Shown here piece after piece: positions 1-64,000 of a stretch of DNA of 64,000 nt. The position numbers and the translations under genes are program-made. Location of the stretch: positions 22,773,070 to 22,837,069 of the forward strand of contig NC_092671.1 in the NCBI RefSeq assembly GCF_964355755.1, written 5' to 3'. The notes beneath the pieces are model-generated. The model was not told where the DNA came from. It saw nothing but the letters and a program-made list of their open reading frames with translations, and did no database searches. Each line of letters starts with the position of its first letter. Positions within the stretch are counted from its first letter, which is position 1. This stretch comes from Antedon mediterranea (lineage: Eukaryota > Echinodermata > Crinoidea > Comatulida > Antedonidae).

Positions 1-1275
1 TATTGGAACATTTATAGAAAAGATAACGTTATGACGCACCATACATACTGTACATCTTGGTCTAATAAATAATCATGCAAGGTCTTCGATGCCATTCTAA
101 AACATTTAAAAAACAATGTATGATGGTATGAGAATCAAGTGGCCTCAAACTGCAATAGGCATAGGGCCTATTCGGCACCGAAGAAATTGCATCCGCACCT
201 AGGAAGTTGTTGCTTACGCGTCGTGGGTCTTTTGCAGGTATGTATGACTATTATGAAATGGAGTGGGTATGCTAGCTGGCCTAACATGCCTATACTATAG
301 TACACCCCCCACTCACCCCCGCCCGGAAAATGGCAACAAAAGTACCCACCACTATGCCTACTGTAGGCCGGGTATGTCCAGAGGGACCTCCCCCTAGCTA
401 GAGTATACTATTAGCCATGGCCTAGCCTACTATCCCCGGGCCCTACTCACTACTACTAGCCTAGATACTGTACTTCCAGGCCTAGGCGGCTTGTAGTTAG
501 CGGGTGGGGGATAGCCTATGCTAGCCAAAGTAAGACCTAACATTTGGGTACGACGCCCGAATTCGCCGGGTTGGCAATGAAATGGGTAGTAGTTGGTTCG
601 GGTACGAATTGACCAGCACCCTTCAAATTCAGGCCTAGTTGGGCCTAGAGAGTGTGTGACGCAGCAGGCTAAGCCCCCACCTGCCACGAACTATTTTACG
701 TCACTTTTTTTACCTATAAAAATGTGATCCTTTACCAAAAAATATACTAGATATATAAGTTAAAAATGTAAGCGTGGAATTTTGAATTTGTTGTGTAAAT
801 ATTTAAAAAAAAATTTAATATTACATAAACTCCGTACACAAAATCCGTCTGCTAACTGGTAGCTGTCTGACGTCAGCAGCGCTCTAAATGCGATTGTATT
901 ATAACATGCAAGAGCAATATCATCATGCATGTACTTGTGACCAATGACAGACAGTATCCATGTACATGCTTGACAACTGCACAACGGTGAACCATATACA
1001 TGGTAACAGTTACAGAATCGGGTGAATTTATTCCCCTGTCTGATCGGATGATTCTTGCTGGTGCACAAATAACCATGGAATAACAAAGAATCTACGAAGA
1101 GCATTTATTAAACTTGAAGACGACATCGATTCTAATACTTCGATGTGTACAGCCCTTATAATAATAATAATAATAATAAATAATATATTTATACAGGATA
1201 AAACAATCAGATAACAGTGTATCTGTTTTACATTGTGGTCCTGTCTTAATCAAAATATACAAAAGAGAAACTTCA
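1..1275. other. unassigned leading region
   Basis: No supported gene is present. Short C-rich and G-rich patches and TAGGCCTA-like palindromes occur up to about 700, and a (TAA)n microsatellite lies at 1157-1185. Short open frames here show no family signature. Confidence 0.5.
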
Positions 1276-1827
1276 TTAAAGATGTATTGTCCCTTAATAC
1301 ACAAAAAAATGAAGGTCAAAATATTCTAAATTTAAATTGGCCATATCAAAGTAATATTAAAGTTTTTCACCTTAAGTCGAAAATTCGAGCCAAAACAACA
1401 ATTTTACGTAATTAACAGCTAAATTAATTTGATTACATTTCGTCTGGATAATCGTCCCGAAAGAAAGTAAACAAAGATTTCAAACCATGCATATACATGC
1501 ATGATGCTAATTAGGATTGTTTACAACTCGTCACGGATGAGAAGGTGTTTCCACACATATCTCAAGGACGTTTTATGATTATGCCTACAGAGTAGCCAAA
1601 TAAGCGCGTTGCATTATGAGAAATGTTTTGATATAAAACTTTGACTGGAAGTCAAAGTTATTTTTTTAACCAAAAAACGTCTGTATTTCAGTTATATGAT
1701 TTTTTTTCCAACTCATTTTTTGTGAAAAATAATAACTATTATGATACTTCAAAATGACCCACTTTTTTTCGAAATCTTTTTTTTTTTTTTTTTTTTGAAA
1801 TTTGACAAAGTGACAATACATCTTTAA
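1276..1827. mobile_element. MITE-like element with 16-bp perfect inverted ends and TTAA
   Basis: TTAAAGATGTATTGTC at 1276-1291 is exactly inverted at 1812-1827. The ends begin with TTAA, the target used by piggyBac and Kolobok transposons, so a non-autonomous member of a TTAA-targeting family is plausible. The interior is AT-rich with a T tract at 1778-1796 and a small palindrome near 1640-1662 (ACTTTGAC/GTCAAAGT). No transposase is encoded. It abuts the 3' end of the non-LTR element at 1830. Confidence 0.7.
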
Positions 1828-1829
1828 AT

Positions 1830-3322
1830 ATAATACATGTCAGTTTTTATGAAAAGAAATGAGATTTGTATCTAGCCTTAAAGGACGTAATTGTTGGTGC
1901 CGATTTAATATTAATTGGTAAATTGTTCCATATTTTTGCGCCTGCAACTTTAAAGGACGAATTCATTTTACTAAGGGTGTATTTAGGTATTGTTACATTC
2001 AAATTTTCTACTCCACGTGTTAAGTGGGTGTGAATATCGCGAATCAATTCAATTTCATTTACTAATCTAATTGGTGCAAGGCCGTAAACACATTTATACA
2101 TTAGACATGCTAGGGAGAAATCTCGTTTCTCTTCAAGAGTTTGCCACGATAGGTTCTGGATGATGTTGTCACCCTTTACACTAATATAATCGAAGTTGTT
2201 AGTTACAATTCGAGCAGCTCTTTTTTGATGTCGCTTTAAAATATTTTTGTTTAACTCTGTCGTATTTCCCCAGACTGTTATAGCATAATCACTACAAGGC
2301 TGAATTGTACTTATATATAGAGTTTCAAGTAACGGTTTACTTAAACTACTAGCCATTTTACCTAGCATTGTTATTTTATATCCAATATTTTTACTAATAC
2401 ATTGAGTATTTTGTTTCCAAGTTAACATTTCATCGATTACGACTCCCAGATACCTTATACTATCAACTTGTTCTAATTTACTGGTTCCAATTTGTATATT
2501 TAAATCATTACTGTCAGCTGTATGATTGTTTCTTAGTAACATAACCTTTGTTTTTTCAGAATTTATAGAGAGGTGGTTGTCATCATACCATTTACCAATG
2601 TTATCAATAATTATTTGTAATGAATCATTTACTATCTTAGCAGTATCACCCGAGGTGTAAACGACAACATCATCAGCAAAAACGCTGCAAGTTCCATTTA
2701 CTATAGACTGCGAAATATCATTTATGAAAATGAGAAACAAGATGGGTCCCAGGACACTTCCTTGTGGAACACCAATATTGATTTCTTTAAGTGTAGATTT
2801 GTTATTGTTACAGTATACAAACTGTTTTCTGTTTTTTAAGTAATTACTAAACCAGTAAACAACATTTTCATGGAAACCATATTTGTAAAGCTTAAATAAC
2901 AATATTGAGTGATCTATCGTGTCAAAGCACTTGGATATATCTAAGAAACAAGCGCCGACGACCTCGGAGTCATTAAAACTTTCTAACCAATCATCAACTA
3001 CTCTGTGCAAGCATGTTACAGTAGAATGGTTTTTCAAAAAGGCAAATTGATCAATGTTAATTAAATCAAACAAACTAAGAAAAGAAATGATTTGTTCCTG
3101 AACCACTCTCTCTATAATCTTTGCGATATGAGCAACGACAGATATTGCTCATACTGTCTTTACTACCCTTTCCTTTATATATAGGAGTTGTCCTTGCTAC
3201 TTTCCAATCAGCTGGGACAAGACCAGACATGAGAGAGAGATTCACAATATGACACAATGGATAAGCAAAGTACGGAGCTGCTAACCTTAACAATTTACTA
3301 TCAAAATCAAGAACTGGCAAAT
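1830..3322 (-). pseudogene. 5'-truncated CR1/Jockey-type non-LTR retrotransposon (reverse transcriptase)
   Basis: A 419-codon open frame (3106-1847, minus) encodes most of a reverse transcriptase. FLDISKCFDTIDHSIL is the block-3 aspartate motif, GVPQGSVLGPILF the block-4 motif, and FADDVVVY contains the catalytic aspartates. A thumb and C-terminal region with YLGVVID and WNNLP follow. The start of the domain (SLMSGLVPADWK, TPIYKGKG) lies in an overlapping frame at 3320-3150, so one frameshift near 3130-3150 breaks the gene. The endonuclease is absent, consistent with 5' truncation during target-primed reverse transcription. The protein resembles the CR1/L2/Jockey group; the clade is not resolved. 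The upstream junction lies inside the BEL/Pao integrase. Confidence 0.88.
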
Positions 3323-4848
3323 TTTTTGACGTAAGACGGGCAAACATAACTGCTCATCGTTTGCTGTCGGCACTGCCACCTCTGGTCCCGCGTGTTATCA
3401 CATTCCACGGACCAAATACATCTATGCCTACACTGATGGAAGTGATGGCGTGATGCGGTCTAATGGTAAGTCAGCCATCTTCTGTGTCGCAGTTTTACCT
3501 CTAAATCTGCAGGCTATACACATTTGTATATCATTGCTGAAACAAGCCGTTAGCCCAATATCCACCGGATCGTATTGCTCCTTCAGTTATGTGACGACCT
3601 TGATGGGCCACTCTGCGATGATGATATCTAGCAATCAAGGTTGCGACATGATTATCCGCTGGTAGAATTACTGGATGTTTTTGGTTGTAATCTATCTCTA
3701 GATTTTCAGAGCGCCCTCCGATTCTAAGTAGCCCGTCGTCTCCCAAGATAGGATCTAACTTTTGGTAATGGACGTCTCGTTTTTAGACAAGCAATTTCAT
3801 CTAGGTACGTCTCTTCTTGAACCGCCTGCACCACAACGATTCTGGCTGCGTTAATCTCATCTACTGTAGTGTTATCTGGGAAGTAAACGTTCCCCATCCG
3901 TTGTTATTTTTCAACTTGAACGAAGCTGCCACCTTCTTAAGTTTTGCTATCACGAGTAACAGTCTTTGCCAATCAGAAAAACGTTTAAAACGCGAGTTGC
4001 CAAGTCGTGGCTCGACGCTATGTGTTGACATTTTGGTGACAGTGGGTCTCACTTCGTCATTTTCATCCGGATCTATCAAGTCAAATGTGATTTCAGGAAT
4101 TGCCCGGCAGTCTGGACAATGATTGGGCCATCGAACCAGTTGCTGCAAAAGTAGAGCGTCTGGGGCAGTTGGCCTTGATGCAAAGTCAGCAGGATTGCTC
4201 TCGGTTGCCATTGACTTGGAGATGTTGATTTTGTAATCCGGTTGATTCTATTTGCTACATAAACATACAAACGTCGTGTCTTATTATTTATGTAACAAAG
4301 CACTACACGACTGTCTGTATAAAATTTCACCGTATCAAAGCGGATGTCCATTTCATCTTTTATAAGTTCGAAAATTTCAGTCGCTAATACCGGAGCACAA
4401 AATTGTTGGAACTGTGTAAGCTGGTTTGGGAGCTACCTTGCTTTTGGATAAAACGATCCCATTGTGACGGCCTACTTCGTTGGTCACAGTAAGATAGGCG
4501 ACAGCTCCGATAGCTTGAGTTTACGCATCTGAGAAAATACTCAACTCTTTTCTCGTAACCAGTTTTACCGAAGATCGTACATAACATCTTGGTACCTTGA
4601 GATTTTCTAGGTGGGCTAGTGACTGTTTCCAACTGTTCTGGATTAAGAGGAGCGTCCCAATCGACAGTTCCGGAGCTTAATTTTCTTACAAGGATTTCCC
4701 CTTGTAGTGTGATTGGTGATACAAGACCCAATGTGTCAAATAGGCTGTTGACCACAGACAAAACACCTCATGTAGTGTATTCATCATTCTTTTGTGCTGA
4801 TATCTTGAAGGTGAAGCTGTCTGTTTCCAGGTCCCATGATACAACGAG
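3323..4848 (-). pseudogene. decayed BEL/Pao LTR retrotransposon pol fragment
   Basis: Minus-strand pieces in several frames follow the order of a BEL/Pao polyprotein. At 4848-4384 is the region after the reverse transcriptase (SWDLETDSFTF, then SVVNSLFDTLGLVSPITLQG, the Pao peptidase-A17-like segment). At 4351-4200 is RNase H with FYTDSRVVLCYINN and ANRINRI, continuing into NPADFASRP. At 3746-3531 is the integrase zinc-binding region with RYHHRRVAHQGRH. The start of the integrase core (DVFGPW, then MFARLTSK) ends at about 3323. At least four frameshifts, together with loss of the ends and of gag, show a dead copy. Its downstream part is cut by the non-LTR insertion and its upstream end by the dispersed repeat starting near 4850. 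Confidence 0.85.
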
Positions 4849-4849
4849 A

Positions 4850-5235
4850 CGGGGGATGTAGCCTCCTCGTCGGGGAGTCCTCCCCCCCCCCCCACCTCGA
4901 GGAACGCGAGTACTTTTCGTCGGGGAATATAATATACAGTAAAAATCATTGGCGTTCACTTCGTAGCTTCAGCGCCTAGAAAACCGCGACGTTCCACTTT
5001 TTTTAGTACGTACGTCGGAGGGCTATTACACTTTATATGCATGTATTACTAACAAACAATAGGTACGTACTTGTCTGGCAGTGTCCCTTTGTACGAATCG
5101 TTTAACATTTGGCGTGATATCGTGTTCCATCCAGGAACCAGAAAGTGTACTGTAGTTTCCAGGTGAACTTTACCGAAGCGTTACGTCGTGTACTGTGTAT
5201 CGACGTACGCTATACAGCAAAGGGGTACGAATTTA
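4850..5235 (+). repeat. dispersed repeat A, copy 1
   Basis: The segment from CTCGTCGGGGAG through GAACGCGAGTACTTTTCG, CGTTCACTTCGTAGCTTCAG, TGTCCCTTTGTACGAATCG and TTACGTCGTGTACTGTG recurs in the same order and strand at 63567-63957 with scattered substitutions and small indels. This copy has lost the hAT-like left end that the second copy keeps, and it joins the BEL/Pao fragment directly. Confidence 0.85.
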
Positions 5236-5529
5236 ATTAATTTACAATTAACCCTTTGTACCGTGGGGTACCTAAAATAGACGTTTCACTGTAGGCTCGC
5301 CTACATTACTAAACAAAAACCATGCCATTTTGCGTTTAGCCAACATCTTATTGTAATAGCAAGTTATTACATTTCCAATGTCCTGTATGTCATGAACTGC
5401 TCCTCGTACATCGAAATTCCAGATTCATATCTGGGAAATAAACTGATTTCCCCTACGCTTGCGGACGCATTCCCTTCCAAATAAAAGGTAAAAAGGTCAC
5501 TTTTTTAGGCCTCTATGCCTGAATTTTTT
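5236..5529. other. unassigned spacer
   Basis: AT-rich sequence with no coding signature and no match noticed elsewhere in the window. Confidence 0.4.
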
Positions 5530-5968
5530 AAGTGTAAGTGTAGTTTTTGAAGACTTGTAGCTCTAGTTTTCAAAATTGTCTTAGCTCAACCATCCAAATT
5601 ATAGAGCTGGTCATGGATACTTATATATTTCATTTCATATTTCAATGTACAATGTACAATATACAGTTGGTGAATTGTCTGGGAACCTAGAGCTCTCTTT
5701 TTTTTTCCAATTTTGTTTATATACATGGTAGGGCTGGTTCTGGAGACGTACCGGTATATTTTGTTTTATGATTCAAAGTATAATAAGTTAAATTTCCGGG
5801 ATCTAGCAACTCAATTTTTCAAAATGTTCTTAGCTCCACCGCAACCATGGTGGGCTGGTCCTGTAGACCTATAGTTTCGTTTCATATTTCAATGTTTTGC
5901 AGGGACCTAGCAGCTCTATTTTTCACAATTTTTTTAGATTTACCCAACCATCCATGGCGGGCTGGTCC
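5530..5968. repeat. degenerate tandem repeat, about 140-bp unit, interrupted by an insertion
   Basis: Units share CCTAGCAGCTCTATTTTTC, TTCTTAGCTCCACC, CCATGGTGGGCTGGTCC and TTTCGTTTCATATTTCAATG-like words. The array resumes at 7047-7140 (GGGCTGGTCC, TTTCGTTTCAT, CCTAGCAGTTCTATTTT) after the element at 5969-7046, which shows that it was a single array before the insertion. Confidence 0.75.
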
Positions 5969-7046
5969 GGGTGTCACGAAACCTAAGACCACGAAAGCTC
6001 AGACCCCCTAAGACCTAAGATCACGAAAGCTAAGACCCAACACCTAAGATTACAAATACTAAGATATACTACAGATTAAAAACAATACTTGTTTATCCAT
6101 AAATAATTTTAAACACAGTAGGTTTCATTTATTACCATAAATATAATTTAATACTACCGCAAAACATAGATAAACTCACATTATTTTCGCCCGTTGAGTA
6201 AATGTATATTTTTTCTTTACAACAAACAAACTTGACGGGTTGTTTGTTGGTATATATTTACTCCATTGTGTTGGTTCAGAGGATGTTTTTCTTACGCACC
6301 TGCCTTTCTTGTATTTTGACTCCAAATTTGTTGACTAACTTTATCCTGAACACCACACTTTAAAATTAGGACGTATAAGTACTTTCAGAAGGAGAAACAC
6401 ATAATAACAAATAAATAAATCCTTTAAATTGATGATTTTACAGATGTGTTTCTTTGTATACTGTAATGTAACTCCTCGAGCTCCCACCATGCTCAATGTT
6501 TTTGTTTCTATGGAGCGCCAAAAGAGCAACAATAATAGTACAAGCATAAAAACAGAAAGAAAACGAAACAAAAAAACTTATCATGATTTTTAAATTAAAA
6601 TTTATTTGCCAGTATATATTTCTTCGTACTTGCATGATTATGCTATTATCATTACAATTTTAATTTTACATTGTTCCATCCACACTGTAGATGGACTCCA
6701 CAGAGTTTTCAGCCCTCTATATAATTTTTGCTCTTTTGACGTTCCATAGAAACAAAAACATTGAACATGGGGTAGGCCTACTGTAGTACTGTATGCTAGT
6801 CATTTTGTGTGCGAGAAAAACGTCTGTAAAATCATCAATATTAAAATGTATTTGTTAATTTTTATGTGATTCTTTTTCATGAAAGTGCCAATTCTAAGGT
6901 GTGGTATTCAGAATAAATGTTGGGAGTTAAAATACAAGGCAGGTGCGAAAGATAAATATTTGTAATCTTAGGTCTTGGGTCTTAGCTTTCGTGATCTTAG
7001 ATCTTAGGGGGTCTTCGCTTTCGTGGTCTTAGGTTTCGTGACACCC
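5969..7046. mobile_element. foldback/Mutator-like non-autonomous element, 10-bp target duplication
   Basis: The ends start GGGTGTCACGAAACC and form an inverted repeat of about 95 bp built from the words CTAAGACC and CACGAAAGCT. The element is flanked by a perfect direct repeat GGGCTGGTCC (5959-5968 and 7047-7056). The interior is also palindromic: TTTTTGTTTCTATGGA at about 6500 is inverted near 6740-6760, and GATGATTTTACAGA near 6435 is inverted near 6825. The whole 1.08 kb can thus fold on itself. Nine- to ten-bp duplications with long inverted ends are known for Mutator-like and foldback elements; the family assignment is inference. It encodes no protein. Confidence 0.82.
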
Positions 7047-7056
7047 GGGCTGGTCC

Positions 7057-7370
7057 TTATATAATTTCGTTTCATTTATCAATATGGGCCTATATAAGTG
7101 CAATTTCCAGGTACCTAGCAGTTCTATTTTACTTTTTTTTTTTCAGGTAAAATAACTATTATGTGACAATAAAATGACACATTCAAAAACATTTGAAATA
7201 AAAAATATTTTTCAATAAGCGAGCAGCGTTTTTTGTAAGAAATATTTCTTGTTTATATTTGTATTTTAAAATAATGTATATAGTCTGTATATAGGGTATA
7301 GTGCAGTGCAGCTCAGGTTTCGAAATGAAATGTACCGCAGAACTGGCACAATATATAGGCTGAGCCAGGT
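7057..7370. other. tail of tandem repeat then unassigned sequence
   Basis: Up to about 7140 this continues the 140-bp tandem repeat. The remainder is AT-rich. GCGTTTTTTGTAAGAAATAT at about 7228 recurs near 15373, indicating a further dispersed repeat edge. Confidence 0.45.
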
Positions 7371-7379
7371 ATGCGGGAC

Positions 7380-8308
7380 GCGATTTTTTTTTTCGTACAT
7401 AAGTTGGAGACCCCCTCATGAAACGTCACAAAATAAACATGAATAATTCATCAGTTAAATTTTCTTGTTCCGTGTGCACCCAAGCGACAAGAAGTGATTA
7501 CACAAGTGCGGTACGATTCTAGGCCTATCTCCGCTGTTGTTGTTGCGGCGTGCGATTTCATAGAAGAATAGCGGCGTTTTGTGTGGATTGTCGAAATAAT
7601 CAGCCTTTAGTTTATGGTGTTTTTAATATAATTTATTACTAAAGAATTACGTGTTAAAATTATAGTTTCTATTAATACTATGGCACAATACTATTAGGCC
7701 TAATTATTAGTCTCTAAACCCATGTCTATTCTAGTAGTAGCTGTGTGGGTGTGTGTGACGTGTGTGTGTTAGGTATGACCAAAGATAGTGTAACTATCCG
7801 AGTAATAAGTCAGCAAAATTAAACAATAATCATTACACAAAAATACATTTTTTATTCTCGTGGGTCAAATCTTCCCATCTCATGTGTTCATATACGCGCA
7901 TTTTTAAAGTTCCTTTGAGTACATGCATATTGTTTAATAATAAAATAGCAGAATTAAAAAAATACAGTACACAAATTATACACATACATTCTTTATTCTT
8001 GTGGGTCTAAGCTTTCTTTGGGCTATGTCCAATGAATTGCTACTTAGTTTAATGTCTTGCCTAGCTGTCGATTAGCCTCGACTCGACACATTTTGTGTGA
8101 AGAAGAGTGCGCGAAGGCAATCACGTGAATTGACTTAGAATCCTAGGCCTACTGTAGAAAGTATCGTATCGCAGTTGTGTAATCACTTCTTGTTGCTATA
8201 CGCTTGGGTGCACACGGAACAAGAAAATTTAACTGATGAATTATTCATGTTTATTTTGTGACGTTTCATGAGGGGGGTCCCCAACTTATGTATGAAAAAA
8301 AAAATCGC
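7380..8308. mobile_element. long-inverted-end Mutator-like MITE with 9-bp target duplication
   Basis: The ends GCGATTTTTTTTTTC are inverted over about 150 bp (7380-7525 against 8165-8308) and share ACATAAGTTGG, CCTCATGAAACGTCACAAAA and TTCTTGTTCCGTGTGCACCC. The flanks carry a perfect 9-bp repeat ATGCGGGAC (7371-7379 and 8309-8317). The middle is unique AT-rich DNA without coding capacity. Length of ends and size of duplication fit Mutator-like elements. Confidence 0.84.
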
Positions 8309-8317
8309 ATGCGGGAC

Positions 8318-9745
8318 ATGGTACACTGATTATGAACACAAAGGGTGCACAAGCTCAACGAGCGTGCTTTGCAAAATGCTAATATTATTCACAACAAAAA
8401 TGCACCATTTCGAAATAAAGAGTGCTCTACAAAACAACATACTTATATGTATATAGCAGAACGTAGAGGAGCGTAATATCCAATCTGTTGTAATGATTAA
8501 GTTGTAATGTGTTTTACAACAATATATAAACCCCAAAAAAAGTGAGAATAACAATGAAATAGTTATTATTATTATTATTAGAAATAACTGTATTAATCTG
8601 TTGAAGAGGAATTGAATAAATAGTGGTTAACGCCACAAAAGAGAGAGAAAAAAAAAGATATACTGTATATAGGCCTATATTTTTTATTAACTCCTTTTGC
8701 ACTGTAATATTTATAGTAAAATTATGAAGTATAAGTAAATTTGAAGAATGTATCCTGTGTACTGTTGTAGTAGTATTTTTTATTTATTGAATGTTATGTT
8801 TACAAAATAATATACTTTACTACAAATACTATTGCTTTATAATAAAAAAAAATCTATACAACATCATTTTACAAGCTGGACAGGAACATATTGCATTCAT
8901 ATTTTTAATTCTAATGTAAGACGATAATGCAATTTTTAAATAGTTTTACATTTTTAACAGTTTTTTTTATATTTTTAACCTTTTATCTTGTATTTTAATC
9001 TGTTATAATTCTGCACGTTTTAAATTGTTGCAACATTTTTTATGTGTGTTTTTTATTGTTGTTTTAATCTACCAAGCAAAGTGAATTTCCATTTTTATGG
9101 ACAAATACAATTTCTTGAATCTTGGATCTTGACCGAATGCAGCATCATAAATATTTTTCTTGCAATATCCAATCATATTCCAATACCGAGTCTATCATTA
9201 GTTGTCTTCATGAAGTAAGAATGTGACCTCTGTTTCATCAGCTCAACGTCTTTAAATAAATTTTTTTAAACAATGATGTATAAATAAGTTTTGAGTAAAA
9301 GCGTCACAACAGGGCGCTTCGCGTAAGTCAGCGTTTACAAATGGCGGAAATGAGTACTTGTCCAGGGCCGTCGTCGTCGACACTACCTGTTAAATGACGC
9401 CCCCGGTGACCTGAAATGGTACTCTGTCGCACATAAAATTCATGATAAATGGTACCTCTAATTTGAAGAAAAAGACGCTATGATATGTAGCGTGCTACCA
9501 ATAAGTAAAACGATCATACCTTTTCCTCCGGTAAACACACACGTAATTAAAGGACGATAACATGTTGTTGCCGATGATATCATTTACTCAGCATTTTGTT
9601 TTGATTGCGTTCCGTTCAAGTTCAATGCGAACGTACGCAATATTTAACATATCCTGATGATGATACATTATACTTCATAGCCACACATACTGTAGGTAAC
9701 CAAGGCGTTCCATGTTTGACGTATATACACTTCTAGCGAGGCATA
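8318..9745. other. unassigned region with possible non-LTR tail
   Basis: No gene is supported. From about 8900 to 9126 the sequence is T-rich and ends TGGACAAATACAATTTC and then imperfect repeats of CTTGAATC. That resembles the 3' tail of CR1/L2-like retroposons on the plus strand, but no reverse transcriptase remains. A short ATT microsatellite lies at 8562-8580. Confidence 0.35.
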
Positions 9746-9753
9746 CGTAGTAG

Positions 9754-11022
9754 CAGTGGCGTATCCAGGATTTTGAAGTTGGGGGGGGGGGGGGGGGCGG
9801 GAATTGCCAATTTGCCGACAAAATTGGTGTCATTATCTGTACATACACGACGTCTCTGATCAATATGTTCTAGGATTACATAGTCATATTGTCTTATATG
9901 GGATAACGATGCAAAATTAAAATCAAACCAACATTATATGTTAGTATGTTGTATTCATATTACAATAAAGAAAGAATTAGGTAAATCTGATTTGTAGTTT
10001 TCGAAATATAGGGTCTAAAACATCGCCAAAAATGATCGTTTTTAGCCACGAAAGAAGTAAAACAATTTGCGGCCTCAGTCGACAATTCTATTAACTACGC
10101 CGTTTTTGGTTAAAATAATTACATATAATTACGTTTTTTAGTAATTTATTTTATATATCACCATTGGAAATATCAATAAAACATGTTATTAAATGCTTAT
10201 AAAATATATAAAGTTGTTTACTTAACGGAATTCGGACAAATTCATTGCTCTAACTTTGTGTAGTAACGATCAGAGAGATCCATGGTACACGCGCGAGAGA
10301 AAACATTCCGCTGCGGGTGATTCGCATCCACCAATCAAATCAGCTAGAATCCTAAATCATTCAACCGTGAGCAATGCCAATCGCGAGAAAGCTCAGCTTT
10401 GATTGGCTTACGATGACATCATATCACAAAATGGTGGTTTTGTAGTTGAGCCTCACGGAATATTCTGTTCCAAAAATGAAATACATGGATATTTTTTATG
10501 GTATATGACGTGCTTTTTCTTTAAAAATTTTGAATAATAAAGGCCTGATATCGAGAAAAAAACCCGGGTTTTTGGCACTTATAATAATTAATAAATATAT
10601 CTTAGACAAAAAAGCACATGGCATGTGGAACTATATAATCTCTTAGCGTAGGAAGACATACAAATTCCAGGTCATGAGAGGCTCAACTGCATGCAAAAAC
10701 AAGGTTTAAGGGTAAAGTCAAAGACTTTTGAGTAAACAATCTACCGCGTACGGCCGTACGTACGTGCTACACATTTTGTACGTGTTTAGTTAGATGTAAT
10801 GAAAATAAAAAATAGTTGATCTGAAGGGATCAATGATGATATGATATGTAAATAAACAAACACTCAAAAGAATTATGTTTACAGTTCAATTATTGTCAGA
10901 ATAAATAGTTTATTTTTTTTCCCGGCACCTTTGTTTGCCGACGGCCGCGATGATGTGTCGACGGAAACGAAATCAGGGGGGGGGGGCCCCGCCCCCCCCC
11001 CCCCCTACTGGATACGCCACTG
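9754..11022. mobile_element. hAT-like non-autonomous element (1.27 kb)
   Basis: The termini CAGTGGCGTATCCAG (9754-9768) and its inverse (11008-11022) are followed inward by G and C homopolymer runs. The flanks are CGTAGTAG (9746-9753) and CGTAGGAG (11023-11030), an 8-bp target duplication with one mismatch. CAGTGGCG ends with an 8-bp duplication are typical of hAT transposons. The interior includes TGATTGGCTTACGATGACATCA and no transposase. Confidence 0.84.
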
Positions 11023-11052
11023 CGTAGGAGTCTATCCTTTGTACGAATCGTT

Positions 11053-11665
11053 CGTGTCCAGTTCAATTCAATTCAATTCAATTAAAACTTTATTATCCCC
11101 ATGGGGAAACTCTGTTGGCCTTTTCAAAAGTACAGTACATACAAATATAAAATGGATACAGTACATAAAATATAAAATACGATAAAAAAAAAGCCATACA
11201 AAATATACATATAAAATCCTAAAAAGTCGATTTAAAATACTACAAAAAATAAAACTAGCGCATAAAATACGATTATACGATTATATAATGAATGATATTA
11301 TCATTCATTATATAATCGTATAGCGGCAGGGACGAATGAATTGCCATGTCTATTTGTTTTAATTTTTCTTTGAAGGAGTCTGTCACAACGTTGACTTTTG
11401 TTAAATTTATAGTGCAGAGGATGAGCGTGGTCTTTTAAAATAATTTTCAATTTTTTAATTACTAATTCCTTATATAAAACTTCAGGTTGAATTTGTTCAT
11501 AGCCTACTATTCTACTGCCTTGTTTAACTATTTTATTAAGTAAAAGTCTATCTTTAAAACGTGAATTACCATAATAACATATTAGGCAAAAACTAAGTAC
11601 ACTGTTTAAGATAGAAGTATAAAAAAGGTGTAAAATAGTACGGTCAATCAGTTCGCTGTATGAGT
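11053..11665 (-). pseudogene. 3' end of an L2/Rex-like non-LTR retrotransposon
   Basis: A minus-strand open frame (11665-11301) encodes the C-terminal part of a reverse transcriptase: LHLFYTSILNSVLSFCLICYYGN, then LNKIVKQGSRIVG, HPLHYKF and FVPAAIRLYNE, the end seen in CR1/L2/Rex-type proteins. A 3' UTR follows and finishes with CCCCATGGGGATAATAAAG and four copies of AATTG (11070-11053). The catalytic domain is missing, so this is a severely truncated insertion. Flanking pieces match dispersed repeat A (TTTGTACGAATCGTT on one side, GGTATCATGTTACATCCAGG on the other), so it landed inside a copy of that repeat. Confidence 0.8.
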
Positions 11666-11724
11666 ACGATACACGCGTCGGTATCATGTTACATCCAGGG
11701 ACCAAAATTCAATTCATTAGCAAC

Positions 11725-11950
11725 GTATTCGGACAACTACCCCCCTGGACAATTACCACCTGGACAACTACCATCCGGACAATTGCCCCCATAGGACAAC
11801 TACCCTCTAGGACAACTACCCCCTAGCACAACTACCCCCCAGGACAACTACCCTTTTAGGACAACTACCCTCCAAGGACAACTACCCTCTAGCCCAACTG
11901 CTATGCCCCTAGGACAACAACACTCTTTGAACAACCACACCTATACCATG
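11725..11950. repeat. GGACAACTACCCC minisatellite, left arm
   Basis: About twelve units of 15-20 bp, consensus roughly GGACAACTACCCCCTA, degenerating rightwards. The same motif forms the inverted arm at 17400-17620 and the large arrays at 52.9-57.2 kb. Confidence 0.9.
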
Positions 11951-12935
11951 ACACCTACACCCTAGGTTATAATTACGATCTTGTAAAACTTGCTGAACTT
12001 CAAAACATAGGGAGAGAGATTGATCTTAAATGAAAGCTTTTGAATTTTCGCGCCGCGGCTCTAGCCAGCTATGTCCCAGGAGGACACATTCCTTAATAAG
12101 CTGTTTCATAGCGGTAGCTTTAGTATCTAAGGCTGACAGTTTTGTGAATTTGGAAACCCGACTATAATTTATAGGTAGCTGCTGGACCCAAAAAAACGTC
12201 TGGGAGAAGAGAGTCTATATGAAAGCCTTTGCTGATAATACAGTATTATTGAGATGTAGACGGAAATATGTAAAATCTTGTTCAATAAATAATAACTTCG
12301 TTTTTGCTGTCAACCAGGCCGGTATTATAATAAGTCACTGTCAAATAATCATTCGATAATGGTCAAAACTTTATTTTGGCTCTGTCAACATAAAGGGAGG
12401 TATTTACAATGACTTTCTTTTGACTGTCAATCTAGGCCAATGTTATAATAATATGCCGTCAGATATTAAATCATTGAAACAGTCCTACTAAATTTTTTTT
12501 TGGTTATCATATGCCGTGGTGGGGTCCAATCAATTATCGTCAGAAGGTGAACAATCAGTCTAGGTAGCAGCAGCAGATTATTAGGAACGCCTGCTCCATT
12601 AATTAATCCAGAAAAAGGTTTGTACATTATCTATTTGTTTATTAGCCTTCTCATAACACAATTATATTTTCTTTAAAAAAAAGGTTTTATAAGTGGTTTC
12701 AACATTTATGATAGTAATGTCACAGTTCTGTGTCTGGACGCAAGTTCATAGACCTACTAGTTATATTATTCATATTAACTGATACTTACTCTTCATTTAC
12801 CGTAAAGTTCAGTTTTAATGAAATATATAATATAAATTGGCTTCGTAACAACTAATTAGTGTTGAAAAGGTTAGTTTTTTGGTGATAGGTGAAAATGACA
12901 TGTAACTTCGTAATCAATTTATTTTTTTTTGTATA

Positions 12936-13290
12936 AAGGCCCAATTACACTATGACGATAACGACGGACGATAAATATATAGCATGCATTTTTGTTACAT
13001 AAACCAAAAGAAATTAGAAAGGTTTTCGTTCTAGACCTATAGGATAATCATTTATGCTGTCTTTGATAAAAATAATGTTTTTCAAATTCCAATCAAATGA
13101 CGTCATGATAAATAAAAACAATAACATCGCTGTATTGTCACGATATTATTGGTCTTACTAATCATGACGTCATTTGATTGGACGTGTGAAAATATAATTT
13201 TCATCAAAGTAATTGTTTATATTTCTTTTGGTTTATGTATTAAAAATGCACATTTGTCTATTTATCGTCGATCGTTATCGTCCTGGGCCT
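12936..13290. mobile_element. MITE with GGCCC ends, copy 1
   Basis: The left end AGGCCCAATTACACTATGAC with GATAACGACGGACGATAAAT is mirrored at the right by TATTTATCGTCGATCGTTAT followed by GTCCTGGGCCT. The internal half-palindromes contain CCAATCAAATGACGTCAT and its inverse near 13155. A related copy lies at 22508-22822. No coding capacity. Confidence 0.8.
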
Positions 13291-13589
13291 TATGCTGTAA
13301 ATGTTCAATTAATTGATCATTCCGATTTTATTAGTTGGACGCTTGCACAGTTGCTATCTAATCGTTGTTGTGTAATATCATTTCGAACCATATTAAAATC
13401 ATAAAGAGATTCATATTCCTTAACATGTGGCTGTGCATGGAAGTCCGGTCTACAAAAACTCGGGCCCGGGATCATTGTTATTGGGCCTGAAAGTGTTGGG
13501 GAATTCATAATTATACTTAATATTATATTTATATATATATATATATATAATTATATTATTATACAATTGAAAGCAAAACCCGTTGAATC

Positions 13590-14680
13590 TCAAATCATTA
13601 GGACTAGAAATTTGGCTTATCAATCAAATAAATACTTTCGTTCAAAATGAAACTCCACCCTAAATAATCAAAAGATTGAACTCGAAAACGGACCGTTTTT
13701 TTTTTTATTGGGTATGTTGAAACATTTCAATATTAATTATGGTATTGATCAGTGGCTATAGAGGCGTAAAAACCCTTGGTCAATATCATGTAAAATGCAC
13801 TGTCATTATTAAGACTGCAAAATTGGGCTTATCAACAAATAAATACTTTCGTTCAAAATGTAAAATCAAGGCTGAAAAATTGGGCTTATCAACAACAAAA
13901 TATTTTATTATTAGATGCGATAACATCAAGGATAATCAGTATAATTATTAATAATAGCCACTGTTACTAGTGTTATTCTACATGCTAAAGTAAATAAAAA
14001 TCCACTAGAAAACAAACAAGTCTGAATGTTATGCTTATTAGCCATGTTATGTTTGTTACTGTAGGCCTATGATTGTTTGCAATGTCCACATATTATTTCC
14101 GTGGGCATATCCATAGTGTATCACTCACAAAAAAGACGTGTGAGGTTCTTTCTTTAGATTTTGAAGAATGATTTGTGTTACAGGTTGACACATGAGTCAA
14201 ATGCTCAAGATATCGGCTAACGCCATGGGACCCTTGGCTTATCAATGAATAATAAATACAGTACTACTTTCGTTCAAATGAAATCGGAATCTGACCGTTT
14301 CATTAAATTGGGTGTGATTAGGCCTAAACATATAATAATTTATTAAAAAGGTACAATAAAAACAAATGCATCAGAGGCGTAAAGAACCCACGGTCAATAT
14401 CATGTAAAATGTATATGGTATAAGCACTTAGGAAGGGGTCATTATTATTAAACTGGAAAATTCGGCTTATCAACAAATAAATACTTTCGTTTAAAATGCA
14501 AAATAAGACTGCAAAATAGGGCTTATCAACAAATAAATACTTTCGTTCAAAATGTAAAATAAGACTGCACAATTGGGCTTATCAACAAATAAAATACCTT
14601 TTTTTCAAAATGTAAAATTAAGACTGGAAAATTGGGCTTATAAACAAATAAATACTTTTTTTCAAAATGTAAGAAAACAT
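13590..14680. repeat. TTATCAACAAATAAATACTTTCG tandem/dispersed minisatellite
   Basis: The core GGCTTATCAACAAATAAATA, followed by CTTTCGTTCAAAATG, appears at about 13612, 13825, 13883, 14233, 14463, 14519, 14576 and 14635. The last four are in tandem with a period of about 57 bp. The accompanying block GGTCAATATCATGTAAAATG occurs twice (13777, 14391), showing a larger duplication. It lies inside the 5.9-kb foldback. Confidence 0.85.
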
Positions 14681-15406
14681 TTTTTAAATATAATCCTTAA
14701 GCTCTGTCTATACTATCAAACTAAATATGATGTGACCATATTATATAGACATGACGATGTCATATCACTACGATATTCGGGCATATCACTACCATATTTG
14801 GGCACATCACACTTTTTTTGTTAAACTAGTTGGGACAGTGTAGACACAGAACTATGTGTTCGAAACATAAGTCGGAATTGGACTGACGCGATTGATTTAA
14901 TTGGGTATTTTTATTAATGTAATGATTCATTAAAAACCGATACGCGTTTTGTATTGATCAATGGTGCAAAAAAAACCTGAGAAATAATGTTATAACGCGA
15001 TTTGGTGATTGCTTAGCAATAATACAACCCATACTATTATTATAAATACCTATTACAAATCCATTCATATAACTTTTCATCGCAAACCGAAAATGTATAA
15101 ATGTTATTCTACAGACAGTAATTATATATTCAAAAGCCATATTATTATTATTATTATCAATACCTAAATGCGATAGTAATAACCACATAAACATACATTA
15201 ATTCCCAATACAAGTGTGTGCGTTTAAATCTAGAAAGAAACGACTGTGCTGACAGGCCAATGACATAAATCACAAGTAAAGTCCCAATTGTTCACTTGCG
15301 TTTTGATTGGCCGACCTATTATATTAGATTAATGAAGACTGTTCTTACAACTGTCCAGTCAAAAAGTTACGCGGCGTTTTTTGTAAGAAATATTTCTTGT
15401 TTAATA

Positions 15407-15443
15407 CTAGATGGTACGCTCGCTTCGCTTGCGTACCATCTAG
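15407..15443. repeat. perfect hairpin CTAGATGGTACGC
   Basis: A 13-bp stem CTAGATGGTACGC and its inverse enclose an 11-nt loop, TCGCTTCGCTT. The hairpin follows a T-rich leader containing GCGTTTTTTGTAAGAAATAT that also occurs without the hairpin near 7228. This layout resembles the terminal hairpins of the satellite modules elsewhere in the window. Confidence 0.85.
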
Positions 15444-15499
15444 GTCGTGTCCACAGATGATTCTCGAATACACAGTAATTTCAGTGTAAAAAATGTACG

Positions 15500-16440
15500 T
15501 ACCGCAGGGCTATAGTACATTTTCGTTTACAGAAACGAATAAATAGATACGATGATTTATATTTAAAATTAGCACCCTAGTCCAATTTTTGTATTTGAAC
15601 TCATTTAAACAAACCCAATTTGTGTTTTGTATATAATATAACATTAGAGTTGAGGGATGGGGAAGAGGATGGAAGAACAATTTTTAAATATATTCTCTTT
15701 CCACTCAGTAACGAAATATTGTTTTAAATGTTTTATAGGCCTATCAATAATATACCACTAAACACAGTAAAACATTTACGATTTATAATATACACCACTA
15801 CGACGTTTATATTTTTTTTACAATTATTAATTAATACAACCGCTGAGAAGCAACTGTCAGTAATCTACCCACAGTCACAGTAATAAATGTTCTTTTAAGA
15901 CAATTTCGATTCAAATGGCGACCAAAAATGGTTAATACGTACAGTATTTACAATATTGTCAAAGTATTGCAATACTATAAGTTTGATTCTCCAAGGGCCT
16001 ATAAATTTCCCTACTTGTGTTAAACCAAGGGCTCATAAATTAATAAACGTATATTAAATCTATCAAAATAGTATTTTTAAAGAAAATCGGCCCGTCTTCA
16101 ACATTATGATACTGTACTCGAGCTGTTCAACCGGTTTTCAGCTATTAAAAACAATTATCGTAGGAGGAGATAGGAAAATGCAAAATATCCTCGTATTATT
16201 GTATGCAGGAATCCATTAGACAGTGTATACCACAATCGGAAAACGCCCCTATTTGGGGAAAATCGTTGAACCTAAATTTGTTTTAATTGACTTTAATTTA
16301 ATAACTAATTATCAAACTAAATTTAATTAGTAATGAATTTTGCCGTTACGTAAATTTATATATAGATGCGTATCGTCAGCAGTTATTATACATTAAACGA
16401 GAATCAATCAAATTATTAAAACGTATTCCAATCTTGAAAA
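15500..16440 (-). repeat. dispersed repeat C, copy 1 (inverted)
   Basis: Read on the minus strand this matches 58370-59475: the words TTTGGGGAAAATCG, CTCCTCCTACGATAATTG, AACCGGTTGAACAGCT, GGGCCCTTTGAGAATAAAC-like text and GTTACTGAGTGGATAAAG-like text occur in the same order. No coding sequence was seen. Confidence 0.8.
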
Positions 16441-16699
16441 ATAAAGGGGTGGGTTTATTTTATTCTTGTGTGACATGAAGATGCCGTATATAAATCTAGT
16501 AACATACAGTTTACCTAGCTGCACCAGTCAATCAAAGAGTCTTTCATTTAAGATCAATCTCTCTCCCTATGTTTTGAAGTTCAGTAAGTTTTACAAGATC
16601 GTAATTATAACCTAAGGTGTAAGTGTGGTTGTTCAGAGAGTGTTGTTGTTCTAGAGGGGTAGTTGTCCTAGGGGCATAGCAGTTGGACTAGAAGGTAGT

Positions 16700-17399
16700 T
16701 GTAAGATAGTGGGACTGGAGCAGCCCCTTAATATCGATAAAATTGGCCCGATTTTGTTCTCTCTTTTCTTTTTCAAAACAAATGTTTTACCGTAAGAGCT
16801 TATGTTATATGATGGAATATTGGTTTGGCTGTTACTACTTCATAGAAGAACTTTAATTGATTTGTTTTTGACAGTTTATCCCCACTCCTGAGAAAATAGC
16901 ATTTTTAGAACCTAAAGAATAATTATCCATGATGTGTATATGACTTAAACATTTCTAATTATTTAATTTAATTCCAATTCGTATTCTAGCAAAGAACCTC
17001 CTAATGTTACTTTACATTAAAAAAACCTACACTATTAATCAATTGATTACATTACACGATTTGAAAATCAATCTCTCCCCCACCCCACACCTCGTTTGAC
17101 AGGTTCATACATTTCTTAGTCTTCCTATAATGAAAACATTAGCTAACTGCGCCAATTGAGGAAATCGTTGTTCATATTTTGTCCTAGAAGTTTTAAACAA
17201 AATAGATATCGCTACACTTATTACAAAATAGACTAAAAATCTTAGGTACATACGTCGATATTTTAATAATTTCACGTCAAATATTGTTAAATGTTAAATG
17301 TATGGTGTGGTACAACGCCCTCGTAGTCCCCTCTTCCCACACAATTTGATTTTACAATACAATTGGCAACAAAAGAAGCAGCTTGTTAATGTGTTTACC
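16700..17399. other. unassigned insertion splitting the right minisatellite arm
   Basis: About 700 bp of AT-rich DNA separates the two parts of the right arm of the 5.9-kb foldback, whereas the left arm is continuous there. It is therefore probably a later insertion. No inverted ends or coding sequence were identified. Confidence 0.45.
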
Positions 17400-17630
17400 A
17401 ATTGTAGTTGTCCAAAGCTGTAGTTGTCCTATGGGTCAATTATAATTTTCCTAGTGGGTAGCTAGAGGGTAGTTTTCCTAGGGGGTAATTGTCGTAGGGG
17501 GTAGTTGTCCTAGGGGGTAGTTGTCCTAGGGGGTAAGAGGGTAGTTGTCCGGGGGGTAGTTGTTCTAGGAGGGTGATTGTCCGGGTGGTAGTTGTCCAAA
17601 GGGGTAATTGTCCTAGACCCCATTAGCAAC

Positions 17631-18172
17631 TCTGCACGCACAGATTTTTAAGTTCGCCAACTTGGTAATAATATAGACAATACTCACACAGATAATACAA
17701 CTGAATAACCGATACTTGAGGTATAACAATAATGTAACTAACTATGTAACAAAGCAAACAGTAACATTCGTAAAGGGAACAACAACGAGAGGTCTCGTAT
17801 GGAGCGCCGGAACGCCGTACGTGATATAAATAAAGCTTTCTGTTTTTCGTTTTCTTTTTTACAAATATCAATCAATAATTATATTTTAATACTTTCATAT
17901 TCTTATTTTTTTTCAGAACTATCCCTATCATCAATCTGTTGTTTGCTACGAACCACCTGTTAAATGAAGACATCAAGACTGGTAATTGAGGTTAACATGC
18001 TAGGGGCCCCAAATTAAGCTCTTGTTCTGAATCAAAGAGGCACAAAGGTAATGTTAATGCGAGTTTGGCATAGAGAACTTAACAGTGTGGTGTGTTGACT
18101 ACGAAAGACTGAAAGCAATTCAGATTAATATGAAAGGATGTGGCTAAAAATGAATATTAATAACAAACCTTT
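17631..18172. other. unassigned spacer
   Basis: AT-rich DNA between the 5.9-kb foldback and the non-LTR relic, with no supported feature. Confidence 0.4.
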
Positions 18173-19440
18173 TTGTATTGCTGTTTTATATTTCTCGTCG
18201 AGGGAGTTAACCAAGAGTTGACTGCAAAATTATATAATCAATTCTTATTAGAAATCTTAAAGATAGAAAATATTAACGAAGAGGATGACCCCTCTATCCT
18301 CATAATAGGCGATCTTAATGGTCGGATAGGCAATGCAATTGTAAATGGTGATAGAACTTTGAATGGAACAAATCTACTATTATCTACTATTATAGTATTG
18401 CTGCCTGCAGATTTGCAGAAGGGAAAAACACCTATATGGCCTTCCTGGACTTTGACAGTGTATGGCGAGAAGGGCTACTAAAAGCTATATGGAACTGTGG
18501 TATACCAATATCTAGGAGTGCTAATATCAAGAAATTTATGTGAACATCCGCATATTGACAATGTTGTTAAAAAGGGTAATAGATTAGTTTCATATGTTAA
18601 ATCTATAATTCTGTTTGGACCGGAGGGTCCAATTCAGATATTGAGAGACTGGAACGGCTTCAAATGCAGAGGGCACTATATATTTTAAAAGCACCAGTGT
18701 ATACACCCAAAGTGGCCTTATATGGAGATTTAGGATGGATACCCTTAACCGTATCTTATAACATATTACAACTAAAATTCTTTGAACGTTTAGTCGGGTT
18801 AAATGAGAAACGATGGCCCAACCTATTGTACAAGACTATGCTTAATTACAACACAGAAGAATTACGGTTTAAATTCCTTAGTTGTGTACGAACCACTTTC
18901 TGTAGATTTGAATGCATGCATATTTTTAACAATGTTATTAAAAATCACACTACGGAAAATTGGTTTAATTTACTGAAACAAAATATTTTAGATAATCAAT
19001 GGTCAGAGGACCTCGAATCTAAATCGTCGCTATCTTCTTATGCAATGTTAAAATCAAAGCCGAATCTTACTTGATAAAACAAATTTTAAATGTGTCCGTG
19101 TCAAATGATGGTCTCTGTTCAATATGTAACTCTGGAAATATAGAGGACATATCTCACTTTTTATTTAGTTGTGATGCATTACAATGTGTAAAAGAAGAAC
19201 AGCTAAATATACTTAAACGAGACTTAATTTATCATAGTTAGTTATATATCGAGTTAGATGTTTGGGAAACGTTCTGCACCAGTAACAATGACAAAAAAAT
19301 GTTATATGTTCTGGAGAAGGATACACTTCCCCTCAGTAATAATGTTCTATTGTGTCTTGACAAATTTTGTATAGTATATCGAACAAGATCATGGAAAATA
19401 CGAAACAATCTTATACAACTCGCAGATAGCATGTGATGTT
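18173..19440 (+). pseudogene. internally deleted non-LTR retrotransposon relic
   Basis: Plus-strand fragments keep the order of a retroposon ORF but are fused by deletions and frameshifts. An endonuclease piece comes first (ILIIGDLNGRIGN, about 18300-18340). A reverse-transcriptase piece follows (TYMAFLDF, VWREGLLKAIWNCG, about 18430-18500). Then come the thumb with YQYLGVLISRN (about 18500) and a C-terminal region ALYGDLGWIPLTVSYNILQLKF (18715-18785). A zinc-knuckle-like end, CSICNSGNIEDISHFLFSC, lies near 19115-19175. The catalytic palm is gone. The family looks distinct from the CR1-like copies nearer the window start. Confidence 0.8.
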
Positions 19441-19833
19441 TTTGTTTTGTTGCGGTATAGACATCTTTTTATTTTGAGTTTTTAATATTACTATTTTTAA
19501 AATTTGGTACAATATTTTTCAGATATTACTGTACTACTTGAAAATTGTTTGTATTTCTTTCCTTTTCAACTCATTGTATATTGTATAAGTGACGTACGAC
19601 TACGATAGCGATCGAGTCGCCGGTTGACTAGTTTTATTTTGTATCTGTTGAATGTCTATCTGTATATGGAACGCACCGTGTATGAACGGGTGTCACCGTT
19701 GTAAAGGTGTAGTTTCAATAAATTATGACATCGGACGTGTGCTGGACACTCCCATTTTATTACATTTCAACTTTATATATTTTTACATTTCGAACAACGT
19801 TGAGTTCGAGAACCTATTTGAAAGTACTGAAAG

Positions 19834-19868
<35 letters not shown>

Positions 19869-20170
19869 GATATTTACACGTTGTACAATTTGTACACTTT
19901 AAGTTTTGAAGTTATTGTTTTTAAAACTCAATGAGGATATTTGCTCTCTATTTTAGGTGAGTGATATGCATACTTTTATCATTATTTTGGGCAGACTTGA
20001 TGCCTGATCTAATACCTTTAAATTAAGTTTTGTATTGCATTGTTTTAGTTGTTTTAGTATTTAGACTGTACTGTGTGATTTAGTTGATCTTTTAATTTTC
20101 CATTGTGCTATCACAATGGTAGTATTGTTGCTTTCCATACCGTAGTGTTTTATTTGAAAAGTTACGATTA
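19441..20170. other. possible 3' tail of the relic and (TA)n microsatellite
   Basis: GTTGTAAAGGTGTAGTTTC followed by AATAAA near 19719 may be the 3' end of the retroposon. A (TA)n run fills 19834-19865. Nothing else is supported. Confidence 0.35.
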
Positions 20171-20174
20171 TTTT

Positions 20175-20360
20175 ATTTGTTTTGGCCTTCACGATCGATC
20201 GAAAGTTGGTGAATCAAAGATGAAAAATGAAAATATCATGCTGGTTTTTATAGCGGGCTGCTTAAATTATTGAAATCCATTTCACATTTAATACCGTTTT
20301 TAGACGAAAACAATTATCGCAATAGGCATAGGCCTATATAGTATGTAATTTGACATAAAA
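20175..20360 (+). repeat. dispersed repeat D, copy 1
   Basis: TTGTTTTGGCCTTCACGATC, TTTATAGCGGGC and TTTAGACGAAAA..TTATCGCA match 47195-47395 on the same strand, with moderate divergence. Confidence 0.75.
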
Positions 20361-20999
20361 TGCAGTTTGTGACATTAAATTAAATCGAAAAAAAAATATA
20401 TATACTAGTAATAAAATAAATATAAATAATATAAATAATATTAAATATAATCCCTCAAGAAAATTGTAATTCTTAAATTATTATTATTCACTCACATTTA
20501 CTTAGTAATTATTTATTAATGAATTAATATAATTACAGTAAATAATTGATGGCAAGGATCTTGCACCACAATTCTGTTATTCTAAGATCATTTACATAAA
20601 ACATAATACACAACATAAATGAAATAAAAGTTAAAAAAAAAAACATCATTTCCTATCAATTTATTGTTTTTCATCAGCATAAAGCGATAAGTATGTTTAA
20701 CATGTTTGTTATACATTTACATGTCTTTTTTAATTATTCGGTTATTACCACCAGTACATATGAATTGCAAATCAATCTCGTGAAGATTGCAAGCATGACA
20801 TTGACACTCTGTCTATTTGGTAATAAATATCACCATTGGGATATGAAATTGTTTTTTTTTCTCGTAGGAATTACAAATAATTTAAGTAAATCGCTTTTGT
20901 TTTAAGCTCATATTATAATTAACATCATTTGTGATGTTGTCAACAGCAATGTCGATGCATTCAAAAAGGGGGATATTAGTGAACAACTAACAACATCAA
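20361..20999. other. unassigned AT-rich region
   Basis: No supported gene. A 70-codon open frame at 20693-20905 shows no family features. Confidence 0.35.
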
Positions 21000-22201
21000 A
21001 CGACACAATACATTTATTCGAAGTGTCAACATTTTGGATTTACTTCACAAATGAGAACGAATCAGTCGCCACATATTGTGTAGGTAATACTGGAAGAAGT
21101 AATACACACAAAAATGTTGCAAGATTATAATTAAAAGTAAAAAAAATTAAAACCAATTTGGGAGGACAAGGTTTGTGCATCTTAGGTAAGCCATACATTC
21201 TAGCCGGTTGTGATACATTTTCTTATATATTACTTGATAAATTTTCCCTTAATTTTTTAATTGTCTCAAGAGTCTTTGTAAATGTTCTCTCTGGTGGTCA
21301 GTCTGTCTAATTAGAGCTTGTCAAGAAGGTATTTACCATCTATTGTTCGTAATTTGTACCAATTGATTTGACATAAAGAACTTTATACACAATTTCAAGT
21401 TTCTGTTCTGAGATAATATGAGTATAACTGTCACATTAATCTGATTTAAAACATGATGTGGTCGTTCTTTGGATGTGAATTCACATTTAATATTTTCAGT
21501 TTCTTAAACAATGGTTCTGAGCTTGAATACGTATGTAGGCCTACAGAGATGTAGTAAGGCCAGAGTTAAAGGTAAATCATTATAGTCACATTTGGAAATA
21601 AATTGCATTAGGTCAAATGAAATGAAATACTGCCCTTCTTTTCCATGGAGTTTGCAAAGATGGAGGTGGAACAATTTTCCAGGAGAAAAAAGAACTTTAT
21701 TTACAAGCATGCTAAATACATTATCATCTCACCAGAGTGTTTTTCTCTCAATTTTCCAACGCAATTAATATGAGAGTTCTTTTTGGATAAGCTACATTTT
21801 ATAGTAGGAAAAAGAAATTTACCAAATAGTGTGGGCCTACAAAAATGCTGAATACTGCCCTTCTTTCCCATAGAGTTTGGAAAGACGCAGGTGGGAAAAT
21901 TTTCCAGGAGGAAAATCATTTTATTTACAAAATAGTGTGGGCCTACAAGCATGATGAATACATTATCACCTCACTAGAGTTTCCTCTCAATTTTCCAACG
22001 CCATTAATGTGAGAGTTCTTTTTTTTTCAGCTACATTTTTCAGAAAGAAAGAGAACCTTATTTATAGTGTGGGCCTACAAACATGCTAAATGCATTATCA
22101 TCTCAATTGAGAATTTGTTCTTCTCTCAATTTTCCAATGACATTAATGTGAGAGTTCATTCTGCATCTGCTACTGTGAGACAAGATTTCAAACCTGAAAA
22201 T
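21000..22201 (-). other. probable 3' UTR of the SETDB1-like gene
   Basis: This is sequence directly after the stop codon in transcript sense. Possible AATAAA signals on the minus strand lie near 21923, 21690 and 21012, so the true end cannot be fixed. Most of 21600-22165 is a short tandem repeat (annotated separately). No open reading frame with recognisable similarity was seen. The assignment as UTR is inferred from position only. Confidence 0.45.
21600..22165. repeat. about 230-bp tandem repeat, three degenerate copies
   Basis: Blocks containing ATACTGCCCTTCTTT, TTTTCCAGGAG, TTTATTTACAA, GTGGGCCTACAA and CTCTCAATTTTCCAA recur three times with small gaps. The last copy is shortened and ends just before the SETDB1 stop codon. 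Each full copy brings a minus-strand AATAAA-containing word, so the repeat could offer alternative poly(A) sites. That last point is inference. Confidence 0.75.
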
Positions 22202-22319
22202 CTACAGCAAACGTCCTCTGCAGTCCACAGATCCACAATAACAATATAGTGTCTTGTTTGCTACACTGCCAACTTCATATCCATAATCCCAAGTAAGTTC
22301 AGTTCCTGCTCGTATGTTT
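22202..22319 (-). CDS. SETDB1: SETDB1-like H3K9 methyltransferase, terminal exon (end of SET and post-SET)
   Basis: This is the terminal coding exon on the minus strand. The acceptor AG lies at 22321-22320 after a T-rich stretch, and the exon supplies one base to complete a Gln codon. It then encodes [25 protein letters not shown] and [13 protein letters not shown] followed by TAG (22204-22202). ELTWDYGYE is the conserved SET segment lining the active site and lysine channel. CYCGSVDC is the post-SET zinc-binding CxCx4C cluster, and RGRLL is the usual SETDB1 C-terminus. The length after the SET core equals that of known SETDB1 proteins, so the C-terminus looks complete. WDYGYE resembles SETDB2, where human SETDB1 has WDYNYE, but the CRGRLL ending is SETDB1-like. 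The preceding intron is about 24.4 kb and holds the macrosatellite. Confidence 0.93.
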
Positions 22320-22507
22320 CTATGAAACAAAACACAACATATTTAATGGATTTGAAATTTGTCATTTTGAAACTTGAAAAAAAAAAATGGCACTAAACTT
22401 GTTTTAACCCAGCAACTTAATTTCAACTGGCCATATGCTGATGTCACAACATCCGATAGCAAACATTCTTACATTAATTCATATCTAAAATTCAACAGCT
22501 AAGGTTT

Positions 22508-22822
22508 AAGGCCCATTCACACTAGGACGATAAAATAGAAGATAAATATGCATTTTTCCTACATAAAACAAAGCAAAAAGTTTCATAAAAAAACTATAGG
22601 ATAGCCATCTATGCTGCCATTTTTGAAAATAATGTTTTCACACATCCAATCAAATGATAATTAGTTAGAGAATTTTTTGATTTTATTAAATATGACATCA
22701 TTTGATTTGAATTTAAAAATATCATTTTCAGCGTAAGTGGTTATACTATTTTCTAGAAACTTTCAAATTTCTTTTGTTTCATGTAAGAAAAATGTATGTT
22801 TATCCAGTGTGTCGCAACCTTA
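22508..22822. mobile_element. MITE with GGCCC ends, copy 2
   Basis: Diverged relative of the element at 12936-13290. It shares AGGCCCATTCACACTAGGAC, GATAAATATGCATTTTT, AACTATAGGATA, a central CCAATCAAATGA with its inverse, and a mirrored end CCAGTGTGTCGCAACCTT. It lies in the last SETDB1 intron just upstream (in transcript sense) of the terminal exon. Confidence 0.7.
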
Positions 22823-22889
22823 AATCATAAGGGTCACTTTTCATTCTGAAGAGCTGTATAAATGAAATCACCACCCGAAAGGGGACAAA

Positions 22890-23268
22890 TTGCCAACTTT
22901 TCTAGATCAGGATAGGAAGCGTTTTCGAGATATAAGGGGTCAAAGTTCAAAATTGACCAATTGTCAAAGTCATTTTCCAGCAATATCATCTGTTACACTG
23001 AATATAAATGTATATCTTGGGAACAATTTGCTCATATTTTTAATTCTCTCCGACCTGCCGTTACTTAGATATAGCGAAAAGAGGTCAAAGGTCAAAATTG
23101 CTAAAAATGGGTTTTTCGGTCAATTTTACAAAGAAAGTTCTGTTAGAGCTAATATAAATATATACATTGTGAAAAATTTGACACCAAAATTATCTCACTA
23201 TACGTCCAGTATTTCCAGAGATATACCATGTTTTATAAAAAAAATAACGTATTTTTGAACTTTTTCAT
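22890..23268 (+). repeat. DR1-motif repeat, about 155-bp units
   Basis: Diverged tandem units with GGTCAAAGTTCAAAA, AGAGGTCAAAGGTCAAAATT and ACTGAATATAAATGTATA. They belong to the family at 38.1-40.5, 42.4, 43.6 and 60.8-61.4 kb. The macrosatellite starts directly after it. Confidence 0.75.
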
Positions 23269-23269
23269 C

Positions 23270-26200
23270 AAAAACGCGCGCAAATTGTTCAATTCGACGT
23301 GCTCGTATGACGTGATTTTAAGTCGAAATTGTTTAAAAGTTGATAAAATTACTAAAAAAAAAGGCTAGAAAAACATAAATCACGCGAAGAAAATATGTTT
23401 TTAACGCTACATGCGCACCGCGCACGTAAACATTTGCGGGCACGTGGGAATTTTTGACATGCTCAAAATGTCATGATCAGCGTAGAAAGTTGATTAGAAA
23501 TTAATTTTGCGCATTTTAAAACTTTAAATGCGCGTGCGCGCGTAACTTCTTGTAAAACATGCCATTTTTAATCCACAAAAAGTTTCCTCTTGATATGACT
23601 TAAACTTTCACAAAGTGTCAATTAAAAATCACTTTTAGTTTTTAATCTATGATCAATCATAAAGAATCATAAAATCGCGCGTAAGTCACCTTAAGCAACT
23701 CTGACGTCTTTCAAAAATAGGAGGTGACCAACTTCAGGTAAATGTCCACATGTTGTCAAAGTTATGAAATGTTATGTTTACACATTTTAGAGAAACGCGC
23801 TGCACAAAAATAGCGAGAAAGAAAGAAGAATAATACAGGAAAAAAAAATATTGATCCCATACAATAACAAGGAGTTATCCGCCAAGTGCGGATAACTAAC
23901 TAGACATGAAACTCGTCACTTTGACGAGTTAGTTATTCGCACGACAAACGTCACGTGCACGTCATACGTTGGAATATTGCACAGAGAAAAAGATTATGGC
24001 ATTATGACCTGAACTGAAGAATATGATATTTTGTTAGTGCTGAATTCTGTCAATTTTGTGTCATATAGTATATACAGTATAATATGTATACATACATACA
24101 GTGTAAAATAAGTGAAATTATGGGACCTCCCATTTATTGCAATTTTTAACATGTTGACGGTTTTAAAATGAAACGCTAAGGTAGCAATTTCGGGAGGAAA
24201 TTATCTCAGCAACAACATATTAACGTGTAGAAGAAATTTGAATACGTGAAATATTGATGCGTGCTCTTTTAAATGTAATGAACTATTACGCAAAAAAAGA
24301 AAATATGACTTTTTTATTTAACTGGCCATATGATGACGTCACATCATTAGATTGGCAAAATTTTCACATGAAAAAACATAAATCACGCGAAAAAATAATG
24401 TTTTTAATGCTACGTGCAAGTAAAAATGTGCGCACGCATGGGAATTTTTTACATGCTCAAAATGACATGAAACGCGTAGAAAGTTGATTAGAAATTGATT
24501 TTTCGCATTGTAAAATTTTAAACGCGCGTGCGCGCGTAACTTCGTGTAAAACATGCCATTTTTAGTGCACAAAAAGTTAGCGCACGATATAAATTAGACT
24601 TTTGCTAAGTTTCAATTTAAATCGTTATATGGTTTTCGATCTATGTTAAATACGCGAAATTCATAAAAACGCGCGTAAGTCATGTTGCGCAACTCTGACG
24701 TCATTCAATTATAGGAAACCACAACCTCACGTGATTGCCCATATGTTGACAAAGTTATAAAATGTTAACTTTACACGTTTTAGAGATACGCTCTGCACAA
24801 AAATGACAGAAAGAAAGAAGAACTAGATTTGAACTCGTCACTTTGACGAGTTCGGGTTATCCGCGCATACGCAACATGCACATACTTTAAAGTATATGAA
24901 CCTCGACAATTATTATGCCATCCTTTGACATGAAATAAATATGTTTACAGTGCTGAATTGTACCTATTTTGTAGCATACATCATATTACAGTATTTACAG
25001 AATACACTGTATATGTTATATACAGTGTAGCATAGACGGAATTACGAGACCCATCATTTAAATCCAATTACTAAAACGATGACATCATCAAATTGACATA
25101 TAAAATAACAATTTTAGAAGATAATTATCTAATTAATTACATTAAAACAAATTTGAAGAATTTTGGGCACGTAAAAGTGAGATGCGGTCTCGTTTAAACG
25201 CAATGAACTTTTAAGCAAGAGGTGAAAATACGACTTTTTTTATTCAATTGGCCATATGATGACGTCACAACATCTGATTGGCAAAATGTTCACATGATTT
25301 CGTATCTACAATCCAATAGCTCCCAGAAAACGCTTTAATCATGATTATCACTTTTTATTCTGACGAGATATAACAGATTAAAATTTACTGTAAAGATGAA
25401 AAAATTGACCCACGTTATTTACATTTTTAGACATGATGACGTCATAAAAATTAAAATATTTTTAACTCCTGCGAAAGATAGTTGATTGACGTAGACAATA
25501 TTGAAATCTCGGGGAGAAATGGAATACGTATAAGCGAGATGCGCTCTGTTGAATGTGATGAGAAATAACGAAAGAGACAAAAATCCTATATTTTACATTC
25601 GTGTGGCCATACGATGATGTCATAACATCCGAGAGGTAAACATTCTGCATGAATTCATATCTACAATTTATCTTCTTGCATAATAAGTTAAAATTGGGGG
25701 TCACCTTCGATCCTGAAGAGCTATAATAGATTAAAAATAGGCATAATTTTGACAATATTTTGTAACTTTTTCAACTAAAACGCGCGCAAATGGTATAAAT
25801 CAACGTGTTCGTATGACGTCATTTAATTTCAAATGATGTCAATCTTTTTTAAAATGACTAGGAAAGGTTGGAAAATCATAATTCAAGAGAAAAAAACATG
25901 ATTTTCATGCTCCGTGCGCACCATACGCGTAAATTTGTTCGCGCGCGCAGGAATTTTTGACATGCTCAAAATGTCATGATCAGCGTAGAAAGTTGATTAG
26001 AAATTAATTTTGCACATTTTGAAACTTTAAATGCGCGTGCGCGCGTAACTTCTTGTGAAACATGCCATTTTTAATCCATAGAAAGTTTGCCCTTTATATG
26101 ACTTAAATTTTCACCAAGTGTCAATACAAAGTGACTTTTGGTTTATACTCTATGACCAATCATTGAAATTCATAAAATCGAGCGTAACTTACGCTACGCG

Positions 26201-26482
26201 ACTCTAACGTCATATAACAAAGTTTCCTGCACATCTACAGCTACAGGTCAATCTTATGACAAAGTTATACAATCTTATGTTGACATGGATGAGAGATATG
26301 CGTGCAACAAAATTCCGGGAAAGAAAGAAGAACAAAGAAGATGAAAAAAAGAAAGATATTTACAATAACAAGGGTTATCCGCAACTACTAAGTTGCGGAT
26401 AACCAAAAAAAAAAAAAAGATGATGAAACAGGACAGTTACAAGGAGTTATCCGCCATAGTGCGGATAACTAACTAGACATGT
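23270..26482 (+). repeat. macrosatellite, diverged leading units
   Basis: Diverged and partly rearranged copies of the 1.52-kb unit, with junction hairpins (stem AACTCGTCA, loop CTT) at 23910 and 24832. Hairpins GTTATCCGC/GCGGATAAC occur at about 23873, 26378 and 26445. Internal words include GCCATATGATGACGTCACA and GCGCGTGCGCGCGTAAC. Copies here differ by about 10-20 percent (visual estimate), so this end is older than the core array. Confidence 0.85.
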
Positions 26483-29400
26483 AACTCGTCACTTTGACGA
26501 GTTTGGTTATCCGCCGCGCAAGTGGTGCAACATTAACATTAAGGGGATAGGTTGAGGACAAAAGTAAGTGTTCACGTTGGAATTATGACCTGAACTGAAG
26601 AATATGATATGTTGTTATTGCTGAATTTTATATATAGTATACACAGTATAATCTCTATCCATATCACATACAGTGTAGAATAGGTGAAATTACGGTACCC
26701 ACTATTTATTGCAATTTTTAACATGTTGACGGTTTTAAAATGAAACGCGAAGGTAGCAATTCCGGAAGTAAATTATCTCAGCAACAACGTATTAGCGTGT
26801 AGAAGAAATTTGAACACGTAAAATATTGATGCGCGCTCTTTTAAATGTAATGAATTATGACGCAAAAGATGAAAATACGACCTTTTTTTTATTTAACTGG
26901 CCATATGATGACGTCACAACATCCGATTGGCAACATTTTTACATGATTTCGTATCTACAATCCAATAGCTTCCAGAAAACGTTTTAATCGTGATTATCAC
27001 ATTTTATTCTTACGAGCTATAACAGATTAAAATTTACTCTGAAGATGAAATTAATGCCACACGTAATTTAAATTTTTAGGCATGATGACGTCATAAAAAT
27101 AAAATTATTTTTAACTCATGCGAAAGATGGTTGATTGACCTAGACAATATCACAATCGGGGTGAAAATGGAAAACGGATAAGTGGAGATGCGCTCTATTA
27201 AATGTGATGAGCTATGACGAAAGATACAAAAATCCTAAATTTTATATTTGCGTGGCCATACGATGACGTCACAATGTCCGGTTAGCTATATTAATACCTG
27301 ATCCGATATCTGCAACTCATCAACTTCCAGAATATATCATCCACAAAAAGTTAGAAATTACGACTGTTTAAAAAAAGGCATATTTTTAACAAATTTGTTA
27401 ACCTTTTCATCAAAAACGCGCGCAAATTGTCCAATTCGACGTGCTCGTATGACGTAACTTTAAGTCGAAATTGTTTAAAAGTTGGTAAAATTACTAGAAG
27501 AGACTGGAAAAACATAAATCACGCGAAAAAATAATGTTTTTAATGCTACGTGCGCACCGCACACGTAAACATTTGCGCACGCGTGGGAATTTTTGACATG
27601 CTTAAAACGACATGAAACGCGTAGAAAGTTGATTAGAAATTAGTTTTGCGTATTTTGAAATTTTAAATTCGCGTGCACGCGTAACTTTGTGTAAAACACG
27701 CAATTTTTTTTCAACGGAAAGTTAGCGCATGATATAAATTAAACTTTTGAAAAGTTTCAATTTGAAATCTCATTTGGTTTTCGACCGATGTTAAATACGA
27801 GAAAATCGTTAAATCGTGCGTAAGTCACGTTGCGCAATTGTAAACATCATGAAAAGCTTCGCTTGACGACGTTACATAAATGTCAAAATGTTAACATAGT
27901 TAACAAAATGTTATGTTTGCAAGTTTTAGAGAAAAGCGTTACACAAAAATCATACAGAAAGAAAGAAGATGAAAACTAGACATGTAACTCGTCACTTTGA
28001 CGAGTTTGGTTATCCGCCGCGCAAGTGGTGCAACATTAACATTAAGGGGATAGGTTGAGGACAAAAGGAAGTGTTCACGTTGGCATTATGACCTGAACTG
28101 AAGAATATGATATGTTGTTATTGCTGAATTTTATTATTTAAATTCATATATAGTATACACAGTATAATCTGTATCCATATCACATACAGTGTAGAATAGG
28201 TGAAATTACGGGACCCGCTATTTAATGCAATTTTTAACATGTTGACGGTTTTAAAATGAAACGCGAAGGTAGCAATTCCGAAAGGAAATTATCTCAGCAA
28301 CAACGTATTAGCGTGTAGAAGAAATTTGAATACGTGAAATATTGATGCGCGCTCTTTTAAATGTAATGAATTATGACGCAAAAGATGAAAATACGACCTT
28401 TTTTATATAACTGGCCATATGATGACGTCACAACATCCGATTGGCAACATTTTTACATAATTTCGTATCTACAATCCAATAGCTTCCAGAAAAAGTTTTA
28501 ATCGTGATTATCACATTTTATTCTTATGAGCTATAACAGATTAAAATTTACTGTAAAGATGAAATTGATGCCACACGTGATTTAAATTTTTAGGCATGAT
28601 GACGTCAAAAAAATTAAAATATTTTTAACTCCTGCGAAAGATACTTGATTGACCTAGACAATATCAAAATCTGGGTGAAAATGGAAAACGGATAAGTGGA
28701 GATGCGCCCTATTCAATGTGATGAGCTATGACGAAAGGTACAAAAATCCTAAATTTTATATTCGCGTGGCCATACGATGACGTCACAATGTCCGGTTAGC
28801 CATATTAATAACTGATCCGATATCTACAACTCATCTACTTCCAGAATATGCCATCCACAAAAAGTTGACCGTCTAGTTTAGAAATTACGACTGTTTAAAA
28901 AAAGGCATATTTTAAACAAATTTTTTAACCTTTTCTTAAAAAACGCGCGCAAATTGTCCAATTCGACGTGCTCGTATGACGTATCTTTAAGTCGAAATTG
29001 TTTAAACTTTGGTAAAATTACTAGAAAAGGCTGGAAAAATATAAATCACGCGAAAAAAATACGTTTTCAATGCTACGTGCGCACCGCACACGTAAAAATG
29101 TGCGCACGCGTGGGAATTTTTGACATGCTTAAAACGACATGAATCGCGTAGAAAGTTGATTATAAATTAATTTTGCGCATTTTGAAATTTTAAATGCGCG
29201 TGCGCGCGTAACTTTGTGTAAAACACGCAATTTTTTTTCAACAGAAAGTTAGCGCATAATATAAATTAAACTTTTGCAAAGTTTCAAGTTGAAATGTTAT
29301 TTGGTTGTCGAGCTATGTTAAATACGACAAAATCGTTAAATCGCGCGTAAGTCACGTTGCGCAATTGTAAACATCATGAAAAGCTTCGCTGCACATCTTC

Positions 29401-32400
29401 ATGTGCATGACGATATGTTGAGAAAGTTACAAAATGTTATGTTTGCAAGTTTTAGAGAAAAGCGATCCACAAAAATCATACAGAAAGAAAGAAGACAAAC
29501 TAGACATGTAACTCGTCACTTTGACGAGTTTGGTTATCCGCCGCGCAAGTGGTGCAACATTAACATTAAGGGGATAGGTTGAGGACAAAAGGAAGTGTTC
29601 ACGTTGGCATTATGACCTGAACTGAAGAATATGATATGTTGTTATTGCTGAATTTTATTATTTAAATTCATATATAGTATACACAGTATAATCTGTATCC
29701 ATATCACATACAGTGACATACATAGAATAGGCGAAATTACGGGACCCGTTATTTATTGCAATTTTTAACATGTTGACGGTTTTAAAATGAAACGCGAAGG
29801 TAGCAATTCCGAAAGGAAATTATCTCAGCAACAACGTATTAGCGTGTAGAAGAAATTTGAATACGTGAAATATTGATGCGCGCTCGTTTAAATGTAATGA
29901 ATTATGACGCAAAAGATGAAAATACGACCTTTTTTATTTTACTGGCCATATGATGACGTCACAACATCCGATTGGCAACATTTTTACATAATTTCGTATC
30001 TACAATCCAATAGCTTCCAGAAAAAATTTTAATCGTGATTATCACATTTTATTCTTACGAGCTATAACAGATTAAAATTTACTGTAAAGATGAAATTATT
30101 GCCACACGTGATTTCAATTTTTAGGCATGATGACGTCATAAAAATTAAAATATTTTTAATTCATGCGAAAGATAGTTGATTGACCTAGACAATATCAAAA
30201 TCGGGGTGAAAATGGAAAACGGATAAGTGGAGATGCGCTCTATTCAATGTGATGAGCTATGACGAAAGATACAAAAATCCTAAATTTTATATTCGCGTGG
30301 CCATACGATGACGTCACAATGTCCGGTTGGCCATATTAATACCTGACCCGATATCTACAACTCATCTACTTCCAGAATATGCCATCCACAAAAAGTTGAC
30401 CGTCTAGTTTAGAAATTACGACTGTTTAAAAAAAGGCATATTTTAAACGAATTTTTTAACCTTTTCATAAAAAACGCGCGCAAATTGTCCAATTCGACGT
30501 GCTTGTATGACGTCTCTTTAAGTCGAAATTGTTTAAAATTTGGTAAAATTACTTGCAAAGGCTGGAAAAACAGAAATCACGTGAAAAAAATACGTTTTCA
30601 ATGCTACGTGCGCACCGCACACGTAAAAATATGCGCACGCGTGGGAATTTTTGACATGCTTAAAACGACATGAAACGCGTAGAAAGTTGATTATAAATTA
30701 ATTTTGCGCATTTTGAAATTTTAAATGCGCGTGCGCGCGTAACTTTGTGTAAAACACGCAATTTTTTTCCAACAGAAAGTTAGCGCATGATATAAATTAA
30801 ACTTTTGCAAAGTTTCACTTTAAAATGTTGTTTCGTTTTTGACATATGTTAAATACGAGAAAATCGTTAAATCACGCGTACGTCACGTTGCGCAATTGTA
30901 AACATCATGAAAAGCTTCGCTTGACGACGTTACATAAATGTCAAAATGTTAACATAGTTAACAAAATGTTATGTTTGCAAGTTTTAGAGAAAAACGTGCC
31001 ACAAAAATCATACAGAAAGAAAGAAGAACTAGACATGTAACTCGTCACTTTGACGAGTTTGGTTATCCGCCGCGCAAGTGGTGCAACATTAACATTAAGG
31101 GGATAGGTTGAGGACAAAAGGAAGTGTTCACGTTGGCATTATGACCTGAACTGAAGAATATGATATGTTGTTATTGCTGAATTTTATTATTTAAATTCAT
31201 ATATAGTATACACAGTATAATCTGTATCCATATCACATACAGTGAAGAATAGGTGAAATTACGGGACCCGCTATTTATTGCAATTTTTAACATGTTGACG
31301 GTTTTAAAATGAAACGCGAAGGTAGCAATTCCGAAAGGAAATTATCTCAGCAACAACGTATTAGCGTGTAGAAGAAATTTGAATACGTGAAATATTGATG
31401 CGCGCTCTTTTAAATGTAATGAATTATGACGCAAAAGATGAAAATACGACCTTTTTTATTTAACTGGCCATATGATGACGTCACAACATCCGATTGGCAA
31501 CATTTTTACATAATTTCGTATCTACAATCCAATAGCTTCCAGAAAAAGTTTTAATCGTGATTATCACATTTTGTTCTTACGAGCTATAACAGATTAAAAT
31601 TTACTGTAAAGATGAAATTAATGCCACGCGTGATTTAAATTTTTAGGCACGATGACGTCAAAAAAATTAAAATATTTTTAACTCATGCGAAAGATAGTTG
31701 ATTGACCTAGACAATATCAAAATCGGGGTGAAAATGGAAAACGGATAAGTGGAGATGCGCTCTATTCAATGTGATGAGCTATGACGAAAGATACAAAAAT
31801 CCTAAATTTTATATTCGCGTGGCCATACAATGACGTCACAATGTCCGGTTAGCCATATTAATACCTGATCCAATATCTACAACTCATCTATTTCCAGAAT
31901 ATGCCATCCACAAAAAGTTGACCGTCTAGTTTAGAAATTACGACTGTTTAAAAAAAGGCATATTTTAAACGAATTTTTTAACCTTTTCATAAAAAACGCG
32001 CGCAAATTGTCCAATTCGACGTGCTCGTATGACGTATCTTTAAGTCGAAATTGTTTAAAATTTGGTAAAATTACTAGAAAAGGCTGGAAAAACATAAATT
32101 ACGCGAAAAAAATACGTTTTCAATGCTACGTGCGCACCGCACACGTAAAAATGTGCGCACGCGTGGGAATTTTTGACATGCTTAAAACGACATGAAACGC
32201 GTAGAAAGTTGATTATAAATTAATTTTGCGCATTTTGAAATTTTATATGCGCGTGCGCGCGTAACTTTGTGTAAAACACGCAATTTTTTTTCAACAGAAA
32301 GTTAGCGCATGATATAAATTAAACTTTTGCAAAGTTTCAAGTTGAAATGTTATTTGGTTGTCGAGCTATGTTAAATACGACAAAATCGTTAAATCACGCG

Positions 32401-34085
32401 TAAGTCACGTTGCGCAATTTTAAACATCATGAAAAGCTTCGCTGCACATCTTCATGTGCACGACGATATGTTGAGAAAGTTACAAAATGTTATGTTTGCA
32501 AGTTTTCGAGAAAAGCGTTCCACAAAAATCATACAGAAAGAAAGAAGAGAACTAGACATGTAACTCGTCAATTTGACGAGTTTGGTTATCCGCCGCGCAA
32601 GTGGTGCAACATAAACATTAAGAGGATAGGTTGAGGACAAAAGGAAGTGTTCACGTTGGCATTATGACCTGAACTGAAGAATATGATATGTTGTTATTGC
32701 TGAATTTTATTATTTAAATTCATATATAGTATACACAGTATCTGTATCCATATCACATACAGTGTAGAATAGGTGAAATTACGGGACCCGCTATTTATTG
32801 CAATTTTTAACATGTTGACGGTTTTAAAATGAAACGCGAAGGTAGCAATTCCGAAAGGAAATTATCTCAGCAACAACGTATTAGCGTGTAGAAGAAATTT
32901 GAATACGTGAAATATTGATGCGCACTCTTTTAAATGTAATGAATTATGACGCAAAAGATGAAAATACGACCTTTTTTGTTTAACTAGCCATATGATGACG
33001 TCACAACATCCGATTGGCAACATTTTTACATAATTTCGTATCTACAATCCAATAGCTTCCAGAAAAAGTTTTAATCGTGATTATCACATTTTATTCTTAC
33101 GAGCTATAACAGATTAAAATTTACTGTAAAGATGAAATTAATGCCACACGTGATTTAAATTTTTAGGCATGATGACGTCAAAAAAATTAAAATATTTTTA
33201 ACTCATGCGAAAGATACTTGATTTACCTAGACAATATCAAAATCGGGGTGAAAATGGAAAACGGATAAGTGGAGATGCGCTCTATTCAATGTGATGAGCT
33301 ATGACGAAAGATACAAAAATCCTAAATTTTATATTCGTGTGGCCATACGATGACGTCACAATGTCCAGTTAGCCATATTACTACCTGATTCGATATCTAC
33401 AACTCATCTACTTCCAGAATATGCCATCCACAAAAAGTTGACCGTCTAGTTTAGAAATTACGACTGTTTAAAAAAAGGCATATTTTAAACGAATTTTTTA
33501 ACCTTTTCATAAAAAACGCGCGCCAATTGTCCAATTCGACGTGCTCGTATGACGTATCTTTAAGTCGAAATTGTTTAAAATTTGGTAAAATTACTTGAAA
33601 AAGCTGGAACAACATAAATCACGCGAAAAAAATACGTTTTCAATGCTACGTGCGCACCGCACACGTAAAAATGTGCGCACGCGTGGGAATTTTTGACATG
33701 CTTAAAACGACATGAAACGCGTAGAAAGTTGATTATAAATTAATTTTGCGCATTTTGAAATTTTATATGCGCGTGCGCGCGTAACTTTGTGTAAAACACG
33801 CAATTTTTTTTCAACAGAAAGTTAGCGCATGATATAAATTAAACTTTTGCAAAGTTTCAAGTTGAAATGTTATTTGGTTGTCGAGCTATGTTAAATACGA
33901 CAAAATCGTTAAATCGCGCGTAGGTCACGTTGCGCAATTGTATATATCATGAAAAGCTTCGCTGCACATCTTCATGTGCATGACGATATGTTGAGAAAGT
34001 TACAAAATGTTATGTTTGCAAGTTTTCGAGAAAAGCGTTCCACAAAAATCATACAGAAAGAAAGAAGAGAAATAACTAGACATGT
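26483..34085 (+). repeat. macrosatellite core: five homogeneous tandem units of about 1.52 kb
   Basis: Unit starts, taken at the hairpin AACTCGTCA-CTT-TGACGAGTT, are at 26483, 27985, 29510, 31039, 32562 and 34086, giving periods of 1502, 1525, 1529, 1523 and 1524 bp. The units look nearly identical by eye. Each carries TTATCCGCCGCGCAAGTGG after the hairpin, four TGACGT-type motifs (mostly ATGATGACGTCA), a CG-rich palindromic stretch GCGCGTGCGCGCGTAAC, and an end AGAAAGAAAGAAG. Each unit contains two diverged halves of about 385 bp. No conserved protein is encoded. Confidence 0.95.
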
Positions 34086-35624
34086 AACTCGTCACTTTGA
34101 CGAGTTAGTTATCCGCACTACAAACGCCACGTGCACGTCATACGTTAGAATATTGCACACAGAAAAAAATTATGGCATTATGACCTGATCTGAAGAATAT
34201 GATATGTTGTTAGTGCTGAATTCTGTCAATTTTGTGTCATATAGTATATACATGAAAACAGTATAATCTGTATACATGTTACATACAGTGTAGAAGAGGT
34301 GAAATTACGGGACCCGCCATTTATTCAAATTTGTAACATGGCGACGGTATCAAGATGAAACACTAAGATAGCAATTTCGGAAGGAAATTATCTCAGCAAC
34401 AACATATTAACGTGTAGAAGAAATTTGAATACGTTTAATATTGATGCGCGCTCTTTTAAATATAATGAACTATGACGAAAAATATGAAAATACGACATTT
34501 TTTATTCAACTGGCCATATGATGACGTCACAAGATCCGATTGGGAAAATGTTTACATAAATTCGCATCTACAATCCAATAGCTTCCAGAAAACGTTTTAA
34601 TCATGATTATCACGTTTTATTCTGACGAGCTATAACAGATTGAAATTTACTGTAAGGACGAAAATAAGTGACCCACGTTATTACATTTTTAGACATGATG
34701 ACGTCATAAATTTTAAAATATTTTTAACTCATACGAAAGATAGTTGATTGACCTAGATAATATGAAAATCGGGGTAAAAATGGAAAACAGATAATTGGAG
34801 ATGCGCTCTATTAAATGTCATGCGCTATGATGAAAGATACAAAAATCCTATATTTTATATTCGCGTGGGCATACGGTGACGTCACAATGTCCGGTTAGCC
34901 ATATTAATGCATGATTTAAAATCTACAACTCATCAACTTTCAGAATATGCAATAAAAATAACTTTCACCGTTTAGTTTAGGAACTATAACTGTTTAAAAA
35001 AGGGCATAATTTTGACAAATTTTGACGACTTTTTGAACTTTTTCATCAAAAATGCACGTAAATTATCCAATTCGACGTGCCCGTATGACGTAATTTTAAG
35101 TCGAAATTGTTCAAAAGTTGGTAAAATTACTAGAAAAGGCTGGAAAAACATAAATCACGTGAAAAAAATGGTTTTCAACGCTACGTGCGTACCGCACGCG
35201 TAAAAAAATGCGCGTACGTGGGAATTTTTTACATGCTCAAAATGACATGAAACGCGTAGAAAGTTGATTAGAAATTGATTCTTCGCATTTTAAAATTTTA
35301 AACGCGCGTGCGCGCGTAACTTCCTGTGAAACATGCCATTTTTTTTTCACATTCTGTTAGCGCAAGATATCAATTAAACTTTCGTTAAGTTTCAATTTAA
35401 ACTGCTATATGGTTTTCAATCTATGTTAAAAATGCGAAATTCGTAAAAACGCGCGTAAGTCATGTTGCGCAACTCTGACGTCATTCAAAAATAGGAGGTG
35501 CACAACTTCACCTGAATGCCCTCATGCTGACAAAGTTATAACATGTTATGTTTACACGTTTTTGAGATACGCGAGACACAAAAATAGAGGAGAAAGAAAG
35601 AAAAAAAAAAAAAAGTAACAGGAC
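34086..35624 (+). repeat. macrosatellite, diverged trailing unit
   Basis: One further unit in the same orientation with clear divergence from the core and the hairpin followed by AGTTATCCGC. It ends at an A-rich stretch before the hairpin array. Confidence 0.85.
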
Positions 35625-35945
35625 AGTTACAAGGAGTTATCCGCTGAATGCGGATAACTAAAAAGTTGATGTTGATGATGATTTCGTACAATCACAAGAG
35701 GTTATCCTGCAACTTCGTTGCGGATAACCAAATAAAAAGTTGATGTTGATGATGATTTCGTACAATCACAAGAGGTTATCCTGCAACTTCGTTGCGGATA
35801 ACCAAAAATAAAAAGTTGATGTTGATTTCGTACAATCACAAGAGGTTATCAGCAACTTCGTTGCGGATAACCAATAAAAAGTTGATGTTGATGATTTCGT
35901 ACAATCACAAGAGGTTATCCTGCAACTTCGTTGCGGATAACCAAC
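35625..35945 (+). repeat. array of five GGTTATCC hairpins
   Basis: Five modules with a spacing of about 65-75 bp. Each has a leader GATTTCGTACAATCACAAG and a hairpin GGTTATCC(T)GCAAC-TTC-GTTGCGGATAACC; the first is a variant, GTTATCCGC-TGAAT-GCGGATAAC. Hairpins lie near 35636-35658, 35700-35730, 35774-35803, 35844-35873 and 35912-35942. GTTGATGTTGATGATGAT precedes most of them. Confidence 0.92.
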
Positions 35946-37480
35946 TAGAATTTAATTCGTCACTTTGACGAATTATAGGTGATCATTTTTATCATTTTAA
36001 TGAAATTAAAACTTTTTAAACATGCACGTACGTTAACATACGATCGTAAAAAGTTGATGTATGCCATCCTATGACATGATGCATACGCTTATAGTGCTGA
36101 GTTGTGCATGCCATATACAATATGTACAGTATATACTGTATATCTATATACAGTGTAGCATAGGTGAAATTACGGGACACACATCATGTTCTAATTTTTT
36201 GGTATGATGGAATTATCAAAATAAACTCAAAGATGACAATTTCGAAAGATAATGAATTGAGCAAATAAATATAAGAATTGCAAGAGAATCTGGCACGTAG
36301 AAGCGCTGTGCGCGCTGTTTGAAATTTGTATAACTTTGACGAAAAAGATGAAAAAATTACTTTTTAACTTCATCTGGCCATATGTTAACGTCACAACATA
36401 TCGATAGGCTTGGTTTTTATATGAATTCATATCTACATTTCATCAGCTTTCATAATAAATTATAATCATCAAGGTAACCTTCAATTCTGAAGAGCTGTAA
36501 GATATTCAAATTTACGGCAAAGGTGAAATTACACGACCTACGTTATTCAAGTTTTTACGCGTGATGACGTCATCAAAATGAAAACACTGACAACTTATGA
36601 TAAAGATAAATAATTAAGCAAGCACACACTGAAATTTGTGCGAAAATCGAGCTCAAATAGCGGAGATGCGCTCTATTGAATGTGATAACCTACACAAAAC
36701 GGAAAAAAATCCTAATTTTTAAATTCAAGTGGCAATTTGATGACGTAATACCATTTTGTACGTCTAATGTGTATATACATTTATATCTACAACTCAATGG
36801 CTTCCCGAATAAGTTAAAAAACTTAGGGGTCATCGTGCATTCTGAAGAATTATTTTCATTTTAAAAATGCCTTATTTTTCATCATTTTCAGCACTTTTAT
36901 GCAATTAATGTGCGCATTTCGTCACTTTTAACATGCTCGTATAGCGTTATTTTAAGTCGGAACGGACTCAAATTTGGTGAATGTACTAAGGATGGTGAGT
37001 AGAATGCGATTTCTACAAAAAATTCGTATTTTTACGCTTTTTAAGAATTGCGCGCGCAAAAACGCATTTTTGAAACACGCAAATAGCCTAATTCATGCTC
37101 TAAATAGATCAAAACTTAATTTTGAGCTTTTTAATTTTTTAACGCGCGATCTCACGCGTATGACCCTACGTGCGCGTGCCTTTTATTGGTTAATATATTT
37201 ACCTTTTACCTGAAGTTTACGTATTGTGAATTTTATTGATATGTGATAAAGAGTTATGGCGATATGATTGATAATGTGAAAAAAAAAAAAAAAAAAAAAA
37301 TGGCGTATAAATGACGTCATGGTTGAGTGATCACGCTGAAAAGCTTATTAGGATTAAGTTACAGTATTTGAAAGATATTGTGAAAATTTTGTCATCTTCA
37401 ACATTCAACTTTTTGAGATAATTGTTACACAAAATCTGTACAGAGAGAAATAAAGAATAAAGATTTCATACAATAACAAT
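35946..37480 (+). repeat. strongly diverged macrosatellite-related block
   Basis: Starts with a variant hairpin (AATTCGTCA/TGACGAATT at 35954) and keeps the order of satellite words (GTGTAGCATAGGTGAAATTACG, GATGACGTCATCAAAATG, TTTTAAGTCGGAA), with much substitution. An A-tract lies at 37278-37300. The segment 36880-37500 has an inverted copy at 47500-48130. Confidence 0.8.
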
Positions 37481-38131
37481 AGGTGATCATTTAGAATAAA
37501 AAAAGATGATGATTTCGTACAATCACAAGAGGTTATCCTGCAACTTCGTTGCGGATAACCAACTAGACATGAAACTCGTCACTTTGACGAGTTAGTTATC
37601 CGCACGACAAACGCCACGTGCACGTCATACGTTGGAATATTGCACAAAGAATAAGATTATGGCATTATGACCTGAACTGAAGAATATGATATGTTGTTAT
37701 TGCTGAATTCTATTATTTTGATTCATATAATTATAGTATACACAGTATAATCTGTATTCATATCACATACAGTGTAGAATAGGTGAAATTACGGGACCCG
37801 CTATTTATTGCAATTTTTAACATGTTGACGGTTTTAAATTGAAACTCGAAGGTAGCAATTTTGGAAGGAAATTATCTCAGCAACAACATATCAATGTGTA
37901 GAAGAATGTTTTCTTTACAATTGTAAACGTCATGAAAAGCTTCGCTTGACGACGTTACGTAAATGTCAATATGTTGAGATAGTTACCGAAATGTTATGTT
38001 TGCAAGTGTTAGAGAAAAGCGTTACACAAAAATCATACAGAAAGAAAGTATGATGATGATGATGATGATTTCGTACAATCACAAGAGGTTATCCTGCAGC
38101 GGATAACCAAAAAGAATAAAGATTTCATACA
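37460..38131 (+). repeat. hairpin modules and internally deleted satellite unit
   Basis: Contains the leader GATTTCATACAATAACAATA with an AGGTGATCATTT half-hairpin (37464-37500), a full GGTTATCC hairpin (37530-37560), the AACTCGTCA hairpin (37573) and a satellite unit in which about 1 kb is deleted after 37905. A further, shortened hairpin lies at 38085-38108. The DR1 foldback interrupts the next leader at 38131. Confidence 0.85.
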
Positions 38132-40532
38132 ATATACTCTAGTAGTAGCTAGATCAACTTTCGTATGCACTTTGAGGTCCAGAGAATTTGACTTCAGAAA
38201 TTGGTTTAGGGTGGTCAAACAATCATATTTGGCTTGGTTACACATTTTGAAAATGTGGCGAAAGGTCAAAAGGTCAGGGTGAAAGGTCATAAGACCAAAC
38301 ACCAATTTCTCCTTAAATCTCAACAACCACTGGTCACAGCGAAGTAATTTTGGTCTCAAATTGATCAGAAAGTATACATTTATATTCCGTCTAATGGAAC
38401 ATTTTAGTTAAAAATGACCGGAAAAGCCGTTTCTGACCTTTGACCCACAACCCAGGGCATGTATTTATCTCCGTAACTACTGGTCGTAGACACTTGAATT
38501 TGGTTTTAAATTGTTCAAAATATATATTTTGTTATTTGTTACACATTTTGAAAAAATGTTACAAAGGTCAAAGGGTCAGGGTCAAGTGTTATATGAACAA
38601 ATAAATAAAGGTACTTGTATCTCAGCAACCACAGGTCGCAGCAAGTAAATTTTGGTCTCAAAATGTTCAGAAGGAATGCATTTATATTCCGTCTAATGGG
38701 GCATTTTAGTAAAAAATGATCGGAAATGCCATTTCTGACCTTTGATCCACATACCAGGGCATCTTCATATCTCTGTAAGTACTGGTCGTAGAAACTTAAA
38801 TTTGGTATCAAATTGTTCGAAATATACATATTTACATTCATTGTAATAGAAAATGTGGTTAAAAGATGAACAGAAAATACTATTACTAATGTTTCAAACA
38901 AAAAACATATCTCTACACAACTTATCCTTAGACAGTAATGTTATGCAATAACTGATACTTTAAATTGTTTCAATTTCAAGTACTAGTTATTGCTGTCCAC
39001 GAGAACATTTTGATATAAACGTCAAGCTCAACAGTTCTTTTCATAATGCTAGAAGTAACTTGCCATGTGTATCAGATTAAACGCCCCGGGCATTTATTGT
39101 TCAAAAGGGTTTTTAGGGGGAGGGGAGGCAACTTTATTTGGGGTATAATATGGTAATATGTATAATCTAGATGTAAAAAAACAAGGCCAACAGCCATTAA
39201 GTCGCGTGCTACAATGCATAGTGATACCGGACCGACAGACAGACCGACAGACAGACAGACAGAGAGACCAACCGACCGACATAGTGAACTATACTGACCG
39301 AAATTACTGAACATGTTTAAAAATGTTGAAATGTTTAAAAACATTTATTTTTTTTTAATTTACACGTGCGTAGCCTGTCACTTTCGACGTGCTCGTATAA
39401 CGTAATTTCGAGTTGAAAAGTAAGTCAAGAAAACAGAAATCGGGCAAAAAGAGTGCGCAATAACATTTAACGCGCAGTGCGCGCGCAAAAATATGCGCAC
39501 TCATGGCAATTTTGTAAACGCTTAAAATTGCCTGAAATGTACTCTTATTTCATCGAAAATAAATTTTGAAAATGTTAAGCGCGCGTACGCATGCGTTACA
39601 TGCGCTACGCACGTAATTGTATTGCCATATGATGATTTATGCCCTGAAATTTATGAATACCAAATTTTATTTAATTGTGATTCATGGTTGTGAAGATATG
39701 ATTACAAACGTGATTTCGTTAAATCGTGCGTAGACCGCGTAATTTTTTATTGCGCACCGTGAAAACATAACCACATTGATTCCTGGCCATAAGGAATATA
39801 CTGTGAAAAATTGACCTAGCTAGATTAAACTGATATCAAGATAAGGTCAGAAAGCGATAAAACGCATAGTGACCGACAAACAAACAGATAGACCGACAGA
39901 CAGACAGACCGACAGACAGACAGACAGACAGACCGACCGACCGACCGACATAGTGAACTATAGAGTCGCTTCCACGCGACTAAAAATACAGCACAATTAA
40001 TTGAATTGAATATTGAAAGCATGCCTTCTGAACATTTTGAGACTAAAATTGACTTGCTGCGACGATTGGTTGCCGAGATACAAGTATCTATTTATATTTG
40101 TTCATATATTGACCTTTTGTAACATTTTTAAAAATGTGCAACAAATAACAAAATGTTTATTTCAAACAATTTTTGACCAAATTCAAGTGTCTACGATCAG
40201 TAGTTACGGAGATACACATGCCCTGGGGTGTGGGTCAAAGGTCAGAAATGGCATTTCCGGTCATTTTTGACTAAAATGTCCCAAATGAATATAAATGTAT
40301 ACCTTCTGATCAATTTGAGACCAAAATCGCTGTGACCAGTGGTTGTCGAGATTTAAGGACCTATTGGTGTTTAGTTTGATAACCTTTCACCCTGACCTTT
40401 TGACCTTTCGCCACATTTTCAAAATGTGTAACCAAGCCAATAATGATTGTTTGACCATCCTAAATCAATTTCTGAAGTCAAATTCTCTGGACCTCAAAGT
40501 GCATACGAAAGTTGATCTAGCTACTAGAGTAA
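38132..40532. mobile_element. foldback of DR1-motif repeats (2.4 kb)
   Basis: The ends TACTCTAGTAG (38132) and CTACTAGAGTA (near 40532) start inverted arms of about 520 bp (38132-38690 against 40010-40532). The arms are built of alternating 155-bp units with GGTCAAAGGTCAGAAATGG, CCATTAGACTGAATATAAA-like and GACCAGTGGTTGTCGAGAT words. The loop contains two (GACA)n runs (39226-39280, 39870-39950) and a worn satellite relative (39350-39790). The flanks ATACAATA and ATAACAAT rebuild the canonical leader, so insertion was precise, with a duplication of about 3 bp. No protein. Confidence 0.82.
39226..39975. repeat. GACA/GACC microsatellites with adjacent TAGTGAACTATA
   Basis: Two runs of GACAGACAGACCGACCGACA-type repeats (39226-39280, 39870-39953), each followed by CATAGTGAACTATA. 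The second continues into AGTCGC-TTCCAC-GCGACT, a 6-bp hairpin followed by AAAA. The segment between is diverged satellite. Confidence 0.85.
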
Positions 40533-40632
40533 TAACAATAGGTGATCATTTTATTCTAAATGATCACCTAAAAAGACTAAAGATTTTATACAATAACAAT
40601 AGGTGATCATTTTATTCTAAATGATCACCTAA
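40533..40632. repeat. two AGGTGATCATTT hairpin modules
   Basis: The hairpin AGGTGATCATTT-TATTCT-AAATGATCACCT occurs at 40542-40571 and again at 40601-40630. Each follows ATACAATAACAAT; the modules are direct repeats about 59 bp apart. The second ends in CTAATT. Confidence 0.92.
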
Positions 40633-40799
40633 TTATGCATGAATTGTTGGAGGGTATACATTATTTTATTTATTGAAAAAAAAAAATTTATGATTTTGTT
40701 TAATATGAGGATATGGAGGTTTATAAAACATTTATTTCATCGTTAAATTACAGGATGGATAAACTATTTTATAATTTATCGTGATTATAAACTTAGTCT

Positions 40800-40924
40800 C
40801 GCTTCAGGCTTAAGGAGTGGAGTTAAAAGAGACGTGAGTTACAACCCTGGCACTAGGTCAGGATTGAACCCCGGACCTTGAGATTGGAATTCAAGTACGT
40901 TAACCACCAAGCTACAGCTCCACT
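40800..40924 (-). repeat. tRNA-derived SINE
   Basis: On the minus strand the sequence begins GTGGAGCTGTAGCTTGGTGG. It contains a pol III A box (TAGCTTGGTGG, 40914-40904) and a B box (GGTTCAATCC, 40870-40861) with tRNA-like spacing, followed by a non-tRNA body ending near 40800. The head folds only partly like a tRNA (mispaired acceptor region), so it is a SINE head and not a tRNA gene. A single copy was seen here. Confidence 0.8.
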
Positions 40925-41104
40925 ACTTCAGATATGGTATTTGGTTATTTTTTAAATACATATCCGGCTACTGTTTTTAGGCTATACTGTATAAATTGTT
41001 ATTATTTTACAGATTGTACTTTAAATCAATTAATCGACTTATATAGTAATGTTAAAAATGACACTAGGGCCTACCAATTAAATTTGTATTTAAAAGACAT
41101 TCTT
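40925..41104. other. unassigned spacer
   Basis: AT-rich DNA between the SINE and the inverted-repeat element. Confidence 0.35.
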
Positions 41105-42190
41105 TTCTAAATGTTCATCTGACATTTTCCTGTATCTTGGTTTACAAAAATGAACTCAGTTATGTAAATGTTTAAGATCTGCATATCAGTTGTAGTTTAG
41201 CAATTCACACTTTCTAGAAATTAATTATATTATATTACAATAACATCGTCAAATTCCAGTACATAATTTAAAACAACTGGTTATATATAGAAATCTTTAA
41301 AAAAAACATGATTTTGTTATCGCAAAGTATGATCTTGTCCAATTTTTCTTGCCATTTTGGAATGTGATACTTTTCAAGTTTCCCGATTTTGATCAACGTT
41401 ACCGTTAATATCTTTTAAAATGTTATAAAAAAAAGCTGACGAAAATACTAGAACCAAGTACACTGGTACAGTACGTTATAGTCTTCAGTCTGTATTCTCT
41501 AGAGATGTGAAGGGCATCCAACAATGGATAGAAACACTATTCGGCTCAGTGGCGTCTGTGATCAATGAGGAAAATGTAAAGTATGCATGACAGTCTCTTC
41601 TGAAGATGTACCAGATATGATTTTTCCTTCCTGTGTAAATTGTATTGACTGGACCTTCTCACCTAACTTTAGGTGATTGTGTCAGAGTTATCCTCCAATA
41701 TAATTGTTAATTTCCATGTCAATGTCTCTATCGACACAATATTTTGGGTCCTTTCCAGGATCGAGTCCAGAAAATACAAAGAAACTGAAGACCGTAACAT
41801 GCTGCACCAGTGTTCTTGGTTAAAACATTGGTTAATAGATATTAATGGTAACCTTGATCAAAATGGGGAAAACTTACAACCACCTTCGACCATGCCAAGA
41901 TACATGGCACATACTTCAAACTGCAATACGAAAACATAGAGATACCCAGCTCTTTCAAACATATGTGGAAGCTCCACCGGTCTCTGAGGCTGTAGTGCAA
42001 AATTCCTAGAAAGTGTGAATTGCTGAACTACAGCTAATATTAAAATCTAAAAAATTGACATATTAATGAGTTTGAATAAACTAACTATTTAAAAAAAATC
42101 AAGATGAAGGAAAATGTAATTGTCCTGTAATATTACAATACCATAACAGTTTTTCTCATTTGCGTTTGCAAACCAGATGAACATTTATAA
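41105..42190. mobile_element. inverted-repeat element of unknown family
   Basis: AAATGTTCATCTG (41110) is inverted near 42175, and TAGCAATTCACACTTTCTAG (41199-41218) near 42006-42025, so two nested inverted segments bound about 1.1 kb. The interior (41450-41990) looks less AT-rich and has broken open frames, e.g. an 88-codon frame at 41673-41939. I do not recognise it; it could be a decayed transposon gene. Confidence 0.55.
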
Positions 42191-42351
42191 CCTTAGAATA
42201 CAAATAAAATAAAAAAATATAATTGGTAATCTAAACATTTGTCATTTCTATGATTACTATAGACAATTGAATGTTTGGAATATGAAGCTGGATATGTTTA
42301 TTATTATCAATATGTAATAACAATGAAACATCAAAAATATATTTATTACCC

Positions 42352-43640
42352 TCATATTTATATTTATTGTAATGTAATTGTAATGCAACATTTTGTTAGA
42401 AAATGACCGGAAGTAAAGTTATTGACCTTTGACCTAATAAACATGAACTTGATGTATACAATAATCAGCAATTATTTGTGGTAGGTATTAAACAATGGAT
42501 TTATACATATTATTATCATTTGAATAGCTAATTTCTAATTCACATAATGAACCAGCTTGGCTTGATGTAGATGACTAAGTAACAGAGAATAAAAAAAGTG
42601 TAATTAATTTGAATGTAAAGAAAAAAAATCTGTATTTAAATAGTTCTCTTTTCCCGGACCAGGCTCTAGAAGAACAGAAGGAACATAGTTGAAATGGGTT
42701 GGTGGTCTTGTTGGCGGCATTACTCAAAATGAGGAAATCGAACTGGATTTCCCATCGAACTCACTCTTTAACGCAAAACACACAAATCCTTCAAGATTTT
42801 ATCAAAATACATTCATAACAAAATCAACACTTTTTTTAAACATTGTCTTAGTAATAATTTCAAATGAAGTCAAGAAATATATCTTAAACAGAGATGATAA
42901 AAAAAGAGTTAAAGCTTTTTGAAGTTTGTGAGCAAAGTCTGGTTGTGGACTCCTTGAAAAAAATAAAACTAAACACATTTAGTAGCTTGAAGGGAACATA
43001 AAATGCTGTAAACATCCAAAACCTCTTGGTCACTTCTCAGAACAATCTCACTCTATCTAATCTAAAATGATTCCTTGGCTTGGCGATATAACTACAAAAT
43101 GGCAGTCAATGTTAGCATTGGACGATTACTTCTTATATCGAAACATCAAAGAAGCAACCCCAAGGAACGTCTAATCAAGCAACTGAACGAAGCAATCAAA
43201 TTATCATCTACGACCACGTAATAGTGTATAGCAGTTCAATGTATGAGAAACCTATATGAAATTGTTTCAAGAAAAACAACAAGCATTAGGAAATAAAATG
43301 GAACGGTACAAAGTTTAAGAATCAACCACTCTCACTCCTTTGACTGTCTTAATGGAAAGAATGGGACGAGGATGCTGACACAATAAATGCATGGTATTGA
43401 TTAATATTTATAAAATATATAAAAACTAAGTATGTGAATTAGAAATTAGATATTCAAATGATAATAATATGTATAAACCCATTGTTTAATACCTACCACA
43501 AATAATTACCGATGCATTCTGAAATAGATAAATGCTTATTGTATACATCAAGTTTATGTTTATAAGGTCAAAGGTCAATAACTTTACTTCCGGTCATTTT
43601 CTAACAAAATGTTGCATTACAATAAATATGAATATGTATG
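42352..43640. mobile_element. foldback with about 200-bp arms and DR1 motif
   Basis: Left arm 42352-42553 and right arm 43430-43640 are near-identical inverted copies (AACATTTTGTTAGAAAATGA, GACCTTTGACCT, GTGGTAGGTATTAAACAATG). The loop of about 880 bp includes short open frames (42689-42922) without recognisable domains. The right arm runs into further DR1 units (to about 43860). Confidence 0.8.
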
Positions 43641-44357
43641 GTCTCAGCAATTTGAGACCATTTTTAAATTTCAATGACCAGCCGTTTTTTAGATACAATG
43701 CAAGTCAAGGTCAAAGGTCAATAGTGCAGAAAAATAGCATTTCCTATTACATTTCGTCAAAATGTTCCATTACAATGAATATAAATATATACGCTCCGAG
43801 TATTTTGATACCAATATCTTGTTGATAGACCAAAGGGATACGGAGATAGGGCCAATTGGGAGCCATTTTGATCTTGGGGCTGTTACCATGGTTACAGGAT
43901 CGTGAAAATTGGTTACCTAGCATTTTTGGTATCCTACCACCATATTAAAGAAGTGAAATCTCACTTTGGGCATTAAAATCCTACGGAAATACATGAGGAC
44001 CCTGACTATAAAATGCATACATTATATACGTTTTTAATGGCGGCCATCTTGGATTTCAATATGGCTGCCATATGCTATGATTATAAATTTTACCATTGGA
44101 CTGATTTATCATAATATTGTAAGATTTATCACACAAATTACGTTCGTACGTGGTTTAAAATAGGAGCTACTATCAGTTTTGAGTAAAAAATGGGGGCCAT
44201 TTTGAAATCCAAGATGGCGGCCAAAATAGGGTCGGGAAAAATTGGCCCCCTGTTGCAATGAATTCTGCTGGTCCCAAGGATTCCAAAACTGCCAAGAACT
44301 CAAATTGAGCATTAAAATCTCACGGAATTACATTAGGTTCCCCACTATTAGCAGGAA
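43641..44357. repeat. DR1 units and an AAGATGGCGGCC inverted repeat
   Basis: DR1 words continue at 43707-43720 (GTCAAGGTCAAAGGTCAATA). Then GGCGGCCATCTTGGATTTCA (44040-44059) is inverted at 44196-44222 (TGAAATCCAAGATGGCGGCC). CATTAAAATCCTACGGAAAT (43971) has a near copy, CATTAAAATCTCACGGAATT, at 44311. No gene. Confidence 0.65.
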
Positions 44358-44808
44358 ATGTATATTTTAGCACTATGGATTTATCCTCAGGATATTGGCA
44401 AATACCTATGGATCAGAATGATAAACAGAAACAGCATTTACAACTGGCGACTCGCTGTACAGATTTAAAGTCATGCCAATGGGACTTAAAAATGCACCGT
44501 CCACATTCCAACACCTAATAGAATATGTTCTCCATGGTTTGCAATGGAGCAGAGTTTTAGTGTACTTAGACGACATAATTGTTTTTGGTCGCACCTTTGA
44601 GCAGAAATTAGCTAACTTAAAAGAAGTTTTCGAGAGAATTAGAACTGCTGGATTAAAGTTACGTCCTAACAAGTGTAATTTTTTCCAAGATCGTGTTACC
44701 TTTCTAGGTCATGTCGTTTCGAAAGATGGTGTTGAGCCAGATCCTACTAACCTTGAAAAAGTAAAGAACTGGCCCACTCCCAGAAATGTTACCCAAATTA
44801 AAATCGTA
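44358..44808 (+). pseudogene. Ty3/Gypsy LTR retrotransposon reverse-transcriptase fragment
   Basis: The plus strand encodes the heart of a Gypsy reverse transcriptase: MDLSSGYWQI, then after a one-base frameshift near 44430 the segment YRFKVMPMGLKNAPSTFQ. The catalytic YLDDIIV (about 44564) and FLGHVVSKDGVEPD follow. The open frame runs 44473-44823 but the homology stops at about 44805. Protease, RNase H, integrase and LTRs are absent. It is a fragment within the SETDB1 intron and antisense to that gene. Confidence 0.9.
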
Positions 44809-44890
44809 TGTATGGGTGCATAATATATATTATAAAAGGGGGGGGGGGCGGAACCGGCCCGCCCCCCCCCCCTAAATCCGCCCCTGTATA
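44809..44890. mobile_element. hAT-like terminus with G and C tracts
   Basis: Poly-G and poly-C runs surround CGGAACCGGCCCG, followed by CTAAATCCGCCCCTG ending near 44886, i.e. CAGGGGCGGATTTAG on the other strand. This is the pattern of hAT ends like that at 9754. The partner end was not identified. Confidence 0.45.
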
Positions 44891-45181
44891 GTATTAAAAA
44901 TTGAGTGTAAATGACATTAAGAATTTGACATTACAATGACATACATGTTTCATGTTAGTCTAACATTGTACCTTTTGACATGAAATATTCCCTATGAAAA
45001 AATCGTAACTGTAAAGCGTCACGGTAGAGAACCAAAGCGTAAGGTACCGTGATGCTTCAAAGGCCTGGGGAGTACACTGACTTTGACAGTGACAATTTCA
45101 ACAATATAGTAAATTGCAAATGTTTTACCTTGTTTATTTTTATATTATTTTTAAAACACGAAAACAAATTTGTTACTGGGC

Positions 45182-45923
45182 CTGTTTCTGCTGGGCAGGA
45201 ATAATTAGTTATTAACCGATTAATTTTTAATCGATTATTTTTGGGCAGCAGAAACGACGCAAAATGACATAACCGATTATCAATTGCATGTTTCAACAGA
45301 TTATTGCATGTTTCAACAGATTATTGCATGTTTTAACAGATTATTGCGGAGTAGTTTTTAGCTGCAACACAAATAGAGATTATTGATCACATTTTAACCT
45401 TGTGAGTATGGGCAACCCTTACTCACAAAGCATGTCAGTGAATTTGCACGAGCGACGATCAGAAAAACGATGATGTTGATTGATTGAGCAGGACACTCCA
45501 GGGGAATAAAATGGAGTCTGCGTTAACTATTGGAGTACACTGCTACATTTCACCAGTCCAGGTTAACGATGTTTTGCATGTCCTTTTTTAGGCCTGTTGG
45601 TTTTGGTAGAGATATATAGCTGAGCTAGTAGATCAGTACCAACAGTGAAACGAATTTGCTTGTGGTACTTGTGGTAGTAGTAGATGTTTATTTTACAAAT
45701 AATCAGCTTTGAATGGAAGAGTTCAATTTTTAAGGTTTAGGCAGCGATAGGATGTAAACAAACCAACTCTAATCGGCCTTCCATAATTTGAACTGCGTTG
45801 TGGGTAATGTATGACATGATTTTTAAAAAGCGCTTACCAGATAATTGATTAATGTCGGAGAATAATTTCAGTTGCAACATAAGAATACTTAAGAATAATC
45901 AATTATTTTTTCAGCAGAAACAG
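45182..45923. mobile_element. MITE with CTGTTTCTGCTG ends
   Basis: CTGTTTCTGCTG (45182-45193) is inverted at 45912-45923. The copy of repeat C at 59322 reads TTTCGTTACTGAGTGG and represents the empty site. The flanks GTTACTG and ATCAACTG suggest a short imperfect duplication. Inside are three 20-bp tandem copies of ATTGCATGTTTCAACAG (45283-45346). Confidence 0.75.
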
Positions 45924-46002
45924 ATCAACTGAGTGGATAAAGAATATATAACAAAATTGTTCCTTTTTGCACCCATCCTTTTCACCATCTATTAATCCTA
46001 AT

Positions 46003-46498
46003 AGGGACTTTACAAAACACGGCGGGAAACTGCAGGACAGTGGTCATGATTAATTTAACCTAACAGACATATCGTGAATACACAATCATTGAAACAACTT
46101 AATACAATGTATATAAATACATTAACATTAACTTAAACAAAATTGTTTGGGCCTAGCAAAACATTTGATTTGAATTTATTTTACATTTGTGGGCGTTATC
46201 ACATTTTTGTGGGCGATGGTTGTTTTCACATTTGTGGGTGATGTGTTTTCACATTTGTTGTTGTTTTCACATTTGTGGGTGATGATTTTCACATTTGTGG
46301 TCGTATTCACATTTGTAGGCGTTCACATTTGTGGGTTCGACACCCCGCGCCACGAAACAGGAGAGGGAGAAATATACTGCCAGTCGTCGTCTTCGCACAG
46401 ATGCGTAACTAATGAACTGGCTATGTTGACTGTATATGTTTTTACGCTCTAGCGAACACCGGATATTTGTCATCCTTTGTCATTTACGTAAAGTCCCT
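46003..46498. mobile_element. MITE with AGGGACTTTAC ends, AAT duplication
   Basis: AGGGACTTTAC (46003-46013) and GTAAAGTCCCT (46488-46498) are perfect inverted ends flanked by AAT on both sides. The empty site CCCTAATGTTACATAC is present in repeat C at about 59380. A 3-bp duplication fits PIF/Harbinger. It contains a minisatellite of TTTTCACATTTGTGGGTGAT at 46183-46336 (about seven units). Confidence 0.8.
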
Positions 46499-46709
46499 AA
46501 TGTTACATACAAAACACAAATTTGGGTTTATTTAGATTTGAATAAAAAATTTGGACTCATTTTGTGACAAGTTTCTTTTTCGGAAGTAATTCCCCGGGTG
46601 CTAACACTAACATACGGTATGTACGTTTGAAATCGGGAGTTTTGTTACGCTGAAATGAAATTGTTGTCATTGGTAGTTATTTAATAAAACAATAAAATAT
46701 TTTACTTAC

Positions 46710-46798
46710 TGTCCTGCAAAAAATGCTAACCATGGAAAACGCAGATCATGAGTGTCAACAAAAACATTCTGAACAAATAAGTTAGGAACACAGCTATG
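46710..46798 (-). CDS. SETDB1: SETDB1-like H3K9 methyltransferase, penultimate exon (SET catalytic core)
   Basis: This 89-nt minus-strand exon has a strong pyrimidine tract and AG acceptor (46800-46799) and a consensus donor GTAAGT starting at 46709. It opens in phase 0 with HSCVPN and continues [17 protein letters not shown], then LAFFAG plus two bases of a split codon. This is the hallmark SETDB1 block around the S-adenosylmethionine-binding NHSC motif. The Asn of NHSC is the last codon of the exon at 58 kb, so an 11.2 kb intron splits the motif. The last two bases (CA) join the first base of the exon at 22 kb to make Gln, so the phases match exactly. Val at the position that is Ser in human HSCSPN is the only notable change in the core. 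No stop or frameshift is present, which argues for a functional gene and not a captured fragment. Confidence 0.93.
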
Positions 46799-47194
46799 CT
46801 AGAAAAAAAGAGGAAGAATCAATTTAATAATATTTAAAGTTTTGACGCTAAATGCATAGCCAAGTATTCAAGTATTTTGTAAAAATAATACATATATTAC
46901 TTTAAAACCATTAAACCAGGTCATTACTTGTCTTAAATGTACGTTTTATGGTAAATTATGATAAAAAGTGAGAAACAATGCACTACTTAAGTAGATTGCG
47001 GCGAATGACCTCTCGTGGACGGTCTTTAGGCCTAGCCTATAGCTATGCTTAGTTTTGTAGGCCTAGCTGGTAAACATCGCTAACGTACGAACATCGTACG
47101 CTAGCTATACACGTTGTATATTTGCTGCATTAATTGTCTATTTTTGAAAGACTCTGTTGATACAAATTGGGGAAAACCCGGTATTTTCGCTGAA

Positions 47195-47395
47195 GTCTTT
47201 TGTTTTGGCCTCACGATCGATCAAAAAGTGGGTGAATTACATAAGAAAAATAAAAATGTCAATCCACACAAAATGCATTTTGGGATTTATAGCGGGCCGC
47301 TATAATTATTAGAATCGACTTATTTTTCACATTTTTAACCATTTAAAGACGAAAAAAGTTATCGCACTAGGACAATATAGTATTATTTTTACATT
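47195..47395 (+). repeat. dispersed repeat D, copy 2
   Basis: Matches 20175-20360 (TTGTTTTGGCCTCACGATCG, TTTATAGCGGGC, AAAGACGAAAAAAGTTATCG), same strand. It lies in the SETDB1 intron, whereas copy 1 lies downstream of the gene. Confidence 0.75.
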
Positions 47396-47499
47396 AAATA
47401 GTTAGTGATCTTAAAATAGATCTAAAAAACGTAGGGAAGGTGTCTTTAAGGAATGATTGTATTAATCAAGTTTGATAGTTTTATAATTAAATGATAATT

Positions 47500-48130
47500 T
47501 AGAATAAAATGATCACCTATTGTTATTGTATGAAATCTTTATTATTATTATTCTTCCTTCTTCTTCTTCTTCTTCTTGTACACTATTTTGTGTAACAAAT
47601 ATCTCAAAAAGTTTAATGTCAATGATTACCAAAATTGTCTTTCAAATACTTTAACTTAGTCCTAATAAGCTTTTCAGTGTGATCACTAATCCATGACGTC
47701 ATTTATACGCCATTTTGTGAAATCACATTATCAATCATATATCCCTAATTCATTATCACATATTAATGAAATTTACTACACGTAAACTTCAGGTCAAGGG
47801 TAAAAATATTGGCAAATAAAAACTTGCGCGTTTCAAGGTCATACACATGAAATTGCGCGTTAAAAATTAAAAAAGCTCAAAATTAAGTTTTGATCAATTT
47901 AGAGCATGAATTAGGTCATTTGCGTGTTTAAAAAAATTACTGCGCAAAAACACGTTTTTCCGTCCGTGATTCTTATAAAACGTAAAGCTCAAGTAAACAA
48001 GTAAGTACCAGTAAAAATACATTTTTGTACAAATCGCCTTGTACTCATCATCCTTAGTACATTTATCAAATTTGAGTCCATTCCGACTTAAAATAACGCT
48101 ATACGAGCAGGTTAAAAATGACAAAACGGG
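47500..48130 (-). repeat. inverted copy of the 36880-37500 satellite-related block
   Basis: On the minus strand it reads the same words as 36880-37500 (TAACGTG-type hydrophobic text aside): ATAACGCTATACGAGC inverted, ATGACGTCATTTATACGCCA inverted, and the AGGTGATCATTTTATTCTAA half-hairpin with the leader at 47508-47545. A (CTT)n tract lies at 47550-47577. It faces the plus-strand satellite that starts at 48130. Confidence 0.82.
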
Positions 48131-51100
48131 CACATTAATTAATTAATCACGCGGAAAAAGTATGTTTTTTAACGCTACGTGCGCAAAGCGCGTAAAAAGT
48201 TGCGCGTGCATGGGAATTTTTGACATGCTCAAAATGACAAGAAAGTTGATTAGAAATGTTTTTTTTGCATTTTTAAATTTTAAAAGCGCGTGCGCGCGTA
48301 ACTTTGTGTAAAACATGTAATTTTTAGTGCACAAAAAGTTAGCGCAAGTTATAAATTAAACTTTTGCTAAGTTTCAATTTAAATTGTTATATGGTTTTCG
48401 ATCTATGTTAAATACGCAAAATTCATAAAATCGCGCGTAAGTCAAGTTGCGCCTTTCTGACGCCATTCACAATAGCAGGTGCACAACTTCACGTAAATGC
48501 CCACATGTTGACAAAGTTATAACATGTTAACTTTACACGTTTTAGAGATACGCTCTGAACAAAAATGACATAAAGAAAGAAGCACTAGACATGAAACTCG
48601 TCACTTTGACGAGTTAGTTATCCACACGACAAACGACACGCGCACGTCATACGTTGCAATTTTGCACACGGAAAAAGATTATGGCATTATGACCTGAACT
48701 GAAGAATATCATATGCTGTTATTGCTGAATTCTTTTAATTTTGTGTTATATAGTATATACAGTATAAACAGTATATTCTGTATACAATAAATACAGTGTA
48801 GAATAGGTGAAATTACGGGACCCACCATTTATTCCAATTTTTAACATGGCGACGGTTTCAAAATGAAACACTAAGGTAGCAATTTCTCAGCAACAACATA
48901 TTAATGTGTAGAAGAAATTGGAATACGTAAAATATAGATGCGCGCTCTTTTAAATGTGATTAACTATGACGCAAAATATGAAAATACGACTTTTTATATT
49001 CAACTGGCCATAAGATGACGTCAAAACATCTGATTGGCAAAATGTTCACATGAATTCGTATCTACAATCCAATAGCTTCCAGAAAACGTTTAATCATGAT
49101 TATCACTTTTTATTCTGACGAGCTATAACAAATTGAAGTTTACTATAATAAAGACATGATGACGTCATAAAAATTAAAATATTTATAACTCATGCGAAAG
49201 ATAGTGGATTGACCTAGACAGTATTCAAATATCTGAGGAAATGGAATACGTATAAGCGAGATGCGCTCTATTTAATGTGATGTGCAATAATGAAAGAGTA
49301 AAAAATCCTATATTTTACATTCGTGTGGCCATACGATGACGTCATAACATCCGAGGGGTAAAGATTCTGCATGAATTCATATCTACAACATATCTGCTTA
49401 AATATTAATTTAAACAAATTGGGGGGTCATGGATGATCCTGAGGAGCTATAATAGATTAAAAATAGGCATAATTTTGACAATATTTTTTCACTTTTGCAA
49501 CTAAAACACGCGCAAATGGTCTAAATCAACGTGTTCATATGACGTCATTTTAATTTGAAATGATGTCAATCTTTTTAGAAATGACTAGGAAAGGCTAGAA
49601 AATCACAATTCAATAGAAAAAACATGATTTTCGTACTTTGTGCGCACCATACGCGTAACATTTTTCGCGCACGCAGTAATTTTTGACATGCTCAAAATAT
49701 CATAAGCGTAGAAAGTTGATTAGAAATTAATTTTGGTCATTTTTAAACTTTAAATGCGCGTGCGCGCGTAACTTCTTGTAAAACATGCCATTTTTAATCC
49801 ATAGAAAGTTGACCCATGATATGAATTAAAATATTATTAAGTTTCATGAAACAATATTTGTTGGTTCTAAAGTTATGATCAGTTATAGAATTTCATAAAA
49901 TCCCACGTAACTTACGCAACACGGATCTGAAATCGTCCAAATACTTGGTTGCACATCTACACTTCAATGTCAATCTTTTTACCAAGTTATACAAAGTTAT
50001 GTTACTAAGCAATAGAGATATACTGGTCACAAAAATCCGGGAAAGAAAGAAGAACTAGACATGAAACTCGTCACTTTGACGAGTTAGTTATCCGCTCGAC
50101 AAACGCCACGTGCACGTCATACGTTGGAATTTTGCACACAGAAAAAGATTATGGCATTATTACCTGAACTGAAGAATATGATGTGTTGTTAGTGCTGAAT
50201 GCTGTATATTTTGTGTCATATAGAATACACAGTATAATCTATATACATATTGCACAAACAGTGTAAAATAGGTGAAATTACGGGACCCGTATTTTATTCC
50301 AATTTTTAACATGTTGACGGTTTCAAAATGAAACGCGAAGGTATTAATTTCGGAAGGAAATTATCTCAGCAACAACATATTAACGTTTAGAAGAAATTTG
50401 AATACGTGAAATATTGATGAGCACTCTATTAAATGTAATGAGCTATGACGCAAAAGATGAAAATACGACTTTGTTTATTTAACTGGCCATATGATGACAT
50501 CACAATATCTAATTGGCGAAAATTTACTGTAAAGATGAAATTAATGATCCTGTTAATTAACATTTTTAGGCATGATTATGTCATAAAAATTAAAATATTT
50601 GTAACTCATGCGTAAGATAGTTGATTGACCTAGACAATATTAAAATCTCGGAGAAAAAGAAATACAGATAAGCGTGATGCGCTCCATTGAATATGATGAG
50701 CAATAACGAAAGAGACAAAAATCCTATATTTTACATGCGTGTGGCCATACGATGACTTCACAATGTCCAGTTAGCCATATTGATTAATGATCCGATATCT
50801 ACAACTCATCAACTTCCAGAATATGTAATTTAAAAAAATTCACCTCGTTTTTTAGAATCTATGACATAATTTTGATGAATTTTAAAACTTTTTCAATAAA
50901 AACGCGCGCAAATTGTACAATTTGACGTGCTCGTATGACGTAATTTTAAGTCGAAATTGTTTAAAAATTTGTAAAATTACTTTAAAAGGCTGGAAAAATA
51001 AAATTCACGCAAAAAAAAATATTTTTAGCTGTACGTGCACACCGCGTATAAAATTGTTCGCGTGCGTAGGAATTTCTGACAGGCTCAAATTGTCATGATC

Positions 51101-52227
51101 ATCGTAGAAAGTTGATTAGAAATTAATTTTGTGCACTTTGAAATTTTAAATGCGTGTGCACGCGTAACTTCTTGTAAAACATGTAATTTTTAATCCACAA
51201 AAAGTTTGCCCTTGATATGACTTAAATTTTCACAAAGTGTAAAAAAAAAATTACATGTAACTCGTCACTTTGACGAGTTAGTTATCCGCAGGACAAATGC
51301 CACGTGCACGTCATACGTTGCGTTAGAATATTGCACACAGAAAAAGATTATGGCATTATGACCTGAACTGAAAAATATGATATGTTGTTAGTGCTGATTT
51401 CTGTCAATTTTGTGTCATATAGTATATATAGTATAATATGTATACATATTACATACAGTGTAGAATAAGTGAAATTATGGGACCTGCCATATATTGCAAT
51501 TTTTAACATGTTGACGGTTTTAAAATGAAACGCGAAGGTAGCAATTTCGGAAGGCAATTATCTCAGCAACAACATATTAACGTGTAGAAGAAATTTGAAT
51601 ACGTGAAATATTGATGCGCGCTCTTTTAAATGTAATGACGCAAAAGATGAAAATACGACATTTTTTATTTTACTGGCCATATGATGACGTCAAAACATCC
51701 GATTGGCAAAATTTTCACATGATTTCGTTTTTCAAAAAAGTTTTAATCGTGATTACGAGCTATAAGAGATTAAAATTTACTGTAAAGATGAAATTAATGC
51801 CACACGTAATTGAAATTTTTAGGCATGATGACATCATAAACATTAATTAATTAATTATTTTTTGACATGCTTAAAACGTCATGAAAGTTGGGCATCTTGA
51901 AATTTTAAATGCGTGTGCACGCGTATCTTTGTGTAAAACACGCAATTTTTTTCTACAGAAAGTTAGCGCATAATATAAATTAAACTTTTGCAAAGTTTCA
52001 ATTTGAAATGTTATTTGGTTTTCGACCTATGTTAAATACGAGAAAATCGTTAAATTGCGCTTAAGTCACGTTGCGCAATTGTAAACGTCATGAAAAGCTT
52101 CGCTTGACGACATTACGTAAATATCAATGTTAAGATAGTTAACAAAATGTTATGTTTGCAACTTTTAGAGAAAAGCGTTGCACAAAAATCATACAGAAAG
52201 AAGATCAAGAAAAAGATGATGATGATG
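48130..52227 (+). repeat. macrosatellite, second block (diverged, with deletions)
   Basis: Three hairpin-marked units (AACTCGTCA hairpins at 48595, 50065 and 51258) with periods of 1470 and 1193 bp. Internal deletions lie near 50520 and 51230, and the last unit is cut short at 51855. The end AGAAAGAAGATCAAGAAAAA passes into (GATGAT)n, where the 5.5-kb element inserted. Confidence 0.88.
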
Positions 52228-52899
52228 AGGCCTAAAAAAAAAAATTGTTTGTTTGCTGTCAAGTTTTTTTTTTTTGGTAGGGGAGGCGGGTGGAAAAAAG
52301 TTTTTTTTTTTTTATTTATTTATTTTTTTTAAAATTAATTTTTGTTAATTTCTCTGTTAATTGTACGCGAATTTGAGAGTAAGAAAACACACTGAATAAA
52401 ACAACGAGCTCAAACATCTATTCATAATTTTTTTCACACTTTAATTCTGTTTTGGGCACGTTAGGCCCCGTGTCTAAACTAGCCTAGGCTAGGCCTACTA
52501 CACAGTAGGTCGTTGTTAGCAGGCCTAATTAAATATTTTAGAAGTTGGTGTACCGTATATTTCGGTGTATAAGTCGCACCTGTGTATAAGACGCACCCCC
52601 TAACTGAGAGTAAAATATCGGTATTTTGTATATCGTCGATGTATAAGACGGCCGCGCCCAGCCTCAACAAGAAGGGAAGTCCCCCATTCCGTCAGTTCTT
52701 TCTAACTTGTTATTCATGAGTTTCGCACCCGCAACATCGAGTGCATGACCGCACGTGTGTGTGGGCTAGCCTCGCTCGATCCTTTTATCGAGAGCTCACG
52801 TTTTCACGGACAATCGTATTCGATTAGTATCTATGTATCCTAGAAGTATCTATGTATCCTAACCCTAACCCTATGCTATAATCAACTGGAGAGGTTCTA

Positions 52900-54080
52900 C
52901 AGTAGGACACCTACCCCCTAGACAGTTACTCCCCGGATGTTTACCACCCGGACAACTACTTCCCGGACAACTACTTCCCGGACAACTACTTCCCGGACAA
53001 CTACTCCCGGACAACTATCCCCCCGGACAACTACCCCCCGGACAACTACCCCCCGGACAACTACCCCCCGGACAACTACCCCCCGGACAACTACCCCCGG
53101 ACAACTACCCCCCCGGACAACTACCCCCCCCGGACAACTACCCCCCGGACAACTACCCCCCGGACAACTACCCCCCCCCCCCGGACAACTATTACCCCGG
53201 ACAACTACCCCCCCCCCCCTCCCCGGACAACTCCCCCCCCCCTCGGACAACTCCCCCCCCTCGGACAACTCCCCCCCCTCGGACAACTCCCCCCCCCCCC
53301 ACTCGGACAACTACCCCCCGGACAACACTAATCCCCGGACAACACTAATCCCCGGACAACACTACCCCCGGAGAAAACTACCCCCGGAGAAAACTACGCC
53401 CCGGAGAAAACTACCCCCCGGAGAAAACTATCCCCCGGAGAAAACTATCCCCCGGAGAAAACTATCCCCCGGAGAAAACTATGCCCCCGGAGAAAACTAT
53501 GCCCCCGGAGAAAACTATGCCCCAGACAACTATGCCCCAGACAACTATGCCCCAGACAACTATGCCCCAGACAACTATGCCCCAGACAACTATGCCCCAG
53601 ACAACTATGCCCCAGACAACTACCCCCGGGACAACTTAATCCCCGGGACAACTTAATCCCCGGACAACTACCCCCTTAGGACAACTACCCCCTTAGGACA
53701 ACTACCCCCTTAGGACAACTACCCCCTTAGGACAACTACCCCCTTAGGACAACTACCCCCTTAGGACAACTACCCCCTTAGGACAACTACCCCCTTAGGA
53801 CAACTACCCCCTTAGGACAACTACCCCTTAGGACAACTACCCCCTTAGGACAACTACCCCCTTAGGACAACTACCCCCTTAGGACAACTACCCCCTTAGG
53901 ACAACTACCCCCTTAGGACAACTACCCCCTTAGGACAACTACCCCTTAGGACAACTACCCCCTTAGGACAACTACCCCCTTAGGACAACTACCCCCTTAG
54001 GACAACTACCCCCGGTCAACTAACCCCGGTCAACTACCCCCTCTCTTAGGACAAACACCCCCATGACAACTACTACCCCC
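52900..54080. repeat. GGACAACTACCCCC minisatellite, forward array (about 1.2 kb)
   Basis: Roughly 65 tandem units with sub-blocks of different variants: ACTTCCCGGACA, CTACCCCCCGGACAA, GAGAAAACTACCCCCCG, ACTATGCCCCAGACA and, most homogeneously, CAACTACCCCCTTAGGA (about 20 copies, 53655-54005). The apparent 239-codon frame across it is a translation of the repeat. Confidence 0.95.
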
Positions 54081-54153
54081 CCCCCCCCCAAATCCAAAAG
54101 TAGACAAATATATAGGACCGGTTTCTGTAAAAATGAAATCATCCGTTTTTAAC

Positions 54154-54537
54154 GGGTGTTTCGAAGAGAGACCCGAGACCAGAGACCTGACACGAGACCC
54201 AATACGAAAAGGGAGACCTATATTTGGGTCTCCCTTTTCGTATATTAGGGTCTCCCTTTTCGTATAGTGTGGTCTCTCTTTTCGTATAGTGGGGTCTCCC
54301 TTTTCTTATAGTGGGTCTCCCTTTTCGTATATTTGGGTCTCCCATTTTGTATATTTGGGTCTCCCTTTCCGTATATTTAGGTCTCCCTTTTCGTATATTT
54401 AGGTCTCCCTTTTTGTATATTAGGGTCTCCCTTTTCGTATAGTGGGATCTCCCTTTTCGTATAGTGGGATCTCCCTTTTCGTATAGTGGGGTCTCCCTTT
54501 TCGTATTGGGTCTCGGGTCTCTAGTTTCGAAACACCC
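54154..54537. mobile_element. small foldback with GGGTGTTTCGAA ends and GGTCTCCCTTTTCGTATA repeats
   Basis: GGGTGTTTCGAA with GAGACCCGAGACC (54154-54180) is inverted at 54510-54537. The flanks are GTTTTTAAC (54145-54153) and GTTTTAACC (54538-54546), a nearly exact 9-bp duplication. The body is about fourteen tandem copies of GGTCTCCCTTTTCGTATA with spacers. The GGGTGT ends resemble those of the element at 5969-7046 (GGGTGTCACGAA), suggesting one superfamily. Confidence 0.8.
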
Positions 54538-54598
54538 GTTTTAACCGATTATTCTGTTTAACAGCACGCTAGACCCTAGATGTGCTAGATTTAAAGTA

Positions 54599-55130
54599 CC
54601 GTATTTATTGAAAAAACGGCCTGGGCTGTTTATTGTTCAGGTGGTTTTTAGGTGGACATTTATTGGAAGAAAGTTGTTTATTCGATGGGAGGGGGTATAA
54701 TCTAATGGAAATAGACGTCGATTATTCCGTATGATGTTTCATGGGAGTGACATGGTCACCGTTTATTTGAGGGGAATTTATTTAAAGATCGCCGTTTATT
54801 CGGTGAGTGAACATTGAGGTCAAATATCAAAAGTGATATTATTCATCAAGTGTAAAAAATACATATATGACAAATTTGAGACAAATATTAATTCTTTTAA
54901 GACCAGTGGTTATCGAAGCATTGTCCTGACGCAAAAATTATGTCAACAATCAAAGGTAGCATTTCATGTCATTTTTTATGAAACATTTTTATTGAAGTAC
55001 ATAGAAACATTGATATTTTGAACAATATGAGACCAACATTAAATTCCTACAGACATAGAAAGAATAAAAAGGTCAAAATGTCAAATATGATATTTCCAGC
55101 CATATTTAAAGACTAAGTTTCATTAGAGGT
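54599..55130. repeat. CCGTATTTATT end and diverged DR1 units
   Basis: TA followed by CCGTATTTATTGAAAAAACG starts an element end rich in TTTATTG and CGTTTATT words, related to 60335-60445 and 39075-39140. After about 54815 come diverged DR1 units (GAGGTCAAATATCAAA, AAGACCAGTGGTTATCGAAG). The right partner end was not found. Confidence 0.55.
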
Positions 55131-55254
55131 AATAATCCAGATGATCCCATTTTCGGGACTTTTTTTTTTATACCAAGTGCGAAAAGTATTTTAACAATCA
55201 AAATGATACTGACTTAAAAACAAAGTATAAAAAGGTATGTTGAAGGCTACTAAC

Positions 55255-56039
55255 TACTAGGGGGCTTGGGGGTAATTTTCAGGGGGTTATTGTTCCTAGG
55301 GGGTAATTGTCCGGGGGTTAGTTGTCCAGTGGTTAGTTGTCCTACGGAGGTAGTTGTCCTAAAAGATTATTTGCCCTCGTAGTATTGTCCAGGTCAAGGA
55401 GGTAGTTGTCCTACGGGGAGTAGTATTGTGTCAGAGGTAGTTGTCCGGGGGGTTATTTACCCGGGGGGGGGGGGCGGGTAAATTGTCTGGTTGTCGAATG
55501 GTCCGTCCGCGGGGGGTAGTTGTTCTAAAGGGATAGTTGCCTGGGTGATAGTTGTCCAGGGGTTAGTTGTCCTACGGAGGTCGTTGTCCTGAAACATTAT
55601 TTGCCCTCGGAGTATTGTCCAGGTCCAGAGGTAGTTGTCCGCTGGGTAATTACCAGGGGGCGGGGGGCTAATTGTCCGGTTGTCGAATGGTCTGGGTGGT
55701 AGTTGTCCGTCCGGGGGGTAGTTGTTCTAAAGGGATAGTTGCCTGGGTGGTAGTTGTCCATCCAGGGGTTAGTTGTTCTACGGAGGTAGTTGTCCTGAAA
55801 CATTATTTTCCCTCGGAGTATTGTCCAGGTCCAGAGGTAGTTGTCCGCGGGGTAATTACCAGGGGGGGGGGGGGGTAATTGTCCGGAGAGCTGGGTAATT
55901 TTCAGGGGGTAATTGTCCGGGGGAAATTGTCCGGGGGGAATTGTCCGGGGGGGTAGTTGTCCAGGGGTTAGTTGTCCTACGGAGGTAGTTGTCTTAAAAG
56001 ATTATTTGCCCTCGTAGTATTGTCCAGGTCCAGGAGGTA
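55255..56039. repeat. GGGGGTAGTTGTCC minisatellite, inverted array part 1
   Basis: The same minisatellite as 52900-54080 in the opposite orientation, with longer, more degenerate units and a higher-order period near 250-300 bp (for example CTACGGAGGTAGTTGTCCT with TATTTGCCCTCG and AGTATTGTCCAGGTC at 55340, 55570, 55780 and 55975). Confidence 0.9.
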
Positions 56040-56943
56040 CCGTATTTTCCGGAGTATAGGTCGACCCCAAGTATAAGTCGACCCCCAACTTTGGCCTAGA
56101 ATATCGTTGATTTTGGTATGACCTGAATATAAGTCGACCCCCAAAATCGGCTAATAACACAACTTACTTTAAAGTTCAAAGAGGGCTAGAAATGTATGAA
56201 ATGTGGTTATTTGTTTATATTATTAAAGTGTAGGCCTAATCAATATCGGACAGACGTAATGACGACGACTTCGCCGCCGTCTTCACCAGCCTATAATAAA
56301 TGACAGCGATGTAGCGTTACTTGCCATCAGCGATGTTTTTCGCGTCATTCGAATAAATTAAAACGAGTTTTCCGTTAGGAGGCTTATTAATTGTACAGGC
56401 GAGTAGTTGTAAATCGCGTTATCTGTAAATGTACACGCGCCCGACTAAGGAGAATTTATTTTATGAATAGACATGCGCAGTAATTGTAATTACGAACAAA
56501 CAAACAAACTGCGCATGTGTATAGATGAAAATATCGCGCAATAACAAACATGCTGCATGGACATTCCGACGTCTGTGGTGTGTGTTACGATGTTTTCGCG
56601 AGAGTGAATAAGAAGCATAAATAAAACTATTTATTCTTAATTATCTTAAAAGCGTAATATTAACATCAAAATGAGTCATTGTGATATATTAATATTTTAT
56701 TGACCAGTACTTGTTGGAGTTGTATTATTTTGTACAATGTAGGTATTAAATTGAAAACTTCTGTGAGTGATTGATGATAGGCCACTGACCTTGCTGGGCC
56801 TTGCTTGACAGCTGACGGCTTTTGAACATATTTTTTCGGCCTGATTTTTTTCAAAAATCGCATGGTCGGAGTATAAGTCGACCCCTCGATTTTGCAATTA
56901 AAATTTTCCCGCAAAATCTCGACCTATACTCCGGAAAATACGG
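56040..56943. mobile_element. 904-bp element with CCGTATTTTCCGG ends and exact TA duplication
   Basis: CCGTATTTTCCGGAGTATA at 56040 is inverted at 56925-56943, and TA flanks both sides (56038-56039, 56944-56945). Removing the element and one TA gives GGAGGTAGTTGTCCTACGGG, present uninterrupted at about 55397-55416, so an empty site is visible in the window. Subterminal GTCGACCCC words recur. No transposase; a non-autonomous TA-targeting element. Confidence 0.88.
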
Positions 56944-56945
56944 TA

Positions 56946-57165
56946 GTTGTCCTACGGGGAGTATTGTGTCAGAGGTAGTTGTCCGCGGGGTAATTACAGG
57001 GGGGTGGGGGTAATTGTCCGGGGGTAATTGTTTCTAGGGGGTAATTGTCCGGAGGTAGTTATCCAGGGGGTAGTTGTCCTAAGGGGGTAGTTGTCCAGGT
57101 GGTGGTTGTCCGGGGGTAGTTTTCCGGGGGGGGGGGGGGAATGTCCAGAGGGTTAATATCCGGAT
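56946..57165. repeat. GGGGGTAGTTGTCC minisatellite, inverted array part 2
   Basis: Continuation of the inverted array after the 904-bp insertion, ending in a G-run before AATGTCCAGAGGG. Confidence 0.9.
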
Positions 57166-57742
57166 ACGACTAGAGAATATACTAGTCGAATACTGTGTAC
57201 ACAATGTGGTTGCCAAGCTTGAAGGGCTCGCTCGCGCTGGGGGTACGACGGTCGTGCGTATAACTATAATACTATTCCAATCGTAAACGTTTACAAATGA
57301 AATTTTATCGGAGCGCCTAAAACAGCTCCATAATGAACAAATCTTTTCATCATATTTAGTACAAAATCACGCTAAAATGCCTTGAAAACTAGCAGGTTGC
57401 TGTTACGCTGGTACACTGTAGCTAGGCTACGCCTACTCTTTCAACTTTAGTAATACTAATAGGCCTAGGCCTTACCTTAAAAAGCCCAGGCCTAGCCAAC
57501 GAGGTGGCGATATCTGTGTGTTGAGGCATTTATGTTCGGTGTATAAGACGCACCCTTAATTTAGAGGTTAAATTTGCGTGTCAAAAGTGCGATTATACAC
57601 CGAAATATACGCTACGTTATTTTTTTTTTTTTTTAAGCGCCCTCAACGAAAAAAAAAACTTTTTCTTATCTCCGCCCCAAATTTTTTGCGAAATTAGGGG
57701 CGGCGGATGACAGCAAACAGACTATTTTTTTTTTTTGGCCTG

Positions 57743-57895
57743 ATGATGATGATGATGATGATTTTGTACAATTACAAGAGGTTATCCGCCAAGTGCGGAT
57801 AACCAATAATAATAATAATATAGATTTAATACAATAACAACAGGTGATCATTTTATTCTAAATGATCACCTAATAAATGATCACCTAATTACTCT
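57743..57895. repeat. hairpin modules of both types side by side
   Basis: (GATGAT)n, the leader TTTTGTACAATTACAAG and the hairpin GGTTATCCGC-CAAGT-GCGGATAACC (57780-57804) come first. Then TTTAATACAATAACAACA and the hairpin AGGTGATCATTT-TATTCT-AAATGATCACCT (57842-57871), with an extra half copy to 57888. This is the only place where full copies of both stem types stand next to each other. Confidence 0.92.
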
Positions 57896-58015
57896 AAAAC
57901 TAGTTATTACAGAAATTATTTTAAAAATGCAAAAACATGAAATCTGCTGATTATGTTAATTTCTAAATAGTCATCAGATCACGTAACATTTTCTACTTCA
58001 ATTAAAATTTCTTAC
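57896..58015. other. intronic spacer downstream of the SETDB1 exon
   Basis: Unique AT-rich intron sequence adjoining the donor site. Confidence 0.5.
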
Positions 58016-58128
58016 ATTAAAGTAACGACCTAGATTTCCTTCTTTTTTGGCATCCATCACATAGCAGTGTTCTTCTCTAAACAAACTTCGGGTTCTTGAA
58101 AAACTTTGTTTTTCATCAACTTCATAGT
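58016..58128 (-). CDS. SETDB1: SETDB1-like H3K9 methyltransferase, internal exon (SET domain, second half)
   Basis: This is a 113-nt internal exon read on the minus strand. It is preceded by a T-rich tract and AG (58130-58129) and followed by the donor GTAAGA (from 58015). It enters with two bases of a split codon and gives 37 residues ending in CYVMDAKKEGNLGRYFN. That matches the start of the C-terminal half of the bifurcated SET domain in SETDB1, where vertebrate proteins read CYIIDAKLEGNLGRYLN. The enzyme family trimethylates histone H3 lysine 9 in the nucleus. The exon ends in phase 0 after the Asn of the NHSC motif, and the next exon begins with HSC. The first 20 residues (acidic, then RTRS) fit the variable linker that interrupts the SET domain. 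Upstream exons (Tudor, MBD, pre-SET, first SET half) were not found and probably lie beyond 64 kb. SETDB2 is the alternative; DAK and the CRGRLL end in the last exon favour SETDB1. Confidence 0.88.
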
Positions 58129-58369
58129 CTAAAGTATAAAAAATAGTATATATATTACAGAGATTACATTACATTACACGTAAACAACAGCTACTGTTTA
58201 ATTTAATAATCTGTCATCATATTCAGCTTTTTTTACACAGACTAATATTATGTTCAATTAACATTAACATTTAATTGAAAGTTAAAATGGACCTGAAATG
58301 GACTTTCGATTTTCAAGAAATTCACACATGTTATTTAAACCTATATATAAATTTACGTAAGGGCAAAAT

Positions 58370-59475
58370 ACGGTAAATCGCCCCTTACTTTTAGAATTTT
58401 TACTCGATGGTATATAAAGTTGGTTCGTACTTTCGGTACTGATTTTAACCACCTGATTTAACCCTGTTTACTAATTAAATTAAGTTAGATAATTAGTTAT
58501 TGAGTCGACGATTAAAACGAATTTAGGTTCAACGATTTGCCCCAAAGAGGGGTGTTTTCCGATCGTGGTATACACTGTCTAATGGATGTCCATCTTGAAA
58601 AATACCCGCCACAAAAATGCTAGGAGGCTTCGCATTTTCCTATCTCCTCCTACGATAATTGTTTTTAATAGCTGAAAACCGGTTGAACAGCTAGAGTACA
58701 CCATCATAATGTTGAAGACAGGCCGATTTTCTTTAAAAAATACTATTTTGATAGATTTAATATACGATTATACAAATGTAATGATTTGCGATGAATGGAA
58801 CATCCCAATCTCTCAGTCTGCCAGAGTTTAACACAAGTAGGTAAATTTATGAGCCCTTGGTTTAACACATACGGTAGGTAAATATATGGGCCCTTTGAGA
58901 ATAAACTTGCAATACTTCGACAATACTGTAAATACCTATTAACTATTGTTGGTCCTCATTTGAATCGAACATTTCTTACTGTGAATGTTCGTACTGTTAG
59001 ATGTAATATAAAAATATATACAAATAAACTTTATTACTGAGATTGTGGATAGGCTCTACTGTTAGATATATAAACACATTATTATATACAAATAAACTTT
59101 ATACTGACAGTTCCTTCTCAACGTTTGTATTACTTAATAATTACCAAAAATATAAACGTCGTAGTGGTGTATCGTGTACTTTAATATTTCAATCGATTAT
59201 GACAGTGACAGTTTTAACAAAGTATTAAATCGCAAATGTTTTACTGTATTTAGATGTAGGCCTATATTATTTATAGGCCTATAAAACATGAAAGAAATAT
59301 TTCGTTACTGAGTGGATAAAGAATATATTTAAAAATTGTTCTTCTTTGTACCTATCCACTTTCCCATCCCTCAACCCTAATGTTACATACAAAACACAAA
59401 TTGGGTTTCTTTAAATGAGTCCAAATGAAAAATTTGGACTCATATTGTGATAAGTTTCTCCTTCGGAAGTAATTC
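58370..59475 (+). repeat. dispersed repeat C, copy 3 (most complete)
   Basis: Continuous copy that provides the empty sites for the MITEs in copy 2. It contains GCCCCAAAGAGGGG, CTCCTCCTACGATAATTG, AACCGGTTGAACAGCT, TAGTGGTGTATCGTG and GTTACTGAGTGGATAAAG. It lies upstream of the SETDB1 exon at 58 kb in transcript sense. Confidence 0.85.
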
Positions 59476-60334
59476 CCAGGGTTCTGTCTTTTAGAATAAA
59501 AGTGACACTGTCACAGGCTCCATTTAACGAATCCTCTCCAGGTGCCAGTATAACTATAATGACACATCATTATCCTGAGACACTATGTGAGACACGATTA
59601 CACAATTACGCATTTAGTACTTACTTAAAAAGTAAAAATAAACCTTAGTTTCTAGTAATATTGATAATAAATCTCCAGAAATATATATTGTTTATTATGT
59701 ACACTGGGAACAGACGTTGTAACGCTCGTAGCGTCGTACGTTAATCGGTATACAAAAAAAAAAACTTCCAACCAGGTTTTGCACTTCACAATTTATTTAT
59801 TGTGGTTCAAACTGAAAATGCAACAAAATAATACAATAAAGAACTACAATGTATCCAGGTTAAATTAGCAAAATGTAGAAATGGTATTAAGCCTAAACTA
59901 AACTAAAGAGAGTAATCAAAGGAAGCAAATAACGAACTTACATCACTGGCCTGTCTGGTGTAAGGTAATACAAAGGTATGCAAAGGATTACCGCTCACGA
60001 AATGAAAAAGAACGACAACGACAAGCGCAGCACAGTAAAAGGGAATAATAGAAACAAAAGGACGGGAAATTTACATATTATGTCAGGTGCAGTTTAACAT
60101 AGCAGAAATAAAGCGTTGCGTTACTAACAGACGTGTATATGTATAATTTGTCGGTGACATTCAAAGATATTATACAACAGTGTCTTACAGAATGATGACA
60201 ATGAATTGGTCTATTATAGTTGTCTCCGATACCTTTTCAATCATGATTGTACTTGCACCCAGATGAAGGAGGTTTAATCCAGTTATTGTTATTACGATAT
60301 TAATTGTGTTGTATTTTTTTTTATATCTAGGGTG
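59476..60334. other. unassigned region
   Basis: No gene is supported. The minus strand has an isolated donor-like GTAAGT near 59938-59943 after a short open stretch, but its phase does not fit the exon at 58 kb. An A-rich run lies at 59754-59764. A solo LTR is possible but its ends were not found. Confidence 0.35.
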
Positions 60335-61395
60335 TATTTATTTGATTATAGAAAAAAAAAACGTCTCCACTAAATAAACACCAATCCCCCTAAACACCCC
60401 TCTGAACAATAAATGCCCGGGGCGTTTATTCGGATAAATACGGTAAGTTACTTCTAGCATTCTGAAAAGAACTGTTGAGTTTGACGTTTCTATCAATGTT
60501 TGATCATCCTCAGGGGTCAACAATATTTTCTAGCATTATTATAAGCAAAAGTAAAATTACAAACCATTTAAAGCATCAGTTATTGCATAACATTTATATA
60601 AGAATAAGTTGTGTAGAGGTATGTTTTTTGTTTGAAACATTAGTAATATTAATAGTATTTCTGATCATCTTTTCAACAAATTTTATGTTAGAATGAATGT
60701 ATATATATTGTATGTATATTTACAACAATTTGATACCAATTTTAAGTTTCTACGACTAGTACTAGTAGTACTATAGATATAAAGATGCCCTGGAATGTGG
60801 GTCAAAGGTCAGAAATTGCATTTATGATCATTTTCCACTAAAATGTCCCATTAGACTGAATATGAATGCATGCCTTCTCAACATTTTGAGACTAAAATTG
60901 ACTTGCTGCGACCAGTGGTTGCCAAGATACAAGTACCTATTTGTGTTTGTTCATATAACCCTTGACCCTGACCCTTTGACCTTCTGTAACATTTTTTAAT
61001 GTGCAACAAATAATAAAATGTATATTGCGAACAATGTAAGACCTAATTTAAGTGTCTACGACCAGTAGTTACGGAGATAGATACATGCCCTGGGTAGTGG
61101 GTCAAAAGTCAGAAATGGCATTTCCGGTCATTTTTGACTAAAATGTCCCATTAGACTGAATATAAATGTATACCCTCTGATCAATTTGAGATCAAAATTA
61201 CCTTGCTTTGACCAGTGGTTGTCGAAATTTATGGACCTATTGGTTTATAACCTTTCACCTGACCTTTTGACCTTTCGCCCCATTTTCAAAATGTGTAACC
61301 AGGCCAAAAATGATTGTTTGACCATTCTAAACCAATTTCGGAAGTCAAATTCTCTGGACCTCAAAGTGCATACGAAAGTAAGTTGATATAGCTAC
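60335..61395 (+). mobile_element. second copy of the DR1-repeat element
   Basis: Starts with GCCCGGGGCGTTTATTCGGA and AAATACGGTAAGTTACTTC, then matches 38132-39110 in the opposite orientation through AAGAACTGTTGAG, DR1 units (GGGTCAAAGGTCAGAAAT at 60799) and the end GCTACTAGAGTA (61395). It joins macrosatellite sequence directly at AATAGGTGAAATTACGG. Confidence 0.8.
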
Positions 61396-62660
61396 TAGAG
61401 TAAATAGGTGAAATTACGGACCCGCCATTTATTCCAATTTTTAACATGGTGACCATATCAAAAAGAAACACTAAGATAGCAATATCGGAAGAAAATTATC
61501 TCACCAACAACATATTAACATGTAGAAGAAATTTGAATACATAAAATATAGATGTGTGCTCTTTTAAATGTGATGAACTATGACGCAAAATATGAAAATT
61601 TGACTTTTTTTATTCAACTGACCATATGATGACTTCACAACATCTGATTGGCAAAATGTTCACATGAATTCGTATCTACAATCCAATAACTTCCAGAAAA
61701 CGTTTTAATCATGATTATCACTTTTTATTCAGACGAGCTATAACAGATTGAAATTTACAGTAAATATGAAAATAAGAGGCCCACGTTATTTACATTTTCA
61801 AACAGTATGATGTCATAAAAATTTAAATATTTTTAACTTGTGTGAAAGACAATTGATTGACCTAGACAATATCAAAATCTGGGTGAAAATAGAAAACAGA
61901 TAAGTGGAGATGCGCTCTATTAAAATGTGCTATGACAAAAGATACAAAAATCCTAAAAAAAAAATGTTATATTCGGGTGGCCATACGATGACGTCACAAT
62001 GTCCGATTAGCCATATTAATGCATGATCCGACATCTACAACTAATCAACTTCCAGAATATGTAATAAAAATAACTTTCAACGTTTAGTTTAGAAACTATG
62101 ACTGTTTAAAAAATGCATAATTTTTATGAATTTTTGAACTTTTTCATAAAAAACACGCGCAAATTGTCCAATTCGACGTGATTGTATGATGTAATTTTTT
62201 AAAAATTGGTAAAATTACTAGAAAAGGCTGAAAAAACATAAATCACAGGGAAAAATATGTCTTTAACGCTACGTGCGCACTGTGCTCGTAAAAATATGCA
62301 CGCACGTGGGCATTTAGACATGCTCAAAATGACAAGAAACACGTAGAAAGTTGATAAGAAATTGTTTTTTCGCATTTTGAAATTTTAAATGCTCGTGTGG
62401 GCGTAACTTTCTGTGAAACATGCAATTTTTTTTACACAGAAAGTTAGCACAAGATGTAAATTAAAATTCTAAGTTTCAATTTAAATTGTTGTATGGTTTT
62501 CGATCTATATTAAATACGGGAAATTCAAAAAGTCACATTGTCACATTGCGCAATTCTGACGTCATTCAAAACAGGAGAAGCACAACTTCACATAAATGCC
62601 CACATGTTGACAAAGTTATAAAATGTTATGTTTTCACATTTTTGAGATATAGTCAGGCAG
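61396..62660 (+). repeat. macrosatellite fragment, third block
   Basis: One diverged unit from AATAGGTGAAATTACGGACC to CACATTTTTGAGATAT, same strand as the main arrays, with TGACGTCACAATGTCCGATT retained and the first TGACGTCA decayed to TGACTTCA. It lacks the junction hairpin at both ends. Confidence 0.85.
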
Positions 62661-63526
62661 CATTTGTCACTATATTAACTTTACTTCATATATTTAGCCA
62701 AGTTTGATTTTTCACTTTTAAATGATCAAGGACATCACAAGAAACAACTTCCAACTTGTTGTCCAAATTCTAAACGCGTTTTTCATTCGCTGGGGGCGCT
62801 TTTTCAAAATGGCCGCCTATGCTATCAAGTACTTATATCTCGGCAACCACTAATCGTAGAGACTTGGTTTTAGTCTTAAAATGTTCGTAAGGTACATAAT
62901 TCTATTCACTATAATGGAACATTTTGCCCTAAAATGACCGGAAATACTATTTCTGACCATTTAACCTTTGACCTGATCTTATCATATCTCAATAACTATT
63001 GGTCAGAAAGAGTTGATATTTATCCCAAATTTTTCAGAAAATACATGTTTTTATTTGCTTTAATGCAAAGGTTTGTTTCAAGATGGCCGGAAAAACCATA
63101 TCTGACCTTTGACCATAACCTGTGTGATATCCACAACATGTTGGTTATAGATAACATTTTTCGACAGATTGCTCAGAACATCCATATTTGTAACACATTA
63201 TTGATTTTTCAATTATTGATGCTTTAAAACATTCACTTAAGCTTGGAAATTAAAGTTTTAAAATAAATAAAAGCTACTCATTATCTCCATACATAATCCT
63301 AGCCTGTGATTGGCTGAAAGTTCAAGCAGATTAGATTTCATGAGTTTAAATGGTAAGTGTTTTTTAAACCGATTTAAACAGTGTTTGCTGGGAAATCATA
63401 CTTATTATTAGTACATATACATTTACTTGTATAATAATGTACCTATGCTGATATAAATGTTGTACAGAGAGGCCTTAGTTAAATAGTTATAAACTATAGT
63501 TCCAGTCTAGGCCTTGTCGCTAACAC
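62661..63526. repeat. diverged DR1 units and unassigned sequence
   Basis: 62815-63120 contains units with TCTCGGCAACCACTAATCGT, ATGACCGGAAATACTATTTC and CATTTAACCTTTGACCTGA. The rest (to 63526) is AT-rich without a supported feature. Confidence 0.55.
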
Positions 63527-64000
63527 CAGTGGTGGCGCCAGCGGGGGGGCTACGGGGGCTGTAGCCCCCTCGTCGGGGAGCCTAGCCCCCCACGTCGGGG
63601 AACGCGAGTACTTTTCGTCGGGGAATATAATATAAAGTAAAAATCATTCGCGTTCACTTCGTAGCTTCAGCGACTAGAAAACCACGAAGTTCCATTTTTG
63701 TTAAGTACGTCGGAGGGCTATTACACTTAATATTATGCATGCATTATTGCCAGCGATCTAATAAACAATAGGTATGCACTTGTCTGGCGGTGTCCCTTTG
63801 TACGAATCGTTTAACATTGGGCCCGGCCCATTGCGGTTTACGCGTGATATCATGTTCCACCCAGGGACCAGAATGTGTACTGTAGTTACTTTCCAGGCGA
63901 AGTTTACTGACGCGTTACGTCGTGTACTGTGTATCGACAGCAAAAGGGTACGAATTATCTTCGTGATCTACGGTATTTTATTGTTCGTATGTTCAATTTT
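63527..64000 (+). mobile_element. hAT-like left end leading into dispersed repeat A, copy 2
   Basis: CAGTGGTGGCGCCAG (63527) followed by G-runs and GGCTGTAGCCCCC is a hAT-type end. The sequence then equals repeat A (63567-63957), so repeat A is probably the body of this element, whose right end lies outside the window. No transposase was seen. Confidence 0.65.

Follow-up and report, generated by a model that had tools for sequence, protein, structure and literature searches.

The window, a stretch of 64,000 nucleotides from Antedon mediterranea, carries the 3' exons of a SETDB1 gene (E1, E2 and E3; Table 1). All three lie on the minus strand, which was unstated in the earlier note. They measure 113, 89 and 118 nt respectively, each is preceded by an AG acceptor, the donors are GTAAGA (E1) and GTAAGT (E2), and E3 ends in a TAG stop. 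Splice-site and phase reading confirmed the three exons, consensus splice sites and matching phases (0 for E1/E2 and 2+1 for E2/E3) described earlier, the fit being exact. The 105-aa product of the joined exons was matched to the Pfam SET profile over positions 46-105 of 105 (E 7e-14), as expected from the previous assignment to the C-terminal SET half and post-SET, and, among the best 60 of 101 solved chains matched, those at the top are the H3K9 methyltransferases EHMT2, SUVH6, SUVH4, EHMT1 and SUV39H2.

Beyond the window, the DNA examined extended for 240 kb on the upstream side and for 20 kb on the downstream side, and human SETDB1 pieces were used as queries for the upstream exons. Coordinates are window-based throughout, values beyond 64000 lying outside the window. 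Eight further exons were located upstream, in the expected order and on one strand with E1-E3, giving 11 located exons with 2,116 bp of exon over 265,379 bp (the gene thus measuring 265 kb or more) and inter-exon gaps of 5.5 to 51.8 kb, a range that counts three gaps with a hidden exon. The span of about 36 kb reported in the earlier note is correct for E1-E3; as the extent of the SET region it was rejected, since exons continue upstream of the window and these 36 kb are only the 3' tail of the gene.

The phases fit at seven of seven junctions between exons able to be neighbours, five of them independent of the choices of insA and insB. These two exons were selected not by homology but as open minus-strand frames that are rich in serine and acidic residues and whose splice sites fit; of the two donors possible for insB, the one that fits E1 was taken. 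The junctions Tudor-MBD, MBD-MBD/pre-SET and SET-insA showed no direct fit, indicating that at least one exon is missing at each. The located exons contain no stops or frameshifts. Pfam matches were obtained for Tudor_4 (7.5e-15), Pre-SET (1.3e-16), MBD (4e-6 over profile positions 3-43 of 77) and SET, the last in two pieces (1-43 and 43-105), which lie on different exons and are separated by the serine- and acid-rich ones; the first SET piece scored 19 bits (E 0.002), under the family cut-off of 22.4. Neither the first Tudor nor the start codon was found in the 16 kb upstream of the Tudor exon. This domain set upholds the original description as a SETDB1-type gene, and the locus is accordingly SETDB1 with a bifurcated SET domain as read from its sequence, H3K9 methyltransferase activity being predicted.

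Table 1. Features of the SETDB1 locus in window-based coordinates.
Feature	Position	Strand	Basis or remarks
SETDB1 exon, Tudor	287580-287460	-	search with human SETDB1; Pfam
SETDB1 exon, MBD	235637-235462	-	search with human SETDB1; Pfam
SETDB1 exon, MBD/pre-SET	229997-229705	-	search with human SETDB1; Pfam
SETDB1 exon, pre-SET	216833-216712	-	search with human SETDB1; Pfam
SETDB1 exon, pre-SET	178849-178745	-	search with human SETDB1; Pfam
SETDB1 exon, first half of SET	157949-157807	-	search with human SETDB1; Pfam
SETDB1 exon insA, probable SET insert	129322-128853	-	open frame, position, phase, composition
SETDB1 exon insB, probable SET insert	106153-105788	-	open frame, position, phase, composition
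Partial unit copy, intron insB-E1	61403-62647	-	
SETDB1 exon E1, end of SET insert and start of second SET half (...GNLGRYFN)	58016..58128	-	splice sites, phase, Pfam SET
Intron E1-E2, 11,217 bp	46799..58015	-	35% 1.52-kb unit, 21% TRF tandem repeat
22-bp tandem repeat, 13 copies, between 30-nt inverted arms	54219..54506	+	
Minisatellite GGACAACTACCCCC, ~71 copies, intron E1-E2	52905-54041	+	inverted versions at 55268-57131
Diverged unit copies, intron E1-E2	48142-52202	-	
SETDB1 exon E2	46710..46798	-	splice sites, phase 0 / 2, tblastn 79% to human SETDB1
Intron E2-E3, 24,390 bp	22320..46709	-	54% 1.52-kb unit
Reverse-transcriptase fragment (RVT_1), intron E2-E3	44425..44823	+	Pfam
Second hairpin GGTGATCATTT...AAATGATCACC, two copies	40541..40631		inferred assignment
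Partial unit copies	36112-38048	-	
Hairpin array, four stacked left ends (subterminal inverted-repeat hairpin and ATC-type microsatellite)	35649-35944	-	70-74-bp unit, ~4 times
Six head-to-tail HINE-like units, 1503-1529 bp	26471-35602	- (element 5'-to-3' strand = gene strand)	sequence comparison of units
Diverged or rearranged unit copies	23251-26331	-	
SETDB1 last exon E3, end of SET and post-SET	22202..22319	-	splice sites, phase, Pfam SET, tblastn

Intron size relative to other SET loci

A SET search of the genome (354 Mb, 18 contigs) returned 17 matches at 15 loci. None falls in SETDB1, the exons of which are too short to score singly, so that this search cannot count SETDB1 genes. The domain lies in one open frame at four loci (contig C2 at 6.61 Mb, C9 at 21.9, C4 at 11.77 and C3 at 7.38, the last as two pieces in a single frame), is split by 404 bp at a fifth (C3 at 0.42), and at a sixth (C2 at 3.99) has positions 1-75 inside 510 bp with 13 stops, indicating an intron-bearing or decayed locus. 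At all six of these judgeable loci (of 15) the domain thus occupies a single open frame or is divided within ~0.5 kb; the other nine are partial, uninformative on intron length and may have large introns. The gaps within the SETDB1 SET region (28.5, 22.7, 47.7, 11.2 and 24.4 kb) are very large against this limited yardstick of six loci, and SETDB1 therefore seems unusually swollen.

Repeat content of the introns

The most conspicuous tandem array in the window consists of six units of about 1.52 kb, five of which share 93.7-98.0% identity, the sixth being ~83% identical to the rest. Across 22202-287580 the unit totals 44,301 bp in both orientations, sense-like in the window and mostly reversed upstream, and its share per intron ranges from 54% (E2-E3) down to none (two other introns). 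It is absent from the 42 kb downstream of the gene and accounts for 986 bp of the 16 kb above the Tudor exon, and may accumulate preferentially inside SETDB1. At 44.3 kb of 265 kb the unit is only part of the intron filling. Region-repeated sequence (100 bp or more) makes up 36-85% of each intron, and retrotransposon-like frames are frequent by eye; Pfam on six such frames of the window gave RVT_1 twice and Peptidase_A17 once. The introns had been described as packed with satellite, foldbacks and hairpin arrays: the tandem array and a hairpin array exist, and what had been called a macrosatellite is to all appearance an arrayed transposon that supplies part of the filling.

Several other repeats were recorded nearby. 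The minisatellite GGACAACTACCCCC also occurs in the downstream flank (11731-11899 and 17462-17616), in both orientations, and its presence there as well as in intron E1-E2 (52905-54041 and 55265-57131) indicates that it is not gene-specific. An open reverse-transcriptase frame of 433 aa (1847-3148, minus strand; RVT_1 1e-32) lies downstream of the gene and is probably a fairly recent LINE-type element. The insB-E1 intron contains a tandem duplication of 5,228 bp at 99.98% identity (62650-67877 and 67876-73103), which is either very recent or an assembly duplicate.

Structure and dispersal of the 1.52-kb unit

A genome search with the unit gave 74 matches on at least eight contigs, many of them 95-98% identical, a count that is a lower bound as 21 of 2478 first-look candidates were scored. 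Eight loci were examined. L006 (C5 at 7.21 Mb) has a lone unit, its flanks being free of any further copy of at least 150 bp, L004 (C7 at 17.82 Mb) holds a complete unit and one separate piece, and the other six have neighbouring copies. A classical locus-specific macrosatellite was rejected, as the unit is dispersed and occurs singly.

The element was read on the strand that corresponds to gene sense in the window's introns. Its left end, delimited in L004 and L006, consists of the hairpin GGTTATCCGCAAC-GAA-GTTGCAGGATAACC, an (ATC)n microsatellite and TCTTCTTTCTTTC, followed by the body; its right end consists of GCGGATAACC, the palindrome AACTCGTCA-AAG-TGACGAGTT and then ACATGTCTAG. In short, the ends are a GGTTATCCGC hairpin and a 3' palindrome followed by CTAG. 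Compared with shuffled sequences, the left hairpin folds with a z of -6.0 and the 3' palindrome with a z of -4.9. The stretch 26471-35602 contains no open frame that reaches 120 aa. Searches for curated structured RNAs (Rfam, gathering threshold) and for tRNAs gave 0 each, and both were rejected. For the HINE trait of insertion at a TT or T-rich target without duplication, one copy, L006, offers clean flanks.

In two reports, the layout of HINEs comprises a left module of 5' subTIR, complementary inverted repeat and microsatellite, and a right module of 3' subTIR and palindrome (PMC7492417, PMC4067079). The unit has the left module, the right module (the GCGGATAACC inverted repeat, then the AACTCGTCAAAGTGACGAGTT 3' palindrome) and no coding capacity. 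The Pacific oyster element Cg_HINE (PMC7492417) and the Drosophila element DINE-1 (PMC4067079) resemble the unit in the left hairpin formed by a subterminal inverted repeat and its complementary repeat, the microsatellite, the right subterminal inverted repeat, the 3' palindrome, the tandem repeats, the want of a long frame and the dispersal in short arrays. Two differences were noted: unlike the oyster elements, the unit is a 1.52-kb repeat with the right end in every copy, the oyster survey having filtered for central repeats of 100-500 bp (PMC7492417), and unlike both Cg_HINE and DINE-1 it has the 3' end CTAG, as in canonical Helitrons, with the CTRR of which it is consistent. Judged by its sequence organisation, the former macrosatellite looks like a tandemly arrayed non-autonomous rolling-circle element of HINE/Helentron-like layout.

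The same family accounts for the hairpin array, which is composed of left ends of the 1.52-kb element; the second hairpin probably represents left ends of a related element. Over the 324-kb region the left hairpin was counted at 12 places, the 3' end at 20 and the second hairpin GGTGATCATTTAGAATAAAATGATCACC at 16, with 0 each in three block shuffles. Genome-wide, 87 Helitron_like_N matches were found, many of them in open frames near 3,100 aa, so that a source of transposase exists, as a candidate partner only. Helitron_like_N matches cluster at C8 (0.80-0.94 Mb), C1 (14.5 and 23.05-23.17 Mb), C4 (19.88-20.02 Mb) and C3 (20.30-20.36 Mb), many of them in open frames of ~1,600-3,200 aa, with a spacing of ~20-45 kb, as would be expected if arrays were formed by large autonomous elements too.

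At the five junctions among the six window units, the filler from CTAG to TCTTC is different in every case (1-7 bases). Purely unequal crossing-over from one junction is doubted, as all five fillers differ, and slippage in the pyrimidine run could be an alternative source of the differences. At one junction in L008, CTAG is joined perfectly to TCTTC, the form that would be expected from a rolling-circle concatemer. What appear in one locus as a satellite, a hairpin array and part of the foldbacks can thus be modules of one rolling-circle transposon family.

Interpretation

The locus is most probably one large SETDB1 gene, with introns that have been enlarged by transposons and are transcribed through, and with no dedicated silencing circuit. 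Rolling-circle elements would insert and form tandem copies, and the introns would grow by HINE/Helentron-type arrays, minisatellites and retrotransposon pieces, the arrays being present because the element is genome-dispersed and presumably tolerated in introns. We infer that polymerase would read through the arrays and that the exons would be spliced, as in other gigantic genes, and any H3K9me3 on the arrays would reflect the usual silencing of repeats of this kind and not a dedicated circuit. The gigantic genes of the Drosophila Y likewise have very long introns which hold satellite DNA and are transcribed through and spliced (PMC11207136); they differ in exceeding megabases and in being testis genes, whereas SETDB1 encodes a chromatin enzyme and, as read from sequence, occupies 265 kb or more.

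The alternative raised by the earlier note is a feedback sensor, in which H3K9me3 laid down by SETDB1 on the intronic arrays alters SETDB1 elongation, splicing or premature polyadenylation, so that the gene would gauge silencing capacity by the repeats it contains itself. The arrays do sit in catalytic-domain introns, and in the unit consensus AATAAA occurs four times, always on the strand that is gene-sense within the introns of the window. However, over the nine introns AATAAA is balanced (467 sense, 487 antisense), the orientation of the unit within the gene is mixed, and the repeat, with copies on at least eight contigs, is not specific to SETDB1. The satellite had been taken for a special partner of SETDB1, a role not supported for a dispersed family that includes single copies with discrete ends, and without such a partner the feedback loop has no sequence-specific support. 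A self-silencing loop at SETDB1 is possible; as the explanation of this locus, a sensor is improbable.

That heterochromatin can act on a gene encoding an H3K9 enzyme is not new in principle, and counts in favour of a sensor. In plants, the H3K9 demethylase gene IBM1 has a heterochromatic intron, and in fission yeast mutants heterochromatin forms on clr4+ (PMC11265718 and PMC4395908 respectively). IBM1 of flowering plants is like SETDB1 here in encoding an H3K9-modifying enzyme and in having repeats in a long intron in the region coding for the catalytic domain; it is unlike it in being a demethylase with measured intron methylation and isoform switching, SETDB1 being a writer known here from its sequence (PMC11265718). 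In the clr4+ epimutation, H3K9 methylation acts back on its own methyltransferase gene, as in the SETDB1 sensor idea, although this was seen in double mutants of mst2 and epe1 and requires sequence lying 3' to clr4+ rather than repeats in introns (PMC4395908). Among the open-licence papers listed, judged by title and abstract opening, none described regulation of SETDB1 by repeats in its introns.

It is similarly doubtful that the locus is a decaying or silent duplicate with a working SETDB1 elsewhere. The located exons are open with fitting phases, Tudor, MBD, Pre-SET and SET all score, and the apparent zinc- and SAM-binding motifs are retained. The exons are moreover depleted in CpG, with an observed/expected ratio of 0.43 over the 11 exons (28 CpG in all, exon ends approximate) and all 11 below expected, against 0.98 in the nine introns and 1.82 in the unit consensus, a contrast drawn for SETDB1 alone and to which coding bias may contribute. 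In invertebrates such depletion accompanies germline gene-body methylation of expressed genes. Least likely of all is that faulty assembly accounts for the great length of the introns: the 5,228-bp duplication could be an uncollapsed haplotype or a misassembly, but across 265 kb the eleven exons remain in order and on one strand, the examined region contains no N, and the introns hold many different repeats and not one expanded array.

One large SETDB1 gene enlarged by transposons, with introns far longer than in the judgeable SET loci of the same genome, provides a concrete, testable case of a silencing enzyme with repeats laden in its own gene. There is a slim chance that it represents an animal H3K9 methyltransferase gene in which transposon arrays serve as a heterochromatin sensor, SETDB1 marking the arrays and the mark setting the level of full-length SETDB1; if true, plant IBM1 would have a convergent animal counterpart, assembled from elements of the Helentron type. 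The locus would either show how transcription passes through repeats of the kind that SETDB1 is thought to silence, or reveal a dosage sensor.
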